DNA of 64,000 nt, from positions 694,189 through 758,188 of the forward strand of contig NZ_LT629731.1 of the NCBI RefSeq assembly GCF_900104575.1. The letters run 5' to 3'. The stretch comes from Bacillus tuaregi (GTDB lineage Bacteria; Bacillota; Bacilli; Bacillales; Cytobacillaceae). The notes beneath the pieces are model-generated. The model did no database searches. It was not told the origin of the DNA and was given only the letters and a program-made list of their open reading frames with translations. The stretch's first letter is position 1. Each line of letters starts with the position of its first letter. The translations under genes were made by a program, and so were the position numbers. Of this stretch, positions 1 to 64,000 are shown one piece after another.

Positions 1-127
1 TCCGATTGCAATCGGTTCGCTCTACGACGTAGCCCACACCTGGACCGTTCCGTTAATTACCTTAATCGCAGTCGGAGTCCTCGTCGGTCTTTTCGGAGCA
101 AGCGCCGGCCGCAATCAATATGTATAG
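1..127 (+). CDS. MFS transporter, C-terminal end (partial)
   Basis: The frame starting at base 2 is open to a TAG at 125-127 and encodes 41 residues. It shows one hydrophobic membrane segment (VPLITLIAVGVLVGLFGASA) followed by a short polar tail ending GRNQYV. That ending is typical of the CynX/NimT-type branch of major facilitator transporters. The start of the gene lies outside the window, so the substrate cannot be judged. A hairpin terminator follows directly, so this is probably the last gene of its unit. Confidence 0.6.
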   Translation, partial: PIAIGSLYDVAHTWTVPLITLIAVGVLVGLFGASAGRNQYV

Positions 128-138
128 GCAGTTTGAAG

Positions 139-166
139 AAGCAGGGGATCCGTTCTCCTGCTTTTT
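139..166 (+). terminator. Terminator after the MFS gene
   Basis: AAGCAGG pairs with CCTGCTT across a loop, followed by a T-rich run (TTTTTCTTTTT). This is a typical intrinsic terminator placed 12 bases after the stop codon. Confidence 0.75.
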
Positions 167-317
167 CTTTTTAAGCTATTACGAGCACATTTAGCAGGCA
201 ATTAATACGGTGAGCCTTTCAATTGTAGACGTTTGTTGAACAAAAAGGTTTCTGGGAGGGATTGATAGAGAGATGTCGAATGGTGTAAGGATAGAGAGCG
301 ATTATTCTTATTAGTCA

Positions 318-339
318 AAATTCGAAGGACGAATTTGAT
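318..339 (+). repeat. Relic of the multi-hairpin repeat tail
   Basis: AAATTCG, a 5-base loop, CGAATTT and then GAT. This matches the terminal hairpin of the complete elements found elsewhere in the window (for example 6903-6924), apart from the loop (AAGGA here, ACGGG there). No other part of the element is recognisable upstream. It lies in the leader of the Lon-family gene. It is either a decayed copy or a chance AT-rich palindrome. Confidence 0.4.
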
Positions 340-398
340 AATAGCTTGTTCCTTTCTGATGCTTGGGGATGATGAAACAAGAATGTGAGGGATGCTTT

Positions 399-2819
399 AT
401 GAACCATGAGGATTATGAAAATGTTCTATCTGTTCACCGTGTGCCGATTTCAAAACTCCGAACAGAGTTTGATTCCAATACCTTCTCCTTTGAAACGACT
501 GAGGCTTTGGAACAGCTGCCAAATGAGATGATTGGACAAGTAAGGGCGGAGCAGGCGATGGAATTTGGCTTGTCTGTCGAGCAGACCGGCTATAATCTGT
601 TTGTTGTTGGACCGGCTGGGACTGGTAGGATGACCTATACACAGGACAGCGTGGCGAAAATGGCGGCTAAGCGCGTCACACCGAATGATTGGTGCTATGT
701 TTATAACTTTGATAACCCAGATCGTCCGCTTGTCATTTCCTTTCCAACCGGTGAGGGTCAGCAATTTCAACGTGAAATCGAGATTTTACTAATCGACATT
801 CAACGGGAAATCCGCTCGGCTTTTTCCAGTGAAATGTTCGAGAAGAAAAAGCGGACCATTCTCGAGGAATTTCGGTCAAGCATTGATGAGCTTTGGGCTA
901 AAGCAGATACCTATGCGTTCGAGCATTCGGTGAAAATTGAACGCACCCATGCGGGAATCAATACAATTCCGCTCTTGTTCGGCCGCCCGATTCAGGTTCA
1001 GGAATTTGAGAAAATGCCTGATGAAACAAAGGATATGATTAAGGAGAACGAAAAAAACGTCGAGGAAAAAATCCAGGAAACCGTCTATCAAATCCGAAAA
1101 ATGGATGAACAGCTTCGGAAAAACGTCCAGCAGTTTATGAAGCAAACCACAGTCAACGCTGTTGAAGGCTTATTCCTGCCGCTTCGTGAAAAATATACCG
1201 AGCATCAAAAGGTCCTCCTCTATTTAGACGCCTATTTACGTGATGTGGTCGAGCATTACTCCTTTTTCACCGATCAGGAAGAGGAAAATCAACTGATGAG
1301 TGCGTTAACGGGTTCCAAGGAGCAGCAGCTTCATCGCTATACCGTTAACCTGTTTGTCAATAATCGGCAGTGCAAGGGGGCGCCGGTTATTTACGAAACC
1401 AATCCAAGCTACCATAATTTATTCGGTAAAGTAGAATACAGGGGTGCCTTTGGCAGCTATGTGACGGATTTTACATTTGTCAAACCAGGTGTCCTGCATT
1501 TGGCCAATGGAGGCTACCTCATTCTGCAGGCAACAGAGCTATTGCAGCAGCCGAATGCCTGGGTTCTGTTAAAAAGGGCACTGCAAACAGGAAATATTCA
1601 AATTGAAAATCCATATGAAGACCGGAGTGTTTTTCCAACGAGCGGGATTAAGCCTGAGCCGATTCCGCTCAATATTAAGGTCATTATTATCGGTTCTTAC
1701 TATCTATATGATTTGCTCTCCACAGTGGACGAGGATTTTCATAAGCTTTTCAAGGTAAAAGTAGAATTTGATACGGTCATGAAAAAGGATGAGGAAAACA
1801 GCCAGAAAATGGCTCGCTTTATTAAAAATTATGGCGACAAGCATGGGCTGCTGCCTTTCCATCGCAGGGCTGTGGCAAAAATCATTGATTACAGCTCCCG
1901 TTTAGTTGAGGAGCAATCCAAGCTGACCACGCGGTTTCAAGAAATCACGAAGGTGCTGGTGGAATCCAGCTATTGGGCGAAGAAGGATGAGCAGGACTTT
2001 GTCGATGAACAGCATATCCATAAGGCGCTGATTGAAAAAATGAACCGCTCCAATCATGTATCAGAAAAGTATCGGGAATTGATTCATAATGGTACGATTA
2101 TGGTGGATACAGACGGATTTCGAATTGGACAAATCAATGGTTTGGCGGTAATGGGAACTAGAGATTCGATTTTTGGTATTCCGACGAAAATCACCGCTCA
2201 AACCTTTGTTGGCAAAAGTGGGATTATGAATATCGAAAGAGAGGCGGCACTTAGTGGACAAATTCACAGCAAGGGTCTGATGATCCTAACCGGCTTCCTT
2301 TCCGGTGAATTTGCGAAAAACCGCCCGATTCCACTCTCAGCCAGTATTACGTTTGAGCAAACCTACTCACCGATTGACGGCGACAGCGCTTCAAGCACCG
2401 AGCTTTATGTGCTGCTCTCCTCTCTGTCAGAGGTACCGATTAACCAGGGCATTGCCGTAACAGGCTCTGTTAACCAATGGGGAGAAATCCAGCCCATTGG
2501 CGGTGTGAATGAAAAAATTGAAGGCTTTTACCATATCTGTAAAGAAAAAGGGCTGACCGGCAAGCAGGGTGTGATGATTCCGGTACAGAATGTGAAGAAT
2601 CTCATGCTGGATATCGAGGTCGTCGATGCGGTGAAAAAAGGAAAGTTCCATATATGGTCTGTCAGCCATATTGCCGAAGGAATGGAAATCTTAACCGGTG
2701 TTAGTGCCGGAAATATCCGAGATGCTAACGGAGAATATCCGTCCGAGACGATTTTTTCAAAGGTAGAAGGCCGGTTTAACAAAATGTATGAAGCAGCAAG
2801 AGAAACCAAAAAATCATAG
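399..2819 (+). CDS. Lon-family (S16) protease with AAA_32-type ATPase region
   Basis: The product has about 806 residues. The C-terminal third is a Lon proteolytic domain with the Ser-Lys dyad: the serine in the GDSAS motif near residue 663 and the lysine in GVNEKIEGF. The middle resembles the AAA_32/COG1067 branch (YcbZ/LonC/LonH-like) and not classical LonA or LonB. The N-terminal P-loop reads GPAGTGRMT, so the Walker A lysine is replaced by arginine, and ATP use may be weak or absent. A helical charged region lies between the P-loop and the rest. The frame is open from base 363 and ATG at 369 or 372 is possible. I prefer ATG 399 because GTGAGGG precedes it at a suitable distance. Its role is presumably protein quality control; substrates are unknown. 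The motility gene yjfB-like starts 20 bases downstream. Confidence 0.85.
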   Translation: MNHEDYENVLSVHRVPISKLRTEFDSNTFSFETTEALEQLPNEMIGQVRAEQAMEFGLSVEQTGYNLFVVGPAGTGRMTYTQDSVAKMAAKRVTPNDWCYVYNFDNPDRPLVISFPTGEGQQFQREIEILLIDIQREIRSAFSSEMFEKKKRTILEEFRSSIDELWAKADTYAFEHSVKIERTHAGINTIPLLFGRPIQVQEFEKMPDETKDMIKENEKNVEEKIQETVYQIRKMDEQLRKNVQQFMKQTTVNAVEGLFLPLREKYTEHQKVLLYLDAYLRDVVEHYSFFTDQEEENQLMSALTGSKEQQLHRYTVNLFVNNRQCKGAPVIYETNPSYHNLFGKVEYRGAFGSYVTDFTFVKPGVLHLANGGYLILQATELLQQPNAWVLLKRALQTGNIQIENPYEDRSVFPTSGIKPEPIPLNIKVIIIGSYYLYDLLSTVDEDFHKLFKVKVEFDTVMKKDEENSQKMARFIKNYGDKHGLLPFHRRAVAKIIDYSSRLVEEQSKLTTRFQEITKVLVESSYWAKKDEQDFVDEQHIHKALIEKMNRSNHVSEKYRELIHNGTIMVDTDGFRIGQINGLAVMGTRDSIFGIPTKITAQTFVGKSGIMNIEREAALSGQIHSKGLMILTGFLSGEFAKNRPIPLSASITFEQTYSPIDGDSASSTELYVLLSSLSEVPINQGIAVTGSVNQWGEIQPIGGVNEKIEGFYHICKEKGLTGKQGVMIPVQNVKNLMLDIEVVDAVKKGKFHIWSVSHIAEGMEILTGVSAGNIRDANGEYPSETIFSKVEGRFNKMYEAARETKKS

Positions 2820-2839
2820 TGTAAAAGGATGATAGCATA

Positions 2840-3040
2840 ATGGATATTGCAGCTATGTCAATGGCGCTGAGCCAGGGACAGTTGAGCCAACAGGTATCAC
2901 TGAGCCTGATGAAGCAGGTGATGGATCAGGCGGAGGGAAATGCTGATTTCATCAACAAGATGATGAGTCCACATGCAGTAAAGGCCCTGGAGCTGAAAGC
3001 ACAGCCCCATTTGGGCGGGAATATCGATATAAAAGGATAG
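2840..3040 (+). CDS. YjfB-family small putative motility protein
   Basis: A 66-residue acidic-to-neutral helical protein starting MDIAAMSMALSQ, with a glutamine-rich amphipathic N-terminal half. This is the pattern of the YjfB family, annotated as putative motility proteins in Bacillaceae. It has no signal peptide or membrane segment. It follows the Lon-family gene by 20 bases with an AAAGGATG ribosome binding site, so the two may be cotranscribed. It is followed by a terminator and then by the SigD-driven flagellar operon, which fits a motility link. The molecular function is not established. Confidence 0.65.
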   Translation: MDIAAMSMALSQGQLSQQVSLSLMKQVMDQAEGNADFINKMMSPHAVKALELKAQPHLGGNIDIKG

Positions 3041-3049
3041 ATAAAAGTT

Positions 3050-3091
3050 GAAAAAGTCTGAGTGGACTAGGACTCAGGCTTTTTCATTTTT
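3050..3091 (+). terminator. Terminator after the yjfB-like gene
   Basis: GAAAAAGTCTGAGT pairs with ACTCAGGCTTTTTC (one G-U pair), followed by a T run. It separates the Lon/YjfB unit from the flagellar operon. Confidence 0.85.
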
Positions 3092-3144
3092 TGACACCGA
3101 CACCCATTTCCTTAAGAACCTTATAAATTCTGCTTTCTTTCTAT

Positions 3145-3170
3145 TAAAAATTTCTAGCTATTGCCGATAT
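3145..3170 (+). promoter_or_regulatory. SigD-type flagellar promoter
   Basis: TAAA at 3145-3148, a 14-base spacer, and GCCGATAT at 3163-3170. This matches the Bacillus SigD consensus (TAAA, 14-16 bases, GCCGATAT). It lies 38 bases upstream of flaG and would place flaG-fliD-fliS-fliT under late flagellar control. Confidence 0.85.
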
Positions 3171-3207
3171 AAAGGGTAGCAAGTGAATTGTATAGGAGTG
3201 AAATTCT

Positions 3208-3585
3208 ATGAATATTGAGCGGTTGCCGAATCTAACTAATCCTAATCCTTCTAATGCATCAAGAGTAAAGCCGGTAGAAAAAACTCAGCCCGCCCAACCG
3301 GTTGAAGAGCTTTTGAAAAAAATGGATCAACAGCAGCAAGAATCCAAGCTAGTAGAGATAGATAAGGAAAAAATGGAGGAGGTTGTGAAGGGGTTAAATG
3401 AATTTATTCAGCCTGTCAGCACCTCAATCCGCTTCGAACTTCACGATAAATTGCACGATTACTATGTAACGATTGTTGATGATAAAACAGATGAAGTAAT
3501 TAGAGAAATTCCATCAAAAAAGCTGCTGGACACCTATGCCAACATGCTGGAGTTTGTCGGATTGCTCGTAGATAAAAAGATTTAA
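3208..3585 (+). CDS. flaG: Flagellar protein FlaG
   Basis: 125 residues. A proline- and glutamine-rich disordered N-terminus (residues 1-50) is followed by a FlaG domain with the conserved pattern SIRFELHDKLHDYYVTIVD and a VIREIPSKKLLD motif. FlaG (YvyC) lies next to fliD in Bacillus and is linked to filament length or cap assembly; its biochemical role is not settled. The start is preceded by TAGGAGTG. It is the first gene behind the SigD promoter, and fliD follows after about 30 bases. Confidence 0.9.
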   Translation: MNIERLPNLTNPNPSNASRVKPVEKTQPAQPVEELLKKMDQQQQESKLVEIDKEKMEEVVKGLNEFIQPVSTSIRFELHDKLHDYYVTIVDDKTDEVIREIPSKKLLDTYANMLEFVGLLVDKKI

Positions 3586-3615
3586 ACGTTTAAAGAGATA
3601 TAGAGGTGAATGAAT

Positions 3616-5727
3616 ATGGTGCGAATCAGTGGATTAGCGAGCGGAATGGATATTGATTCCATTGTGGCCGACATGATGAAAATCAAGCGAATGCCGCTCG
3701 ACAAGCTCAAGCAGCAAAAGCAAACAATGGAATGGCAGCGTGACGATTATCGCGAAATGAACACATTGCTACTCAACTTCCGTTCGGAATTAACACAAAT
3801 GAAGCTATCGACAAGATACCGAACAAGGACCACGACTACGACAGATGATTCGAGAGTGACGGCAACAGCTTCAAGTGCTGCGGCGCTTTCTTCGTATTCG
3901 ATATCAAATGTTAAACAATTAGCGAGTGCAGAAACTAGAATTAATACAGGAAGCATCTCCAAGACGGGTAAATCTTTTGAAGCTAACAAAAGTATGTTCT
4001 CGCAAATGGATGCATTAGATGCAGAAACTTTCACTTGGAATACAGGGGCAGTTTCAAGTAAAACAATAGATGTCAAAACAGCGAATAATACGTTTAAATT
4101 AGAGGATGATACTGCTAAAACTTCATCGATTAGCACTTGGAGTGTAAGAGTAAATGGAATAGGCTATAAAGTGGTAGCCAGTGATTCAAACGATCTTAAA
4201 TTAAATGAAAATGAAGTACAAATCAAAACAACTGGAGAAATGGTTTTCGGGAAAACATTAGCTGCAAATAGTACTGTAAAGGTTGATTATGTTGCTAATA
4301 ATCGTACAGATAAAATTAGTATATCTTCAGATAGCGCAACAATAAAGTTAAGTAAAGGTGCTATTAATAATATAGTAGACAATAAGATTACATTAAAAAC
4401 AATTAATGATGGAGTTGAAGCCGAACCTATTATTTTACAGATAAGTAATGAAGTTAATGATAAAGGTTTATATACAATAAAAAATGGCGATGACACTGTC
4501 GGCAAATTAAATAAGGAAACTGGTGAGATTACATTAGAAGGTAAGATGCCAAGACCTGATAAAAATTCAAAAACAACCATGTCACTTGAGGTTACTTACG
4601 ACCATAATTATAAAGCCTTTTCTATTGATACCCATACTTCAAAAGGGGAAAGACATGATTTCTTCCTTATATCTGCTAGTGACTCTCTGAATTCCGTAAT
4701 TAATCAAGTGAATACGTCTAGCGTTGGTGTTAACATGTTTTTTGATTCAGTTACTGGCAGAATGACAATGACCAGAAATGAGACAGGTGATTTTAACTCT
4801 GATGAAAATAAATCAGATATAAGTTTTACTGGTACCTTTATGAATGATGTGCTTAAATTTAGAAATTCTGAGACAGTAGTTAAAGGTCAAAATGCAAAAT
4901 TCACAATCAATGGTTTAGAAACCGAACGTGATTCCAACACCTTCGCCATCAACGGAGTCACGTTCACCCTAAAACAAACCTTTAATGAAACTGAAGATAA
5001 AACTGCTCCACCCGTAACCATCGCGATCAACAACAACAACGATGCGATCTTTGAAAATATCAAAGGCTTCATCGATAAATACAATGAGCTAATCGGGAAA
5101 ATTCAAGAAAAAACGCAGCAGGAGCGGTACAAGAGCTATACGCCGCTGACGGATGAGCAGCGCGAGCAGCTGTCGGACAAGCAGCAGGAGCAGTGGGAGG
5201 AGAAGGCGAAGAGTGGTCTTCTTAGAAGGGATCAGACCCTGACAAGCCTGCTTTCCTCGATGCGAATGGATTTTTACGGAAAAGTAGAGTCCGAGAAGAT
5301 CAATCCAATCTACAGTCAGCTTGCCAGCATTGGCATTAAGACAACCGCTAACTACCTGGAAGGCGGAAAGCTTGAAATCAATGAAGCCGAGCTGAAAAAG
5401 GCAATTGAGGAGGACCCACAATCCATCGAAGCATTATTCAATGCATCCGGTACAACAAATGGACAAAAAGGGATTGCCCAGCGCCTTTACGATACAGTCG
5501 GCAGAACGATGGATATCCTAAATGAAAAAGCAGGAAAAGCCTTTTCCACAAACAATCAATTTACGATTGGTAAGCAGCTGAACAGTATCGATGATCAAAT
5601 CGACAGTCTCGAGGACAGAATGAAGGCTTTAGAGGACCGCTACTATAGACAATTTACCGCGATGGAAAAAGCCATCCAAAGTGCCAACCAGCAATCGGCC
5701 TATATTATGCAGAACTTTTTCAATTAA
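3616..5727 (+). CDS. fliD: Flagellar filament capping protein FliD
   Basis: About 703 residues, clearly longer than the roughly 500 of B. subtilis FliD. The N-terminus (MVRISGLASGMDIDSIVADM) and the C-terminal coiled-coil region (from about QLNSIDDQIDSLEDRM to the end) are the conserved D0/D1 parts that pack on the filament tip and fold flagellin subunits. The middle (about 3990-4880) is visibly AT-richer and poor in recognisable motifs, as expected of surface-exposed variable D2/D3 domains that have grown or been exchanged. The frame is open from ATG 3610, but GAGGTG at 3603-3608 suits the second ATG at 3616. It is exported by the flagellar type III system, with FliT as chaperone. Confidence 0.95.
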   Translation: MVRISGLASGMDIDSIVADMMKIKRMPLDKLKQQKQTMEWQRDDYREMNTLLLNFRSELTQMKLSTRYRTRTTTTTDDSRVTATASSAAALSSYSISNVKQLASAETRINTGSISKTGKSFEANKSMFSQMDALDAETFTWNTGAVSSKTIDVKTANNTFKLEDDTAKTSSISTWSVRVNGIGYKVVASDSNDLKLNENEVQIKTTGEMVFGKTLAANSTVKVDYVANNRTDKISISSDSATIKLSKGAINNIVDNKITLKTINDGVEAEPIILQISNEVNDKGLYTIKNGDDTVGKLNKETGEITLEGKMPRPDKNSKTTMSLEVTYDHNYKAFSIDTHTSKGERHDFFLISASDSLNSVINQVNTSSVGVNMFFDSVTGRMTMTRNETGDFNSDENKSDISFTGTFMNDVLKFRNSETVVKGQNAKFTINGLETERDSNTFAINGVTFTLKQTFNETEDKTAPPVTIAINNNNDAIFENIKGFIDKYNELIGKIQEKTQQERYKSYTPLTDEQREQLSDKQQEQWEEKAKSGLLRRDQTLTSLLSSMRMDFYGKVESEKINPIYSQLASIGIKTTANYLEGGKLEINEAELKKAIEEDPQSIEALFNASGTTNGQKGIAQRLYDTVGRTMDILNEKAGKAFSTNNQFTIGKQLNSIDDQIDSLEDRMKALEDRYYRQFTAMEKAIQSANQQSAYIMQNFFN

Positions 5728-5753
5728 TGGAGCAATAGAAAGGAAGTACTAAA

Positions 5754-6155
5754 ATGGCAGTTCAAAACCCGTATCAATCCTATAAGCAGAATTCTGTGAA
5801 CACCGCTTCACCGGGGGAATTAACGCTTATGCTCTATAACGGATGCATTAAATTTATTCGCTTTGGCAGAAAAGCGATGGAAGAAAATCAGATTGAGGAA
5901 AAAAACACGAACCTCCTCAAGGCACAGAAAATTATCCAAGAGCTGATGGTGACATTAAATATGGATATCCCTGTTTCTCAAAACATGATGTCTCTATATG
6001 ATTATTTGCACCGTCGCTTGATTGAAGCCAATACAAAAAATGATCCAGCGATTTTAGATGAAGTGGAGGGCTTTGTCACAGAATTCCGTGATACCTGGAA
6101 GGAAGTCATTCAAGTGAATCGGCAGAAGAAATATGCTGAAGGCGGTCAAATCTAG
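5754..6155 (+). CDS. fliS: Flagellin export chaperone FliS
   Basis: 133 residues, helical throughout. It has the FliS signature near the N-terminus (NPYQSYKQNSVNTASPGELT) and the LYNGCIKFI motif. FliS binds the C-terminus of flagellin in the cytoplasm and prevents early polymerisation. It is encoded between fliD and fliT, and its stop codon shares one base with the next start, so translation is coupled. Confidence 0.95.
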   Translation: MAVQNPYQSYKQNSVNTASPGELTLMLYNGCIKFIRFGRKAMEENQIEEKNTNLLKAQKIIQELMVTLNMDIPVSQNMMSLYDYLHRRLIEANTKNDPAILDEVEGFVTEFRDTWKEVIQVNRQKKYAEGGQI

Positions 6156-6505
6156 TGAGCGCCGTAAAGGATTACTATTTGATCACGGTAGAATTAATAA
6201 AACTACTTCAAAACGAGCAGTCTAATGACCGGGAAGCTAAAATGGCGAAAATCGAAGAGCTATTAGAAAAAAGGGCGGGTTTCATGCAAGGGATGAAGCC
6301 CCCTTTTTCACCAGAGGAACAGGAGACAGGCAAGCAGCTTGTTCTGCTGGAAAAAAAGCTGGCATTGCTCTTGGATCATCTAAAAGAGGCGATCAAAAGA
6401 GATCTTGTCACACTCAATAAGAAGAAGCAATCGCAAACAAAATACCATAATCCGTACGAATCCCTTTCCACAGCTGATGGCGTCTTTTACGATAAAAAAA
6501 ATTAA
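6155..6505 (+). CDS. fliT: Flagellar protein FliT-like chaperone
   Basis: 116 residues of helical, lysine- and glutamate-rich protein. The GTG start overlaps the fliS stop by one base (TAGTG). Sequence similarity within FliT is low, so the call rests on size, helical pattern, an LLEKR-type segment and its position after fliS. In Bacillus FliT serves as chaperone for FliD. The GC-rich repeat begins immediately after its stop codon. Confidence 0.8.
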   Translation: MSAVKDYYLITVELIKLLQNEQSNDREAKMAKIEELLEKRAGFMQGMKPPFSPEEQETGKQLVLLEKKLALLLDHLKEAIKRDLVTLNKKKQSQTKYHNPYESLSTADGVFYDKKN

Positions 6506-6680
6506 GGCTGTGTTAAAGTACATGGTTGATTTTTAGCAGGTTGATTGTAGTGGAAGGTACGCAGACTCCCGCGGGAGAAGCGAGGCAGTCGAGACCCCGC
6601 TAGAACAAAGTGGCGAGGAGGCTCGGCGGTCGCCCGCAGGAAAGCGAAGTGCCTGGAACGAAAATCAACACTCATGTTTA
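6506..6680 (+). repeat. GC-rich Bacillaceae intergenic repeat
   Basis: The element starts GGCTGTGTTAAAG right after the fliT stop. It contains the palindromic CCCGCGGGA, paired GGCTCGGCGGTCGCC blocks and an AAGTGCCTGGAACG segment, and is bounded by GTTGATTTT near 6525 and AAAATCAAC near 6662 as inverted ends. From general familiarity, such elements recur between genes in many Bacillaceae genomes. It is non-coding; the reverse-strand 62-residue frame across it is not a gene. Remnants lie at 7808-7836 and, inverted, at 55503-55523. Confidence 0.8.
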
Positions 6681-6733
6681 AAATAGCCAAAATTAAAAAT
6701 AACTTTGTTATCTAGTGTGAGATTTATCTCTTT

Positions 6734-6924
6734 TAACATCATTCAGCAAAAGTCTTCCACTTCTACAAGTGGAGGATGAAGGCAAATGGTACTTCGATTC
6801 AGTGGGGGTTCAAACCCCGGCTGAATGAAGTTAAGCCTCCGGCGGATGTCACGGATTTTTTAAGGGAGTTTATCGAGCGAACTCGATAAAAATCCGGACG
6901 CAAATTCGACGGGCGAATTTGATT
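6734..6924 (+). repeat. Multi-hairpin repeat, copy 1
   Basis: About 191 bases. The outer stem TAACATCATTCAGC / GCTGAATGAAGTTA has one mismatch and encloses hairpin A (CTTCCACTT / AAGTGGAGG, loop CTAC, one G-U pair) and hairpin B (GGGG / CCCC around TTCAAA). Downstream are a nested stem, CGGATT / AATCCG around TTTATCGAG / CTCGATAAA, and a terminal hairpin, AAATTCG / CGAATTT. No open frame uses it. It lies between fliT and hpf. Confidence 0.9.
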
Positions 6925-7005
6925 TGCCTATCAGCCCTGTTATTCCTGCTATTCTACAAAAATGTCACTTTTTCGACATATTTTTAAAAAAATAACTGAT
7001 TTAGC

Positions 7006-7032
7006 AGGAGATTGGAAGGGCAACATAGAAAT
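7006..7032 (+). promoter_or_regulatory. Candidate SigH-type promoter of hpf
   Basis: AGGAGAT at 7006-7012, 12 bases, then ATAGAAAT at 7025-7032. This resembles the SigH consensus (AGGA-A/T-A/T-T, 11-12 bases, GAAT). B. subtilis hpf (yvyD) is driven by SigB and SigH. A TATAAT at 7081-7086 is an alternative SigA -10 without a good -35. Confidence 0.35.
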
Positions 7033-7169
7033 ATAATCCTATAAGAAATTAAAAACACACACAACGGCAATTTCTAAGGTTATAATACTGATAAAGGTAG
7101 GAATAAAACGCTTACCTTTACAAATAACTTTGGCATTGCCGAAAGTGAAAGAAAAGGAGGAGTTCACTT

Positions 7170-7721
7170 ATGAACTACAACATTCGTGGTGAAAACATTG
7201 AGGTAACTCCAGCGATAAGAGAGTATGTTGAGAAGAAAATCAGCCGTCTTGAAAAATACTTTACAGAGACACCTAAAGCAAACGTAAATGTTAACCTAAA
7301 AGTATACAATGATAAAAAGGCAAAGGTTGAAGTTACCATTCCAATGCAAAACCTAGTGTTACGTGCCGAGGAAGTAAATGAAGACATGTATGCCGGAATT
7401 GACCTCATTACTGACAAGCTTGAGCGCCAAATCCGTAAACATAAAACAAAGGTAAACCGTAAATTCCGTGAAAAGGGCGGAATTAATACATTATTTAATG
7501 TAACGACTGAACCAGGTGAGCCAGTCGTTGAGGACGACAATGAGCTTGAGGTTGTTCGTCAAAAAAGCTTTGACTTAAAACCAATGGACAACGAAGAAGC
7601 GATTCTTCAAATGAACATGCTTGGTCACAGCTTCTACGTCTTCACAAATGCTGAAACAAACCGTACAAACGTTGTGTACAAGCGTAAAGACGGACGTTAT
7701 GGCTTAATCGAAGCTCATTAA
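7170..7721 (+). CDS. hpf: Long-form ribosome hibernation promoting factor
   Basis: 183 residues. The N-terminal S30AE/HPF domain (about 1-100) begins MNYNIRGENIEVTPAIREYV and binds the decoding region of the 30S subunit. A linker (about 100-125) is followed by the C-terminal dimerisation domain (DLKPMDNEEAILQMNMLGHS onward), which pairs two ribosomes into inactive 100S dimers. The length matches the long HPF of Firmicutes. The start follows AAAGGAGGAG. It is monocistronic: a terminator follows, and secA has its own leader. Confidence 0.97.
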   Translation: MNYNIRGENIEVTPAIREYVEKKISRLEKYFTETPKANVNVNLKVYNDKKAKVEVTIPMQNLVLRAEEVNEDMYAGIDLITDKLERQIRKHKTKVNRKFREKGGINTLFNVTTEPGEPVVEDDNELEVVRQKSFDLKPMDNEEAILQMNMLGHSFYVFTNAETNRTNVVYKRKDGRYGLIEAH

Positions 7722-7760
7722 GACTCGAAGGATAAGTGAAATCCGATTCTAAGAACTTAC

Positions 7761-7794
7761 AACGCAGCTCTTCCAAACAAGGGCTGCGTTTTCC
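7761..7794 (+). terminator. Terminator after hpf
   Basis: AACGCAGC and GCTGCGTT form an 8-bp stem around a 14-base loop, followed by TTCCT. The T run is short. Confidence 0.7.
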
Positions 7795-7807
7795 TATCTT
7801 CAATGAG

Positions 7808-7836
7808 GCTAGCGAAGTGCCTGGAACGAAATCAAC
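7808..7836 (+). repeat. Remnant of the GC-rich repeat
   Basis: GCGAAGTGCCTGGAACGAA then ATCAAC repeats the right end of the element at 6506-6680 almost exactly. The rest of the element is missing. Confidence 0.65.
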
Positions 7837-7914
7837 TACAACATTAACCCCAAACCATCTATCCTAAATCAGCCAAGACATATTTCTTCATCTGTAATAT
7901 CCATCTTGCATAAG

Positions 7915-7943
7915 TTGTCACTATCCAATGGAAGTGGTAAGAT
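7915..7943 (+). promoter_or_regulatory. Candidate SigA promoter of secA
   Basis: TTGTCA at 7915-7920, a 17-base spacer, TAAGAT at 7938-7943. Transcription would start near 7950, leaving a leader of about 215 bases before secA. Confidence 0.55.
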
Positions 7944-7972
7944 AATGAAGGAAATTAGCGGTTTTTATTGGG

Positions 7973-8004
7973 AGGATTCGGTATCTAAAAAGCGAATCTT
8001 TTTT
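7973..8004 (+). terminator. Possible attenuator in the secA leader
   Basis: AGGATTCG (7973-7980) pairs with CGAATCTT (7993-8000; one G-U pair) and is followed by a T run. It lies only about 25 bases after the predicted start of transcription and upstream of secA. An alternative pairing of CGGTTTTTA (about 7959-7967) with TAAAAAGCG (about 7986-7994) would exclude it. It could therefore be a regulated terminator, or simply stop read-through from hpf. The leader also has hairpins at about 8046-8063 (GGCGG/CCGCC) and 8110-8139 (GCAC/GTGC). Confidence 0.45.
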
Positions 8005-8165
8005 CATTCAAATAAAAAAGTTAAACAACAGGTCTATGAAGGAAGCAGGCGGATCCAACACCGCCGTTGCATAAAGGAAGCAGGAGTTCCAATACAATGC
8101 TTTCTAAATGGAAGTAACAGCACCAACCCCGTGCTTCCTCATGAAACAAATAAAGGAGCGTTTGT

Positions 8166-10676
8166 ATGGCTGGGATTTTAAGTAAAGTATTTGACCCGAA
8201 TAAGCGGGAGTTGAAACGCCTCACGAAAATGACGGAGAAGGTTGTGGCTCTTGCGTCTGATATGGAAAAGCTTTCGGATGACGAGCTGCGCGGCAAGACA
8301 GAGGAATTCAAGGCTCGTTATCAGGGCGGAGAATCCCTTGATGATTTATTATATGAAGCGTTTGCTGTTGTGCGTGAAGGAGCCAAACGGGTTCTTGGCA
8401 TGTTTCCATATCCTGTTCAAATCATGGGAGGGATTTCCCTTCATGAAGGAAATATCTCTGAAATGAAAACAGGGGAAGGGAAGACGTTAACGTCAACCAT
8501 GCCTGTTTACTTAAATGCCATAACAGGAAAAGGCGTTCACGTCGTAACCGTCAACGAATATTTGGCAAGCCGAGATGCCAGCGAAATGGGCCAGCTCTAT
8601 ACATTCCTTGGACTGACAGTGGGATTAAACCTGAACAGTCTTTCAAAGGAAGACAAACAGGCCGCCTATGCCTGTGATATCACCTATAGCACTAATAATG
8701 AGCTGGGCTTCGATTATTTACGTGATAACATGGTTCTGTATAAAGAGCAAAAGGTACAGCGTCCGCTGCATTTTGCCGTGATTGACGAGGTCGACTCGAT
8801 TCTGATTGATGAGGCTCGTACGCCGTTAATTATTTCCGGCTCTGCACAGAAATCAACGCAGCTATACATTCAAGCCAATGCGTTTGTCCGCACACTTGTG
8901 AAGGAAGAGGATTTTACCTATGATGAAAAAACAAAAGGGGTCCAATTAACTGAGAGCGGGATGACAAAGGCTGAACGTGCTTTTGGGATTGAGAACCTGT
9001 TTGATATTCGTCATGTTGCGCTTAACCACCATATTACCCAAGCGCTAAAGGCTCATTCTAGCATGCACCGTGATGTTGACTATGTCGTGCAGGACGGAGA
9101 AATTATTATTGTTGACCAATTTACCGGTCGTCTCATGAAGGGGCGTCGTTATAGTGATGGTCTGCACCAGGCGATTGAAGCAAAGGAAGCCCTTGAAATT
9201 CAAAATGAGAGCATGACCCTTGCGACGATTACCTTCCAGAACTATTTCCGGATGTATGAAAAATTGTCAGGTATGACAGGTACAGCCAAAACAGAGGAAG
9301 AGGAATTCCGTAACATTTATAATATGAACGTTATTGTGATTCCAACGAACCTGCCGATTGCTCGTGATGACAGAGCCGATTTAATCTATGCCAGCATGGA
9401 CGGGAAATTCCGTGCTGTTGTGGAGGATATTGCTGAGCGTCATCAAAATGGTCAGCCTGTCCTTGTAGGTACGGTTGCAATTGAAACGTCAGAGCTGATT
9501 TCCCGCTATTTAACGAAAAAAGGGATTAAGCATAACGTCCTTAACGCGAAGAACCATGAGCGTGAAGCAGAAATCATTCTTAATGCCGGACAGCCTGGTG
9601 TCGTTACGATTGCGACTAATATGGCTGGTCGTGGTACAGACATTAAGCTTGGTGAAGGTGTGAAGGAGGCTGGCGGTCTTGCTGTAATCGGAACAGAGCG
9701 CCATGAGAGCCGTCGGATTGATAACCAGCTACGTGGACGTTCAGGCCGTCAAGGAGACCCTGGTGTCACACAGTTCTATCTTTCCATGGAAGATGAATTG
9801 ATGCGCCGCTTTGGCTCTGACAATATGAAGGCGATGATGGAAAAGCTGGGCATGGATGATACCCAGCCAATTCAAAGCAAAATGGTGTCAAAAGCGGTTG
9901 AATCTGCGCAAAGACGAGTGGAAGGGAACAACTTTGATGCCCGGAAGCAGCTTTTACAATATGATGATGTCCTGCGTCAGCAGCGTGAAATTATTTACGC
10001 TCAGCGTAATGATGTGTTAGAATCAGAAAATCTCCGCAGTATTGTCGAGAATATGATTCAAGCCGCCTTATCACGGAATGTAGCGATTCATCTGACAAGC
10101 GGAGACAATCCGGAGGATAAGGATTACCAAGCACTCTTAGATTATATCAACGGTAATCTTTTAGCAGAGGGCGATATCACACTGGATGATCTTCATGGCA
10201 AGGACAGCCAGGAAATTATCGAGTTCGTATTAGCAAAGGTACAAGGTAAATATAATGCAAAAGAAGAACAGCTGGGTGAAGCGCAAATGCGTGAGTTTGA
10301 AAAGGTCATTGTTCTAAGAGCGGTTGATTCGAAATGGATGGATCATATCGACACAATGGACCAGCTGCGTCAGGGAATTCATTTGCGTGCCTACGGTCAG
10401 GTCAATCCGCTTCGTGAATACCAGCAGGAAGGCTTTGCAATGTTCGAGGCCATGGTTGAAGCGATTGAAGAAGATGTGGCGAAGTATGTGATGAAGGCAG
10501 AAATTCGCAACAACCTTCAGCGTGAGGAGGTTGCCAAGGGGCAGGCTGTCAATCCGAAGGAAGACGGAGAAGTCAAGAAAAAGCCGGTTGTGAAAAAGAA
10601 TATCATCAAGCGTAATGATCCGTGCCCATGCGGCAGCGGTAAAAAATATAAAAATTGTCATGGATTGTTGGAGTAG
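8166..10676 (+). CDS. secA: Preprotein translocase ATPase SecA
   Basis: 836 residues, full length. SecA drives proteins through SecYEG using ATP. Walker A is MKTGEGKT near residue 100, the DEAD-type box is [16 protein letters not shown], and the second nucleotide-binding fold carries GRGTDIKL and [13 protein letters not shown]. The C-terminal zinc motif [14 protein letters not shown] is intact and binds SecB-like partners or phospholipids. The start ATG follows AAAGGAGCG. A strong terminator and a repeat copy separate it from prfB, although in B. subtilis secA and prfB are close neighbours. Confidence 0.99.
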
Positions 10677-10700
10677 TCCAGTCCATCCATGATGTTGCTG

Positions 10701-10746
10701 CATAACAAAGTCTATTGTGAATAGACTTTGTTATGTCTGTTTTTTG
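10701..10746 (+). terminator. Terminator after secA
   Basis: A perfect 16-bp stem, CATAACAAAGTCTATT with its complement, around a 3-base loop (GTG), followed by TCTGTTTTTTGG. Confidence 0.9.
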
Positions 10747-10756
10747 GGTGTCTACT

Positions 10757-10947
10757 TAACTTCATTCAGCGAAAGTCCTCCACTTCTACAAGTGGAGGAT
10801 GAAGGCAAATGGTACTTAGATTCAGTGGGGTTCAAACCCCGGCTGAATGAAGTTAGGCCTCCGGCGGATGTCACGGATTTTTTAAAGGTAGTTTATCGAG
10901 CGAGCTCGATAAAAATCCGGACGCAAATTCGACGGGCGAATTTGATT
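10757..10947 (+). repeat. Multi-hairpin repeat, copy 2
   Basis: This copy has a perfect 15-bp outer stem (TTAACTTCATTCAGC from 10756), hairpin A (CCTCCACTT / AAGTGGAGG), hairpin B, the nested CGGATT / AATCCG stem and the terminal AAATTCG hairpin. It ends 24 bases before the prfB start codon, so it could form part of the prfB leader RNA. Confidence 0.92.
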
Positions 10948-10971
10948 AACTATTGTTTCGAGGTGAAGGTA

Positions 10972-12073
10972 ATGGAATTAGCGGAGATTCGTAATGAATT
11001 AGAAAAAACAGCTAAAAAATTAGCGGACTTTAGGGGGTCTCTTTGACTTAGAGAACAAAGAGGCGCGTATTGCCGAGCTGGATGAGGTGATGCTTCAGCC
11101 GGGATTTTGGGATGATCAGCAGCAGGCACAGGGTGTTATCAATGAATCCAATGCCTTAAAGGATCAGGTCAATGAGTTTCATGGTCTTTATGAAATTTAT
11201 GAAAATCTGGAGCTGACCTATGAGCTTGTGAAAGAAGAGCCGGATGATGAACTTCAAGCGGAATTAGAAGATGAAATTGGGACACTTGCGGAGCGCCTGG
11301 CACAATTTGAGCTACAGCTTCTGTTAAGTGAGCCATATGATAAAAATAATGCGATTCTCGAGCTTCACCCTGGTGCGGGCGGTACAGAATCACAGGACTG
11401 GGGCTCCCAGCTTTTACGTATGTATACACGTTGGGCTGAGAAAAAGGGCTTTAAGGTGGAAACGCTCGATTATCTGCCTGGTGATGAGGCTGGAATTAAG
11501 AGTGTCACGCTTGCGATTAAAGGTCACAACGCCTATGGCTATTTAAAGGCTGAAAAAGGTGTACACCGTCTCGTGCGAATTTCACCGTTTGATGCTTCAG
11601 GTCGTCGCCATACATCGTTTGTTTCATGTGAAGTGATGCCTGAGTTCAATGATGATATTGAAATTGATGTTCGGACAGAGGATTTGAAGGTGGACACGTA
11701 TCGTGCCAGCGGTGCCGGCGGTCAGCATATCAATAAAACAGAATCCGCGATTCGGATTACCCATCTTCCAACAGGCATTGTCGTAACCTGTCAATCGGAG
11801 CGTTCACAGATTAAAAACCGTGAGTCAGCGATGAAAATGCTGAAATCAAAGCTGTATCAGCTGGAAATTGATAAAAAGGAAGAGCAGCTGGCTGAAATCC
11901 GTGGCGAGCAAAAGGATATCGGCTGGGGCAGCCAAATCCGTTCCTACGTTTTCCATCCGTATTCGATGGTAAAAGATCACCGCACCAACACAGAAATTGG
12001 AAATGTGAATGCCGTCATGGATGGCGATATTGATGAATTTATCAACGCTTATCTCCGTTCGAAGATTTCCTAA
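10972..12073 (+). CDS. prfB: Peptide chain release factor 2 (programmed +1 frameshift)
   Basis: Release factor 2 ends translation at UGA and UAA. The gene is read in two frames. Codons 1-24 run from ATG 10972 to CTT 11041-11043. An in-frame TGA at 11044 is bypassed by a +1 shift, and reading resumes at GAC 11045, giving about 366 residues. The stop-codon recognition motif SPF ([15 protein letters not shown]) and the catalytic GGQ ([12 protein letters not shown]) are present. The start is preceded by GAGGTGAAGG. The frame is also open upstream through the repeat (from 10717), but that part is not coding. A terminator follows. Confidence 0.98.
11032..11047 (+). promoter_or_regulatory. prfB programmed frameshift site
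   Basis: The classical RF2 recoding signal: an internal Shine-Dalgarno-like AGGGGG at 11032-11037, then TCT, the slippery CTT, TGA and C. Low RF2 lets ribosomes slip +1 at CTT, giving autoregulation. Confidence 0.97.
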
Positions 12074-12117
12074 TTATTAATTGGTTTGTAATATTTGGTA
12101 ATATTATCGTAATCAAA

Positions 12118-12156
12118 CAGACCTTTGTCCATGGGGAGGACGAAGGTCTGTTTTTA
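12118..12156 (+). terminator. Terminator after prfB
   Basis: CAGACCTTTGTCC pairs with GGACGAAGGTCTG (one G-U pair), then TTTTTATTATT. Confidence 0.85.
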
Positions 12157-12322
12157 TTATTAATAGATTTTATTAATAATATAATTTTTATAAAAATAAT
12201 GAAGTGGATATTAAACTTCTTTACTAGTTAAAAATAATTCACAAATTTGAAACAAATGACACAAAACCTTCATACTATTGGACTTTTCGCAAAAAGCAAC
12301 CATAAAAGAAGATTAGAAATAG

Positions 12323-12350
12323 TTTTAAAAGAAAATGATTATGCTATAAT
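12323..12350 (+). promoter_or_regulatory. Candidate cccB promoter
   Basis: Extended -10 TGCTATAAT (12342-12350), with a weak -35 TTTTAA 16 bases upstream. The remaining 12157-12320 is AT-rich and shows no gene. Confidence 0.5.
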
Positions 12351-12389
12351 ATATCTGAATTATGTAGTCATTTCAAAGGGGGATCTAGC

Positions 12390-12740
12390 ATGAAGTTTAA
12401 GGGGAAACTAGCAGCCCTGTTAGTGGGTTCTGCACTTGTACTTGCAGCCTGTGGCGGCGGGGATGAAGAAGCATCAACAAGCACATCTAATGATAGTGCT
12501 TCAACCACAACGGATACAGCAAGTGCGAACGGTGAGAAAATTTTCAATCAAAAGTGCTCAAGCTGTCATGGGATGAATCTTGAAGGTGGAGTGGGACCTG
12601 AATTAACAACAGTCGGCTCCAAAATGTCACAGGAAGACATTGAAACCTTAGTTAAGGATGGAAAAGGCGCCATGCCTCCAGGCTTAATTGATGGTGAAGA
12701 TTTAACGGCTGTTGCAGAATGGCTGGCAGCTAAACAGTAA
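12390..12740 (+). CDS. cccB: Cytochrome c551, membrane-anchored lipoprotein
   Basis: 116 residues. The lipoprotein signal peptide ends in LAAC, so the cysteine would be lipidated and the protein anchored outside the membrane. A serine/threonine-rich linker (about 25-48) leads to a small class I cytochrome c domain with the haem motif CSSCH and an axial methionine in the GAMPPG segment. It carries electrons to the terminal oxidase. The start follows AAAGGGGG. The position between prfB and ftsE matches B. subtilis cccB. No clear terminator follows. Confidence 0.95.
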
Positions 12741-12859
12741 TTTTTGTCTATCTAAGGGGGCCGATCACGCTAAGATGTGTTCACATTGTCTGTGTGAGAA
12801 GCTACCCTTATTTCGGGTTGTTCATCTCCTTCTTTTTAGCTACTAAATGGGAATATCTT

Positions 12860-13052
12860 TAACTTCATTCAGCAGAAGTCCTCCACTTCTACAAGTGGGG
12901 GATGAATGCAAATGGTTCTTCGATTCAGTGGGGGTTCAAACCCCAGCTGAATGAAGTTAAGCCTCCGGCGGATGTCACGGATTTTTTAAAGGTAGTTTAT
13001 CGAGCGAGCTCGATAAAAATCCGGACGCAAATTCGACGGGGCGAATTTGATT
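12860..13052 (+). repeat. Multi-hairpin repeat, copy 3
   Basis: About 193 bases with all five stems. In hairpin A the right arm is AAGTGGGGG against CCTCCACTT, so a G-U pair replaces an A-U pair without breaking the stem. It lies between cccB and ftsE. The rest of the 12741-13321 gap is AT-rich and without a gene. Confidence 0.92.
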
Positions 13053-13223
13053 AAAACACTCCTTTTATCCTGTACATTGCATAAATTACCAACCTATCTT
13101 CTTCTCCTCATAAAAATCCATGATGTGTCTTTATTTTACAAGCATAAACCTCCGTTAAACGACATTTTTTTCACCGTGAAAAGAAACTGTAATATTTTTA
13201 ACACTATTTTTGCTGGATTATGA

Positions 13224-13232
13224 TGTTATAAT
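13224..13232 (+). promoter_or_regulatory. Candidate ftsEX extended -10
   Basis: TGTTATAAT, an extended -10, about 90 bases before ftsE. No good -35 is visible. Confidence 0.4.
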
Positions 13233-13321
13233 GGTGTGTGTGAGAAAAACATAAATATTTTGTAGAAAAATGTCGACAGACTTTTCTGTTTTTTTCAACA
13301 CAAAAAACTTTGGGTGATAAC

Positions 13322-14008
13322 ATGATAGAAATGGAAGATGTTTTTAAGAAGTATCCTAACGGGGTAGTTGCAGCCAATGGGATTACCGTTTCCATTAAGC
13401 AAGGTGAATTTGTCTATGTCGTAGGACCTAGTGGTGCAGGTAAATCTACGTTTATAAAAATGATGTATCGCGAAGAAGTTCCAACAAGAGGAACGATTAT
13501 GATTAATGGTGTCAATCTGGAAAAGTTAAAAGCAAACAAGGTTCCGATGCTGCGCCGTCAAATTGGCGTTGTATTCCAGGACTTCAAGCTGCTTCCGACC
13601 TTGACGGTTTTTGAAAATGTCGCCTTTGCGATGGAGGTTATTGAAGCCCAGCCGGAGGACATTAAGCGGCGGGTGATGGAAGTGTTGACACTTGTAGGCT
13701 TAAAGCATAAGGCGAGGATGCTGCCATCAGAGCTATCGGGTGGGGAGCAGCAGCGTGTCTCGATTGCCCGATCGATTGTGAACAAGCCTAAGGTGGTCAT
13801 TGCCGATGAGCCGACAGGAAACCTGGACCCGGATACATCCTGGGAGATTATGAAAATTTTTGAAGAAATTAATATGAGTGGGACAACCGTTGTCATGGCC
13901 ACACATAATCGTGATATTGTTAACGCGATTAAGCATCGGGTCATTGCCATCGAAAATGGTATGATTGCCCGTGACGAACTGAGAGGTGATTACGGTTATG
14001 AAGGCTAG
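13322..14008 (+). CDS. ftsE: Cell division ABC transporter ATPase FtsE
   Basis: 228 residues. Walker A is GPSGAGKST, the ABC signature LSGGEQQRVSIARSIV, Walker B VVIADEPTGNLDP, and a switch histidine lies in MATHNRD. FtsE binds ATP and, with FtsX, transmits a cytoplasmic signal across the membrane to activate cell wall hydrolases. The frame is open from TTG 13310, but ATG 13322 gives the usual MIEMEDVFKKYPNG start. It overlaps ftsX by 11 bases. Confidence 0.98.
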   Translation: MIEMEDVFKKYPNGVVAANGITVSIKQGEFVYVVGPSGAGKSTFIKMMYREEVPTRGTIMINGVNLEKLKANKVPMLRRQIGVVFQDFKLLPTLTVFENVAFAMEVIEAQPEDIKRRVMEVLTLVGLKHKARMLPSELSGGEQQRVSIARSIVNKPKVVIADEPTGNLDPDTSWEIMKIFEEINMSGTTVVMATHNRDIVNAIKHRVIAIENGMIARDELRGDYGYEG

Positions 14009-14891
14009 TACACTTCGCCGCCATGTGAGAGAAAGCTTTAAGAGCTTAGGAAGAAATGGTTGGATGATGTTTGCATCGGTCAGTGCAGTCACCATCACGC
14101 TTCTCTTGGTTGGGGTCTTTTTCGTTATTATGCTGAACCTTAATAATGTGGCAAAAAGTATCGAAGAGGACGTTGAAATCCGTGTCCATATTGATGTTGC
14201 GGCAACAAAAGAAGAACAGACGGTATTAAAGAGTGAAATAGAAAAGCTGCCCGAGGTGGAAAGTGTTAAATTTTCCCCTAAGGAAGACGAGCTTGATAAT
14301 CTGATTACCAGCTTAGGTGAAGAGGGAGAAGCCTTTACATTATTTGAACAGGATAATCCGCTTAACGACGTATTTGTCGTAAAAACGAAAAACCCAACAG
14401 ATACCATGAAAGCGGCTAAGCAGATTGAAAAAATGCACTTCGCTTCAAAGGTAAAATATGGACAGGGCAGTGTTGAGAAGATTTTTGAAGTCACGAGCAT
14501 CAGTCGAAACATTGGTCTTATTCTAGTCATCGGACTCTTGTTTACGGCCATGTTCTTAATCTCCAATACGATAAAGATTACAATTTTTGCAAGAAGAAAA
14601 GAAATCGAAATTATGAAGCTTGTAGGAGCGACAAACGGATTTATCCGCTGGCCGTTTTTCCTTGAAGGACTATGGCTTGGATTGCTAGGCTCTATTGTCC
14701 CCATTATTGTTGTTGGAATCAGCTATTACTATGCCCACGGCTATTTATCACAGAAGCTTACAGGGAATTTCATTCAACTATTAGAATTTAGCCCGTTTAT
14801 TTATCAGATATCGGCCCTGTTAATTCTATTAGGGGCACTAATTGGGGTTTGGGGAAGCCTGATGTCTGTTCGAAAGTTCTTAAAAGTATAA
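13998..14891 (+). CDS. ftsX: Cell division protein FtsX
   Basis: 297 residues. A short cytoplasmic N-terminus (MKASTLRRHVRESFKSLGRN) precedes membrane segment 1 (about 25-45), a large external domain (about 50-165), and three further membrane segments near residues 170-190, 215-240 and 265-285. It is the membrane partner of FtsE; the external loop contacts a hydrolase or its coiled-coil activator. The start at ATG 13998 inside the ftsE end follows GAGAGGTGA and matches other FtsX proteins. A coiled-coil M23 hydrolase gene lies directly downstream. Confidence 0.97.
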   Translation: MKASTLRRHVRESFKSLGRNGWMMFASVSAVTITLLLVGVFFVIMLNLNNVAKSIEEDVEIRVHIDVAATKEEQTVLKSEIEKLPEVESVKFSPKEDELDNLITSLGEEGEAFTLFEQDNPLNDVFVVKTKNPTDTMKAAKQIEKMHFASKVKYGQGSVEKIFEVTSISRNIGLILVIGLLFTAMFLISNTIKITIFARRKEIEIMKLVGATNGFIRWPFFLEGLWLGLLGSIVPIIVVGISYYYAHGYLSQKLTGNFIQLLEFSPFIYQISALLILLGALIGVWGSLMSVRKFLKV

Positions 14892-14902
14892 GAATGTATG
14901 AA

Positions 14903-14966
14903 GGGAACAAGCAGGACTTGTTCCTCCCTACATATTAAATCCATCTCACTATTGATGGATTTTACT
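14903..14966 (+). terminator. Hairpins after ftsX
   Basis: Two stems: GGGAACAAG / CTTGTTCC (14903-14924), and AAATCCATC / GATGGATTT (14937-14962) followed by TACTATCTT. The T runs are modest, so termination may be partial and the M23 gene may be partly cotranscribed. Confidence 0.55.
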
Positions 14967-15020
14967 ATCTTACTAGAATAAGAGAAACATAACTTGCCTG
15001 GTAGAGAGGAGAAATCACAA

Positions 15021-16307
15021 TTGAAGAAAACCATCATGACATTATCCATTGCAGCTTCAGTTGGACTGGGTACAGCTTTTACAGGAATTCCAGCCGGGAC
15101 CGTTTCGGCGGAATCAATCAGCGAACTACAAAAGAAGAGTCAAGAGATTCAAAGTAAGCAGGAAGGCGTCCAGAATGAAATTAATCAGACGGAGGCCCAA
15201 CTGAATGAAATCAGTGCTGAAAAGGCGCAAATCAATGCAGAGATTAATAGAATTGATTTGGCGATTGGTGATACAACAACGAAAATCATAGAAAAAAACC
15301 AGCAGATTGATGAAAAGAATGCTGAAATTACTCAGCTTAATAAAGAAATAGACGGCTTGAAAGAGCGAATTGAAACTAGAAATAAATTATTAAAAGACCG
15401 AGCGCGCTCCTATCAGGAAAGCGGCGGTATGGTTAGCTATATTCAAGTGCTCGTAGGAGCTGAAAGCTTTTCTGACTTCATCGATCGTGTGGGAGCGGTC
15501 GCGGTTATTTTAGAAGCCGACCAGGACATTCTTGCACAGCATAAAGCAGATAAAGCGGCACTTGAGCAAAAACAGGCCAAGCTTGAAAAGGATTTAAGTG
15601 AGCTTGAGGCGATGCGTGCAGAGCTTGCAGAGCTGCAGGCAGGTTTAAATGTGCAAAAGGAAGAGAAAAATCAATTAATGACCTCGCTTCTTCAGGAAGA
15701 AGCACAGGTGAACGAGTTAAAAATGAGTCTTGAGGAACAAAACGAGAACCTGGCTGCCCAGGATGCAGCGGTGCAAAAGGCGATTGAGCTAGAGCAGCAG
15801 AGACAGGCTGAGCTTCGAAAACAGCAGGAGGCTGCCGCTTCATCAAGAGGCACATCAAATGGAGGCTCTGGTGGTGCTGTATCAACGATTCCAGTTTCAT
15901 CCGGAACCTTCACTAGACCAGCAGCCGGTAGTATTACATCAGGCTTTGGCTGGCGCAGCTTTAATGGCGGCGGCTTCCACTACGGTGTGGACATCGCTAA
16001 GGCTGGCAGTGTGCCAATTGTTGCCGCAGCGGACGGCGTTGTTTCTAGATCCTATTCATCGTCATCGTACGGTGAAACGATTATGATTACCCATATTATT
16101 GACGGACAAACCTACACAACAGTTTATGCGCATCTGAGCAGCCGTTCAGTTGGAAACCTTGTCCCTGTCTCTAAAGGGCAGGTCATCGGCTATATGGGCA
16201 ACACCGGCGATTCCTATGGTCAGCACTTACACTTCGAGCTTCACCGTGGCGGTTGGAATGCAGCGAAATCGAACGCAATTAATCCAGTTGGAATTGTCCC
16301 ATTGTAA
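15021..16307 (+). CDS. Secreted coiled-coil M23 peptidoglycan hydrolase (EnvC-like)
   Basis: About 428 residues. The Sec signal peptide is KKTIMTLSIAASVGLGTAFT with cleavage near VSA-ES. A long coiled coil (about 35-265) precedes a serine/glycine linker and a C-terminal LytM/M23 domain. The zinc residues look intact: the HYGVD segment and the later HLHFELH, so it may cut peptidoglycan itself, unlike the degenerate E. coli EnvC. The layout matches EnvC-type partners of FtsEX. In B. subtilis FtsEX controls CwlO (NlpC/P60), so this may be a different partner. The TTG start at 15021 follows GAGAGGAG and gives a proper signal peptide; the frame is open upstream to 14994. Confidence 0.88.
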   Translation: MKKTIMTLSIAASVGLGTAFTGIPAGTVSAESISELQKKSQEIQSKQEGVQNEINQTEAQLNEISAEKAQINAEINRIDLAIGDTTTKIIEKNQQIDEKNAEITQLNKEIDGLKERIETRNKLLKDRARSYQESGGMVSYIQVLVGAESFSDFIDRVGAVAVILEADQDILAQHKADKAALEQKQAKLEKDLSELEAMRAELAELQAGLNVQKEEKNQLMTSLLQEEAQVNELKMSLEEQNENLAAQDAAVQKAIELEQQRQAELRKQQEAAASSRGTSNGGSGGAVSTIPVSSGTFTRPAAGSITSGFGWRSFNGGGFHYGVDIAKAGSVPIVAAADGVVSRSYSSSSYGETIMITHIIDGQTYTTVYAHLSSRSVGNLVPVSKGQVIGYMGNTGDSYGQHLHFELHRGGWNAAKSNAINPVGIVPL

Positions 16308-16332
16308 AAAGGATAGATTGCTAGCTTCAGAT

Positions 16333-16375
16333 AAAAACGGAAGAGTGCTGAATGAACAGCTCTTCCGTTTTTTTT
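16333..16375 (+). terminator. Terminator after the M23 gene
   Basis: AAAAACGGAAGAG pairs with CTCTTCCGTTTTT, followed by more T. Confidence 0.9.
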
Positions 16376-16400
16376 GTGCGTTTATGGAAGGAAATGTAAA

Positions 16401-16435
16401 AGCGCGGATAAGTGGTCTAAAACCGCGGATATCCG
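16401..16435 (+). repeat. Short GCGGATA repeat unit
   Basis: GCGGATAAGTGGTCTAAAAC is followed by the perfect 12-base palindrome GCGGATATCCGC. Such GCGGATA spacer units recur between genes in Bacillus-type genomes; only one is seen here. The rest of 16436-16695 is AT-rich with no gene. Confidence 0.4.
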
Positions 16436-16695
16436 CTACACGGTGGTGAGAGTTCCGTAAAAACGTATATTTCCTGCTGAATTTTATGGTTGCTGTCTAT
16501 GAAAATAACATCATTACCAAGCAGCAATATATCCTTTTATCCCGCTTCATTTTTTCCCCCTCTTAAATACCGTTTTTTTTCATAACCTGTCCATTCCAAC
16601 ATATATTGAACTAAGAAAGCTTGTGTTATTCCAGTTGAGGACATGCAGGATCCGTTTTAATAAAAAGCTAGGGTTCGTGAAAGGCAGAGAGGAAG

Positions 16696-18189
16696 ATGGA
16701 GATGAACCGGAAATGGTTAGCGTTTCTTATGGCAGGCTCCCTGCTGACAGGGGCCGGCGGGACATATGCAGCCATCATGTTTAAAATGGAAACGATACCG
16801 CTCAAGCAGGAGCAACAGACTAAATTAGAATCGGATGAACAGGGACAGCAGTCCATGCCTAACCAGACGATTGGGGAAGGCAATATGGATAAAATTGTCC
16901 AGGCCTACCAGCTCATCAAAGGAAATTATATCGAGGAAGTGAAGGAGGAGCAATTGGTCGAGGGTGCCATTCAGGGGATGCTCACGACCTTGGATGACCC
17001 TTATTCCGTGTACATGGACAAGGAGACCGCTAGGCAGTTCAGCCAGTCGTTGGATTCATCCTTTGAAGGAATTGGCGCAGAGGTGAGCATGGTCGACGGG
17101 AAAATTGTCATTGTGTCACCATTTAAGGATTCACCGGCAGAAAAGGCAGGAATCAAACCCAATGATCAAATCCTCAAGGTGGACGGTCAAAGTGTGGAAG
17201 GGCTTGATTTATATGAGGCAACATTAAAAATCCGTGGGGAAAAAGGTACAACAGTCAAGCTGCAGATTATGAGACAAGGGTTAAAGGATCCGATAACGGT
17301 CCAAGTTAAGCGTGATGAAATCCCGCAAATTACTGTTTATTCGAAGGTCAAAAAGCAGGAGGAGCAATCTGTCGGATATATCGAAATTACGTCTTTTTCA
17401 GAGGAGACGGCTGCTGAATTTAAAAAGCAGCTGAAGCAGCTTGAGAAAAAGAATATCGATGGACTTGTGATTGATGTACGTGGCAATCCGGGTGGTTTCC
17501 TCGAAAGCGTGCAGGAAATTCTGAAGGAATTTGTCACGAAGGAAAAGCCGTATATGCAGATTGAAAAGCGTAATGGTGAAAGAGAAAAGTATTTTACGAC
17601 GTTAAATAAGGAAAAGACTTATCCGGTTGCGGTATTGATTGATAAAGGCAGCGCCTCAGCCTCGGAAATTATGGCAGGTGCTCTCCAGGAGGCAGAAGGG
17701 TTTACCTTAATCGGCGAGAAGACCTTTGGCAAAGGGACTGTGCAGCAGGCCGTTCCAATGGGCGATGGCAGCAATATAAAGCTGACCCTGTTTAAATGGC
17801 TGACACCGGAGGGAAATTGGATCCACAAAAAAGGCATCAAGCCGGATTTACAGGTCACCCAGACCGAGCTTTATCATACCCATCCATTGCAGCTGACAGA
17901 GCCATTAAAAAAGGATATGAACAATGAGCAGGTGAAAAATGCGCAGCAAATCCTCCTAAGCCTTGGCTATGAAACGGGCAGAAAGGATGGCTATTTTAAC
18001 AAAGCGACCGAAACGGCCGTGAAGGCATTCCAGCAGGAAAATAAGCTGAGCGTAACCGGCATGATTGATGACAAAACGTCTGCTGCCCTTGAGCAGAAGG
18101 TGATGAAGGAATTGAAAAAGGAAAGCAATGACCTCCAATTACAGGCAGCGTTAAAATTTATCGCCCAAGCGGCAAAAAGAGAACCATAA
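16696..18189 (+). CDS. ctpB: C-terminal processing protease CtpB-like (S41)
   Basis: 497 residues. One N-terminal membrane anchor or signal (WLAFLMAGSLLTGAGGTYAA), a PDZ domain (about 100-195) that gates the active site, and an S41 protease core with the catalytic serine in GSASASEIMAG and lysine in FGKGTVQ. A C-terminal peptidoglycan-binding repeat follows (about 410-475). It acts outside the membrane; in B. subtilis CtpB cleaves SpoIVFA during sporulation signalling. The order ftsX-ctpB-minJ matches B. subtilis. ATG 16696 and ATG 16702 are both possible starts. Confidence 0.93.
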   Translation: MEMNRKWLAFLMAGSLLTGAGGTYAAIMFKMETIPLKQEQQTKLESDEQGQQSMPNQTIGEGNMDKIVQAYQLIKGNYIEEVKEEQLVEGAIQGMLTTLDDPYSVYMDKETARQFSQSLDSSFEGIGAEVSMVDGKIVIVSPFKDSPAEKAGIKPNDQILKVDGQSVEGLDLYEATLKIRGEKGTTVKLQIMRQGLKDPITVQVKRDEIPQITVYSKVKKQEEQSVGYIEITSFSEETAAEFKKQLKQLEKKNIDGLVIDVRGNPGGFLESVQEILKEFVTKEKPYMQIEKRNGEREKYFTTLNKEKTYPVAVLIDKGSASASEIMAGALQEAEGFTLIGEKTFGKGTVQQAVPMGDGSNIKLTLFKWLTPEGNWIHKKGIKPDLQVTQTELYHTHPLQLTEPLKKDMNNEQVKNAQQILLSLGYETGRKDGYFNKATETAVKAFQQENKLSVTGMIDDKTSAALEQKVMKELKKESNDLQLQAALKFIAQAAKREP

Positions 18190-18407
18190 CAGGTTCATCC
18201 TATAATCCAAATGGCTGAAATAGGTGCTGAGTCTGGCAATCAAACAGAACTGGGATCAACCCAAATTCCAGCTCCTGCCTTTTGCTAGGTTCAGCGCTTT
18301 TTCGTACACTTTTGTTAACTTTTCAGAATATCAGAAACATGTCGAAGCCATAAGCAGTACAATAATCATAGAGTATAAAAAAACATCTCATGAAGGAGAT
18401 GGACAAA

Positions 18408-18986
18408 ATGGCTGAAAAGAATAACCGCCATAGACAATATGAAACAATAACCGGATGGCTGTTCATTGTCCTCCTTACAATAGCGACTGCAGTGAAGTTC
18501 CTAAATGGAAGCCTCGCAAAGGGAACGATGGGAATGATGACCATTGTGTTGTTAGCCGGCATCCTATTGTATCAGAGCCGTTCACCACGTCCTTTTCCAG
18601 TCGCCTTTACCATCATCATCTACAGCTTTACCTATATAGCCGTTGGACTTGGAACATTAGGCGGATTCTATGCAATCCATCATTTTGACGATGTTTTGCA
18701 CTTTTTATCAGGAGTTTGGATTGGCTATGGAAGCTTGATTCTACTTCAAATCTTGGCAGGTGAGGACATGGCCGCACGTCTCCCAAAAGGGTTTGTCACC
18801 CTTTATATGATTAGCTTCGCCCTAGCGGCGGCGGGTCTTTGGGAGCTGTTTGAATTTGCTGGTGACAAATGGTTTCATATGACCGCCCAGGGCAGGAATC
18901 ACGATGATACGATGTTCGACATGATCAATGGACTCACAGGAGGCACTGTAGCGGCACTCATCTATTGGCGAAAGCAGCGCAGCTGA
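18408..18986 (+). CDS. YjdF/DUF2238-like multipass membrane protein
   Basis: 192 residues with about five to six hydrophobic segments. Conserved-looking motifs are HHFDDVLHFLSG, LWELFEFAGDKWF and a DDTMFDMINGLTGG loop. This pattern of histidine and aspartate residues at membrane edges resembles the YjdF/DUF2238 family, whose function is unknown. ATG 18408 follows AAGGAGA at 8 bases; the upstream ATG at 18390 has none. It sits alone between ctpB and minJ. The 218-base gap before it has no strong promoter. Confidence 0.6.
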   Translation: MAEKNNRHRQYETITGWLFIVLLTIATAVKFLNGSLAKGTMGMMTIVLLAGILLYQSRSPRPFPVAFTIIIYSFTYIAVGLGTLGGFYAIHHFDDVLHFLSGVWIGYGSLILLQILAGEDMAARLPKGFVTLYMISFALAAAGLWELFEFAGDKWFHMTAQGRNHDDTMFDMINGLTGGTVAALIYWRKQRS

Positions 18987-19142
18987 GTACTCATCATACT
19001 TCAATCAACATCTTTAATAGAATTCTAAAATGTGTCAATACGCCTAATTTACTGTCACGCTTTAATTTGATAGAATAATATAATAGAAATGATAGAGATT
19101 CTGAATTTCTAAATGAATGATCAATAGAGGTTGGTGGCAGTA

Positions 19143-20384
19143 TTGGCACTAGATTGGGGCATCGAGTTGTTAAAAGGAGTAGAAAGGCTCTTTCTACATC
19201 CGCTGTTTTATTATTTGTTGGTCGTTGCAGCTATGTTGGGAATCTCAAGAGTAAAGCGGGAACGCAAGCAATTCCATGTTCGTGTGAAAAATGCTTATTA
19301 TGAATTACGACAGCTTTTACCGCTCGGATTCATCCTTGGTTTAAGCCTGTCTGTTGTAACCATTGGCGCCGGACTGGTGATTCCAATGGAAACGATTATT
19401 TTCGTTGCATTATTTACGTTTTTATGGAGCTTGACCACTAATTTTCGCTTTTTATCTCCGGTTTACACTGTTGGTTTTGCCTTTTTCACTACGCTGTTTT
19501 TTCTTAGTAAAAAATGGTCTCTTCCCCTTATTGAAAGTCATACGCCTGAGTGGAATCCATCCATTCTTCCTTCGATTGCCGCCTTGCTTGGTTTATTAAT
19601 CGTGGCAGAGGGTATTTTTATTTTTCGAAATGGAAGGAAGGGCACGTCCCCTAAGCTGATCAAAGGGAAACGGGGAATGCGTGTCGGCGTACATGAAGTG
19701 AAGCGTCTATGGATGCTGCCTTTATTTTTGATTATTCCAGGTGAAGCCTTACAGGCACCCTTTGAATGGTGGCCGGTCTTTTCAGTCGGCGGTCAAACGT
19801 ATTCCATTCTGCTTGTTCCGTTTGCCATCGGATACTACCAGCAGATTCAAGGGAAGCTGCCGGTCATGGCGGTTAAGCAGACCGGAAAAAAGATCATCCT
19901 ATTCGGGGTTGTCATTACGATTCTCTCAGCAGCAGGATATTGGTATCCGCTTGCAGCGATTGTCGTTACCGCACTGGCGATGATTGGTCGCGAAATCTTA
20001 TCGATGCGCCAGCGTATCGTCGAGGACAATCTCCCGTTTTATTTTTCAATGCGAAATCAAGGGGTCATGATCCTTGGTGTTATACCGGATTCACCGGCGG
20101 AGAAAATGGGTCTTCAGGTTGGTGAGGTTGTGTCAAAGGTGAATGGCGTGACGGTTGCAGACGAGGAAAGCTTCTATGATGCGATGCAAAAAAACCGGGC
20201 CCACTGTAAGCTAGAGGTGCTTGATGTAAACGATCAGATCCGCTTCGTGCAAAGAGCGCTCTATGAGGGTGACCATTACCAGCTCGGTATCCTCTTTGTT
20301 CAGGATGAGAAAAATTGGGCTGAGGAAGATAGGGTTATGAAACAGCAAAACGATCCGACAGTTATTAATCATTTCCCAGAATAA
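19143..20384 (+). CDS. minJ: Topological determinant of division MinJ
   Basis: About 413 residues. The N-terminal half has some six to eight membrane segments, and a C-terminal PDZ domain (about 295-380) contains GVMILGVIPDSPAEKMGL. In Bacillus, MinJ bridges DivIVA and MinD so that septa do not form at the poles. The frame is open from TTG 19131, but TTG 19143 (MALDWGIELLKG) fits MinJ N-termini better and has GGTGG upstream. Its place after ctpB supports the call. A strong terminator follows. Confidence 0.88.
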   Translation: MALDWGIELLKGVERLFLHPLFYYLLVVAAMLGISRVKRERKQFHVRVKNAYYELRQLLPLGFILGLSLSVVTIGAGLVIPMETIIFVALFTFLWSLTTNFRFLSPVYTVGFAFFTTLFFLSKKWSLPLIESHTPEWNPSILPSIAALLGLLIVAEGIFIFRNGRKGTSPKLIKGKRGMRVGVHEVKRLWMLPLFLIIPGEALQAPFEWWPVFSVGGQTYSILLVPFAIGYYQQIQGKLPVMAVKQTGKKIILFGVVITILSAAGYWYPLAAIVVTALAMIGREILSMRQRIVEDNLPFYFSMRNQGVMILGVIPDSPAEKMGLQVGEVVSKVNGVTVADEESFYDAMQKNRAHCKLEVLDVNDQIRFVQRALYEGDHYQLGILFVQDEKNWAEEDRVMKQQNDPTVINHFPE

Positions 20385-20428
20385 CAACCATGCATGATGA
20401 ATGACTGAAAAATATTGATTACAAAAGA

Positions 20429-20477
20429 AAAAACCACTTGTTAGATATCCAATCGATATCCATCAAGTGGTTTTTAT
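20429..20477 (+). terminator. Terminator after minJ
   Basis: Outer arms AAAACCACTTG / CAAGTGGTTTT enclose AGATATC / GATATC. A T-rich run follows. Confidence 0.85.
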
Positions 20478-20526
20478 TTTTGTGAAGTTATTGCATTTTT
20501 TTCGTAATGTAAAAAAATATTCTATT

Positions 20527-20699
20527 TAACTTCATTCAGCAAATGCTTTTTGTAAGGCAAATGGTACTTCGATTCAGTGGGGGATCAAACTCCAGCTGAA
20601 TGAAGTTAAGCCTCCGGCGAGTCTTGCGATTTTTTAAAGGTAGTTTATCGAGCGAGCTCGATAAAAATCCGGACGCAAATTCGACGGGCGAATTTGATT
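20527..20699 (+). repeat. Multi-hairpin repeat, copy 4 (internal deletion)
   Basis: About 173 bases. The outer 15-bp stem is perfect and the right half is intact, but hairpin A is replaced by AAATGCTTTTTGTA. Copy 5 has the same 14 bases at the same place, so copies 4 and 5 form a subgroup. Hairpin B is GGGGATCAAACTCC, which keeps pairing through a G-U pair. Confidence 0.9.
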
Positions 20700-20850
20700 G
20701 CTTCTTTAAATAAATTATTTTCATTAATTTTTAAAAATTTATATGGATTAATCTATATAATATTGACTAGAAAATGCCTGTCATGTAAGCCTTTACCATC
20801 CTAATATTAGGCATATGGCATCATTTTTCTTCTATTCATCTCGAAATTAG

Positions 20851-20922
20851 ATTGATTTTATCCAAAATCAATATTAGAAAGATTACCGATGTTGTAATAT
20901 GATGAATATATCGAAAATCAAT
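20851..20922 (+). promoter_or_regulatory. Inverted repeat upstream of gltA
   Basis: ATTGATTTT (20851-20859) and AAAATCAAT (20864-20872) form a perfect 9-bp dyad with a 4-base centre. AAAATCAAT recurs at 20914-20922, exactly 50 bases on. This is a possible operator for a LysR-type regulator such as GltC; no match to the B. subtilis GltC box was seen, so the binder is unknown. Confidence 0.4.
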
Positions 20923-21012
20923 ACCAATTTGAGAACAGTTTGAAACAACCTATCTTGATATTGATATTAATGCTAGGTCATCATATTTTTATGCAAAGGG
21001 TGAAGTGAATTG

Positions 21013-24000
21013 ATGAATCAAAGTAAAATTCCGGTAAAACAAGGTCTTTATAATCCAAGCTTCGAAAAGGATGCCTGCGGAATTGGCTTTATTGCCAATG
21101 TAAAAGGACAGAAAGAGCATAATATTGTTCAACAAGGTCTAACGATGCTGGCACGGATGGAGCATCGAGGCGGTCAAGGAAGTGACCTGGATACAGGTGA
21201 TGGGGCAGGGATTATGACGCAAATTCCTCATGCTTTCTTCGCAAACATAAACCCCCAATTGAACACATATGGAGAAGGAAATTACGGAGTTGGAATGGTT
21301 TTCCTTCCGAGAAACGCTGAACAACGTGAGCAATGTGAAGCCGTATTGGCGAACTTGATTAAAGCGGAAGGTCAGGTTGTACTAGGCTGGAGAACGGTAC
21401 CAACCAATGATCGTGCTATCGGAGTGAAGGCAAAGGCGAGCCAACCCATGATTCGTCAGTTATTCATCGGAAAATCAAAGGACATTCAGACAGAGCTCGA
21501 TTTTGACCGAAAGCTATATGTCATCAGGAAACGAGCTGAGAAAGAGGTCCGTGAAAATCAGCTTGCCAAGGATTCTACCTTTTATTTTGCGAGTCTTTCG
21601 ACAAAGACAATCGTCTACAAAGGGATGCTAACCCCTGAACAAATGGACCAATACTATTTGGATTTACAGGATGAAAGCTTTACATCTGCCTTTACCTTAG
21701 TTCATTCACGTTATAGCACCAATACCTTCCCGAGCTGGGAAAGAGCCCATCCCAATCGTTATTTGATTCATAATGGAGAAATTAATACCGTAAAAGGGAA
21801 TATCAATTGGATGAAAGCACGCGAAAATATGTTTGAAAATTCTGTATTTGGTAAGAGCGGCCATGAAGTGCTTCCGGTTATTGATGAAACCGGCAGTGAC
21901 TCCTCCTCCTTTGACAATGCCTTGGAATTTCTCCACCTATCCGGTCGTTCCTTAGCACATGCTGCGATGATGATGGTACCGGAGCCATGGGAAAAGGATG
22001 ATGTAATGGATGAAAGCTTAAAGGCCTTTTATGAGTATCACAGCCATGTAATGGAGCCATGGGATGGTCCTGCTGCCTTTGCCTTTACAGATGGGAAGCA
22101 AATTGGTGCGATGCTCGATCGAAATGGTCTTCGTCCTGCCCGCTATTATGTGACCGCAGATGAACAGATCATCTTTGCCTCTGAAGCAGGCGTACTCGAT
22201 GTGGATGAAAGCCGCATTCTTGAAAAAGGAAGATTAAGTCCAGGGAATCTGCTACTGGTTGATTTAGAAAAAGGTCGGATCATTCAAAACGATGAAGTGA
22301 AAAAACAGGTGGCCAATCAGGAGCCCTATCGACAATGGCTAAATAATCAAAGCGTTCATATCAATCAATTACCAGAGGGTGGAGACAGTGCGAAGACCGT
22401 AACAGCCAAGCTGAAATCATTTCAGCAAGCACATGGTTTTACACAAGAAGAATTAAATGATCAGCTTCTTCCCATGGCAAGAGACGGAAAGGATCCGATT
22501 GGTTCGATGGGGAGTGATACACCGCTTGCCGTACTCTCGAATCATTCACAGCTGCTATACAACTATTTCCAGCAGGTGTTCGCACAGGTAACGAACCCGC
22601 CGATTGATGCGATGCGTGAACAATATGTCACGTCAACCTCTACATTATTAGGTCCTGAAGGGAATCTTCTGCAGCTAACGGAAGCAAGCTGTCAGCGAAT
22701 CCGGCTTGATGGACCGATTTTGACAAATGAAGATTTGCATAAGCTAAAGAATTTGAATGGAGTACCCTTCCAAGCTAGAACCTTCTCGATGCTGTTTGAT
22801 GTGAAAAAGGGAGAGCAGGGTCTCGAGTCAGCCTTAACCCAGCTGTTCCAAGCTGTAGAAGCAGGCATTCATGAAGGAGTATCATTGGTTATTTTATCAG
22901 ACAAGGGCTTGAGTCAAGAGGCAGCCGCTATTCCAGCCTTGCTTGCAGTCAGTGGACTACACCAGCATTTAGTCCGTCAAGGTACACGGACAAAGGTGAG
23001 TATCCTTGTGGAAACCGGTGAAGCGAGAGATGTCCATCAATTATGTATGTTAATTGGCTATGGGGCCGATGCCATCCATCCATATCTTGCCTATGCGACC
23101 ATTGAAGACCTATTCGAAAATGGAAAGCTAGGAGAAATAGAGCTTCCACTCGCCATCAACCATTATGTTAAGGCCGTAACAATTGGGATTGTAAAGGTCC
23201 TCTCAAAAATGGGAATTTCAACGATTCAAAGCTATCGGGGAGCCCAAATCTTTGAGGCTGTTGGCATTCATCCGGATGTGATCGAAAAATATTTCACAGG
23301 TACAGCTGTTCAGCTAGGCGGCATAAAGCTTGAAACGATTGCAAAGGAAACGCTGATTCGTCATGAAAAAGCCTTTGGCGATGCTGAGAACGAAGCCCAG
23401 CCACTATTTGTCGGCGGTGATTTCAAATGGCGCAAAGGTGGCGAAGAGCATGCCTACAGTCCCGATATCATTCGCCAGCTAAAAATGGCTTGCCGGGCAA
23501 ATGATTATGAGCAATATAAAGCCTATGCAGAAAAAGCAAACGAATCGAAACTCATCTTTATTCGCGATTTATTTACCTTCAAGGCAAATAGCCCGATTCC
23601 AATTGAAGAGGTTGAATCGGTAGAATCAATCGTTCGCCGCTTTAAAACCGGTGCCATGTCATACGGTTCCTTAAGTCAGGAAGCACATGAAACGATTGCG
23701 ATTGCGATGAATCGTCTTGGAGCGAAAAGCAATAGCGGTGAAGGCGGAGAGCACCCTGATCGTTATCTTCCAGATGAAAATGGCGATCTGCGCCGCAGTG
23801 CCATTAAGCAGGTAGCATCCGCGCGCTTTGGCGTTAACAGCCATTATCTAATGAATGCAGAGGAAATTCAAATCAAAATGGCGCAGGGAGCAAAGCCTGG
23901 GGAAGGCGGACACCTGCCTGGCAGCAAGGTCTATCCGTGGATTGCAGAGGTTCGGGGCTCGACACCAGGAATTGGCTTGATTTCACCGCCACCGCATCAT

Positions 24001-25530
24001 GATATCTACTCGATTGAGGATTTGGCCCAGCTGATTCATGATTTGAAAAATGCTAATCCAAAGGCGAGAATCAGCGTGAAGCTGGTATCTAAGGCAGGGG
24101 TTGGAACGATTGCAGCCGGTGTGGCCAAAGGACTTGCAGATGTTATTTTAATCAGCGGAGCAGACGGTGGAACGGGTGCAGCCCCAAGAACAAGCATTAA
24201 GCATGCCGGTATGCCGTGGGAAATCGGTCTTGCGGAAACGCATCAAACCTTACAATTAAATGGCCTGCGCGATCGGGTTGTCCTTGAAGCAGATGGGAAG
24301 CTGATGACTGGCCGTGATGTCGTCATGGCAGCCATGCTTGGGGCAGAGGAATTTGGTTTCGCCACAGCACCGCTGATTGTTTTAGGCTGTGTCCTTGTTC
24401 GCCAATGTCAAAATGACACTTGCCCAGTTGGGATTGCGACACAAAATCCAGAATTACGTAAGAAATTTCTTGGCAAACCAGAGCATGTGGAGAACTTTAT
24501 GCGCTTTATTGCCCAGGATGTTCGTGAAATCATGGCGAGCTTAGGCATTAGAACGGTCCATGAATTAGTCGGTCGGACTGATTTATTAAGCCAGAGCGAA
24601 AAGGCCAAAACCCATTGGAAAGCGAAGGATTTAGATATTTCGTCTATTTTTTACCAGCCAGAGGGTACAGCAAATGGCGGACTAGGAAATAAACAAAAAC
24701 AAGACCATGGTCTGGAAAAATCACTCGATTCTCGTGAGCTTTTAGCTGTGTGTCAGCCTGCCTTAGAACAGGGACAAAAGGTGGAAGCTAGCTTCCAGAT
24801 TCAAAATATTAATCGAACAGTGGGTACGACATTAGGAAGTGAAATAACCAAACGCTATGGTGCGAAGGGACTGCCAGAGGATACGATTCTGTTGAACTTT
24901 TCAGGAACAGCAGGTCAAAGCTTTGGTGCCTTTATTCCAAACGGACTGACGCTTTCTCTAGAGGGCGAGGCAAATGACTATGTTGGAAAAGGACTATCAG
25001 GCGGAAAAATCATTGTAAAGCCATCTGACAAGTCAGTTTTTGTCGCGGAGGAAAATGTGATGATTGGTAATGTCGCATTTTATGGTGGAACAGCGGGAGA
25101 AGCCTATATCAACGGTCTTGCTGGTGACCGCTTCTGTGTTAGAAATAGCGGGGTCAACGCAGTAATTGAAGGGGTTGGAAACCATGGCTGTGAATATATG
25201 ACAGGTGGCCGTGTCGTTGTATTAGGCTCTGTTGGTAAAAACTTTGCTGCTGGGATGACAGGTGGAATCGCCTATGTATATGCAGAGCAATATGCTGAAT
25301 TCCAAACCCATTGCAATCAGGAATTAGTCGATTTAGAGGCTTTAGAGGAAGAGCAGGATATTCATGAGGTACACAGCCTTGTCCAAAACCACTACAACTA
25401 TACAGGCAGTGTGAAGGCCTTCAACATTCTGAACAACTGGAATCAAAACCTTAAGAAGTGGGTGAAGGTGATTCCAAAGGAATATAAGGGAAAGCTTCAA
25501 GCGTTTTCAAGTCAGGCCCTAATGAAATAA
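21013..25530 (+). CDS. gltA: Glutamate synthase large subunit
   Basis: About 1505 residues, full length. It makes two glutamate from glutamine and 2-oxoglutarate. A short propeptide precedes the catalytic cysteine of the class II amidotransferase domain (DACGIGF near residue 22). Next come the central domain, the FMN/synthase domain (residues about 830-1200) and the 3Fe-4S cysteines in GCVLVRQCQNDTCPVG. The C-terminal beta-helix is glycine-rich. ATG 21013 follows AAGGGTGAAG. B. subtilis has gltB (small NADPH subunit) directly downstream; here none is present, so the partner is elsewhere or the enzyme uses ferredoxin. Repeat copy 5 starts four bases after the stop. Confidence 0.98.
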   Translation: MNQSKIPVKQGLYNPSFEKDACGIGFIANVKGQKEHNIVQQGLTMLARMEHRGGQGSDLDTGDGAGIMTQIPHAFFANINPQLNTYGEGNYGVGMVFLPRNAEQREQCEAVLANLIKAEGQVVLGWRTVPTNDRAIGVKAKASQPMIRQLFIGKSKDIQTELDFDRKLYVIRKRAEKEVRENQLAKDSTFYFASLSTKTIVYKGMLTPEQMDQYYLDLQDESFTSAFTLVHSRYSTNTFPSWERAHPNRYLIHNGEINTVKGNINWMKARENMFENSVFGKSGHEVLPVIDETGSDSSSFDNALEFLHLSGRSLAHAAMMMVPEPWEKDDVMDESLKAFYEYHSHVMEPWDGPAAFAFTDGKQIGAMLDRNGLRPARYYVTADEQIIFASEAGVLDVDESRILEKGRLSPGNLLLVDLEKGRIIQNDEVKKQVANQEPYRQWLNNQSVHINQLPEGGDSAKTVTAKLKSFQQAHGFTQEELNDQLLPMARDGKDPIGSMGSDTPLAVLSNHSQLLYNYFQQVFAQVTNPPIDAMREQYVTSTSTLLGPEGNLLQLTEASCQRIRLDGPILTNEDLHKLKNLNGVPFQARTFSMLFDVKKGEQGLESALTQLFQAVEAGIHEGVSLVILSDKGLSQEAAAIPALLAVSGLHQHLVRQGTRTKVSILVETGEARDVHQLCMLIGYGADAIHPYLAYATIEDLFENGKLGEIELPLAINHYVKAVTIGIVKVLSKMGISTIQSYRGAQIFEAVGIHPDVIEKYFTGTAVQLGGIKLETIAKETLIRHEKAFGDAENEAQPLFVGGDFKWRKGGEEHAYSPDIIRQLKMACRANDYEQYKAYAEKANESKLIFIRDLFTFKANSPIPIEEVESVESIVRRFKTGAMSYGSLSQEAHETIAIAMNRLGAKSNSGEGGEHPDRYLPDENGDLRRSAIKQVASARFGVNSHYLMNAEEIQIKMAQGAKPGEGGHLPGSKVYPWIAEVRGSTPGIGLISPPPHHDIYSIEDLAQLIHDLKNANPKARISVKLVSKAGVGTIAAGVAKGLADVILISGADGGTGAAPRTSIKHAGMPWEIGLAETHQTLQLNGLRDRVVLEADGKLMTGRDVVMAAMLGAEEFGFATAPLIVLGCVLVRQCQNDTCPVGIATQNPELRKKFLGKPEHVENFMRFIAQDVREIMASLGIRTVHELVGRTDLLSQSEKAKTHWKAKDLDISSIFYQPEGTANGGLGNKQKQDHGLEKSLDSRELLAVCQPALEQGQKVEASFQIQNINRTVGTTLGSEITKRYGAKGLPEDTILLNFSGTAGQSFGAFIPNGLTLSLEGEANDYVGKGLSGGKIIVKPSDKSVFVAEENVMIGNVAFYGGTAGEAYINGLAGDRFCVRNSGVNAVIEGVGNHGCEYMTGGRVVVLGSVGKNFAAGMTGGIAYVYAEQYAEFQTHCNQELVDLEALEEEQDIHEVHSLVQNHYNYTGSVKAFNILNNWNQNLKKWVKVIPKEYKGKLQAFSSQALMK

Positions 25531-25533
25531 ATT

Positions 25534-25761
25534 TAACTTCATTCAGCAAATGCTTTTTGTACCGAAAGCTTGCGACAGGTACAGAAGTCCTCCACTTCTA
25601 CAAGTGGGGGATGAATGCAAATGGTTCTTCGATTCAGTGGGGGGGGTTAAACCCCGGCTGAATGAAGTTAAGCCTCCGGCGGATGTCACGGATTTTTTAA
25701 GGTAGTTTATCGAGCGAGCTCGATAAAAATCCGGACGCAAATTCGACGGGCGAATTTGATT
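25534..25761 (+). repeat. Multi-hairpin repeat, copy 5 (extended)
   Basis: About 228 bases, the longest copy. Between the left outer arm and hairpin A it carries about 35 extra bases, with their own stem TGTACC / GGTACA. The other stems are intact; hairpin A has the same G-U substitution as copy 3. It begins four bases after the gltA stop and may serve as its transcript end. Confidence 0.9.
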
Positions 25762-25858
25762 CGATAGGAACGACATAAGGCAGAAGGGAATCAGGATATT
25801 TTCTCGTTTGCCAATGAATTAAGTAAAGCGTCGCCGATTGATGGAGGTGAGAATTGGA

Positions 25859-26302
25859 ATGCAGTTTACAAAAATGAACTGCCTCGGGAGCTCATTTGTC
25901 CTATTTAATCTTTTAGAAGACTCGCTCGATCAGGTTGATTTCCCGGGATTGGCGAAACGGGTTTCAGATGTAACGATTGGAATTGGCAGTGATGGGATGA
26001 TCTTGATTGGTCCTTCCCATCGGGCCGATTTTAAAATGAGAGTCTTTAATAAAGACGGGATTGAAGCAGACACTTGCCTAAATGGCTTACGCTGTGTAGC
26101 GGCCTATCTCTATGACACGATGTATGCTGATACACCAGCCTTCACGATTGAGACATCAGCTGGAGGGATAGGCGTGAAGGTAGACATAGGTAAAAAGCGA
26201 AAGGCGAAAAGCGTACTAGTATGGGATAAACGTAAACGTGCCTGGACAAAAGGAGAGGTCAGTTATGTTTGTTATGGAGAATTAGAGAAGCTGAAAACGT
26301 AA
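25859..26302 (+). pseudogene. Truncated diaminopimelate epimerase-like gene
   Basis: 147 residues. The first 120 follow DapF closely: MQFTKMNCLGSSFVLF, GIGSDGMILI, DFKMRVFNKDG, and the first active-site cysteine in DTCLNGLRC, with leucine where DapF normally has glycine. The second half of DapF, with the GCERG-type cysteine, is missing. The last 30 residues are basic and unlike DapF. It cannot be a normal epimerase alone. It could be a decayed copy or a domesticated half-domain. ATG 25859 follows GGAGGTGA at 8 bases, so translation is plausible. It sits between gltA and glnA, 45 bases before glnA. Confidence 0.7.
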
Positions 26303-26347
26303 GAATGTCCAACAACCCACTTAATGATAAAAAAGGAGAGATATGTG

Positions 26348-27682
26348 ATGGCAAAGTATACAAAAGATGATGTGAGACGTATGTGTGAGGAGCAAAATGT
26401 AAAATATATCCGCCTTCAATTTACAGATATTTTAGGTGTAATCAAAAATGTCGAAATTCCAATCAGCCAGCTAGAAAAAGCGATTGATAATAAAATTATG
26501 TTCGATGGTTCCTCTATCGAAGGCTTTGTGCGGATTGAGGAATCAGATATGTACCTATACCCAGACCTTGATACCTTCGTTGTCTTCCCTTGGACAGCTG
26601 AAAAAGGAAAAGTGGCTCGCTTTATTTGTGATATTTATAAGCCTGATGGTACTCCATTCGATGGCGATCCGCGCAGTAATTTAAAGCGAGTATTAAAGGA
26701 AATGGAAGCCCTCGGATTTTCCGACTTCAACCTTGGACCTGAGCCTGAATTCTTCCTCTTCAAGCTGGATGAAAAGGGAGAACCAACGTTAGAGCTGAAT
26801 GACAATGGCGGCTACTTTGATTTAGCCCCTACCGACCTTGGCGAAAACTGCCGTCGTGATATCGTGCTTGAGCTTGAGGAAATGGGCTTTGAAATCGAAG
26901 CCTCTCACCATGAGGTGGCTCCGGGACAGCATGAGATTGACTTTAAATATGCCGATGCCATTACAGCCTGCGACAACATCCAAACCTTTAAATTAGTCGT
27001 TAAAACGATTGCACGTAAGCATGGTTTACATGCGACCTTTATGCCAAAGCCATTATTTGGTGTCAACGGCTCTGGTATGCACAGTAATTTATCCTTATTC
27101 AAGGATGGCGAAAATGCCTTCTTTGATCCAAAGGCAGATTTACAGCTGAGTGAAACCGCTCGTCAATTTATTGCCGGTATCGTCAAGCATGCGGAAGCCT
27201 TCACCGCGATAACCAACCCGACAGTCAACTCTTATAAGCGTCTCGTTCCGGGATACGAAGCACCATGCTATGTAGCTTGGTCCACAAGCAATCGTTCGCC
27301 GTTAATTCGGATTCCAGCCTCCCGTGGTCTAAGTACTCGTATCGAAGTACGTAGTGTGGATCCATCGGCAAACCCTTATTTAGCCTTAGCGGTTCTTTTA
27401 AAAGCAGGTCTTGATGGTGTAAAGAATCAATTAGCTGCTCCTGCACCAGTTGACCGTAATATCTATGCCATGAATAAAGAGGAGCGTCTTGCAGAAGGAG
27501 TTTCTGACCTTCCGGCAACATTAGCACAGGCGCTTGAGCTATTAAAGCAAAATGAAGTGATAGTCTCTGCTCTCGGTGAGCATATCTTCGAACACTTCAT
27601 TGAAGCAAAGGAAATTGAATGGGATATGTTCCGCACCCAGGTTCATCCATGGGAACGTGATCAGTATATGAGTGTCTATTAA
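26348..27682 (+). CDS. glnA: Glutamine synthetase, type I
   Basis: 444 residues, the normal length of the Firmicutes GSI-alpha type. It joins ammonia and glutamate using ATP. Motifs include the N-terminal QFTDILG, the metal-binding GPEPEFFLF, the ATP-site region [11 protein letters not shown], the flap [17 protein letters not shown] and NRSPLIRIP. The adenylylation tyrosine loop of GSI-beta enzymes is absent. The start follows AAAAGGAGAG. In B. subtilis glnA follows its repressor gene glnR; here no glnR is beside it and no TGTNAN7TNACA site was found upstream. It may be a second copy or be driven with the gltA region. Confidence 0.97.
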
Positions 27683-27712
27683 TCCAGCACTTTAACCCAG
27701 CTGAACATAGAA

Positions 27713-27745
27713 GAAAGCAGCCTTCGTAAAAAGGCTGCTTCTTTC
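27713..27745. terminator. Bidirectional terminator after glnA
   Basis: AAGCAGCCTT and AAGGCTGCTT form a perfect 10-bp stem with T-rich flanks on both strands. It serves glnA (+) and the convergent gene at 27768 (-). Confidence 0.8.
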
Positions 27746-27767
27746 ATGTAAGTATTCATCATCCATA

Positions 27768-28100
27768 TTAAAAATAATACGGGAATGGGAAGATGAAAGG
27801 AAATCCGAAGGCAAAGAATGGAAATCTGCGCCGGCGGAATCGTCTGAATCTTCTTCTGCCATAACCTCCAAAGCCTCCGTAACCACCATAGAATCGATCA
27901 TCCTCTGCTTCGACATCCTCAGGCACTAGCATTGTGACACCATCATCGTCCACATTTTCTAGGATACCTTCCATTTGCGTGCCATCACTCATTTGCGTAA
28001 TGACATGATAATTCATGTATTTCATGCAAAGGTCCTTCATATCTTGATTATTTTGCATATTGGGCATTTGTCCTGATGGGTAACCATGATTTTGGTTCAT
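27768..28100 (-). CDS. Small protein with Sm-like core and Arg/Phe-rich tail
   Basis: 110 residues; I do not recognise a named family. The N-terminus (1-25) is rich in Asn, Gln and Met. A middle segment, YHVITQMSDGTQMEGILENV, reads like an Sm/LSm-type small beta barrel. An acidic stretch, Gly-Tyr repeats, a run of arginines (GRRRFRRFRRRRF) and a Phe-rich end (FPFIFPFPYYF) follow. Such tails are common in spore coat-associated proteins of Bacillus, but that is inference. The start at 28100 has AAGGGAGGG at a good distance; an ATG two codons upstream lies too close to it. Confidence 0.6.
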   Translation of the reverse strand: MNQNHGYPSGQMPNMQNNQDMKDLCMKYMNYHVITQMSDGTQMEGILENVDDDGVTMLVPEDVEAEDDRFYGGYGGFGGYGRRRFRRFRRRRFPFFAFGFPFIFPFPYYF

Positions 28101-28157
28101 AACCATCCCTCCCTTTCTCCTTCTCTTCTCCCAAAATATGCAAATATTTAAAGATGG

Positions 28158-28745
28158 TTACTTGAATTTTTCGGGACCGATAATAAGGGAACTGATGACC
28201 CCAACCGTGATAATCGCAATGCAGGAAAAAAGAAAGATTCTCAGGCCTAATACACGGAGTCCAGCTGTCACAATCAAACCGTCAATCATGAAGATAATGA
28301 TTCCTATATTCAAGGAAGAGGCGTTGGCCACTAATTTTGCCACTAAATCCGTCCCGCCGGTGCTAGTCTGATAGTGGAGCATGAGTCCGGTACCCACTCC
28401 AATAAAGGTTCCGCCTAACAGGGCGCTTGCCAGAATCGGCAGATGCAGCTGACCCTTAAGCGGTGCCAGCCAATCAATGAAAAAGGCCGCCGTAAACAGA
28501 CCGTATAGACTGTGATAAAAATACATTCGTTCCCGATACCATGTATAGAGAAATAAAGGAATACTTAGCAGTACCATGCTAATTCCAATTTGGGTATCAA
28601 AGTAATAATGTAAAATAAGGGCAATCCCAATGATGCCGCCATCTATTAGATGATAAGGGACTAAAAAACCATTAATACCAATCCCGATTAACAGGCAGCC
28701 AATTAACACAACAGGTATTTTCTGAATAATAAAAGTCACCTTCAT
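28158..28745 (-). CDS. YitT-family membrane protein (short form)
   Basis: 195 residues with five to six membrane segments. YitT-family motifs include GINGFLVPYHLIDGGIIGIALIL near the N-terminus and TSTGGTDLVAKLV. The soluble C-terminal DUF2179 domain of longer YitT proteins is absent. Its function is unknown. No good ribosome binding site precedes the ATG at 28745. It ends 57 bases before the start of the basic-tailed protein and could be cotranscribed with it. Confidence 0.75.
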   Translation of the reverse strand: MKVTFIIQKIPVVLIGCLLIGIGINGFLVPYHLIDGGIIGIALILHYYFDTQIGISMVLLSIPLFLYTWYRERMYFYHSLYGLFTAAFFIDWLAPLKGQLHLPILASALLGGTFIGVGTGLMLHYQTSTGGTDLVAKLVANASSLNIGIIIFMIDGLIVTAGLRVLGLRIFLFSCIAIITVGVISSLIIGPEKFK

Positions 28746-28879
28746 TTTAGAGGAGATAAACTACGGAATAATATATGTCCAAGACTTTTATCTTAGAAGG
28801 ATTTTATGATTCGTCATTTATGAAAAAAAGTATATCTGGTGAGGGAATCGTAAAGAATGAAATAAGTTAAGAAAGCAGA

Positions 28880-28908
28880 CAAAAAGAGCTAATCAGGCTG
28901 ATTAGCTC
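28880..28908 (-). terminator. Terminator of the minus-strand CDF gene
   Basis: GAGCTAATCA / TGATTAGCTC stem. On the minus strand it is followed by TTTTT, 22 bases past the stop codon. Confidence 0.85.
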
Positions 28909-28930
28909 CTTTGTTTCTGCCTATTGGGGT

Positions 28931-29797
28931 TTAGCCCATATTGGGTTCTATATGAATATGAGAATCATTAATCTGATGCTCGTCAAACAGACGGTCTTCC
29001 ACATCCTCGGCAATCTGGTGGCCTTCAATCACCGTTAAGCTCGGTTCAACAAAGATGGTCGCATCAACAATCGGACGATTTCCATGGAGACGTGCTTTAA
29101 TGTCCTTAACCAGCTGAACGCCAGGAGTGTTACGAATCGTCTCCTCAATTTCGTTTAGCTTTGACACCTCAAAGGCATCTGTTAAATCGAGGGCTGCATC
29201 CTTGAAAATATTCCAGGCCGTATAGCAAATGATAACCCCGACAATGCCGGCCGTCAGTGGGTCAAGCCAGCCAATTCCAAAATAGGAGCCTGTAATTCCG
29301 ATGGCAGCACCGATACTAACCAAGGCATCTGAGCGGTTATCCTGTGCCGCTGAATAAAGGGACTTATTATTGAGCTTTTTTGATAAACCAAGATTGTAGC
29401 GGTAAATACCAAACATAAAGAGGGCAGAGGCTAGGGCGACAAAGGCCGTTATGATTTCAGGGGTCGTATCACTCGGATTGAAAAAGGCCTCGACCGAGCC
29501 GATAATAACTTGAATTCCCACTGATATCATAATAAACGCCGCCACTAATGAAGCAATCGTTTCAGCTCTGGAATGGCCGTAGCGATGATTTTCATCGGGC
29601 GGTTTTTGTGAGATTTTTAAGCCGATAAGGACAGCGAGTGAAGCCATAATATCGGTTAAGTTATTCAAACCATCTGCTTTTAATGCTGCAGAATTCCCTA
29701 TATAACCCATAATAAGCTTAAAAGCCGATAATACCACGTAGGCTGAAATACTAATCAAGGCTCCTCGTTCCGCCTTTTTTAAGTTGGAGTTCCCCAT
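28931..29797 (-). CDS. Cation diffusion facilitator metal exporter
   Basis: 288 residues. It has six membrane segments with the metal-site pattern ALKADGLNNLTD in helix 2, the loop motif RYGHSRAE, and DNRSDALVS in helix 5. The C-terminal cytoplasmic domain (about 205-288) ends with HIHIEP. The aspartate-rich sites resemble the MneS/MneP manganese exporters of B. subtilis more than the histidine-rich CzcD. The frame is open further upstream, but ATG 29797 has AGGAGG at 6 bases. It diverges from czcD. Confidence 0.88.
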   Translation of the reverse strand: MGNSNLKKAERGALISISAYVVLSAFKLIMGYIGNSAALKADGLNNLTDIMASLAVLIGLKISQKPPDENHRYGHSRAETIASLVAAFIMISVGIQVIIGSVEAFFNPSDTTPEIITAFVALASALFMFGIYRYNLGLSKKLNNKSLYSAAQDNRSDALVSIGAAIGITGSYFGIGWLDPLTAGIVGVIICYTAWNIFKDAALDLTDAFEVSKLNEIEETIRNTPGVQLVKDIKARLHGNRPIVDATIFVEPSLTVIEGHQIAEDVEDRLFDEHQINDSHIHIEPNMG

Positions 29798-30012
29798 TGC
29801 AAGCCTCCTAGTCATTACATACAGTTTTTCCACCTATATAGTATTGATTGGGGCAGACGATTATATACAAAGCGGGAGTAGTGTCTGAAAGGGTAAAAAT
29901 GGAAGGAATCATGGCAAAAAAACCAATTTACCGTTTATTTATCTAAAATTCAAAAAATATACACATGACTTCTCTTTTTTTAGTTGAACTTTTCGCTAAA
30001 GTTTATCATAAT

Positions 30013-30036
30013 ATATATGAACACATATTCATATAA
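30013..30036. promoter_or_regulatory. CzrA/SmtB-type operator of czcD
   Basis: ATATATGAACA, then CATATTCATATAA: an imperfect 12-2-12 dyad closely matching the ArsR/SmtB consensus (ATATGAACA with ATATTCATAT). It lies about 40 bases upstream of czcD. The czrA gene sits at the far end of czcD. Confidence 0.8.
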
Positions 30037-30074
30037 GAAAATATAAAGAACAGATTAGAAAGCAGGGATTGGAA

Positions 30075-31007
30075 ATGGGTCATCATCACGGTCATTCGCA
30101 TGGGCATTCACACGGTCATCACCATCATGGGCATTCTGCAAATAAAAAAGCGCTATTTCTTTCATTTATTATTATTACCTCCTTTATGGTGGTGGAGGTA
30201 ATCGGAGGATTATTAACAAACAGTCTAGCACTTCTAGCTGATGCCGGCCATATGCTCAGTGATGCGGCAGCACTTGGACTCAGCTTCTTTGCCCTTAAAT
30301 TAGGGGAAAAGGCTGCATCACATTCCAACACTTATGGATATAAACGGTTTGAGATTATCGCCGCTGCCTTAAACGGACTGACCTTAATCATCATCTCATT
30401 ATATATTTTTTACGAGGCGTTCCAACGCTTTGCCAATCCACCTGAGGTGCAAAGCCTTGGCATGCTGACGATTTCAACGCTTGGCCTTGTCGTAAATATC
30501 ATTGCTGCTTGGATTTTAATGCGCGGTGACAAGGATGAAAACCTCAATGTGAGAAGTGCTTTTCTGCATGTATTAGGGGATATGCTTGGCTCTGTTGGTG
30601 CCATTGTCGCAGCACTGCTGATGATTTTCTTTGGCTGGGGAATCGCCGACCCTATTGCAAGCTTGATTGTCGCAGTACTGATTATTATCAGCGGCTGGAG
30701 AGTGACAAAGGATGCGTTTCATATTCTAATGGAAGGCGCACCCGCTCAAATTCAAATGGAGGATGTAAAGGCGTCATTAGGAAAAATTGCAGAAGTGACA
30801 GAGGTGCATGATCTTCATATTTGGTCTATCACTTCGGGAATGCCGATGCTGAGCTGTCATATTGCGATTTCAGAGCATGGCGTTCATGATCATATTTTGG
30901 AGCAGGCGCAGGAGATTCTCCATGATGATTTCGGGATTGAGCATAGTACCATTCAAGTCGAAAGAAATGAATTAGGCTGTCCAAACCCGCATCAAGGCTG
31001 TAATTAA
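30075..31007 (+). CDS. czcD: Zinc/cobalt/cadmium CDF exporter CzcD
   Basis: About 310 residues. A histidine-rich cytoplasmic N-terminus (repeated HGHSHGHH, residues 2-25) precedes six membrane segments. Metal-site motifs are [11 protein letters not shown] in helix 2 and [13 protein letters not shown] in helix 5, the H-D pattern of zinc-type CDF proteins. The C-terminal domain holds VHDLHIWSI. It exports Zn, Co or Cd using the proton or potassium gradient. ATG 30075 is preferred over TTG 30069. A CzrA-type operator lies upstream. Its stop overlaps the stop of the convergent czrA by three bases. Confidence 0.95.
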
Positions 31008-31321
31008 TGGTGGGCATGCTCAATCGTTTGCTTTAATATATCCATGACATGCTCATCATCATGTGTGTAGTATAGAGTGGTCCCTTCACGGCGGAAGGTC
31101 ACGAGCCGTAAATTTTTCAAAAACCGGAGCTGATGGGAAACCGTCGATTGCAGCAGGGATAATTTCTCAGCAATCTCATTGACTGAATGTTCGCCGGTAA
31201 ATAATAAGTGAAGAATCCGGATTCGGGTTGGGTCTGATAAGGCTTTAAAGGTCTGTGACACAATAAAAAGGGTCTCTTCATCAAGCTCTTTAATGTCTTC
31301 AGTAGGATTTTCATTTTCCAA
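31004..31321 (-). CDS. czrA: Metal-sensing ArsR-family repressor CzrA
   Basis: About 105 residues with a winged helix: the recognition helix region is [20 protein letters not shown]. The alpha-5 metal ligands are all present in the C-terminal segment [18 protein letters not shown], spaced Asp-X-His then His-X2-His as in S. aureus/B. subtilis CzrA. Binding of Zn or Co releases the operator. The TTG start at 31321 has GGAGGTG at 6 bases; a GTG five codons upstream lies inside that site. It is tail-to-tail with czcD. Confidence 0.92.
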
Positions 31322-31362
31322 GGAAAACACCTCCACACCCTATTATAACGATTTTAAGAATA

Positions 31363-31402
31363 AAAATCATGGGCCGCCCTATACAGCCCATGATTTTTTT
31401 GC
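31363..31402. terminator. Hairpin between divergent czrA and the CNNM gene
   Basis: AAAAATCATGGGC / GCCCATGATTTTTT, a strong terminator-like stem with T on both sides. It stands between two divergently oriented genes, where no gene end needs it on either strand. It may insulate them or end a leader transcript. Confidence 0.6.
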
Positions 31403-31528
31403 TTTTTATGTTAGAAGCCTATTTAAATAGGAAATCATACTGTTTCTTTTCATCCTTATAGCTTAGTAGTAAAATAAGAATAGATGAATTATACATTATT
31501 TATTCCGATTGGTTGTTTTCGTTTCAAC

Positions 31529-31562
31529 GCAGCACTTCCTTTTTGATGAACAGGAAGGCTGC
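31529..31562 (+). promoter_or_regulatory. Leader hairpin of the CNNM gene
   Basis: GCAGC-A-CTTCCT pairs with AGGAAG-GCTGC (one bulge) around an 11-base loop, just before the AAGGAGGTGA ribosome binding site. A second small stem, CCTTCAC / GTGAAGG, at about 31580-31598 covers the GTG at 31592. The leader may regulate translation; no known riboswitch class was recognised. Confidence 0.35.
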
Positions 31563-31591
31563 TTATTCAAGGAGGTGAACCTTCACGAAAG

Positions 31592-32932
31592 GTGAAGGGG
31601 GAATTGGACAGTCTAAACTTACTCATTCTTTTTATTTTAATTGCTTTAACGGCTTTTTTTGTAGCCGCAGAGTTTTCCATTATTAGAGTAAGAGGGACAA
31701 GAATTAATCAGCTGGTTGAGGAAGGCAATAAAAAGGCGCAAGCCGCACAAAAGATAACGAGTCATTTAGATGAATATTTATCAACCTGTCAATTAGGTAT
31801 TACCGTGACAGCCTTAGGAATTGGCTGGCTGGGGGAACCGACCGTTTCCCACTTGATTAAACCGATTTTTCAAAGTCTGCAAATACCAGAATCGATCATA
31901 GGCACGGTCTCCTTTGTCATTGCCTTTTCTATCATTACTTTTTTAAACGTGGTGGTCGGGGAATTAGCACCAAAGACTGTTGCGATACAAAAAAGCGAGC
32001 AGATTACATTAGCAATCGCCAAGCCATTAGTCTGGTTTAATCACTTAACCTACCCGCTGGTTTGGTTTATGAACCATTCCGCGCGCTTTATTACCCGGTT
32101 ATTCGGGATGAAGAATGTATCGGAAAATGAACTGTCGCGTTCAGAGGATGAGCTGCGGATTATTCTATCAGAAAGCTATGAAAGCGGAGAAATTAATCAA
32201 TCTGAGTATAAGTATGTAACGAATATTTTCGATTTCGATGAGCGGATTGCCAAGGAAATCATGGTACCGAGAACAGAAATGGTCACCATTTCAACCGATG
32301 CCACGAAGGAAGAGGTCATTGAAATCATGGAAAAAGAAAAATACACCCGTTATCCTGTTGCCGAGGGTGGTGATAAGGATAGGATTGTTGGCATCATCCA
32401 TATCAAGGATCCGTTAACCGCCTGGGTGGATAACCCTGATGTGAAGATCCAGGATTTTGTTAAGCCGGTCGTGTCGGTTATTGAATCCATTCCGATTCAT
32501 GACCTCCTGTTATTGCTGCAAAAGGAACGCGGCTACATGGCGATTCTCCATGATGAATATGGCGGGACGGCGGGTCTAGTCACGATGGAGGATATGATTG
32601 AAGAAATCGTTGGTGAGATTCGTGATGAATTCGATGCAGATGAAGTGCCTGAAATCAGGAAAAAGGGAGAAGGGCACTATATATTTGACGCTAAGCTTCT
32701 GATATCAGAAGCCAATGATTTACTTGGCACTCATTTGGATGAAGAAGACGTTGACACTATTGGCGGCTGGTTTTTAACGAAAAGATATGATGTCAAATTA
32801 GGCGATGACATCGAAGCCGATGGTTATCGATTTACGATAAAGGAAATTGACCAACAGCATATTATGTTTATAGAAGTTGAAAAAATCGTCCAGGCTGACA
32901 CAGAAGCTATGGAGCTAGAAGAAATGAAATAG
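31592..32932 (+). CDS. CNNM/HlyC-CorC family transporter
   Basis: 446 residues. An N-terminal DUF21/CNNM membrane domain (about 1-190; AALGIG-type motif TVTALGIGWLGEPTV) is followed by a pair of CBS domains (about 210-330) with VPRTEMVTI and HDEYGGTAGLVTMEDMIEEI. A CorC_HlyC domain closes the protein (about 350-435). In Bacillus relatives such proteins (MpfA/YhdP type) are linked to magnesium export. Older 'hemolysin' names are not supported. GTG 31592 or TTG 31604 are possible starts. No obvious terminator follows before csbA. Confidence 0.88.
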   Translation: MKGELDSLNLLILFILIALTAFFVAAEFSIIRVRGTRINQLVEEGNKKAQAAQKITSHLDEYLSTCQLGITVTALGIGWLGEPTVSHLIKPIFQSLQIPESIIGTVSFVIAFSIITFLNVVVGELAPKTVAIQKSEQITLAIAKPLVWFNHLTYPLVWFMNHSARFITRLFGMKNVSENELSRSEDELRIILSESYESGEINQSEYKYVTNIFDFDERIAKEIMVPRTEMVTISTDATKEEVIEIMEKEKYTRYPVAEGGDKDRIVGIIHIKDPLTAWVDNPDVKIQDFVKPVVSVIESIPIHDLLLLLQKERGYMAILHDEYGGTAGLVTMEDMIEEIVGEIRDEFDADEVPEIRKKGEGHYIFDAKLLISEANDLLGTHLDEEDVDTIGGWFLTKRYDVKLGDDIEADGYRFTIKEIDQQHIMFIEVEKIVQADTEAMELEEMK

Positions 32933-33010
32933 TTCATAAGTCATGAGCGCTATTCAAACGGGAAAAGACTCTTGTACCGTTAAAGCTAAAATCTCCATGA
33001 GGAGCAGGTG

Positions 33011-33250
33011 ATGTTTTTGTTTATTAAATTTTTATCCGCCTTTTTTCTACCCGGCCTCTTGGTCGTCTGGTTTACAAGGGTAACCTATAACCGCGTGCTT
33101 GCCCTCGTTCTGACGGTAGCACTCATTGCAGCCTCAGTCTATAAAGGCTATACCAATCATATTCTGCTGATTATTGTAGATGCCTTTTCCCTGACGGTCG
33201 GATTTTGGTATGGAGAACGGATTAAGCAAAGAATGAAGCAAACCTCATAA
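33011..33250 (+). CDS. csbA: Small membrane protein CsbA (DUF2198)
   Basis: 79 residues with two to three hydrophobic helices and a basic C-terminus (YGERIKQRMKQTS). Sequence and location before uvrB match B. subtilis CsbA, a SigB-controlled membrane protein of unknown function. No clear SigB promoter was seen in the 78 bases upstream. GAGGAGC precedes the start. Confidence 0.8.
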   Translation: MFLFIKFLSAFFLPGLLVVWFTRVTYNRVLALVLTVALIAASVYKGYTNHILLIIVDAFSLTVGFWYGERIKQRMKQTS

Positions 33251-33306
33251 GTGTAAACACAGCCAAGACCCAAGTAATACTTGTGAAAGCTTGGCTGCTT
33301 CAAGAG

Positions 33307-33351
33307 AAAAATGGCGTGTTAACGGCTCATAAGTTATACACGCCATTTTTA
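33307..33351. terminator. Bidirectional terminator between csbA and the DUF3231 gene
   Basis: AAAAATGGCGTGT pairs with ACACGCCATTTTT across a 19-base loop. A smaller stem, AGCCAAG / CTTGGCT, lies at about 33261-33296. The genes on both sides converge here. Confidence 0.85.
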
Positions 33352-33363
33352 TACTCGCATTCT

Positions 33364-34371
33364 CTAGTCTCCTTTGATTAAATGATCTCGTCTGTCGGTT
33401 TGCGGCGGCTCCTCTAACCAGGCGTGCTTGATCATAATATTGGCTCCATCCTCGGCATATAAGGCAATCTCGGGGATCAACGATGCATATTTTAATCCCA
33501 GGTCTCTTCTCGGGCTGCCTGACATGGAGGCGCCATAGTTTCCAATTCCCGCAGCGATCATCGCTGAAATATGAAACATCATAAGCTTATCCGAATAAAC
33601 CGGGTAGGTGGAATCGGTTACCGCCGTATCCCATGTCATGGGGGCAGGCAAATCCTCCTTTTTGAGAATCTCACTAAATAGGTCGATATGCTTTTGAGCA
33701 ATTTTTTTTCCGCGTATAAAGAATTCCTTCACCTCTTTATTCTGTGAGGTTTGGGCAAACCCGACAATCAATGTTTTCCCAATCGCGTTTGTTTGAACAT
33801 TGTTAAAAAGCATTGTGATTTCCTGAACGGTTAATGGCCGTACTTCCCCAAAATACCCCGCAAGGAACTTTTGTTTCTCGACAAAATCAGGCTTATCAGG
33901 ATAGGAGGTAAAGGGAGGCCTCACATATGTACCTTGGGCTAACATTAATTCTCTCGTTAAATCCTGAAGGCCGACCGCTGTTTTCAGTACAATCTTAAAA
34001 AATGAAATGATATCCGGTCTAGTCACAAATCCAAGTGCAGCGCTCGCAGCAGCCATGGCTAATATAGACATATTCTTTAAATACATTAAGGTAAAGGTAT
34101 CAGAAAATAATCTTGGTGCATCAGGATAAACATCCTTTTCGGTAAATCCAATCGGGATTGGAAAGTTTTCCTTTGTAAATAGGTCCGTTAAGAACGCTAT
34201 ATTATGCTTTGAACCATTCATCGCAAACTCAATGACAGGCCGTACCTCTTTGTCCTCCACCTTCTCTAAAAAATGAGAAAGAACACAAACCGTAGCCGTA
34301 TCATTAATATATTGCGTCCATAAGGTAGCCATTTCAGCCGCTGTAAAACGGATTTTTGTCTTATCTTCCAT
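33364..34371 (-). CDS. DUF3231-family protein
   Basis: 335 residues. It consists of two similar helical halves (about 10-165 and 180-325), each resembling a ferritin-like four-helix bundle, which is the DUF3231 pattern. The halves share features such as FTAAEMATLW / LTVQEITMLF and an inner segment with MYLKNMSILAMAAASAALGF / LMMFHISAMIAAGIGNYG. The family is found in spore-forming Bacillaceae and is related to CotF-type coat proteins; the function is unknown. The start at 34371 follows AAGGGTG. It is the only minus-strand gene between czrA and clpP. Confidence 0.75.
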   Translation of the reverse strand: MEDKTKIRFTAAEMATLWTQYINDTATVCVLSHFLEKVEDKEVRPVIEFAMNGSKHNIAFLTDLFTKENFPIPIGFTEKDVYPDAPRLFSDTFTLMYLKNMSILAMAAASAALGFVTRPDIISFFKIVLKTAVGLQDLTRELMLAQGTYVRPPFTSYPDKPDFVEKQKFLAGYFGEVRPLTVQEITMLFNNVQTNAIGKTLIVGFAQTSQNKEVKEFFIRGKKIAQKHIDLFSEILKKEDLPAPMTWDTAVTDSTYPVYSDKLMMFHISAMIAAGIGNYGASMSGSPRRDLGLKYASLIPEIALYAEDGANIMIKHAWLEEPPQTDRRDHLIKGD

Positions 34372-34454
34372 AAGTTAGCGAACACCCTTCATAATATACA
34401 TGGCATTATCTTTCCACATTAACGCAAATAGAATGTATAGCAGAATACATTTTT

Positions 34455-34510
34455 ATCTACATTCAGCAAAAGCGCTCCACTTCTAAAAGCGGGAGCTGAT
34501 AGCAAAACGT
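34455..34510 (+). repeat. Degenerate piece of the multi-hairpin repeat
   Basis: CATTCAGCAAAAGCGCTCCA and the following AAGCGGGAGCTGATAGCAAA correspond to the left arm plus hairpin A of the complete copies, with several changes. CTCC-A-CTT still pairs with AAG-C-GGGAG apart from one mismatch. The right half is missing. Confidence 0.55.
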
Positions 34511-34527
34511 TCTCTCGCGAAAAAAAT

Positions 34528-34541
34528 GGAATGTTTGTTCG
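34528..34541 (+). promoter_or_regulatory. Candidate LexA (SOS) box of uvrBA
   Basis: GGAATGTTTGTTCG matches 11 of 14 positions of the Bacillus SOS box CGAACRNRYGTTYG. It lies about 35 bases upstream of an extended -10, TGGTAGAAT (34572-34580). B. subtilis uvrBA is under LexA, which supports the call, but the left half-site is imperfect. Confidence 0.45.
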
Positions 34542-34649
34542 CTATATTAGTGGTTTGTTTTTATGGCAATGTGGTAGAATGGGAATAGATGAAAAAATTG
34601 GATACGGTAGATAGTGAGACTGGAATAGAAGGAATGGGAGGAACACACC

Positions 34650-36629
34650 TTGAAGGATCAATTTGAGTTAGTTTCAAAGTATTCACCACAGGGGGATCAG
34701 CCGGAGGCGATTAGACAGCTTGTAGAAGGAATACAAGCCGGTAAACGTCATCAAACCCTGCTTGGAGCAACAGGAACAGGGAAAACCTTTACCATTTCAA
34801 ACGTGATTAAAGAGGTGAACAAGCCGACGCTAGTGATTGCCCACAACAAAACCCTCGCAGGACAGCTGTACAGCGAATTTAAAGAGTTTTTTCCCAACAA
34901 TGCAGTGGAGTATTTTGTCAGCTACTATGATTATTTCCAGCCGGAAGCCTATGTCCCTTCAACAGATACCTTTATTGAAAAGGATGCTAGTATAAATGAT
35001 GAAATTGATAAGCTGCGTCACTCGGCCACATCCGCATTATTTGAACGGAAGGATGTTATTATCATCGCGAGTGTTTCCTGCATCTATGGTTTAGGTTCGC
35101 CGGAGGAATATCGTGACCTCGTCGTTTCCCTGCGTGTCGGCATGGAAATCGAACGAAATCAGCTCCTTCGTAAGCTGGTGGATATTCAATATGATCGCAA
35201 TGACCTTAACTTTATCCGTGGGACGTTCCGTGTGCGCGGCGATGTTGTGGAAATTTTCCCTGCCTCAAGGGATGAGCATTGTCTGCGGATTGAATTTTTC
35301 GGAGATGAAATCGACCGCATTCGTGAAGTGGATGCGTTAACAGGAGAAATTATCGGTGAGCGAGAGCATGTCGCGATTTTCCCGGCCTCCCACTTCGTTA
35401 CCCGTGAGGAAAAGATGCTGGTGGCGATTCAAAATATAGAGAAGGAGCTTGAGGAAAGATTGGCTGAGCTTCGTGAAGATGGGAAATTACTGGAGGCGCA
35501 GCGTCTTGAGCAGCGGACACGCTATGATTTGGAAATGATGAGAGAAATGGGCTTTTGTTCGGGGATTGAAAACTACTCCCGGCACCTGACTTTACGGCCT
35601 CCCGGTTCGACGCCGTACACACTGTTGGATTATTTCCCGGAGGACTTTATGATTGTCATTGATGAGTCCCATGTCACCCTGCCGCAAATTCGTGGCATGT
35701 ATAATGGGGACCGGGCGCGTAAGCAGGTGTTGGTGGATCACGGTTTCCGTCTGCCGTCAGCGCTTGACAATCGTCCGCTCATTTTTTCCGAATTCGAACA
35801 GCATATCAAAAATATCGTCTTTGTCTCGGCTACTCCTGGACCGTATGAAATGGAGCATACACCGGAAATGATTGAACAGATTATTCGTCCGACAGGGCTG
35901 TTGGATCCGAATATTTCCGTTCGTCCAATTGAAGGACAGATTGATGACCTTATTGCAGAAATCAATGAGCGGGTGGAAAAGAATGAGCGTATCCTTGTGA
36001 CGACACTGACGAAGAAAATGTCCGAGGATTTAACCGATTATTTAAAGGAAATCGGAATTAAAGTGAATTATTTACATTCTGAAATCAAAACGCTGGAGCG
36101 GATTGAAATCATTCGTGAGCTGCGACTAGGTAAATATGATGTCCTCGTTGGGATTAACCTGTTAAGAGAGGGCTTGGATATTCCTGAGGTATCCCTGGTG
36201 GCGATTCTTGATGCAGATAAGGAAGGCTTCCTTCGTTCCGAACGCTCGTTAATCCAGACCATCGGACGTGCCGCTCGTAATGCGAACGGAGAGGTCATTA
36301 TGTATGCTGATAAAATGACCCATTCGATGGAAGTGGCGATTAATGAGACAAAGCGTCGTCGTGCGATTCAGGAGGAGTACAACGAAAGGCATGGCATTAC
36401 GCCGATGACAATCCAAAAGGAAATCCGTGATGTAATCCGCGCGACACATGCAGCAGAGGAGCAGGAGGAATACAGTGCGGTATCAGGCTTTGTCAATCTG
36501 TCGAAGAAGGAACGCGACAAGGTGATAGCCGATATGGAAAAAGAAATGAAAGAAGCCGCGAAGGCACTGAACTTCGAACGTGCCGCAGAGCTTCGTGATT
36601 TAATTTTAGAATTGAAAGCGGAAGGATGA
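34650..36629 (+). CDS. uvrB: Excinuclease ABC subunit B
   Basis: 659 residues, full length. UvrB is the damage-verifying helicase of nucleotide excision repair. Walker A is GATGTGKT near residue 41, the beta-hairpin region follows ([20 protein letters not shown]), then DESHVTLPQ, and helicase motif [11 protein letters not shown]. The C-terminal UVR domain ([12 protein letters not shown]) contacts UvrC. The TTG start follows GGGAGGA. uvrA begins 7 bases after the stop, forming one operon. Confidence 0.99.
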
Positions 36630-36636
36630 CCTATAA

Positions 36637-39498
36637 ATGGCGATGGATAAACTGATTGTAAAGGGTGCCAGAGCCCATAACCTGAAAAATATTGATGTCA
36701 CGATTCCGAGAGATAAGCTTGTGGTGCTGACAGGACTTTCCGGTTCAGGAAAGTCCTCGCTTGCCTTTGATACGATATATGCAGAGGGACAGCGGAGGTA
36801 TGTGGAATCCCTGTCAGCCTATGCTCGTCAATTTCTCGGCCAGATGGATAAGCCTGATGTGGATTCGATTGAAGGCTTATCACCGGCGATTTCGATTGAC
36901 CAAAAGACGACAAGCAATAACCCGCGTTCAACGGTTGGGACTGTAACGGAAATCTATGATTATATGCGTTTGCTTTTCGCCAGGGTTGGTCATCCGACTT
37001 GCCCAACCCATGGAATCGAAATATCGTCGCAAACGATTGAGCAAATGGTTGACCGAATTATCGAATATCCTGAAAGAACGAAGATTCAAGTACTATCTCC
37101 TATCATTTCCGGTAAAAAGGGAGCACATGTTAAGGCCCTCGAGGACATTAAAAAGCAGGGCTATGTCAGAGTCCGCATTGATGATGAAATGTATGATTTA
37201 GGTGAAGACATTGAGCTTGAAAAAAATAAAAAGCATAGCATTGATGTCGTCATTGACCGGATTGTGGTGAAAGAGGGAATAGAAGCCAGACTGGCCGATT
37301 CACTGGAATCTGCCTTAAAGCTTGGTGGCGGCCGTGTGAAAATTGATGTCATCGGCGAGGAAGAGCTGTTATTCAGTGAGCACCACGCCTGTCCGATTTG
37401 CGGATTTTCGATTGCGGCCCTTGAGCCGAGGATGTTTTCTTTTAATAATCCATTCGGTGCCTGTCCTGAATGTGATGGTCTTGGAATGAAGAAAAAGGTA
37501 GACGTCAGTCTTGTGATCCCCAATAAGGATTTAACCTTAAATCAGCATGCGATTGCCCCTTGGGAGCCAGCCAGCTCGCAATACTATCCACAGCTGTTGA
37601 AATGCATTTGTGACCATTACGGAATCGATATGGACGTCCCGGTCAAGGATATTCCGCAGCATCAAATGGACAAAATCCTTCTTGGCTCTGATGGTGAAAA
37701 AATTCGTTTTCACTATGAAAATGATTGGGGACAGGTCCGAGATAATGAGATTGAATTTGAAGGGGTTCTCCGGAATGTGGAGCGCCGTTATTTAGATACA
37801 AGCTCCGATTATATTCGTGAGCAGATGGAAAAATATATGGCTGAGCATCATTGCCCGACCTGTAAAGGCTACAGATTGAAAAAGGAAACCTTGGCGGTCC
37901 TGATTGACGGCAAGCATATTGGGGAGGTAACGTCACTATCTGTTATCGAGAGTCTCCGATTTTTTGAACAGCTCGTGCTGTCAGAAAAGGAAATGAAAAT
38001 TGCCCACCTGATTTTCCGTGAAATTAAAGAACGTCTCGGCTTTCTCGTCAACGTTGGATTGGATTATTTAACGCTGAGCCGTACGGCGGGTACACTGTCA
38101 GGAGGAGAAGCACAGCGAATTCGTCTCGCCACACAGATTGGTTCACGCCTAACGGGTGTCCTCTACATCCTTGACGAGCCGTCCATTGGACTTCATCAGC
38201 GTGATAATGACCGTTTGATTGAGACATTACGAAATATGCGCGATATCGGGAATACCCTTCTGGTCGTGGAGCATGATGAGGACACGATGATGGCAGCTGA
38301 CTTTTTGATCGATGTTGGACCGGGTGCCGGAATCCGCGGCGGTGAAATTGTATCAATGGGTACACCGCAAGAGGTAATGGAGGATCCGAACTCGTTAACC
38401 GGACAATATCTGTCAGGCAAGAAGTTTATTCCACTGCCGCTCGAAAGACGGAAGCCGGATGGGCGCTTAGTGGAAATAAAAGGTGCGAAGGAAAATAACC
38501 TCAAGAATATTAACGTAAAATTTCCACTTGGCGTTTTTATGGCTGTAACAGGTGTTTCAGGGTCAGGCAAAAGTACGCTTGTTAATGAAATATTACATAA
38601 AGCATTGGCCTTAAAGCTGAACAGAGCGAAGAGCAAGCCTGGTGAGCATCGCTCCATGACAGGGCTTGAGCATTTAGATAAGGTGATTGACATAGACCAA
38701 ACGCCGATTGGCCGAACACCGCGCTCCAATCCTGCCACCTATACAGGTGTGTTTGATGATATCCGTGATGTCTATGCCTCCACGAATGAAGCCAAGGTCC
38801 GCGGCTATAAAAAGGGCCGCTTTAGCTTCAATGTAAAGGGCGGTAGATGTGAAGCGTGCCGCGGCGATGGAATTATCCGGATTGAAATGCATTTTCTCCC
38901 GGATGTCTATGTACCTTGCGAGGTTTGTCATGGGAAGCGATATAACCGTGAAACCCTTGAAGTGAAATATAAGGGGAAAAATATTTCCGATATTCTCGAT
39001 ATGACCGTTGAGCATGCGGTTGAGTTTTTCGAAAACCTTCCGAAAATTAAACGGAAGCTGCAGACACTGCTCGATGTTGGACTTGGTTATATTACGCTCG
39101 GTCAGCCGGCAACCACCCTTTCCGGTGGGGAGGCACAGCGGGTAAAGCTGGCTTCAGAGCTGCACAGACGTTCAACAGGACGCTCCTTCTATATTTTAGA
39201 TGAGCCGACAACAGGACTGCATGTCGATGACATTGCCCGTCTATTAGTTGTACTGGAGCGGCTTGTAGAAAACGGCGATACCGTTCTGGTTATTGAGCAT
39301 AATCTAGACGTGATTAAGCGAGCGGATTACCTAATAGACCTTGGTCCAGAAGGCGGGGATAAGGGAGGTACCGTGATTGCGACGGGAACACCTGAGGAAG
39401 TAGCCGAGGTAGCTGAATCCTATACAGGCAGCTATTTAAAACCGATTTTGGAACGCGACCGTGAAAGGATGCGCAGTCAAATCGAAGTGACGCAATAA
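36637..39498 (+). CDS. uvrA: Excinuclease ABC subunit A
   Basis: 953 residues. UvrA is the damage sensor that loads UvrB. It has two ABC ATPase modules with Walker [14 protein letters not shown] and [14 protein letters not shown] and signatures [13 protein letters not shown] and [13 protein letters not shown]. Zinc modules have CPICGF...CPECDG and CEACRGDG...CEVCHGKR cysteine pairs. The start [20 protein letters not shown] is standard. No obvious terminator follows in the 100 bases to yvlB. Confidence 0.99.
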
Positions 39499-39600
39499 AA
39501 CGCTACACTCAGTCTCTAGACGTATTCTTATAATTTTTGAAACATAATGTTGTTCATTTCGTATGTATAAATGAAGATGTTTCTCTAGGGAGGAATCATG

Positions 39601-40716
39601 ATGAAGGAACAACGTAAACGAATACTAAAGATGGTGGAAGAAGGAAAGCTAACCGTAGATGAAGCCTTAACTTTATTGGAAGAGCTGGAGAAATCAACGA
39701 AAACAATGGAAGAAAAACAGGAGCAGCTAGTCACAGAGCTGTCAACCGTTGTACATTCTGAAGGACACTCGAAAGAGGAGAAACACTCCTATTCGAATTC
39801 GCAGCACAGCTACCAATCGACAAAGGAGAAGTTTTTTGAATTTGTCGATTCGGCGGTGAAAAAGCTGAAGGACCTGGATTTGGACTTGAATTTTGGAAAG
39901 AAAATGGATATTTCTCATATTTTTCAGCAGACAGACGCTGATTTCAAAGAGCTGATTGTCGATGTAGCGAATGGAAATGTCCGCATCATTCCATGGGAGC
40001 AGCAGGATGTCCGGATTGAATGTCAAGCCCAGGTATTCCGCGGAGAAAATCACGATGAAGCTAAAGCCAGCTTTTTAAAGGAAGTCACGTTTGCCATTAA
40101 AGAGGATCGTCTTTATTTTTCAACGCGGCAAAAATGGATTAAGCTAGAAACCGTCATTTATATTCCGAAGGCAGAATATGAATATGGTGATATCCGTGTT
40201 TTCAATGGAAATATTGAAAGTACCAATCTCTCCGTGAAAAAATATAAAGTGAAAACAGCAAACGGAAAAGTCATTATGGATGGCATGAGCAGTCGCGAGG
40301 TTGAAACCGAGACAGGATATGGCTTGATTCAATGCATTGGCTGTGAAATAAAATCCATTGATGCGGAAACCCTCCATGGTGCCATTAGGCTGAATGGTGA
40401 CTTTACTAAGGCAGAGCTGCAGACGTTTAACGGGAATATACAGTGTAAAACCATTAATCCTGACTGTGAAAGAATTGAAGCGAAGACCACCACCGGTAGC
40501 ATTGACCTCTCCGTTCCAGAGGAGGCAGCGGTGAATGGAATCCTGAAATCCAATTTGGGTAATTTCAATGTCGAGCTAGAAGGCATTCAAATTATTGACG
40601 AGAAAAGTGAATTAATCCAAAAAACGTTGAATTTTAAAACGGTAAAAGAATCGATGCATCAGCTTCAACTGTATGCTGATACCAAAACAGGTTCGATTGC
40701 CATTCATAAAGCTTAA
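39601..40716 (+). CDS. yvlB: DUF4097 beta-helix protein YvlB
   Basis: About 371 residues. An N-terminal SHOCT-like helix pair (KRILKMVEEGKLTVDEALTLLEELE), a charged histidine- and serine-rich linker (about 45-85), and a long repetitive beta region (about 115-370) of the DUF4097 adhesin-like type. No signal peptide is visible, so it is probably cytoplasmic. It belongs to the yvlABCD group tied to envelope stress (LiaRS/SigW-type) in B. subtilis. ATG 39601 fits AGGGAGGA better than ATG 39598. The stop codon TAA lies within the left end of a repeat remnant. Confidence 0.88.
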   Translation: MKEQRKRILKMVEEGKLTVDEALTLLEELEKSTKTMEEKQEQLVTELSTVVHSEGHSKEEKHSYSNSQHSYQSTKEKFFEFVDSAVKKLKDLDLDLNFGKKMDISHIFQQTDADFKELIVDVANGNVRIIPWEQQDVRIECQAQVFRGENHDEAKASFLKEVTFAIKEDRLYFSTRQKWIKLETVIYIPKAEYEYGDIRVFNGNIESTNLSVKKYKVKTANGKVIMDGMSSREVETETGYGLIQCIGCEIKSIDAETLHGAIRLNGDFTKAELQTFNGNIQCKTINPDCERIEAKTTTGSIDLSVPEEAAVNGILKSNLGNFNVELEGIQIIDEKSELIQKTLNFKTVKESMHQLQLYADTKTGSIAIHKA

Positions 40717-40786
40717 CTTTATTCATCAGAAGTCCTCCACTTCTATAAGTGGGGGATGAATACAAATGGTCCTTCGATTCAGTGGG
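40713..40786 (+). repeat. Half copy of the multi-hairpin repeat (copy 6)
   Basis: The left half only: TTAACTTTATTCATC, hairpin A (CCTCCACTT / AAGTGGGGG) and the start of hairpin B (GATTCAGTGGG). The right arm and right half are missing. Its first bases supply the yvlB stop codon. Confidence 0.8.
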
Positions 40787-40850
40787 TTGATTTTGCGCTG
40801 TGGTAGGGATTGAATTCTCTATCACGGCTTCGAATAAGAGGTGTTAATAT

Positions 40851-41210
40851 ATGAGATGGTTAGTGGGGATATTGATTAATGCGATTTTATTTATGGCCTT
40901 AGCGGGTTTTTTCAAGGAATCCTTTTATATTGATGGATTTCTTGCAGCCGTTGGGGCGAGCTTTGTGTTATCGGTGCTAAATATGATTGTCAGGCCTATC
41001 CTCATCATATTGACACTGCCCATAACGGTTTTTACGTTAGGAATCTTTTTATTTGTGATCAATGCCTTGACCCTCGTCCTGACAGACAATATCATGGGGG
41101 ATTCCTTTGAAATTGAAAGCTTTGGCATGGCGTTTCTAATCGCAGTCATCATGTCTGTTGTCAATATTATTATTCAAAACCAACTAAATCGAAAAGAAGA
41201 TAAGCATTAG
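40851..41210 (+). CDS. yvlD: Phage holin family IV-like membrane protein YvlD
   Basis: 119 residues with four hydrophobic helices and a short charged tail (QLNRKEDKH). It matches the YvlD family of small Bacillus envelope proteins; the holin name is a domain label only. In B. subtilis yvlC (PspC domain) stands between yvlB and yvlD; here that gene is missing and a repeat remnant occupies the gap. A strong terminator follows. Confidence 0.85.
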   Translation: MRWLVGILINAILFMALAGFFKESFYIDGFLAAVGASFVLSVLNMIVRPILIILTLPITVFTLGIFLFVINALTLVLTDNIMGDSFEIESFGMAFLIAVIMSVVNIIIQNQLNRKEDKH

Positions 41211-41215
41211 CCTCG

Positions 41216-41262
41216 AAAAAGCTGACATGAAGGGATGAAAATCCTGATTGTCAGCTTTTTTT
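41216..41262 (+). terminator. Terminator after yvlD
   Basis: AAAAAGCTGACA pairs with TGTCAGCTTTTT, followed by more T. Confidence 0.9.
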
Positions 41263-41399
41263 GCCTTTTTTTCAAAAGTGGAAATTCGACCATAAAAGGA
41301 AATCTAATTTGGTTATTGGTAAAAAAATGATAAAATAATGTGAAACTTACTATCATATCCAGCCATGATTATGGTTCATATAATAAAGGAGGCACCAAG

Positions 41400-42329
41400 T
41401 TGGTTAAAGTACGAACGAAAGACATAATTGAAGAGTTTGGTCTCGAGCTGCTTAGTGGTGAAGAGGGAATTAATCGCCCCGTCACAACAAGTGATATTTC
41501 AAGACCCGGCATTGAACTGGCAGGATATTTTGATTATTATCCGGCAAATCGAATTCAATTGCTCGGTATGACCGAGATGACCTTTGCCAGTAAGTTGAAC
41601 GAAAGCGAGCGCGATTATCGTTTGGAAAGGCTCTGTACAGATGTGACTCCAGGGATTATTATCACAAGGGGCTTGGAGGCGCCTGAAGTACTTCTTGAAG
41701 CAGCAGAGCGGGAATCTGTGCCGGTCATGCGCTCCAAGCAAAAAACAACCCGCTTTTCAGGACAGCTAACGAATTTTCTTGAAAGCAAGCTGGCACCGAC
41801 GACAGCGGTACATGGTGTTCTTGTTGATATATATGGTGTCGGGGTTATGATTACCGGGCAAAGTGGTGTGGGAAAAAGTGAAACGGCGCTTGAGCTGGTC
41901 AAACGAGGACATCGTCTCGTTGCTGATGACTGTGTTGAAATTCGCCAGGAGGATGAGAATACCTTAGTTGGGACCTCGCCTGAATTAATTGAACATCTCC
42001 TGGAAATTCGCGGATTAGGCATTATTGACGTGATGACATTGTTTGGCGCGGGTTCTGTTTTGAAGCATAAGAAGATTTCGCTTGTCATTAGTCTTGAGAA
42101 CTGGGATCAGCAAAAGCAATATGACCGACTAGGCATTGATGAAGAGAAGGTCAAAATTATTGATACAGATGTGACGAAAATTACGATTCCGGTCCGTCCA
42201 GGACGAAACTTAGCCATCATTATTGAGGTGGCAGCTATGAATTTCCGCCTGAAGCGGATGGGAGTGAATGCAGCAGAGCAGTTTACTAACCGCCTCAGTG
42301 AAGTGATTGATGAAAAGAAGGAAATGTAA
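41400..42329 (+). CDS. hprK: HPr(Ser) kinase/phosphorylase
   Basis: 309 residues. It phosphorylates HPr and Crh on Ser46 when fructose-1,6-bisphosphate is high, and removes the phosphate when phosphate is high, setting CcpA catabolite control. The N-terminal domain (1-130) precedes Walker [14 protein letters not shown], the catalytic DDCVEIR and the signature [10 protein letters not shown]. The C-terminal helix has [13 protein letters not shown]. The frame is open from 41340, but TTG 41400 has AAGGAGG at 7 bases and matches known HprK N-termini. Crh, its substrate, is encoded at 59374. Confidence 0.98.
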
Positions 42330-42429
42330 ATACCTGAAAGTTGTCAAATAACAGCCTATCCTTCATAGTGGAGGAAGAGAGCTTTGAATGCAGTCATGAT
42401 AGGATGATGTTGTAAAAGGAGTTGTAGTA

Positions 42430-43248
42430 ATGGAGGAGAGTATTCAACCGCTTGATCCGATAGCCATTTCGCTCGGACCCATACAGGTTCACTGGTACGG
42501 GGTTATTATTGGAGTGGGAATTGCGCTTGGATTATATATAGCGATTAAGGAGTCAGAGAGGCGTGGGCTTGATAAGGAGCTGTTCACAGACCTGATGCTG
42601 TGGGCGATTCCGATTTCCATCCTGTCCGCTCGACTTTACTATGTTTTATTCGAATGGGAATATTATGCTCGCTATCCGGGCGAGATTATGGCCATTTGGC
42701 ATGGAGGCTTGGCGATCCATGGTGCTTTAATCGGTGCGGTAATCACGGCGATTGTTTTTACTAGAAAGAGAGGCGTTTCCTTTTGGAAGCTGGCCGATAT
42801 TGCCGCCCCAAGTATTATTCTAGGTCAGGCAATCGGCAGATGGGGAAATTTCATGAACCAGGAAGCGCATGGCGGAGAAGTAAGTCGTGCCTTTCTTGAG
42901 AATCTGCATTTACCGGAATTTATTATCAATCAAATGTATATTAACGGGGTCTATTACCATCCCACCTTTTTATATGAATCACTGTGGAATTTACTGGGCT
43001 TCATTCTATTAATGGTTTTACGAAAAGTAAATCTAAAGCGGGGCGAGCTATTCCTATCCTATGTTATTTGGTATTCAATCGGACGCTTCTTTGTTGAAGG
43101 CATGAGAACAGACAGCTTAATGCTAACAGAGAACATTCGGATGGCCCAAACGATTTCAGTTGCACTTATTTTGCTCGCCGTCATTTTACTTGTCTATAGA
43201 AGAGTGAAGGGATACGCAAGCATTCGTTATTTAGATAACAAGAGCTAA
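42430..43248 (+). CDS. lgt: Prolipoprotein diacylglyceryl transferase
   Basis: 272 residues with seven membrane segments. It moves diacylglycerol from phosphatidylglycerol to the lipobox cysteine of lipoproteins such as CccB. The Lgt signature [14 protein letters not shown], the catalytic-region motifs [10 protein letters not shown] and WHGGLAIHG, and VEGMRTDSL are present. It follows hprK, as in B. subtilis. Confidence 0.98.
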
Positions 43249-43321
43249 GCTTGTGAAATCGCTATTCAAAAATAAAGGGGAGTTGTCGTTGGTAAGACAA
43301 CGAAGAGAAGGATGAGGAGCT

Positions 43322-44278
43322 ATGCTAGGAACCATTAAAAACGGCTGTATGGTCGGTCTCAGGGTAACCTGGACGTTTGGAAAAATTATTTTTCCCATCA
43401 CACTGATGATCACGATTCTGCAGCATACCCCTGTCTTACCATGGATAATCGATAAAATTGCACCATTCATGAGCTTGTTCGGTCTCTCGGGGGATGCAGC
43501 GATTCCGCTTGTATTAGGGAATGTATTAAATATTTATGCGGCAATCGGAGCGATATTATCACTTGATTTTACGGTTAAAGAAGTTTTCATCATTGCCGTC
43601 ATGCTGTCTTTTTCCCACAGCATGATTCTTGAATCAGGGGTGGCAATCAAGACAGGCGTTAAGCTTTGGGTTGTTCTTTTAGTTCGTATTAGCTTGGCGA
43701 TCCTTTCGGCGCTTGTCATTAACCTTGTATGGCAGGGTGGCTCAGAGCAGGCTCAATATGGCTTCGTGTCTGCTTCACAAAGTAATGAAGCGGTGACAGG
43801 CTGGCTGCAAATCGGCTCGGCTGGACTGCAGTCAGCCATTATGGGTGTTGTGCAGCTGGCGATGATTGTCATTCCGCTTATGATTGGTATCCAATTTCTG
43901 AAGGATTTGAAATGGATTGATGTTTTTTCAAAATGGATGGCACCCATCACTCGTTCCCTAGGAATGAATCCCAATACATCGACCACCTTGGCAGCTGGCT
44001 TATTGCTAGGTCTTGCCTACGGGGCAGGGGTGATGATTCAGGCTGTCAAGGAGGACGGCGTCAGCAAGAAGGATTTAACGATTGCCTTTATTTTCCTTTC
44101 CGCCTGCCATGCTGTGATTGAGGATACGCTGATTTTCGCTCCGCTTGGCATTCCGGTGCTGCCGCTCTTGTTGATCCGTCTGGTAGTGGCGGTTGTGTTA
44201 ACGGCTTCGGTTGCGCTTATTTGGAATCGATCTATTATGGCAAAGACAAGGAGTAAAGAAATAACCTATGAACAATAA
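43322..44278 (+). CDS. yvoD: Nucleoside-recognition (Gate) domain membrane protein YvoD
   Basis: 318 residues, about eight membrane segments, with two Gate-type halves related to SpmA/SpmB (GLSGDAAIPLVLGNVLN and similar). The substrate is unknown. The order hprK-lgt-yvoD-ppaX-yvoF is that of B. subtilis. It has a GAGGAG ribosome binding site and overlaps ppaX by 11 bases. Confidence 0.85.
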   Translation: MLGTIKNGCMVGLRVTWTFGKIIFPITLMITILQHTPVLPWIIDKIAPFMSLFGLSGDAAIPLVLGNVLNIYAAIGAILSLDFTVKEVFIIAVMLSFSHSMILESGVAIKTGVKLWVVLLVRISLAILSALVINLVWQGGSEQAQYGFVSASQSNEAVTGWLQIGSAGLQSAIMGVVQLAMIVIPLMIGIQFLKDLKWIDVFSKWMAPITRSLGMNPNTSTTLAAGLLLGLAYGAGVMIQAVKEDGVSKKDLTIAFIFLSACHAVIEDTLIFAPLGIPVLPLLLIRLVVAVVLTASVALIWNRSIMAKTRSKEITYEQ

Positions 44279-44918
44279 GATTACAACATTATTATTTGAT
44301 TTAGATGGTACATTAGTGGATACAAATGAATTAATTTATACCTCCTTTCAGTACACGCTAGACCAGTATTATCCTGGTCAATACAAACGAGAGGATATCC
44401 TTCCGTTTTTCGGACCCTCTTTAACTGACACCTTTAGTGGAATCAATCCGGAAAAAGCGGAGGAAATGATTAAGGTTTACCAGACGCATAATAAGGCCCA
44501 TCATGATCAGCTAGTGTCGATTTTTCCAGGTGTTTTTGAGACCGTTGCGAAGCTGAAGGAAGAGGGCTACAAGCTTGGAGTCGTGACAACGAAAAGGACA
44601 GAGGTAGCGAGGATGGGCTTGAACCTGACGAAGCTGACTCCATTCTTTGATGCCTTCATCGCGTTTGAGGACGTGGAAAAAACAAAGCCGGATCCAGAGT
44701 CCCTTTTTAAAGCGCTCGATATCCTTGACGCTCGCCCAGAGGAAGCAATCATGGTCGGGGATAATTTTCATGATATTTTGGCCGGAAAAAATGCCGGTAT
44801 GAAAACAGCCGGTGTATCCTGGACCATCAAGGGTGTTGATTATTTGAAATCCTATGAGCCGGATTATATCCTCGAATCGATGAATGACTTAATGGATATT
44901 GTTGAGGGGCGAAAATGA
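44268..44918 (+). CDS. ppaX: Pyrophosphatase PpaX
   Basis: 216 residues, HAD superfamily. Motif I is FDLDGTLVD, motif II is the VVTTKR region, and motif III/IV are KPDPESLF and MVGDNFHDILAG. In B. subtilis PpaX hydrolyses pyrophosphate released when HprK dephosphorylates HPr(Ser-P), which fits its place in the hprK operon. It overlaps yvoD at the start and yvoF at the end (ATGA). Confidence 0.93.
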   Translation: MNNKITTLLFDLDGTLVDTNELIYTSFQYTLDQYYPGQYKREDILPFFGPSLTDTFSGINPEKAEEMIKVYQTHNKAHHDQLVSIFPGVFETVAKLKEEGYKLGVVTTKRTEVARMGLNLTKLTPFFDAFIAFEDVEKTKPDPESLFKALDILDARPEEAIMVGDNFHDILAGKNAGMKTAGVSWTIKGVDYLKSYEPDYILESMNDLMDIVEGRK

Positions 44919-45418
44919 GAAATACGGAGCGGTACCCTGTTGAAGGACCGAATTCACTCTGGCATGTCTACAAAACCGTTCCGTTTTGGAAGGTCATCAA
45001 AAACTTTGTCGTTATTCAATTAGCCCGTTATAGTCCCTTTCTTGGTCTGAAGAATTGGCTATACAAGCATTTTCTCGGGATGAAGGTGGGCGAGCAAACA
45101 TCGTTTGCGTTGATGGTGATGCTGGATATTATGTTCCCTGAGAAAATCAGTGTCGGGCGTAATACAGTGATTGGCTATAATACAACGATTCTTGCGCATG
45201 AATACTTAATTAAGGAATATCGTCTGGGAGATGTGAAAATTGGCAGCGAGGTCATGATTGGAGCCAATTCCACGATTCTTCCTGGCGTCACGATTGGAGA
45301 CGGTGCTATCGTTTCAGCTGGCACCCTCGTCCATAAAGATGTACCGGCCGGAGCCTTTGTCGGAGGAAATCCAATGAGAATGATAAGAGAAGATGCTCAG
45401 GAGCTTCTGCAGGACTAG
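44915..45418 (+). CDS. yvoF: Left-handed beta-helix acetyltransferase YvoF
   Basis: 167 residues. The hexapeptide-repeat region (about 70-150) includes VGRNTVIGYNTTILAH, IGSEVMIGANSTIL and IGDGAIVSAGTLVHKDV, the fold of CoA-dependent O-acetyltransferases; the acceptor is unknown. A helical, basic N-terminus (1-50) may touch the membrane. It is the last gene of the hprK operon and is followed by a terminator. Confidence 0.88.
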   Translation: MRNTERYPVEGPNSLWHVYKTVPFWKVIKNFVVIQLARYSPFLGLKNWLYKHFLGMKVGEQTSFALMVMLDIMFPEKISVGRNTVIGYNTTILAHEYLIKEYRLGDVKIGSEVMIGANSTILPGVTIGDGAIVSAGTLVHKDVPAGAFVGGNPMRMIREDAQELLQD

Positions 45419-45466
45419 AGCATCTCATCGACGTTTATTTCGGTAAACGCCAACCGGATTGGATGG

Positions 45467-45508
45467 AAGGTGACAGACGCCCATAATTGGTGCGCTGTCA
45501 CCTTTTTT
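45467..45508 (+). terminator. Terminator after yvoF
   Basis: AAGGTGACAG / CTGTCACCTT with TTTTT. The next 200 bases (45509-45722) hold no gene; a 13-base GCAAGCAAGGCTG motif occurs twice there. Confidence 0.85.
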
Positions 45509-45722
45509 GTTGATGCAGAATGCTTGGCTAAAAGCAGCCAGGCCAGATATTCACTGGCACTAAGCTTAGCTTCTAGCAAGCAAGGCTGAAAATAGGTAAA
45601 TTAGTCAGAACAAAGGCTCTACTCAGACAAAAACTAGTAAAAACCAATAATATCTGTCCAAAACCGAGCCCTACCCTACACAAGCCCCGTTCCCCCGGCA
45701 AGCAAGGCTGGTTAGTTTTTCC

Positions 45723-45752
45723 TTGACAACTATCGACAGATAGCGATACAAT
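45723..45752 (+). promoter_or_regulatory. his operon promoter with central dyad
   Basis: TTGACA (45723-45728), an 18-base spacer, TACAAT (45747-45752). The spacer contains the dyad CTATC-GACA-GATAG, a fitting place for a repressor. B. subtilis his is controlled by a TrpR-like protein (YerC/HisR), so this is a candidate operator. No T-box was seen. Confidence 0.65.
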
Positions 45753-45837
45753 ATCTTCAACTTACTACCACATTAGCGAACTAAAGCAAAACTGAAATTT
45801 CAGTACGCAGTGTGATGAACAGAGGTGTTCTTAGCAA

Positions 45838-47025
45838 ATGAGCCGTTTATTTATGTTTGAAAAACCACTAGGCATGCGAGATACATTACCAGGATTATAT
45901 GAGACAAAGCACAAAATCCGCCATGCTATCGGAGATGAAATGAAAAAATGGGGCTATCAATTTATTGAAACGCCTACTTTAGAATATTACGAAACCGTTG
46001 GTGCAGCTTCGGCCATCCTCGATCAGCAGCTTTTTAAACTGCTCGACCAGCAGGGTCATACGCTTGTCCTTCGACCAGATATGACGTCGCCAATTGCCAG
46101 AGTTGCAGCCTCCAAGATGCTAAAGGAAATTACGCCATTACGGCTTGCCTACACTGCCAATGTATACCGTGCCCAGCAGCGCGAAGGCGGGCGTCCGGCT
46201 GAGTTTGAACAAATTGGCGTTGAGTGCATCGGGGACCACACCATTAGTGCTGACGGGGAAGGCATTACCCTCCTCATCTCTTCATTAGAAGCATCAGGCC
46301 TGAAGAATTTCCAATTATCTGTCGGCCATATTGGCTTCGTTAAAGAATTTTTCAGCGATATCTTAGGCACGGAGGAGCGTGTCAATGCGCTTACGACCTT
46401 TTTATATGAAAAAAATTATGTCGGCTACAGAGAGCACGTCAAACAATTACCGTTATCTTCTATTGATAAGCAGCGTCTGTTAGATTTCTTAAATCTACGC
46501 GGAGGAGAAGAGGTCATTGAAGCAGCCTACCGTCTGCTTGAAAACGGCAAAGGACGCCAGGCATTAGACAATCTAAAGCAGCTTTCGGAGACACTCGCAG
46601 ATTACGGCGATGCAGGGGCAAGAGTGAAGTTTGATTTATCCCTTGTCAGTCATATGAGCTACTATACTGGAATTCTATTTGAGGTATATGCGGACCAGGT
46701 CGGCTTCCCAATTGCCAGCGGCGGACGTTATGACCAATTGCTGAGCAAATTTGGCAAGGATACGGGTGCAACCGGTTTTGCTATCCGCCTTGATCGTTTA
46801 GTAGAAGCACTTGGTACGATTGAAGCTCGTGAGCCTGTTCAATGTATCTTATTCAGTGCCGAGCGCAGAAAGGAAGCCTACGCTTTAGCTGTGGAAAAAA
46901 GAAACAGCGGAATAAAGGTGGTCCTTCAGGACATTAACGGAGTTGAAAATCTTGATGCCACAACAGAGCTTTACGATGAGGTTACGATGCTAGTCGGAAA
47001 AGCAGGGAAGGAGACAGCGCAATGA
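45838..47025 (+). CDS. hisZ: ATP phosphoribosyltransferase regulatory subunit HisZ
   Basis: 395 residues. It resembles histidyl-tRNA synthetase (class II core; [44 protein letters not shown]) but lacks the anticodon-binding domain, as in HisZ. It activates the short-form HisG and mediates histidine feedback. It is the first gene of the operon and overlaps hisG by four bases (ATGA). A GAGGTG stands 10 bases upstream. Confidence 0.95.
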
Positions 47026-47663
47026 AAGAGCCGTTAACAATTGCCATGCCGAAAGGGCGTATTTTTGAAGAAGCGGCGGCATTGCTTCGTGAAGCAGGCT
47101 TCAAGCTGCCGCCGGAATTTGATGATTCACGGAAATTAATTATCGATGTCGAAGAGGAGAATTTCCGTTTTATCCTCGCGAAGCCGATGGATGTGCCAAC
47201 CTATGTTGAGCATGGTGTCGCAGACCTTGGGATTGCCGGAAAGGACGTCATGCTTGAGGAAGACCGTGATGTCTATGAAGTACTTGATTTGAAAATCAGC
47301 CACTGCTACTTAGCGGTAGCGGGGCTTCCAAATACGAAAATGAATGATGTAGCGCCGAAAATTGCCACGAAATATCCGAATGTTGCTTCAAAATATTTTC
47401 GTGAGCAGGGTGAGCAGGTTGAAATCATTAAGCTGAATGGCTCAATTGAGCTGGCACCGATGATCGGTCTTGCTGACCGTATTGCCGATATTGTCTCAAC
47501 AGGCAGAACACTAGTGGAAAATGGGCTGGTTGAATATGAGCAAATCGTTGATATCACTTCACGGCTGATTGTCAATCCAGTCAGCTACCGCATGAAGGAT
47601 AAGCGAATTAGTGAATTAGTGGAACGAATTGCCGACGTGCTGAACCAGAAAGCAACGGTATAA
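47022..47663 (+). CDS. hisG: ATP phosphoribosyltransferase, short form
   Basis: 213 residues. It condenses ATP with PRPP, the first step of histidine synthesis. It has the short catalytic form (no C-terminal regulatory domain) and therefore needs HisZ. Motifs include [11 protein letters not shown] at the start, [11 protein letters not shown], and the PRPP-binding [16 protein letters not shown]. Confidence 0.98.
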
Positions 47664-47697
47664 AAAGTTATCAATCTTTTATGTTAGGATGAGTACG

Positions 47698-48963
47698 GTG
47701 AAAATCATAACGATAAATGAAGGCATTTCAATTAAAAGATCGGTCGACAGCGGAACAGAAGAGCAGCGAAAAATTGTAAAAGACATTATTGGAAAGGTCA
47801 AAAACAATGGTGACGAGGCGTTAAAGGCCTATACGGAAAAATTTGACCGTGTCCAGCTCACCAATCTTGCTGTCACAGAAGCAGAAATAGAGGAAGCCTA
47901 CAGCCAGGTTTCAGAGGAAATCATCGCGATTATAAAAGAAGCAGCGGATAATATTCGTTCCTTCCATGAAAAGCAGCTACGTAACTCCTGGATTACAACC
48001 GAGAAAAACGGAACCGTGCTGGGACAGAAAATCACACCGCTTGATTCTGTCGGTGTTTATGTACCAGGCGGAACGGCTGCCTATCCATCATCCGTGCTAA
48101 TGAATGTCGTACCAGCACAGGTAGCAGGAGTGGAACGGATTGTCATGGTATCACCACCAGGCGTATCTGGGAATCTACCAGCAGGCGTTTTAGTTGCCGC
48201 GAAGGAAGCGGGTGTAAAGGAAATCTACAAAGTAGGTGGGGCTCAAGCGATTGCTGCGCTTGCCTATGGAACCGAATCGATTCAATCCGTTGATAAAATC
48301 ACAGGTCCGGGCAATATCTTCGTTGCCCTCGCAAAACGAGAGGTTTTCGGTGATGTCGATATTGATATGATTGCCGGACCAAGTGAAATTGCTGTTTTAG
48401 CAGATGAAACAGCAAGAGCCAATGAAATCGCAGCCGATTTGCTGTCACAGGCAGAGCACGATGCGCGCGCCTGCAGTGTGCTCGTGACACCATCTCGTAA
48501 GCTTGCAGAAGCGGTTGCACAGGAAGTCGAAAAGCAGCTGGCAACCTTACCGCGTAAAAGCATTGCCGCTCAATCGATTGCAGATTACGGCGTGATTTAT
48601 GTAACCGAAACAGAAGCAGAAGCGATTGAAACAATCAATCAATTAGCACCAGAGCATTTGGAAATCATGATGGAAAATGCGATGGAAAAGGTTGGTCAAA
48701 TCCGCCATGCCGGAGCGATTTTTGTCGGCAGATACTCTTCAGAGCCTGTCGGCGATTATTTTGCCGGACCAAACCACGTCCTTCCGACAAACGGAACCGC
48801 TCGTTTCTCAAGTCCGTTAAATGTCGACGACTTCCAAAAGAAATCAAGCATCATCATGTACAGCGAACAAGCATTCAATGAAAATAGCGAAAAAATTGCG
48901 GCATTCGCCCGCCTCGAAGGCCTCGAAGCCCATGCCAGAGCCATCGAAGCCCGAAAACAATAA
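47698..48963 (+). CDS. hisD: Histidinol dehydrogenase
   Basis: About 421 residues. It oxidises histidinol to histidine in two NAD-dependent steps with zinc. Motifs are [47 protein letters not shown], and the zinc-site region [16 protein letters not shown]. The frame is open from ATG 47689; GTG 47698 gives the usual MKII N-terminus with AGGATGAG ahead of it. Both are possible. Confidence 0.97.
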
Positions 48964-49065
48964 GAAGCAGAGGGACGTTTCTTCTGCTTCCTTTTCAACT
49001 AACAGTAGCATTATATGTATAAAATCGCTCACGACATAAACGAGCCAGGATAGGGAGATAGGATC

Positions 49066-49656
49066 ATGACAAGAAGCGCATCGATACAGCGAAAAACCAA
49101 TGAAACAAGCATCGAGCTTGAGCTTAACATTGATGGCTCAGGCCAATCTCAATTAGAAACCGGAGTACCCTTTTTAAACCATATGCTCGATTTGTTTGCC
49201 AAGCACGGTCAATTTGATTTAACCGTTAACGCAAAGGGAGACATCGAGATCGATGATCACCATACAACAGAGGATATCGCGATTTGCCTTGGACAGGTGT
49301 TTAAAGAAGCACTCGGTGATAAAAAAGGCATTAAACGATATGGGACCTTCTTTGTCCCTATGGATGAAACCCTTGCCCAGGTGGTGGTTGATTTAAGTAA
49401 CCGTCCGCATTTAGAAATCCGCGGTGCTGATTTTCCAAGTCAAAAGGTGGGTACCTTTGATACCGAGCTTGTCCATGAATTCTTGTGGAAGTTCTGTCTA
49501 GAGGCCCGGATGAATCTGCACGTGATCGTCCATTATGGTCAAAATACACACCACATGATTGAAGCTATTTTCAAAGCGATGGCAAGAGCGCTAGATGAAG
49601 CGACCATCATTGACCCACGGGTAAAAGGTGTTCCATCATCAAAGGGGATGTTATAA
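49066..49656 (+). CDS. hisB: Imidazoleglycerol-phosphate dehydratase
   Basis: 196 residues, the single-function form without a phosphatase domain. The manganese-binding motifs DDHHTTEDIAI and the later HHMIEAIFKAMARAL are present. It catalyses the sixth step of the pathway. The 102-base gap before it holds only a poor ribosome binding site region (AGGGAGATAGG). hisH starts at the base after its stop codon. Confidence 0.98.
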   Translation: MTRSASIQRKTNETSIELELNIDGSGQSQLETGVPFLNHMLDLFAKHGQFDLTVNAKGDIEIDDHHTTEDIAICLGQVFKEALGDKKGIKRYGTFFVPMDETLAQVVVDLSNRPHLEIRGADFPSQKVGTFDTELVHEFLWKFCLEARMNLHVIVHYGQNTHHMIEAIFKAMARALDEATIIDPRVKGVPSSKGML

Positions 49657-50274
49657 ATGATAGGAATTGTTGATTATGGAATGGGGAATTTGTTTAGTGT
49701 CAGCCAGGCATTAAAGCGTCTCGAGGTGCCCTTCTTTCTTTCTGAGGACCCAGCTGAGCTGGCGAAGGCCGACGGGCTCATTTTACCGGGTGTCGGTGCC
49801 TTTAAGGATGCGATGGCTCGTCTGAATGAATCAGGATTAACAGACTTCCTGCATGACTATGTAAAAACAGGTAAGCCGCTCCTAGGCATTTGCCTTGGCA
49901 TGCAGCTGCTTTTTGAAGAAAGTGAAGAGGGCGGAATGACAAAGGGACTTGCACTGCTTCCCGGACGTGTGGTCCGTTTTCAAGGACAAACGGAAAATGG
50001 TGAGCCCTACAAGGTGCCACATATGGGCTGGAATCGTTTAAAATGGGAAAGTAGCTCTCCCATCACCGCCAACCTGGAAGAGGATTATGCTTATTTTGTT
50101 CATTCCTATTATGTCAAAACCATTAATAGAGAGATTCTCATCGGAACGGCCTCGTATCATGAAGAGGTTCCGGCAGTAGTCGGTCTTAACAACGTCTTCG
50201 GCATGCAGTTCCACCCGGAAAAAAGCAGCAAGCTTGGCGTCGAGCTGTTAACAAACTTTACGAAACTAGTATAA
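49657..50274 (+). CDS. hisH: Imidazole glycerol phosphate synthase glutaminase HisH
   Basis: 205 residues, class I glutamine amidotransferase. The nucleophile elbow is [11 protein letters not shown] and the His-Glu pair is in FHPEKSS. It feeds ammonia to HisF. It starts with no gap after hisB. Confidence 0.98.
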
Positions 50275-50299
50275 AGGCAGTGGAAAGGGGAACGGATTG

Positions 50300-51031
50300 A
50301 TGGCTTTTACAATATATCCTGCTATCGATATGAGAGGCGGGAAGTGTGTTCGGTTAATTCAAGGTGATTATAATCAGGAAACGGTGTATGGGGATTCTCC
50401 GTTTGATATGGCCAAGTCCTTTAAGGATGCGGGAGCGCAGTGGATCCATATGGTTGACCTTGACGGTGCGAAGGACGGCAAGCGCGTAAATGATACGTTC
50501 GTTATCCAAGCAGCAAAGGAGCTCAATGTGAACGTCCAAATTGGCGGGGGCATCCGTACAGAAGCGGATATCGCTCATTATTTAGACAATGGCGTCACAA
50601 GAGTCATCATCGGCAGCATCGCGATTTCCAATCCAGAGTTTGCGATTGAAATGGTGAAGAAGTACGGCAAGCAGATTGCGATTGGCCTTGATGCGAAAAA
50701 CGGCTATGTTGCCACACACGGCTGGTTAAATACCTCGGAAGTCAAAGCGGTTGAAGTCGGTAAACGCTTTGCCGATGCCGGTGCAGAAACGTTTATTTTT
50801 ACCGATATTGCGACAGACGGTATGCTGTCAGGTCCTAACATTGACGCCGTAAAGCTTCTGGCTACTGAAACAGGCAAGCAGGTGATCGCTTCAGGCGGTG
50901 TTAGCTCGCTTGACGATTTAAAACGTCTAAAGGAATTTGAAGCAGCCGGCGTAAGTGGTGCAATTGTCGGAAAAGCCATTTACGAAGGCCGATTCACGGT
51001 TTCTGACGCCTTGAAAGAGGTTGGTGTATAA
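50300..51031 (+). CDS. hisA: ProFAR isomerase HisA
   Basis: 243 residues, (beta/alpha)8 barrel. The N-terminal catalytic aspartate lies in [14 protein letters not shown], and the second half has [14 protein letters not shown]. The phosphate sites are GGGIR and SGGVSS. ATG 50300 is preferred over TTG 50297, with AAGGGGA upstream. Its stop overlaps the hisF start by one base (TAATG). Confidence 0.98.
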
Positions 51032-51789
51032 TGATTACGAAACGGATTATCCCATGCCTTGATGTAAAAGATGGACGAGTTGTGAAAGGAATTCAATTTG
51101 TGCAGCTTCGTGATGCAGGCGATCCAGTCGAACTGGCGCGTTTTTATGATGAGCAAGGCGCAGATGAACTGGTATTTCTTGATATTTCTGCCTCCCATGA
51201 AGGTCGCAAAACCATGGTGGATGTCGTTAAGGATGTGGCTTCAGAGCTGGCGATTCCGTTTACCGTCGGCGGCGGTATCAACTCACTCGAGGATATGAAA
51301 CGGATGCTGCGGGCGGGTGCGGACAAGGTTTCTTTAAATACAGCCGCAGTCAACCGCCCGGAGCTGATTACAGAGGGAGCTGACTTTTTCGGCACTCAAT
51401 GTATGGTCGTGGCCATTGATGCGAAATATGACGAAGAATTGGGCTCATGGCGCGTTTACACGCATGGTGGCAGAACGCCGGTCGATAAAGAAGTCATTGC
51501 CTGGGCTAAGGAAGTGGTCGAGCGCGGTGCCGGCGAAATTCTGCTCACAAGCATGGATTCTGACGGCGAGAAAAAAGGCTTTGACCTGGCGCTAACAAAG
51601 GCTGTCAGCGAAGCCGTGACCGTACCCGTTATTGCTTCTGGCGGTGCCGGCAATGCCGAGCACTTCGAGGAGGCGTTTAAAGAAGGCAAAGCAGATGCCG
51701 CTCTTGCCGCTTCTATTTTCCACTATAAAGAAACCTCCGTCCACGAGGTTAAGGCCTATTTACGGGAAAAAGGTGTGAATGTTAGATGA
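51031..51789 (+). CDS. hisF: Imidazole glycerol phosphate synthase cyclase HisF
   Basis: 252 residues, barrel homologous to HisA. Catalytic aspartates are in [13 protein letters not shown] and [12 protein letters not shown], and phosphate motifs are GGGINS and SGGAGN. It works with HisH to form IGP and AICAR. It overlaps hisI by four bases. Confidence 0.98.
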
Positions 51790-52112
51790 ACTTGGAACAG
51801 GTTAAATACGACTCACAGGGCTTAATCCCGGCAATCGTCCAGGATGCCAACACGAAGGAAGTCTTGACACTTGCGTATATGAACAGGACTTCGCTGCAGA
51901 AATCAATTGAAACAAGAGAAACCTGGTTTTATAGCCGCTCACGCCAGGAGCTGTGGCATAAAGGGGCAACAAGCGGAAACACACAAAGGATTGTGGAGAT
52001 GAAGCTTGATTGTGACCGTGATGCCATCGTTGTGCTCGTTCATCCAGCTGGTCCTGCTTGCCATACCGGTGCAGTCAGCTGTTTTTCAGAGCCGATTTTA
52101 GAGGAGGAATAA
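51786..52112 (+). CDS. hisI: Phosphoribosyl-AMP cyclohydrolase HisI
   Basis: 108 residues. Zinc and magnesium motifs are present: [31 protein letters not shown] and the [12 protein letters not shown] cysteines. In B. subtilis this domain is fused to HisE in one protein. Here the frame ends in TAA, followed by one codon (AAA) and the GTG of hisE in the same frame, so the pair looks like a split HisIE. Confidence 0.96.
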
Positions 52113-52115
52113 AAA

Positions 52116-52436
52116 GTGACAAAGGAAGCAAAGCTCGAGGATTATCAAATACTCATCGATTTAGAAAACATTATTGATCAACGTGAAAAAGAACGCCCAG
52201 AAGGTGCCTATACGACCTATCTATTTGAAAAAGGCGTCGATAAAATCCTGAAAAAAGTCGGTGAAGAAGCGTCTGAAGTCATCATTGCGGCGAAAAACCG
52301 TGATCCTGAGGAATTAAAATGGGAAGCTTCCGACCTTTTGTACCATTTGCTAGTTCTGCTGCGTGAACAGGAGCTGCCATTCAAGGAAGTACTCCAGGTT
52401 CTCCAGGAAAGACATCTGCAGAAAGAAAGTAAATAA
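52116..52436 (+). CDS. hisE: Phosphoribosyl-ATP pyrophosphatase HisE
   Basis: 106 residues, MazG-like all-helical fold with KVGEEASEVIIAAKN and WEASDLLYHLLVLL. It removes pyrophosphate from PR-ATP in step 2. GTG start with GGAGGAA 7 bases upstream, located inside the end of hisI. It is the last gene of the operon; hisC is not in the window. The strong terminator follows. Confidence 0.96.
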   Translation: MTKEAKLEDYQILIDLENIIDQREKERPEGAYTTYLFEKGVDKILKKVGEEASEVIIAAKNRDPEELKWEASDLLYHLLVLLREQELPFKEVLQVLQERHLQKESK

Positions 52437-52441
52437 TTTTC

Positions 52442-52497
52442 GGTGCCTGACACCACAAAAAGACACGGTCCTTTTGTGGTGTCAGGCACCTTTTTTT
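52442..52497 (+). terminator. Terminator of the his operon (GGTGCCTGACACC palindrome)
   Basis: A perfect 19-bp stem, GGTGCCTGACACCACAAAA with its complement, around an 11-base loop, then seven T. The GGTGCCTGACACC palindrome is a recurrent intergenic motif in Bacillus-type genomes. An 11-base match (TGCCTGACACC) lies at 54293-54303. Confidence 0.93.
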
Positions 52498-52545
52498 ACC
52501 TCCGTATTATTTTACAAACAGCCACTTTCTGCGATGGGGAGGGTA

Positions 52546-52554
52546 TGTTATAAT
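52546..52554 (+). promoter_or_regulatory. Candidate yvcD promoter (extended -10)
   Basis: TGTTATAAT with no convincing -35; about 80 bases before the yvcD start. Confidence 0.4.
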
Positions 52555-52636
52555 TGTTTGGTTGAGCAAAAAACATAGTCTCGTGAACGAAGCGAGTTTC
52601 TATAAGTAAGTTAATTTGTACTATTTGGAGGATTAC

Positions 52637-54136
52637 ATGAGTAAAAACTCTCAAGCTAAAAAATCAAAAGGACAATTATTGTCATTTATCCCTACGGGTG
52701 AATATTATTTTTCAAAGGGCTTGAAGGCTTTTCACCGTCGTGATTTTCATAAGGCAATCAAATATCTAAAACGGGCGATGCAGCTTGAACCGGGTGAACC
52801 GATGATTGTCTGTCAATTAGCCATTATTCATACAGAGCTGGGAGAATATCAGGAATCCAATAAGCTGCTTCATTTCATTCTCGAAGAGCTGGATGAAGAG
52901 ATGATGGAGTGCCACTATTTCCTAGCTAATAACTATGCGCACCTAGGCTACTTTAAGGATGCCTATGCACATGTGACCCTCTACCTAAAGGAAGAGGAAA
53001 GCGGTGAATTTGTTGAAGATGCAGAGGATCTTCTTGAGGTTCTGACCCTGGAGGCAGATGATTTAGATGAAGTGCTATATGAGCAGGACGATTTAATGGT
53101 AAAGCAGGAGCAAGCGAGAGACTTACTTGAATCAGGACATTTTCCAAAGGCGATTGAGCTTCTAGAGGATGTGATTGAGGAGTTTCCGGAATATTGGTCT
53201 GCCTATAACAATTTAGCCCTTGCTTATTTTTATTTAGGTGAGCTTGAAAAAGCGGACGAAACGTTGGAATTGGTGCTGGAGCGAAATCCAGGCAATCTAC
53301 ATGCGATGTGTAACAAGCTTGTATTTGCCTATTTCCAGAAACAGAAAGAGGAAACCGCTGCGATTGCGGATATCTTGAAAAAAGTAAAGCCAATGTTAAC
53401 GGAGCATCAATTTAAGCTTGGGGCGACCTTTGCCTTAATTGGTGAGTATGAGCCTGCTTATCGCTGGTTCCGAAAGCTTCATAAACAAGGATATGAGGGT
53501 GATGGTTCCTATTATTACTGGTTCTCCTATGCGGCCTATTTTACTGGCAAAGAGCAGCTTGCCCACTCCCTATGGGAAAAGGTGTTGGAGATGAACCCTG
53601 GTAAGGAAGGACTTGAGCCTTGGAATGAAGAGCATCCGAGTGCGAACGGCTTTGAGGAGTATAACACCTCCATTCTCAAAAAGCTTGAAAGTGATTATAT
53701 CGAGGAAAGATTGTTTGCTCTGTTCCTTATTTCGCTTTCTGAGCAAAAGGAAACCCTGTTAACCTCACAGGAAGTCGTGAAAAATCATAAATTTTCGACA
53801 CTGGAAAATCAATATGTAAACATGGTGAAAGTGGGCAAGATAGATAGTAGTCAGCTTGTGGTGGCGCACGAAACAGCAAAAGCTCTATACGAGCACCACC
53901 ATCCGATTGGAACGGTTGAAGCAGGGCTATATTTAATGTGGTTTTCGATCTTTGTTGAAATGAGCGAAGCGAAGATTGATTTGAAAAATAAGGACGCACT
54001 AGCAGCTGCAACGGAATACATGTGGAAAAAACTTAGAAATGAAAAATCATCGCAAAAGCTAGTGGCGCAGCAATACGGATTGTCGCCATCTACATTGCAA
54101 AAATACATCAAATTAGTAAATGGATATTTACAGTGA
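52637..54136 (+). CDS. yvcD: Tetratricopeptide repeat protein YvcD
   Basis: About 499 residues. TPR units are visible from residue 15 on (YYFSKGLKAFHRRDFHKAIK, then GEYQESNKLLHFILEEL) and again at about 165-260. The C-terminal end (VAQQYGLSPSTLQKYIKLVN) looks like a helix-turn-helix. Partners are unknown. Its place before trxB is that of B. subtilis yvcD. ATG 52637 follows TTGGAGG. Confidence 0.85.
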   Translation: MSKNSQAKKSKGQLLSFIPTGEYYFSKGLKAFHRRDFHKAIKYLKRAMQLEPGEPMIVCQLAIIHTELGEYQESNKLLHFILEELDEEMMECHYFLANNYAHLGYFKDAYAHVTLYLKEEESGEFVEDAEDLLEVLTLEADDLDEVLYEQDDLMVKQEQARDLLESGHFPKAIELLEDVIEEFPEYWSAYNNLALAYFYLGELEKADETLELVLERNPGNLHAMCNKLVFAYFQKQKEETAAIADILKKVKPMLTEHQFKLGATFALIGEYEPAYRWFRKLHKQGYEGDGSYYYWFSYAAYFTGKEQLAHSLWEKVLEMNPGKEGLEPWNEEHPSANGFEEYNTSILKKLESDYIEERLFALFLISLSEQKETLLTSQEVVKNHKFSTLENQYVNMVKVGKIDSSQLVVAHETAKALYEHHHPIGTVEAGLYLMWFSIFVEMSEAKIDLKNKDALAAATEYMWKKLRNEKSSQKLVAQQYGLSPSTLQKYIKLVNGYLQ

Positions 54137-54226
54137 GCAAATGGTTGGACATCTGAAGTGATGTTTAATAGGATAGGGATAGGGGTATTTGACCACAATA
54201 TGAGGAAAACGGTTTGACCAATATAA

Positions 54227-55288
<1,062 letters not shown>

Positions 55289-55416
55289 GCGAGGCATAGG
55301 CCTATCACCTATTCAAAATTCACTTGGATTTAACTGTTTTGTAACAAGAACGAAATATAATTACGGTATGATAAAAATAGAAATTGACCCCCTTTAAGAT
55401 AGTTACTTATTCTAAA

Positions 55417-55449
55417 AGCACAGGCTGCTGGCCTGTGCTATTTTTTTTT
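55417..55449 (+). terminator. Terminator after trxB
   Basis: AGCACAGGC / GCCTGTGCT followed by nine T after one A. The gap 55450-55769 holds only a repeat remnant and a promoter. Confidence 0.9.
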
Positions 55450-55502
55450 CGTAAAATATATTCTTTATAAAGAACAAATGGAGTTTTGTTAATTTTGAGT
55501 AG

Positions 55503-55523
55503 GTTGATTTTCGTTTCAGGCAC
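55503..55523 (-). repeat. Inverted remnant of the GC-rich repeat
   Basis: The minus strand reads GTGCCTGAAACGAAAATCAA, the right end of the 6506-6680 element with one change. Nothing else of the element remains. Confidence 0.6.
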
Positions 55524-55603
55524 AAAGAGTTTAGCATAGCCGTAGAAAAAAATAATCCCTTATATCTGCTAGTTTGGGTGTGGTAAGATGGAGACTATAT
55601 CCA

Positions 55604-55632
55604 TTGTGACGACCCCATAAAAATAGTATAAT
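55604..55632 (+). promoter_or_regulatory. Promoter of the yvcI-rapZ-yvcK-whiA unit
   Basis: TTGTGA (55604-55609), a 17-base spacer, TATAAT (55627-55632). Confidence 0.7.
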
Positions 55633-55769
55633 ATATGGAAATAGTTGAGTTTAAACTAGGGATCACCCCCTGAATGTGTACGAAACCAAACATTGATTCA
55701 TAACTCTAGGAATAGAATAATTGATAATCTATAAATTACTGTTGTTTTCTGATTGTGAGGCGAGCCGTG

Positions 55770-56228
55770 ATGCAGCGAGTAACGAATTGTGTATTGTTAA
55801 AGGATGATAAAGTATTATTGCTACAAAAGCCGCGCCGTAATTGGTGGGTGGCACCGGGCGGTAAAATGGAGCCGGGTGAATCGGTTAGAGATTCCTGTAT
55901 CCGTGAATTTAGAGAAGAAACAGGGATTTATTTACGCAATCCCAATATTAAAGGAATCTTTACCTTCATCATGAAGGATGGCGATCAAATCGTCAATGAA
56001 TGGATGATGTTCACATTTTTCTCAAGGGATGCCGATGGCTTAAGTTTAGATGAATCGGATGAAGGAATTATCCGCTGGCAGCCTATCAATGAAATAAGAA
56101 AACTGCCAATGGCCGAAGGTGACTACCATATCCTAGACTACATGATCCACGGAAACGGAATCATCTACGGAACCTTCACCTACACACCAGACTTTGAATT
56201 ACTCAGCTATCGACTAGACCCAAGTTAA
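55770..56228 (+). CDS. yvcI: NUDIX hydrolase YvcI
   Basis: 152 residues. The complete Nudix box is GKMEPGESVRDSCI then REFREETGI, so a magnesium-dependent nucleoside diphosphate-type hydrolase is expected; the natural substrate is unknown. It is the first gene of the conserved yvcI-rapZ-yvcK-whiA group. ATG 55770 (MQRVTNCVLL) matches homologues; GTG 55755 is also in frame. Confidence 0.92.
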   Translation: MQRVTNCVLLKDDKVLLLQKPRRNWWVAPGGKMEPGESVRDSCIREFREETGIYLRNPNIKGIFTFIMKDGDQIVNEWMMFTFFSRDADGLSLDESDEGIIRWQPINEIRKLPMAEGDYHILDYMIHGNGIIYGTFTYTPDFELLSYRLDPS

Positions 56229-56237
56229 AGGGCTGAT

Positions 56238-56311
56238 AGTTAGTTGGACAGTTGGTTAGGGGTTAGTAAGCTTTTTTGATTTTTCTAACCAACGAACCGC
56301 TAACCAACTAA
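56238..56311 (+). repeat. Nested inverted repeat between yvcI and rapZ
   Basis: Arms GTTAGTTGG (56238) with CCAACTAAC (56303-56311), and inside them GTTGGTTAG (56250-56258) with CTAACCAAC (56284-56292). The loop holds CTTTTTTGATTTTT. Two 9-bp stems, one within the other, inside an operon. It could act as a partial terminator or an RNA processing/stability element. Confidence 0.7.
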
Positions 56312-56341
56312 CTTTTATTATTACAAGGAGGAGGAAAACAA

Positions 56342-57235
56342 ATGAGTACCGGATCGCTTAATGACTCTCAAGTAGTGATTATTACAGGTATGTCAGGGGC
56401 GGGAAAAACAGTTGCTATCCAGAGCTTTGAAGACTTAGGTTTTTTCTGTGTAGATAATTTACCTCCTACTCTGCTTCCGAAATTTCTCGAACTGATGAAA
56501 GAATCAGGCAATAAAATGAATAAAGTCGCTTTAGTGATGGATTTACGCGGAAGAGAGTTTTTTGAAGACCTCTTTAAAGCGTTGGATAATTTAGTGGAAA
56601 GCTCCTGGGCAACCCCACAAATCTTGTTTCTAGAAGCAGATGATGAGACCCTCGTCAGAAGATATAAGGAAACAAGAAGAAAGCATCCGTTAGCAGGTAC
56701 TGGCCTTCCGCTTGAAGGCATCCAAAATGAAAGAGCGATGCTGGCAGATTTAAAGGGAAGAGCGCAACACATATACAACACATCGCAGATGAAGCCACGC
56801 GCACTACGTGAAAAGATCCTAACAGAATTCTCTTCTAATAAAAAAGCAATCTTTACCGTCAACGTGATGTCGTTCGGCTTTAAACACGGAATTCCAATTG
56901 ATGCTGATCTTGTGTTTGATGTTCGTTTTTTACCAAACCCGCACTATATTGATTCGATGCGACCGTTAACCGGCTTGGACAGTGAAGTCTCTGGTTATGT
57001 GTTAAAATGGAATGAAACGCATAAATTCCTTGAAAAAGTGACAGACCTGCTTGCTTTTATGCTTCCACATTATAAACGGGAAGGGAAGGCACAGCTAGTG
57101 ATTGCCATCGGCTGTACGGGTGGACAGCACCGCTCAGTGGCATTGGCAGAATACATTGGGCACCACTTTGAAAAGGATTATCATACCCGTATCTCACATC
57201 GTGATATTGAAAAAAGAAAGGAACCACTAACATGA
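56342..57235 (+). CDS. rapZ: RNase adapter/nucleotide-binding protein RapZ (YvcJ)
   Basis: 297 residues. N-terminal P-loop [18 protein letters not shown] and a C-terminal domain with [17 protein letters not shown] and the cysteine motif [13 protein letters not shown]. In E. coli RapZ steers GlmZ sRNA decay; the Bacillus homologue YvcJ binds GTP/ATP and affects competence. AAGGAGGAGG precedes the ATG. It overlaps yvcK by four bases. Confidence 0.96.
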
Positions 57236-58218
57236 CGCAAAATGGGCAGCCGCCAAGAATCGTCATCATCGGTGGCGGAACAGGATTGCCGGTATTATTA
57301 AGAGGATTGAAGAAATATCCTGTTGATATCACGGCAATTGTTACAGTTGCCGATGATGGAGGAAGCTCAGGTCGACTTAGGGATGAGCTGAACATTCCTC
57401 CTCCTGGTGATGTTCGCAATGTATTGGCCGCTCTATCAGATGTTGAGCCATTAATTGAAGAAATGTTCCAGCATCGATTCAAGTCAACTAATGATTTATC
57501 CGGTCATTCGCTTGGAAATTTAATCTTAGCGGCGATGACTTCTATTACAGGGAATTTCATGAACGCGATTCAGGAAATGAGCCGAGTATTGAATGTGCAT
57601 GGAAAGGTTCTGCCTGCCGCTAATCAAAGTGTTGTTTTGCATGCAGAGCTGGAGGATGGTCATATGATTTCCGGGGAATCCAAGATTCCATTCTCTGGAA
57701 AAAAGATTAAGCGTGTTTTTTTAACTCCGGAAAATATTAAACCGCTTCCAGAAGCCCTTCAGGCGATTCAATCCGCAGATTTAATTATTATCGGACCGGG
57801 CAGTCTTTATACAAGTATTCTGCCGAATCTTCTTGTTCCGCAAATCGGTGATGAGGTTTGCCGGGCGAAGGCAAAGAAGGTCTATATCTGTAATTTAATG
57901 ACCCAGGCAGGAGAGACACATGACTACTCAGCAAGTGATCATGTGCAGGCTGTCTATGATCATCTGAATGAACCATTCATCGATACGATTCTGGTTAACA
58001 GTGAGGATATACCAGAGGCGATTCAAAAGCGCTATAGTGAAGAGGCTGCCAAGCCCGTTCATTTTGATGTGAGCAATCTCTATGATTTAGGACTTGAGGT
58101 AATCTATGGTGAAATCGTGAGTCTGGAAAATGGTGTGATTCGCCATGATACAAATGAAGTAGCAAAAATTTTATATTCGTTCTTAATAGATGAAACCAAC
58201 AAGCGTCATAATGCGTAA
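57232..58218 (+). CDS. yvcK: Gluconeogenesis factor YvcK (CofD-like)
   Basis: 328 residues. The N-terminal [14 protein letters not shown] and [16 protein letters not shown] are the marks of the YvcK/CofD-like family. It binds UDP-GlcNAc and is needed for wall synthesis and correct PBP1 localisation on gluconeogenic carbon sources. It starts within the end of rapZ. Confidence 0.96.
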
Positions 58219-58252
58219 TAATAGATAGAGCTTGTCAATGGGAGGTGCAGCA

Positions 58253-59194
58253 ATGTCTTTCGCTTCAGAGACAAAAAAGGAACTGACAAATTTAGAGGTA
58301 AAGGATTGTTGTGGAAAGGCCGAACTATCAGCCCTCATTCAAATGAATGGCTCCCTCTCTTTTACAAATCGAAAGCTAGCAGTGGATATTCAAACCGAGA
58401 ATGCAGCGATTGCTAGAAGAATTTACACGCTAATAAAGAAATACTATACCGTTAGCGTGGAGCTATTAGTTCGAAAAAAAATGCGCTTAAAGAAAAATAA
58501 CGTGTATATTGTTAGAATGGTAGAAAATACGCGCAGTATTTTAGAGGACTTAAAAATAGTTGGGGAAGGCTTTGAATTTCAAACTGATATTTCACCAGAG
58601 CTAATTAAGAAAAAGTGCTGTAAGCGTTCCTATTTACGTGGAGCGTTTTTAGCAGGAGGCTCTGTCAATAACCCGGAGACTTCCTCCTATCATCTTGAAA
58701 TCGCTTCACTCTACAAAGAGCACAACGATTCACTATGTGAACTCATGAACTCTTTTGATTTAAATAGCAAGACACTGGAGCGTAAGAAGGGCTTTATCAC
58801 GTACCTAAAGGAAGCAGAGAAAATAACTGATTTTCTCATTATTATTGGGGCCAACAATGCCCTCCTTCGGTTTGAGGATGTTCGGATTGTTCGGGATATG
58901 CGAAATTCAGTCAATCGGTTAGTGAACTGTGAAACCGCTAATTTAAATAAAACGATTGGAGCGGCCATTCGTCAGGTGGAGAATATTAAATATATTCAAG
59001 AATCTGTCGGTCTCGAGATTTTGCCGGAAAAATTGCGCGAAATCGCCGAGCTTCGTGTTCATTATCAGGATGTGACCCTAAAGGAACTAGGTGAAATGGT
59101 TTCCGGCGGCACCATTAGCAAATCGGGCATCAATCACCGGCTTCGAAAAATTGATGAAATCGCAGAAAAATTACGAAAAGGTCAAACGATTTAA
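58253..59194 (+). CDS. whiA: WhiA, LAGLIDADG-like DNA-binding protein
   Basis: 313 residues. A homing-endonuclease-like N-terminal region ([21 protein letters not shown]) and a C-terminal helix-turn-helix ([20 protein letters not shown]) are both present. In Bacillus WhiA affects division and chromosome segregation. ATG 58253 follows GGAGGTG and gives the standard [11 protein letters not shown] start. Confidence 0.97.
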
Positions 59195-59373
59195 AATACT
59201 CTAAACAAAAGAAGTGTATAATAAAATAGTATAGTTACGAGAGCAAGGTCCACAGCAATGAAGGAAAATCGGAAATCGTATAGCTTTGTATCGTGACAGC
59301 TGGTTACAATTAGGGTCAAAACCCATTAATGATAAAGAGATATAATGATACTTTATTAGGAGGATTATGTGAG

Positions 59374-59631
59374 ATGGTAGAAAAACAGGTTGAAGTGAAA
59401 TTGAAAACAGGTTTGCAAGCTCGTCCTGCTGCTTTGTTTGTACAAGAAGCTAATCGATTTTTATCAAATGTTTATTTAGAAAAAGACGGTAAAAAGGTAA
59501 ATGCAAAAAGTATTATGGGGCTTATGAGCCTTGCTCTTGGTTCAGGAAGCACGGTGCTATTGAGTGCAGAGGGAAGTGATGAGAACGAAGCGATTGAAGA
59601 ACTGTCAAAGTATATTGAGCAGGAAGATTAA
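59374..59631 (+). CDS. crh: Catabolite repression HPr-like protein Crh
   Basis: 85 residues. Like HPr but with Gln15 (KTGLQARPA) in place of the phosphotransfer histidine, so it takes no part in PTS transport. Ser46 (NAKSIMGLMS) is kept and is the HprK target; Crh(Ser-P) is a CcpA corepressor. ATG 59374 follows TAGGAGG at 10 bases. The 179-base gap after whiA may hold its own promoter (TATAAT motifs at about 59217 and 59341). Confidence 0.96.
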   Translation: MVEKQVEVKLKTGLQARPAALFVQEANRFLSNVYLEKDGKKVNAKSIMGLMSLALGSGSTVLLSAEGSDENEAIEELSKYIEQED

Positions 59632-59661
59632 TGCTGTTATTCAATTGAATCATATAAAAAG

Positions 59662-59699
59662 AAAAACTCGCAGCATTTTTCAATGCATGCGAGTTTTTT
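59662..59699 (+). terminator. Terminator after crh
   Basis: AAAACTCGCA / TGCGAGTTTT followed by T. It also lies at the 3' side of the convergent clpP. Confidence 0.88.
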
Positions 59700-59726
59700 T
59701 AGTCATTAAAGCGCTCAGCACTTTAA

Positions 59727-60332
59727 TTATTTATCATTCTTTTCAACAGCATTGCTGCGTGAAATAATATGGTCAATTAGGCCATATTCCTTTGCTCTTT
59801 CTGCTGTCATGAAGTTGTCACGATCAGTATCGCGAGAAATGACTTCAAGCGGCTGACCTGTGCGCTCTGAAAGAATCGTATTTAATTTTTCGCGTAGGAA
59901 AAGGATACGCTTAGCAGCAATTTCAATTTCAGTTGCCTGACCCTGTGCACCGCCAAGTGGCTGGTGAATCATGACTTCTGCATTTGGAAGAGCATAGCGC
60001 TTTCCAGGTGCACCAGCAGTTAGTAGGAAGGCACCCATTGAGGCAGCCATACCAATACAAATGGTTTGTACATCCGGTTTAATGAACTGCATAGTATCAT
60101 AGATCGCCATTCCAGCTGTGATGCTTCCACCAGGGCTGTTAATATAAATGGATATATCCTTCTCAGGATTTTCTGCTTCAAGGAAAAGTAATTGTGCAAC
60201 AATCGAGTTTGCTACGTTATCATCAATTCCGCTTCCTAGCATAATAATACGGTCTTTTAACAGTCGGGAATAAATATCATATGCTCGTTCCCCGCGGTTT
60301 GTTTGTTCAATAACTGTTGGGATTAAATTCAT
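59727..60332 (-). CDS. clpP: ATP-dependent Clp protease proteolytic subunit
   Basis: 201 residues. Catalytic triad Ser98 (GMAASMGAF), His123 (VMIHQPLGG) and Asp172 (DTDRDNFM). It forms the 14-mer chamber that works with ClpC, ClpX or ClpE. AGGAGG precedes the ATG on the minus strand. A CtsR operator overlaps its promoter. Confidence 0.99.
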
Positions 60333-60408
60333 TTTTTATATCCTCCTTCTCATTACTATAGGTTCCGCAGCGATAGAAAGCGTATATCCTATAGCTGTTT
60401 GTAATTTA

Positions 60409-60437
60409 ATCATACACTGATGGTCAAACAAGGTCAA
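60409..60437 (-). promoter_or_regulatory. clpP SigA promoter
   Basis: On the minus strand: TTGACC (60437-60432), a 17-base spacer, TATGAT (60414-60409), about 80 bases before the ATG. Confidence 0.75.
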
Positions 60438-60438
60438 A
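60422..60438. promoter_or_regulatory. CtsR operator of clpP
   Basis: GGTCAAACAAGGTCAAA: two GGTCAAA heptads with a 3-base spacer, an exact CtsR consensus. It covers the -35 and spacer of the clpP promoter, so CtsR would block RNA polymerase until heat or stress. Confidence 0.95.
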
Positions 60439-60565
60439 TAATAGACCTGAATCTGAATCAAAGAATTATTCGACAATATTTTTGTTGTGATGTTGACCCG
60501 TATGTTTCCTCTTTCATCATAACCAAGCATCAGTGGTCTTAAACGAGTTTCATGCTTAAGTGCAC

Positions 60566-60599
60566 AAAAAAACACCTATCCAAAGGGATAGGTGTTTTT
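60566..60599 (-). terminator. Terminator after tRNA-Arg
   Basis: AACACCTATCC / GGATAGGTGTT, with T on both sides. It lies just past the 3' end of the minus-strand tRNA. Confidence 0.85.
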
Positions 60600-60609
60600 G
60601 TTTTTAGTA

Positions 60610-60681
60610 CGCCCTCGGAGGGAATCGAACCCCCATTTTAAGAACCGGAATCTTACGTGCTATCCGTTGCACCACGAGGGC
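60610..60681 (-). tRNA. tRNA-Arg (anticodon CCG)
   Basis: 72 nt on the minus strand. The acceptor stem GCCCTCG / CGAGGGC is perfect, the anticodon stem is TAAGA / TCTTA with loop TTCCGGT giving anticodon CCG (reads CGG), and the T arm is GGGGG-TTCGATT-CCCTC with one G-U pair. The CCA end is not encoded. It matches the place of trnQ-Arg near clpP in B. subtilis. No integrated element or attachment repeat was seen beside it. Confidence 0.95.
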
Positions 60682-60869
60682 AAAATAAAAGCGTCATTTA
60701 ACAACGCCTTTTCATTATATGATAAGACATTTTTCTTTGCAAGTTTCTTTTTTATTATTTCTCTGTCAATTTCTAGCATAAAACAATAATTATAGTAGTA
60801 TTTTTAAATAATCATATTTTCATTCACGAAAAAAGGTTCATATTGTAAAATTAACAAGAGGTGATGTTC

Positions 60870-62201
60870 ATGAGTATGAAGGCAGGATTATGGCAGCAGC
60901 AAACGATGAAATTATCCATGACTCAGGAATTAACCCAGGCGATTGCCTTGTTGCAGTATTCCACCCAGGAATTAATGGAATTTCTCGAAAATAAGGCAAT
61001 CGAAAACCCGCTTCTGCAAATCGAACCTGGGAGCATTCAATCCGTAGACCCTCGATATGATTCTGTTAAAAAGGTAAAAAAGTCCTTACGTGAGGATAAA
61101 CACAATTGGCTCGAGCAAATGGCAAAAAATGAAACCACCTTAGCGGACTATTTATTAGCCCAATTAGATTTACGATCCTACAATGAAAGTCTAAAAAAGA
61201 CGATTCTTTTTTTAATTAACAGCCTAGATGAAAACGGTTACTTACATATCGCTCTAGATGAAGTAGCCGATATTTTAGCTGTACCACAGCCAGTAGCAGA
61301 AAAGGCGTTAGAAACCATTCAGGCGCTGGAGCCTCCTGGGGTTGGCGCGAGAAACCTGCAGGAATGTCTGCTTTTACAGCTTAAATATAACCGTGATGAG
61401 GATAAATTAGCCTATCGAATCCTTTCCGACTATTTTCTATTATTTGCTGAAAAAAAGTGGCGTTTGATTGTGAAGCAGTTAGAGATAGAAATGAAGCAGA
61501 TTCAGGAGGTTTTTGATGAGGTGCAGGCCTTAAACCCGAGACCAGGCTCGGATTATTCCTCAGAGCCATCGGCCTACATTATTCCTGATTTGATGATAAA
61601 ATGGGATGGTGAAGCATTTTCTGTTCAAATGCTCGATGAGTCCCTGCCGAAAATTCAGTTTAATGAAGGCTATTATCAAAAATTTCATGCGAATGGTGAT
61701 GCGAAGGTCAAGCGTTTTCTGCAGGAAAAACAGCAGGATTATCACTGGATTATGAAAAGCATAGAGCAGCGCAAAGAAACCTTGCTAAGGGTAGCTCTAA
61801 AAATGATTGAAAAACAGCCTGAATTTTTCAAGCATGGGAAGGAATACTTAAAGCCGATGACCATGAAGGAAATTTCTGAGGAGCTGGAGATTCATGAATC
61901 AACTGTAAGCCGGGCAGTGAGAGAAAAATATGCCCAAACGGTCTTTGGGACAATTGAATTAAAATCATTATTTTCCAGTACCATCAAAACAAACTCTAGC
62001 CAGGATGCTTCATCTGTTCAGGTGAAAAAGGAAATGGCTCAGATGATTGAAGCGGAGGATAAGCAAAAACCGCTTTCAGATCAGGATTTAGCTTCCCTTT
62101 TGGAGGAGCAGAAAGGCATCGTTGTTTCAAGAAGAACAATTGCCAAGTATCGTGATCAATTAGGAATTCCCTCCTCCTCGAAAAGAAAACGGTTCGGATG
62201 A
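60870..62201 (+). CDS. rpoN: RNA polymerase sigma-54 factor
   Basis: About 443 residues (SigL of Bacillus). The N-terminal region I is glutamine/leucine-rich (MTQELTQAIALLQYSTQEL) and contacts activator ATPases. The core-binding region follows, then a helix-turn-helix (MKEISEELEIHESTVSRAVR), and the RpoN box RRTIAKYRDQLG binds the -24 element. ATG 60870 follows AAGAGGTGA; the frame is open from GTG 60861. No sigma-54 activator gene is in the window. Confidence 0.97.
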   Translation: MSMKAGLWQQQTMKLSMTQELTQAIALLQYSTQELMEFLENKAIENPLLQIEPGSIQSVDPRYDSVKKVKKSLREDKHNWLEQMAKNETTLADYLLAQLDLRSYNESLKKTILFLINSLDENGYLHIALDEVADILAVPQPVAEKALETIQALEPPGVGARNLQECLLLQLKYNRDEDKLAYRILSDYFLLFAEKKWRLIVKQLEIEMKQIQEVFDEVQALNPRPGSDYSSEPSAYIIPDLMIKWDGEAFSVQMLDESLPKIQFNEGYYQKFHANGDAKVKRFLQEKQQDYHWIMKSIEQRKETLLRVALKMIEKQPEFFKHGKEYLKPMTMKEISEELEIHESTVSRAVREKYAQTVFGTIELKSLFSSTIKTNSSQDASSVQVKKEMAQMIEAEDKQKPLSDQDLASLLEEQKGIVVSRRTIAKYRDQLGIPSSSKRKRFG

Positions 62202-62222
62202 TAACAGAAAAGGATGAAGAAG

Positions 62223-62462
62223 ATGAAGGTTGTAACACTGTTTACCAGAAATGGATGTCATTTATGCGATATAGCAAAGGAAATCATCATGGAGCTCAAA
62301 AATGATTTCGATTTTGCTTATGAAGAATGTGATATTGAAGAACGGGATGAATGGACTGAGGCGTATGGCTTAATGATTCCCGTTATTCTATTAGATGGGA
62401 AAGAAGTCCAATATGGACAAATAGACAAAACCTTATTATATAAAGCGTTTTCAGAAAAATAA
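62223..62462 (+). CDS. Glutaredoxin-like thiol protein (DUF836)
   Basis: 79 residues. A small thioredoxin fold with CHLC near the N-terminus (LFTRNGCHLCDIAKE) and a cis-proline segment MIPVILLDG. Probably a cytoplasmic disulfide reductase; the partner is unknown. ATG 62223 has AAAAGG upstream; ATG 62214 is also in frame. It lies 21 bases after rpoN and may be cotranscribed. Confidence 0.8.
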   Translation: MKVVTLFTRNGCHLCDIAKEIIMELKNDFDFAYEECDIEERDEWTEAYGLMIPVILLDGKEVQYGQIDKTLLYKAFSEK

Positions 62463-62476
62463 TTGATTCTTTGCTA

Positions 62477-62505
62477 TTGAAATAGGAAAACTTTCCTGCT
62501 AGAAT
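62477..62505 (+). promoter_or_regulatory. cggR-gapA promoter
   Basis: TTGAAA (62477-62482), a 17-base spacer, TAGAAT (62500-62505). Transcription would begin near 62512, upstream of the CggR operator. Confidence 0.75.
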
Positions 62506-62537
62506 AATTTCTGCAGGGTAATTTTTTTTGTGTCAGG

Positions 62538-62573
62538 TGGGACATAATATGTCTAACGTGGACTTTTATTGAC
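62538..62573 (+). promoter_or_regulatory. CggR operator
   Basis: TGGGAC-N6-TGTC-N4-GTGGAC-N6-TGAC. This has the same spacing as the B. subtilis CggR operator (CGGGAC-N6-TGTC, twice, 4 bases apart) with four base changes. It lies after the start of transcription, so CggR would act as a roadblock relieved by fructose-1,6-bisphosphate. Confidence 0.88.
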
Positions 62574-62596
62574 CAACCGTGAAGGAGTTACATAGA

Positions 62597-63619
62597 ATGA
62601 AATCAATGATTGAATTACAAAAAAGATTATTACCTGACCTGCTACCTACTATCCAAAAAAGATTTCAAATTCTCCGTTTTATCGGAGCGATGGAGCCAGT
62701 CGGTCGGAGAAGTCTTGCTGCTTCTCTTGGTTTGACAGAGAGAGTGTTAAGAAGCGAGGTAGAATTCCTGAAGCTGCAAAAGCTCTTATTCAGCACGACA
62801 GCTGGAATGAGCTTGACAGAAGATGGAAGAGAGCTCGTGGAAGAACTCCAGAGCTACATCCGTGAGATTATGGGAATTGATGAAATGGAAGCAAGCCTTA
62901 AGAAGATGCTTGGGATAAACAAGGTCATCATCGTTTCCGGGGACAGTGAAGAATCTCCTTGGGTGAAGGATGAACTTGGAAAAGCATGTGTTACAAGCAT
63001 AAATAATAATTTAACAGGAGAAAATATCATTGCAGTAACCGGCGGTACTACTATGGCTGCAGTTGCCGAAATGATGTCTCCGCAGTCACAGGATCGTCAA
63101 TTATTATTTGTTCCAGCTCGTGGCGGTATTGGGGAGGATGTCAAAAATCAAGCCAATACGATTTGCTCGAAAATGGCAGAAAAAACGGGCTCGAAGCATC
63201 GTGTTCTTTATGTACCTGATCAAGTAAGCAATGAGATGTATCAATCGATGAAAAAGGATCCGGAAATTAAAGCAGTTTTGGATTTAATCAAATCGGCCAA
63301 CATGGTTTTGCATGGAATTGGAGATGCTATAACCATGGCCAAGCGTCGAAAGACAAGTGCAGAGGACATCAACAAGCTTGAAGAGTCTGCAGCTGTCGGA
63401 GAAGCCTTTGGCTACTACTTTAATGAAGCTGGTGAGGTTGTTCATAAAGTGCAGACAATCGGCATGCAGCTGAAGGACCTTGAGAAGGTTAACCATGTTA
63501 TTGCGATAGCAGGTGGTGCTTCAAAAGCAAAAGCGATTCGTGCTTATATGAAGCAGGCGCCGACATCAACTGTATTAATTACAGATGAAGCGGCAGCAAC
63601 TAAGTTGTTACAAGGGTAA
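62597..63619 (+). CDS. cggR: Central glycolytic genes regulator CggR
   Basis: About 340 residues, SorC family. The N-terminal helix-turn-helix (GRRSLAASLGLTERVLRSEV) is followed by a sugar-phosphate-binding domain with VTGGTTMAAVAEMM, LFVPARGGIGEDVKNQANTI and IAGGASKAKAI. It represses the cggR-gapA operon; fructose-1,6-bisphosphate weakens binding. ATG 62597 follows GAAGGAG. gapA follows after 61 bases. Confidence 0.97.
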   Translation: MKSMIELQKRLLPDLLPTIQKRFQILRFIGAMEPVGRRSLAASLGLTERVLRSEVEFLKLQKLLFSTTAGMSLTEDGRELVEELQSYIREIMGIDEMEASLKKMLGINKVIIVSGDSEESPWVKDELGKACVTSINNNLTGENIIAVTGGTTMAAVAEMMSPQSQDRQLLFVPARGGIGEDVKNQANTICSKMAEKTGSKHRVLYVPDQVSNEMYQSMKKDPEIKAVLDLIKSANMVLHGIGDAITMAKRRKTSAEDINKLEESAAVGEAFGYYFNEAGEVVHKVQTIGMQLKDLEKVNHVIAIAGGASKAKAIRAYMKQAPTSTVLITDEAAATKLLQG

Positions 63620-63680
63620 GGCCCTTTTAATAAAGATTCTATAAAAAATAATCCTTACATAATTAAAGGAGGAAATTATA

Positions 63681-64000
63681 ATGACAGTAAAAATTGGTAT
63701 TAATGGTTTTGGAAGAATCGGACGTAACGTATTACGTGCTGCACTAAATAACCCGAATGTAGAAGTGGTAGCTGTTAACGATTTAACAGATGCAAACATG
63801 CTTGCACACCTTTTAAAATATGATTCAGTACACGGAATTTTAAATGTTGAAGTATCTGTAAACGGCAATAACCTAGTCGTTAATGGAAAAGAAATCATTG
63901 TTAAAGCTGAACGTAATCCAGCTGACCTAGGCTGGGGAGATCTTGGCGTAGAAGTAGTAGTTGAATCAACTGGACGCTTCACAAAGCGTGAAGATGCAGC
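63681..64000 (+). CDS. gapA: Glyceraldehyde-3-phosphate dehydrogenase, N-terminal part
   Basis: The first 106 residues; the gene runs past the end of the window. The NAD-binding start [20 protein letters not shown] and the segment [10 protein letters not shown] are typical, as is the [11 protein letters not shown] motif. It is the glycolytic GAPDH, second in the cggR operon. The ATG follows AAAGGAGGAAA. The catalytic cysteine lies outside the window. Confidence 0.97.

Follow-up and report, generated by a model that had tools for sequence, protein, structure and literature searches.

The repeats found in the window, a 64 kb stretch of DNA (C16:694189-758188) from the genome of Bacillus tuaregi (G000; 16 contigs, 4.86 Mb), here indicated as family A, probably work like gene-less, non-autonomous single-strand transposons of the IS200/IS605 (Y1, HUH) type, moved in trans. 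This reading is proposed because the absence of terminal inverted repeats and target-site duplications, the empty sites in related genomes, the end hairpins and the fork-following orientation match the traits of that type: the available text of two papers reports for IS200/IS605 elements no target-site duplication, no terminal inverted repeats, a target tetra- or pentamer, end hairpins and an orientation which follows the fork (PMC7290912, PMC5371812) and recapitulates replication (PMC5371812). A sequence-only reading had hesitated between a mobile element, possibly of this type, and a dispersed structured RNA: the former is supported by the same traits, while for the latter what stands is the conservation of the structure. 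Membership in the IS200/IS605 family is indicated as candidate, because no cognate element carrying both ends was seen among the loci read. With about 200 natural insertions in one genome, fork-coupled single-strand transposition becomes readable statistically.

Family A elements in the window

Five near-complete copies, already located by the sequence-only reading, were recovered by direct-repeat search and word-7 blastn within a few bases of the positions then given. The minor pieces were also found again by blastn: the half copy with E 1e-26, the degenerate piece with E 9e-9 and the tail relic, 22 nt long, with E 0.01. Copies and relics all lie in the same orientation, as had been claimed. 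Their localization is reported in Table 1, along with the structural features of copy 3. Boundaries were corrected: the conserved unit starts from the C of TTTAA/CTTCATTCAGC, that is C(TTCATTCAGC), ends with CGAATTTGAT, and sits 3' of a TTTAA-like pentamer. The extra hairpin of copy 5 is common to other 229-nt copies. The ORF which follows copy 2 is presumably prfB.

Table 1. Family A elements in the window and structural features of the reference copy
Feature	Position	Strand	Source and remarks
Copy 1	6737..6923	+	blastn; TTTAA pentamer 6732-6736; second repeat just upstream, ~6520-6680
Copy 2	10760..10946	+	blastn; pentamer CTTAA, 10755-10759; in the gap before an ORF with RF2-type frameshift motif
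Copy 3 (reference copy)	12863..13051	+	blastn; pentamer 12858-12862
Copy 4, internally shortened	20530..20698	+	blastn
Copy 5, long form with extra hairpin	25537..25760	+	blastn
5' half copy	40713..40786	+	blastn
Degenerate 5' piece	34453..34513	+	direct-repeat search, blastn
Right-end hairpin relic	318..339	+	blastn; weak match
Copy 3, outer stem, 5' arm	12859..12873	+	pairs with 12946-12960; one pair exchanged, C-G/T-A
Copy 3, inner hairpin TCCTCCACTTC..AAGTGGGGGA, after GAAG	12879..12902	+	resembles IS605 end hairpins
Copy 3, mini-hairpin GCC-TCC-GGC, near-invariant	12961..12969	+	follows a TTAA complementary to the target pentamer
Copy 3, middle stem CGGATTTTT..AAAAATCCG, enclosing a TATCGAG/CTCGATA hairpin	12974..13026	+	single-sequence fold
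Copy 3, right-end hairpin CAAATTCG..CGAATTTG	13028..13049	+	ends 2 nt before the 3' end

The repeat just upstream of copy 1 is a GC-rich block (GGAAGGTACGCAGACTCCCGCGGGAGAAGCG...), adjoining the copy. By eye, an end related to this block immediately precedes the L066 copy, and another GC-rich block, similar to it, lies near the L221 copy.

Secondary structure

Folded as single-stranded DNA, copy 3 reaches -46.5 kcal/mol, compared to -21.5 +/- 3.5 in 200 shuffled sequences (z -7.1). Of the 137 sequences representing 179 copies, 62 were aligned and submitted to RNAalifold. The consensus contains the outer stem, the right hairpin and the GCC-TCC-GGC mini-hairpin, but not the middle stem, which is present in the single-sequence fold of copy 3. 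Little covariation is credited (covariation term -0.42; double changes in 4 of 21 pairs). Paired changes were counted at one anchored pair per stem in the copies, related to each other, where the stem motifs could be located (124 and 125 of 179), so that the figures refer to sequences and not to events: the variable pair of the outer stem is C-G in 70, T-A in 41 and otherwise in 13 of 124 copies; that of the middle stem is G-C in 58, A-T in 39, C-G in 6 and otherwise in 22 of 125. The arms of the right hairpin co-vary in a few copies. A hairpin is present near each element end, as indicated by fold, consensus and paired changes.

Most elements range in size from 150 to 290 nt, through gain or loss of inner hairpins; these look dispensable, hence the size variants. 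Longer spans, up to about 630 nt, include insertions of a second family (family B, see below) and perhaps mispaired ends. The long forms found in the congener G003 had suggested a group I intron or IStron, an idea which was discarded: what lengthens them is a family B insertion within family A, and a search for the group I intron core in 8 loci of long or variant form gave no match up to E 5. A coding function was likewise rejected: the L401 copy is open throughout (65 codons), but stops are found in other copies, and Pfam reports 0 families for L401.

Insertion sites

The comparison of orthologous gaps, proposed by the sequence-only reading, revealed empty sites in congeners. Copies 1 and 5 are absent from the corresponding gaps of G002, the former along with its upstream repeat, and copy 2 from those of G002, G001 and G003; in the gap holding copy 3, G002 has a copy of its own, at a different point. 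When the two flanks of a copy are joined, they span the orthologous junction in an alignment for 4 of the 9 copies tried. The cleanest case is a G002 copy preceding a gene which we take to be ftsE-like: both sides align to G000, gapless near the junction. One more spanning alignment, of copy 3 with G003, is 38 nt long and falls in an unrelated place. A TTTAA pentamer is found at the orthologous empty site in none of the four spanning alignments, which compare diverged species. The TTTAA target is likely retained on insertion.

Base preferences at the ends were evaluated on the 96 exact-anchored copies, out of 148. The three bases preceding AACTTC (-3 to -1) are T in 86, 89 and 97% of them, and 76 of the 96 show TTT before AAC, with no strong preference for the base preceding TTT; at the 3' end, CGAATTTGAT, the next base is rarely G (2%). 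No target-site duplication was found in these copies for k = 5-9, and k = 4 gives 0-2 cases, as in shuffled sequences. The two ends do not form a pair of inverted repeats. A MITE moved by a DDE transposase, which small size, lack of coding capacity and high copy number would fit, is contradicted by both these features, and can hardly be entertained. In one case the insertion point may be compared with an uninterrupted sequence: the copy nested in the family B repeat L197 follows TAAAA, where the uninterrupted family B copy L264 reads GTAAAATAAAAGAAG.

Orientation and replication fork

Of the 88 copies located in G000, 78 are oriented with the replication fork (p 3e-14); this count covers the located copies among the fetched loci, not all 194 genomic places (see below), and favours the first half of C16, because tail matches were ordered by mismatch and then by position. 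Copies follow the fork in 44 of 47 cases when both neighbours are directed along it, in 25 of 28 when the neighbours point opposite ways and in 8 of 12 when both are directed against it; one copy of the 88 was not classed. Gene direction was assigned by a longest-ORF rule, and we placed the fork switch at 2.15 and 2.20 Mb, from orientation and skew. In G003, 18 of 20 copies follow the fork.

A first sample (40 scored of 285 first-look candidates, ranked by similarity) gave 42 rows, from which a 41-nt opposite-strand partial match, lying inside another copy, was left out; five rows are on C15. One switch near 2.1 Mb accounts for 35 of the 36 chromosome copies (19/1 before it, 0/16 after it, p 2e-9). 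The sign of GC skew changes between about 2.1 and 2.8 Mb, its mean being positive before 2.1 Mb and negative after 2.8 Mb; skew is weak in the first 500 kb (0.012), and the single locus at 2.12-2.8 Mb is positive.

Fork direction therefore accounts for orientation beyond gene direction, as shown by the 25 of 28 copies which follow the fork between neighbours of opposite direction; some gene effect may add. The same cases bear on the idea of a structured RNA, dispersed in the genome and functional in the cell. This would explain the conserved structure with its paired changes, and draws support from the Rfam RNA contained in the sister family B; yet such conservation is equally predicted by the single-stranded DNA model, orientation follows the fork where neighbouring genes disagree, presence differs between congeners at comparable sites of the window (copies 1, 2 and 5), degenerate copies exist and Rfam gives no match. 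We consider a cellular RNA very improbable.

According to the single-strand transposition here preferred, a Y1 transposase supplied in trans would recognize, on the template of the lagging strand, the outer stem as left-end hairpin and CAAATTCG/CGAATTTG as right-end hairpin, and cut after TTTAA and after GAT; the element would be excised as a single-stranded DNA circle, and pasted 3' of a new TTTAA-like site on single-stranded DNA at forks. The TTAA found at the base of the GCCTCCGGC hairpin, near-invariant in the alignment of 62 copies, may guide the choice of the target, possibly by pairing with it.

Copy number and distribution

The presence of more copies outside the window, on which the sequence-only reading depended, was verified in G000, in its congeners and in other genera. 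A 32-nt tail matches 194 places in G000 with up to 3 mismatches (reversed-pattern control, 0), and a 25-nt core pattern 176 places with up to 2. The core pattern is found in 9 of 193 genomes of the bacterial family, namely the five included from the genus (G000, 176 places; G001, 66; G002, 50; G003, 22; G004, 13) and four of one other genus (G118, 75; G092, 11; G122, 5; G113, 3). Since the G001 tails differ, a 34-nt tail pattern finds 0 places there, compared to 66 with the core pattern. Among the matches listed for genomes of named species are Bacillus sp. V3B, Niallia endozanthoxylica, Cytobacillus depressus, Siminovitchia terrae, Fredinandcohnia onubensis, Sporosarcina limicola, Schinkia azotoformans and an Alkalihalobacillus macyae MAG. 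Family A is also carried by L348, from a record named Arthrobacter beigongshangensis, possibly a mislabelled or contaminated assembly. Plasmids, phages and viral contigs gave no match.

The absence of a named family, implied by the sequence-only reading, agrees with the Rfam search: at gathering score only a tRNA is found in the window and nothing for family A, a single miRNA match over copies 2-3 being below threshold. No description of the repeat was found in the open-licence literature.

Short, palindrome-ended derivatives of IS200/IS605 are often moved by a transposase acting in trans, according to the available text of PMC7290912. Such ends-only derivatives (PATEs, palindrome-associated transposable elements) are, like family A, short with palindromic ends. 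Family A differs by its copy number (about 190 tail matches, compared to one PATE-like copy reported in the available text of PMC7290912), by the long outer stem with modular inner hairpins, and in having no parental element with the two ends among the loci read.

Search for the driving enzyme

The window had been described as devoid of transposases: this holds for the Y1 transposase and TnpB Pfam families, with 0 matches within its 64 kb. The G000 genome contains 11 TnpB and 5 Y1 matches. An IS605 element lies at C16:417-419 kb, with relatives in G002 and G004. The sequence of these elements starts with TTTAACGG (or TTTAACGGC) and contains GAAGTCTCCCA...TGGGAGATGAAT, resembling the family A left end; the latter has TTTAAC, GAAG with a hairpin, and GATGAAT in common with the IS605 of L072/L145/L146. 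The right end is unlike that of the local IS605. The resemblance to TnpB omega-RNA scaffolds, earlier suggested, reduces to one inner hairpin which, by eye, resembles the IS605 end hairpins of the same genome. A complete element carrying tnpA or tnpB along with matching ends on both sides, which the sequence-only reading recommended looking for, was not found among the loci read, nor did a Y1 family search, which listed loci of genomes other than G118, G092, G113 and G122, give a cognate TnpA element that shares the family A ends. A TnpA of the L072 type is not supported as sole driver, as it has no match in G118 (75 copies), G092 or G122.

RAYT-like genes of the L075/L076/L242 clades are present in G000, G001, G002, G118 and G092; in G003 and G004 only a longer, 265-aa clade was found, and the search in G113 and G122 gave none. 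A RAYT (TnpA-REP), an enzyme related to the Y1 transposases, might then move family A as a REPIN- or BIME-like repeat: the smaller-clade genes occur in the genomes with 176, 66, 50, 75 and 11 places, not in those with 22, 13, 5 and 3, and one RAYT of G000 has a full family A copy about 200 nt upstream. Against this, the RAYT query also matches 15 of the 32 genomes of the second genus which lack family A, some with smaller-clade genes, so that an L075-type RAYT was dropped as the main reading; only one full copy and one tail piece accompany the 22 Y1 loci compared; and five RAYT-like loci (L076, L158, L241, L242, L249) are flanked, by eye, by other palindromes, GGGGGACTGTCCCC or GGTGTCAGRCACC. 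In this flank comparison, row L160 holds a neighbour gene, identical to L226. REPIN/BIME are also hairpin repeats ascribed to Y1 enzymes, in the available text of PMC2817692, but family A is not built as two inverted REPs: it features one long outer stem and an unrelated right hairpin, and RAYT presence does not track it. We hold this origin unlikely. Neither the local IS605 TnpA nor the RAYT-like enzymes track family A across genomes.

The GGGGGACTGTCCCC and GGTGTCAGRCACC palindromes are candidate REPs of Firmicutes RAYTs. Among the TnpB copies, L004, L005, L007, L008 and L009 share the same 3' part; before it come an unreadable residue (X) and, beyond this, unrelated sequence, perhaps because of assembly joins or masked stretches.

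Sister family B and related repeats

Family B is a repeat of about 200 nt, based on TTAACGGGCAGTAAGA...CACTGATGGAAGTTTCACTTTA and found in 29 places (L256:1501-1709 among them) of several Bacillaceae genomes. TTTAT lies within 12 nt of the left anchor in 23 of the 29, and CACTTTAT closes 20. The Bacillaceae-1 RNA (RF01690) is found at gathering score in 16 of the 17 family B loci scanned, the exception being L143: this RNA is a module of family B, whose left-end design resembles that of family A, while RF01690 was not found in family A by the Rfam search of the window. The two families are also nested, B inside A at L187, L193 and L199, A inside B at L197.

The TTTAT close to the family B left end recalls the bcr1-bcr3 repeats of the Bacillus cereus group which, in the available text of PMC6542083 and PMC3446304, are intergenic, mobile repeats of 100-400 bp, with up to 130 copies for bcr1 and a mobility tied to TTTAT; size, localization and high copy number are similar in family A. 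Family A could then be a bcr-like repeat, spread without a Y1 enzyme by a mechanism resembling site-specific recombination, or by another one. TTTAA, however, and not TTTAT, is found beside family A, which occurs in other genera, the comparison being by description and not by sequence; and the lack of duplication, the strong fork orientation and the IS605-like left end favour single-stranded DNA transposition. A bcr-like spread without Y1 enzyme is, in our opinion, decidedly unlikely.

Single-strand transposition would instead offer a testable mechanism for bcr-type repeats, whose mobility was called site-specific-recombination-like. As one joint proposal, which we advance tentatively, families A and B may be two branches of a class of high-copy, structured, gene-less elements transposing as single-stranded DNA and hosted by Bacillaceae, to which bcr1-3, with their TTTAT, may also belong; the target would be read by a guide inside the element, the TTAA which precedes the mini-hairpin, and the Bacillaceae-1 RNA would be a module of a transposon and not a cellular sRNA. 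The findings suggest that an RNA family listed in Rfam belongs to a mobile element.

Finally, a family-B-like match is present on a plasmid of Pseudalkalibacillus hwajinpoensis (NZ_CP156675.1:67661-68004), covering 52% of the query with 83% identity.
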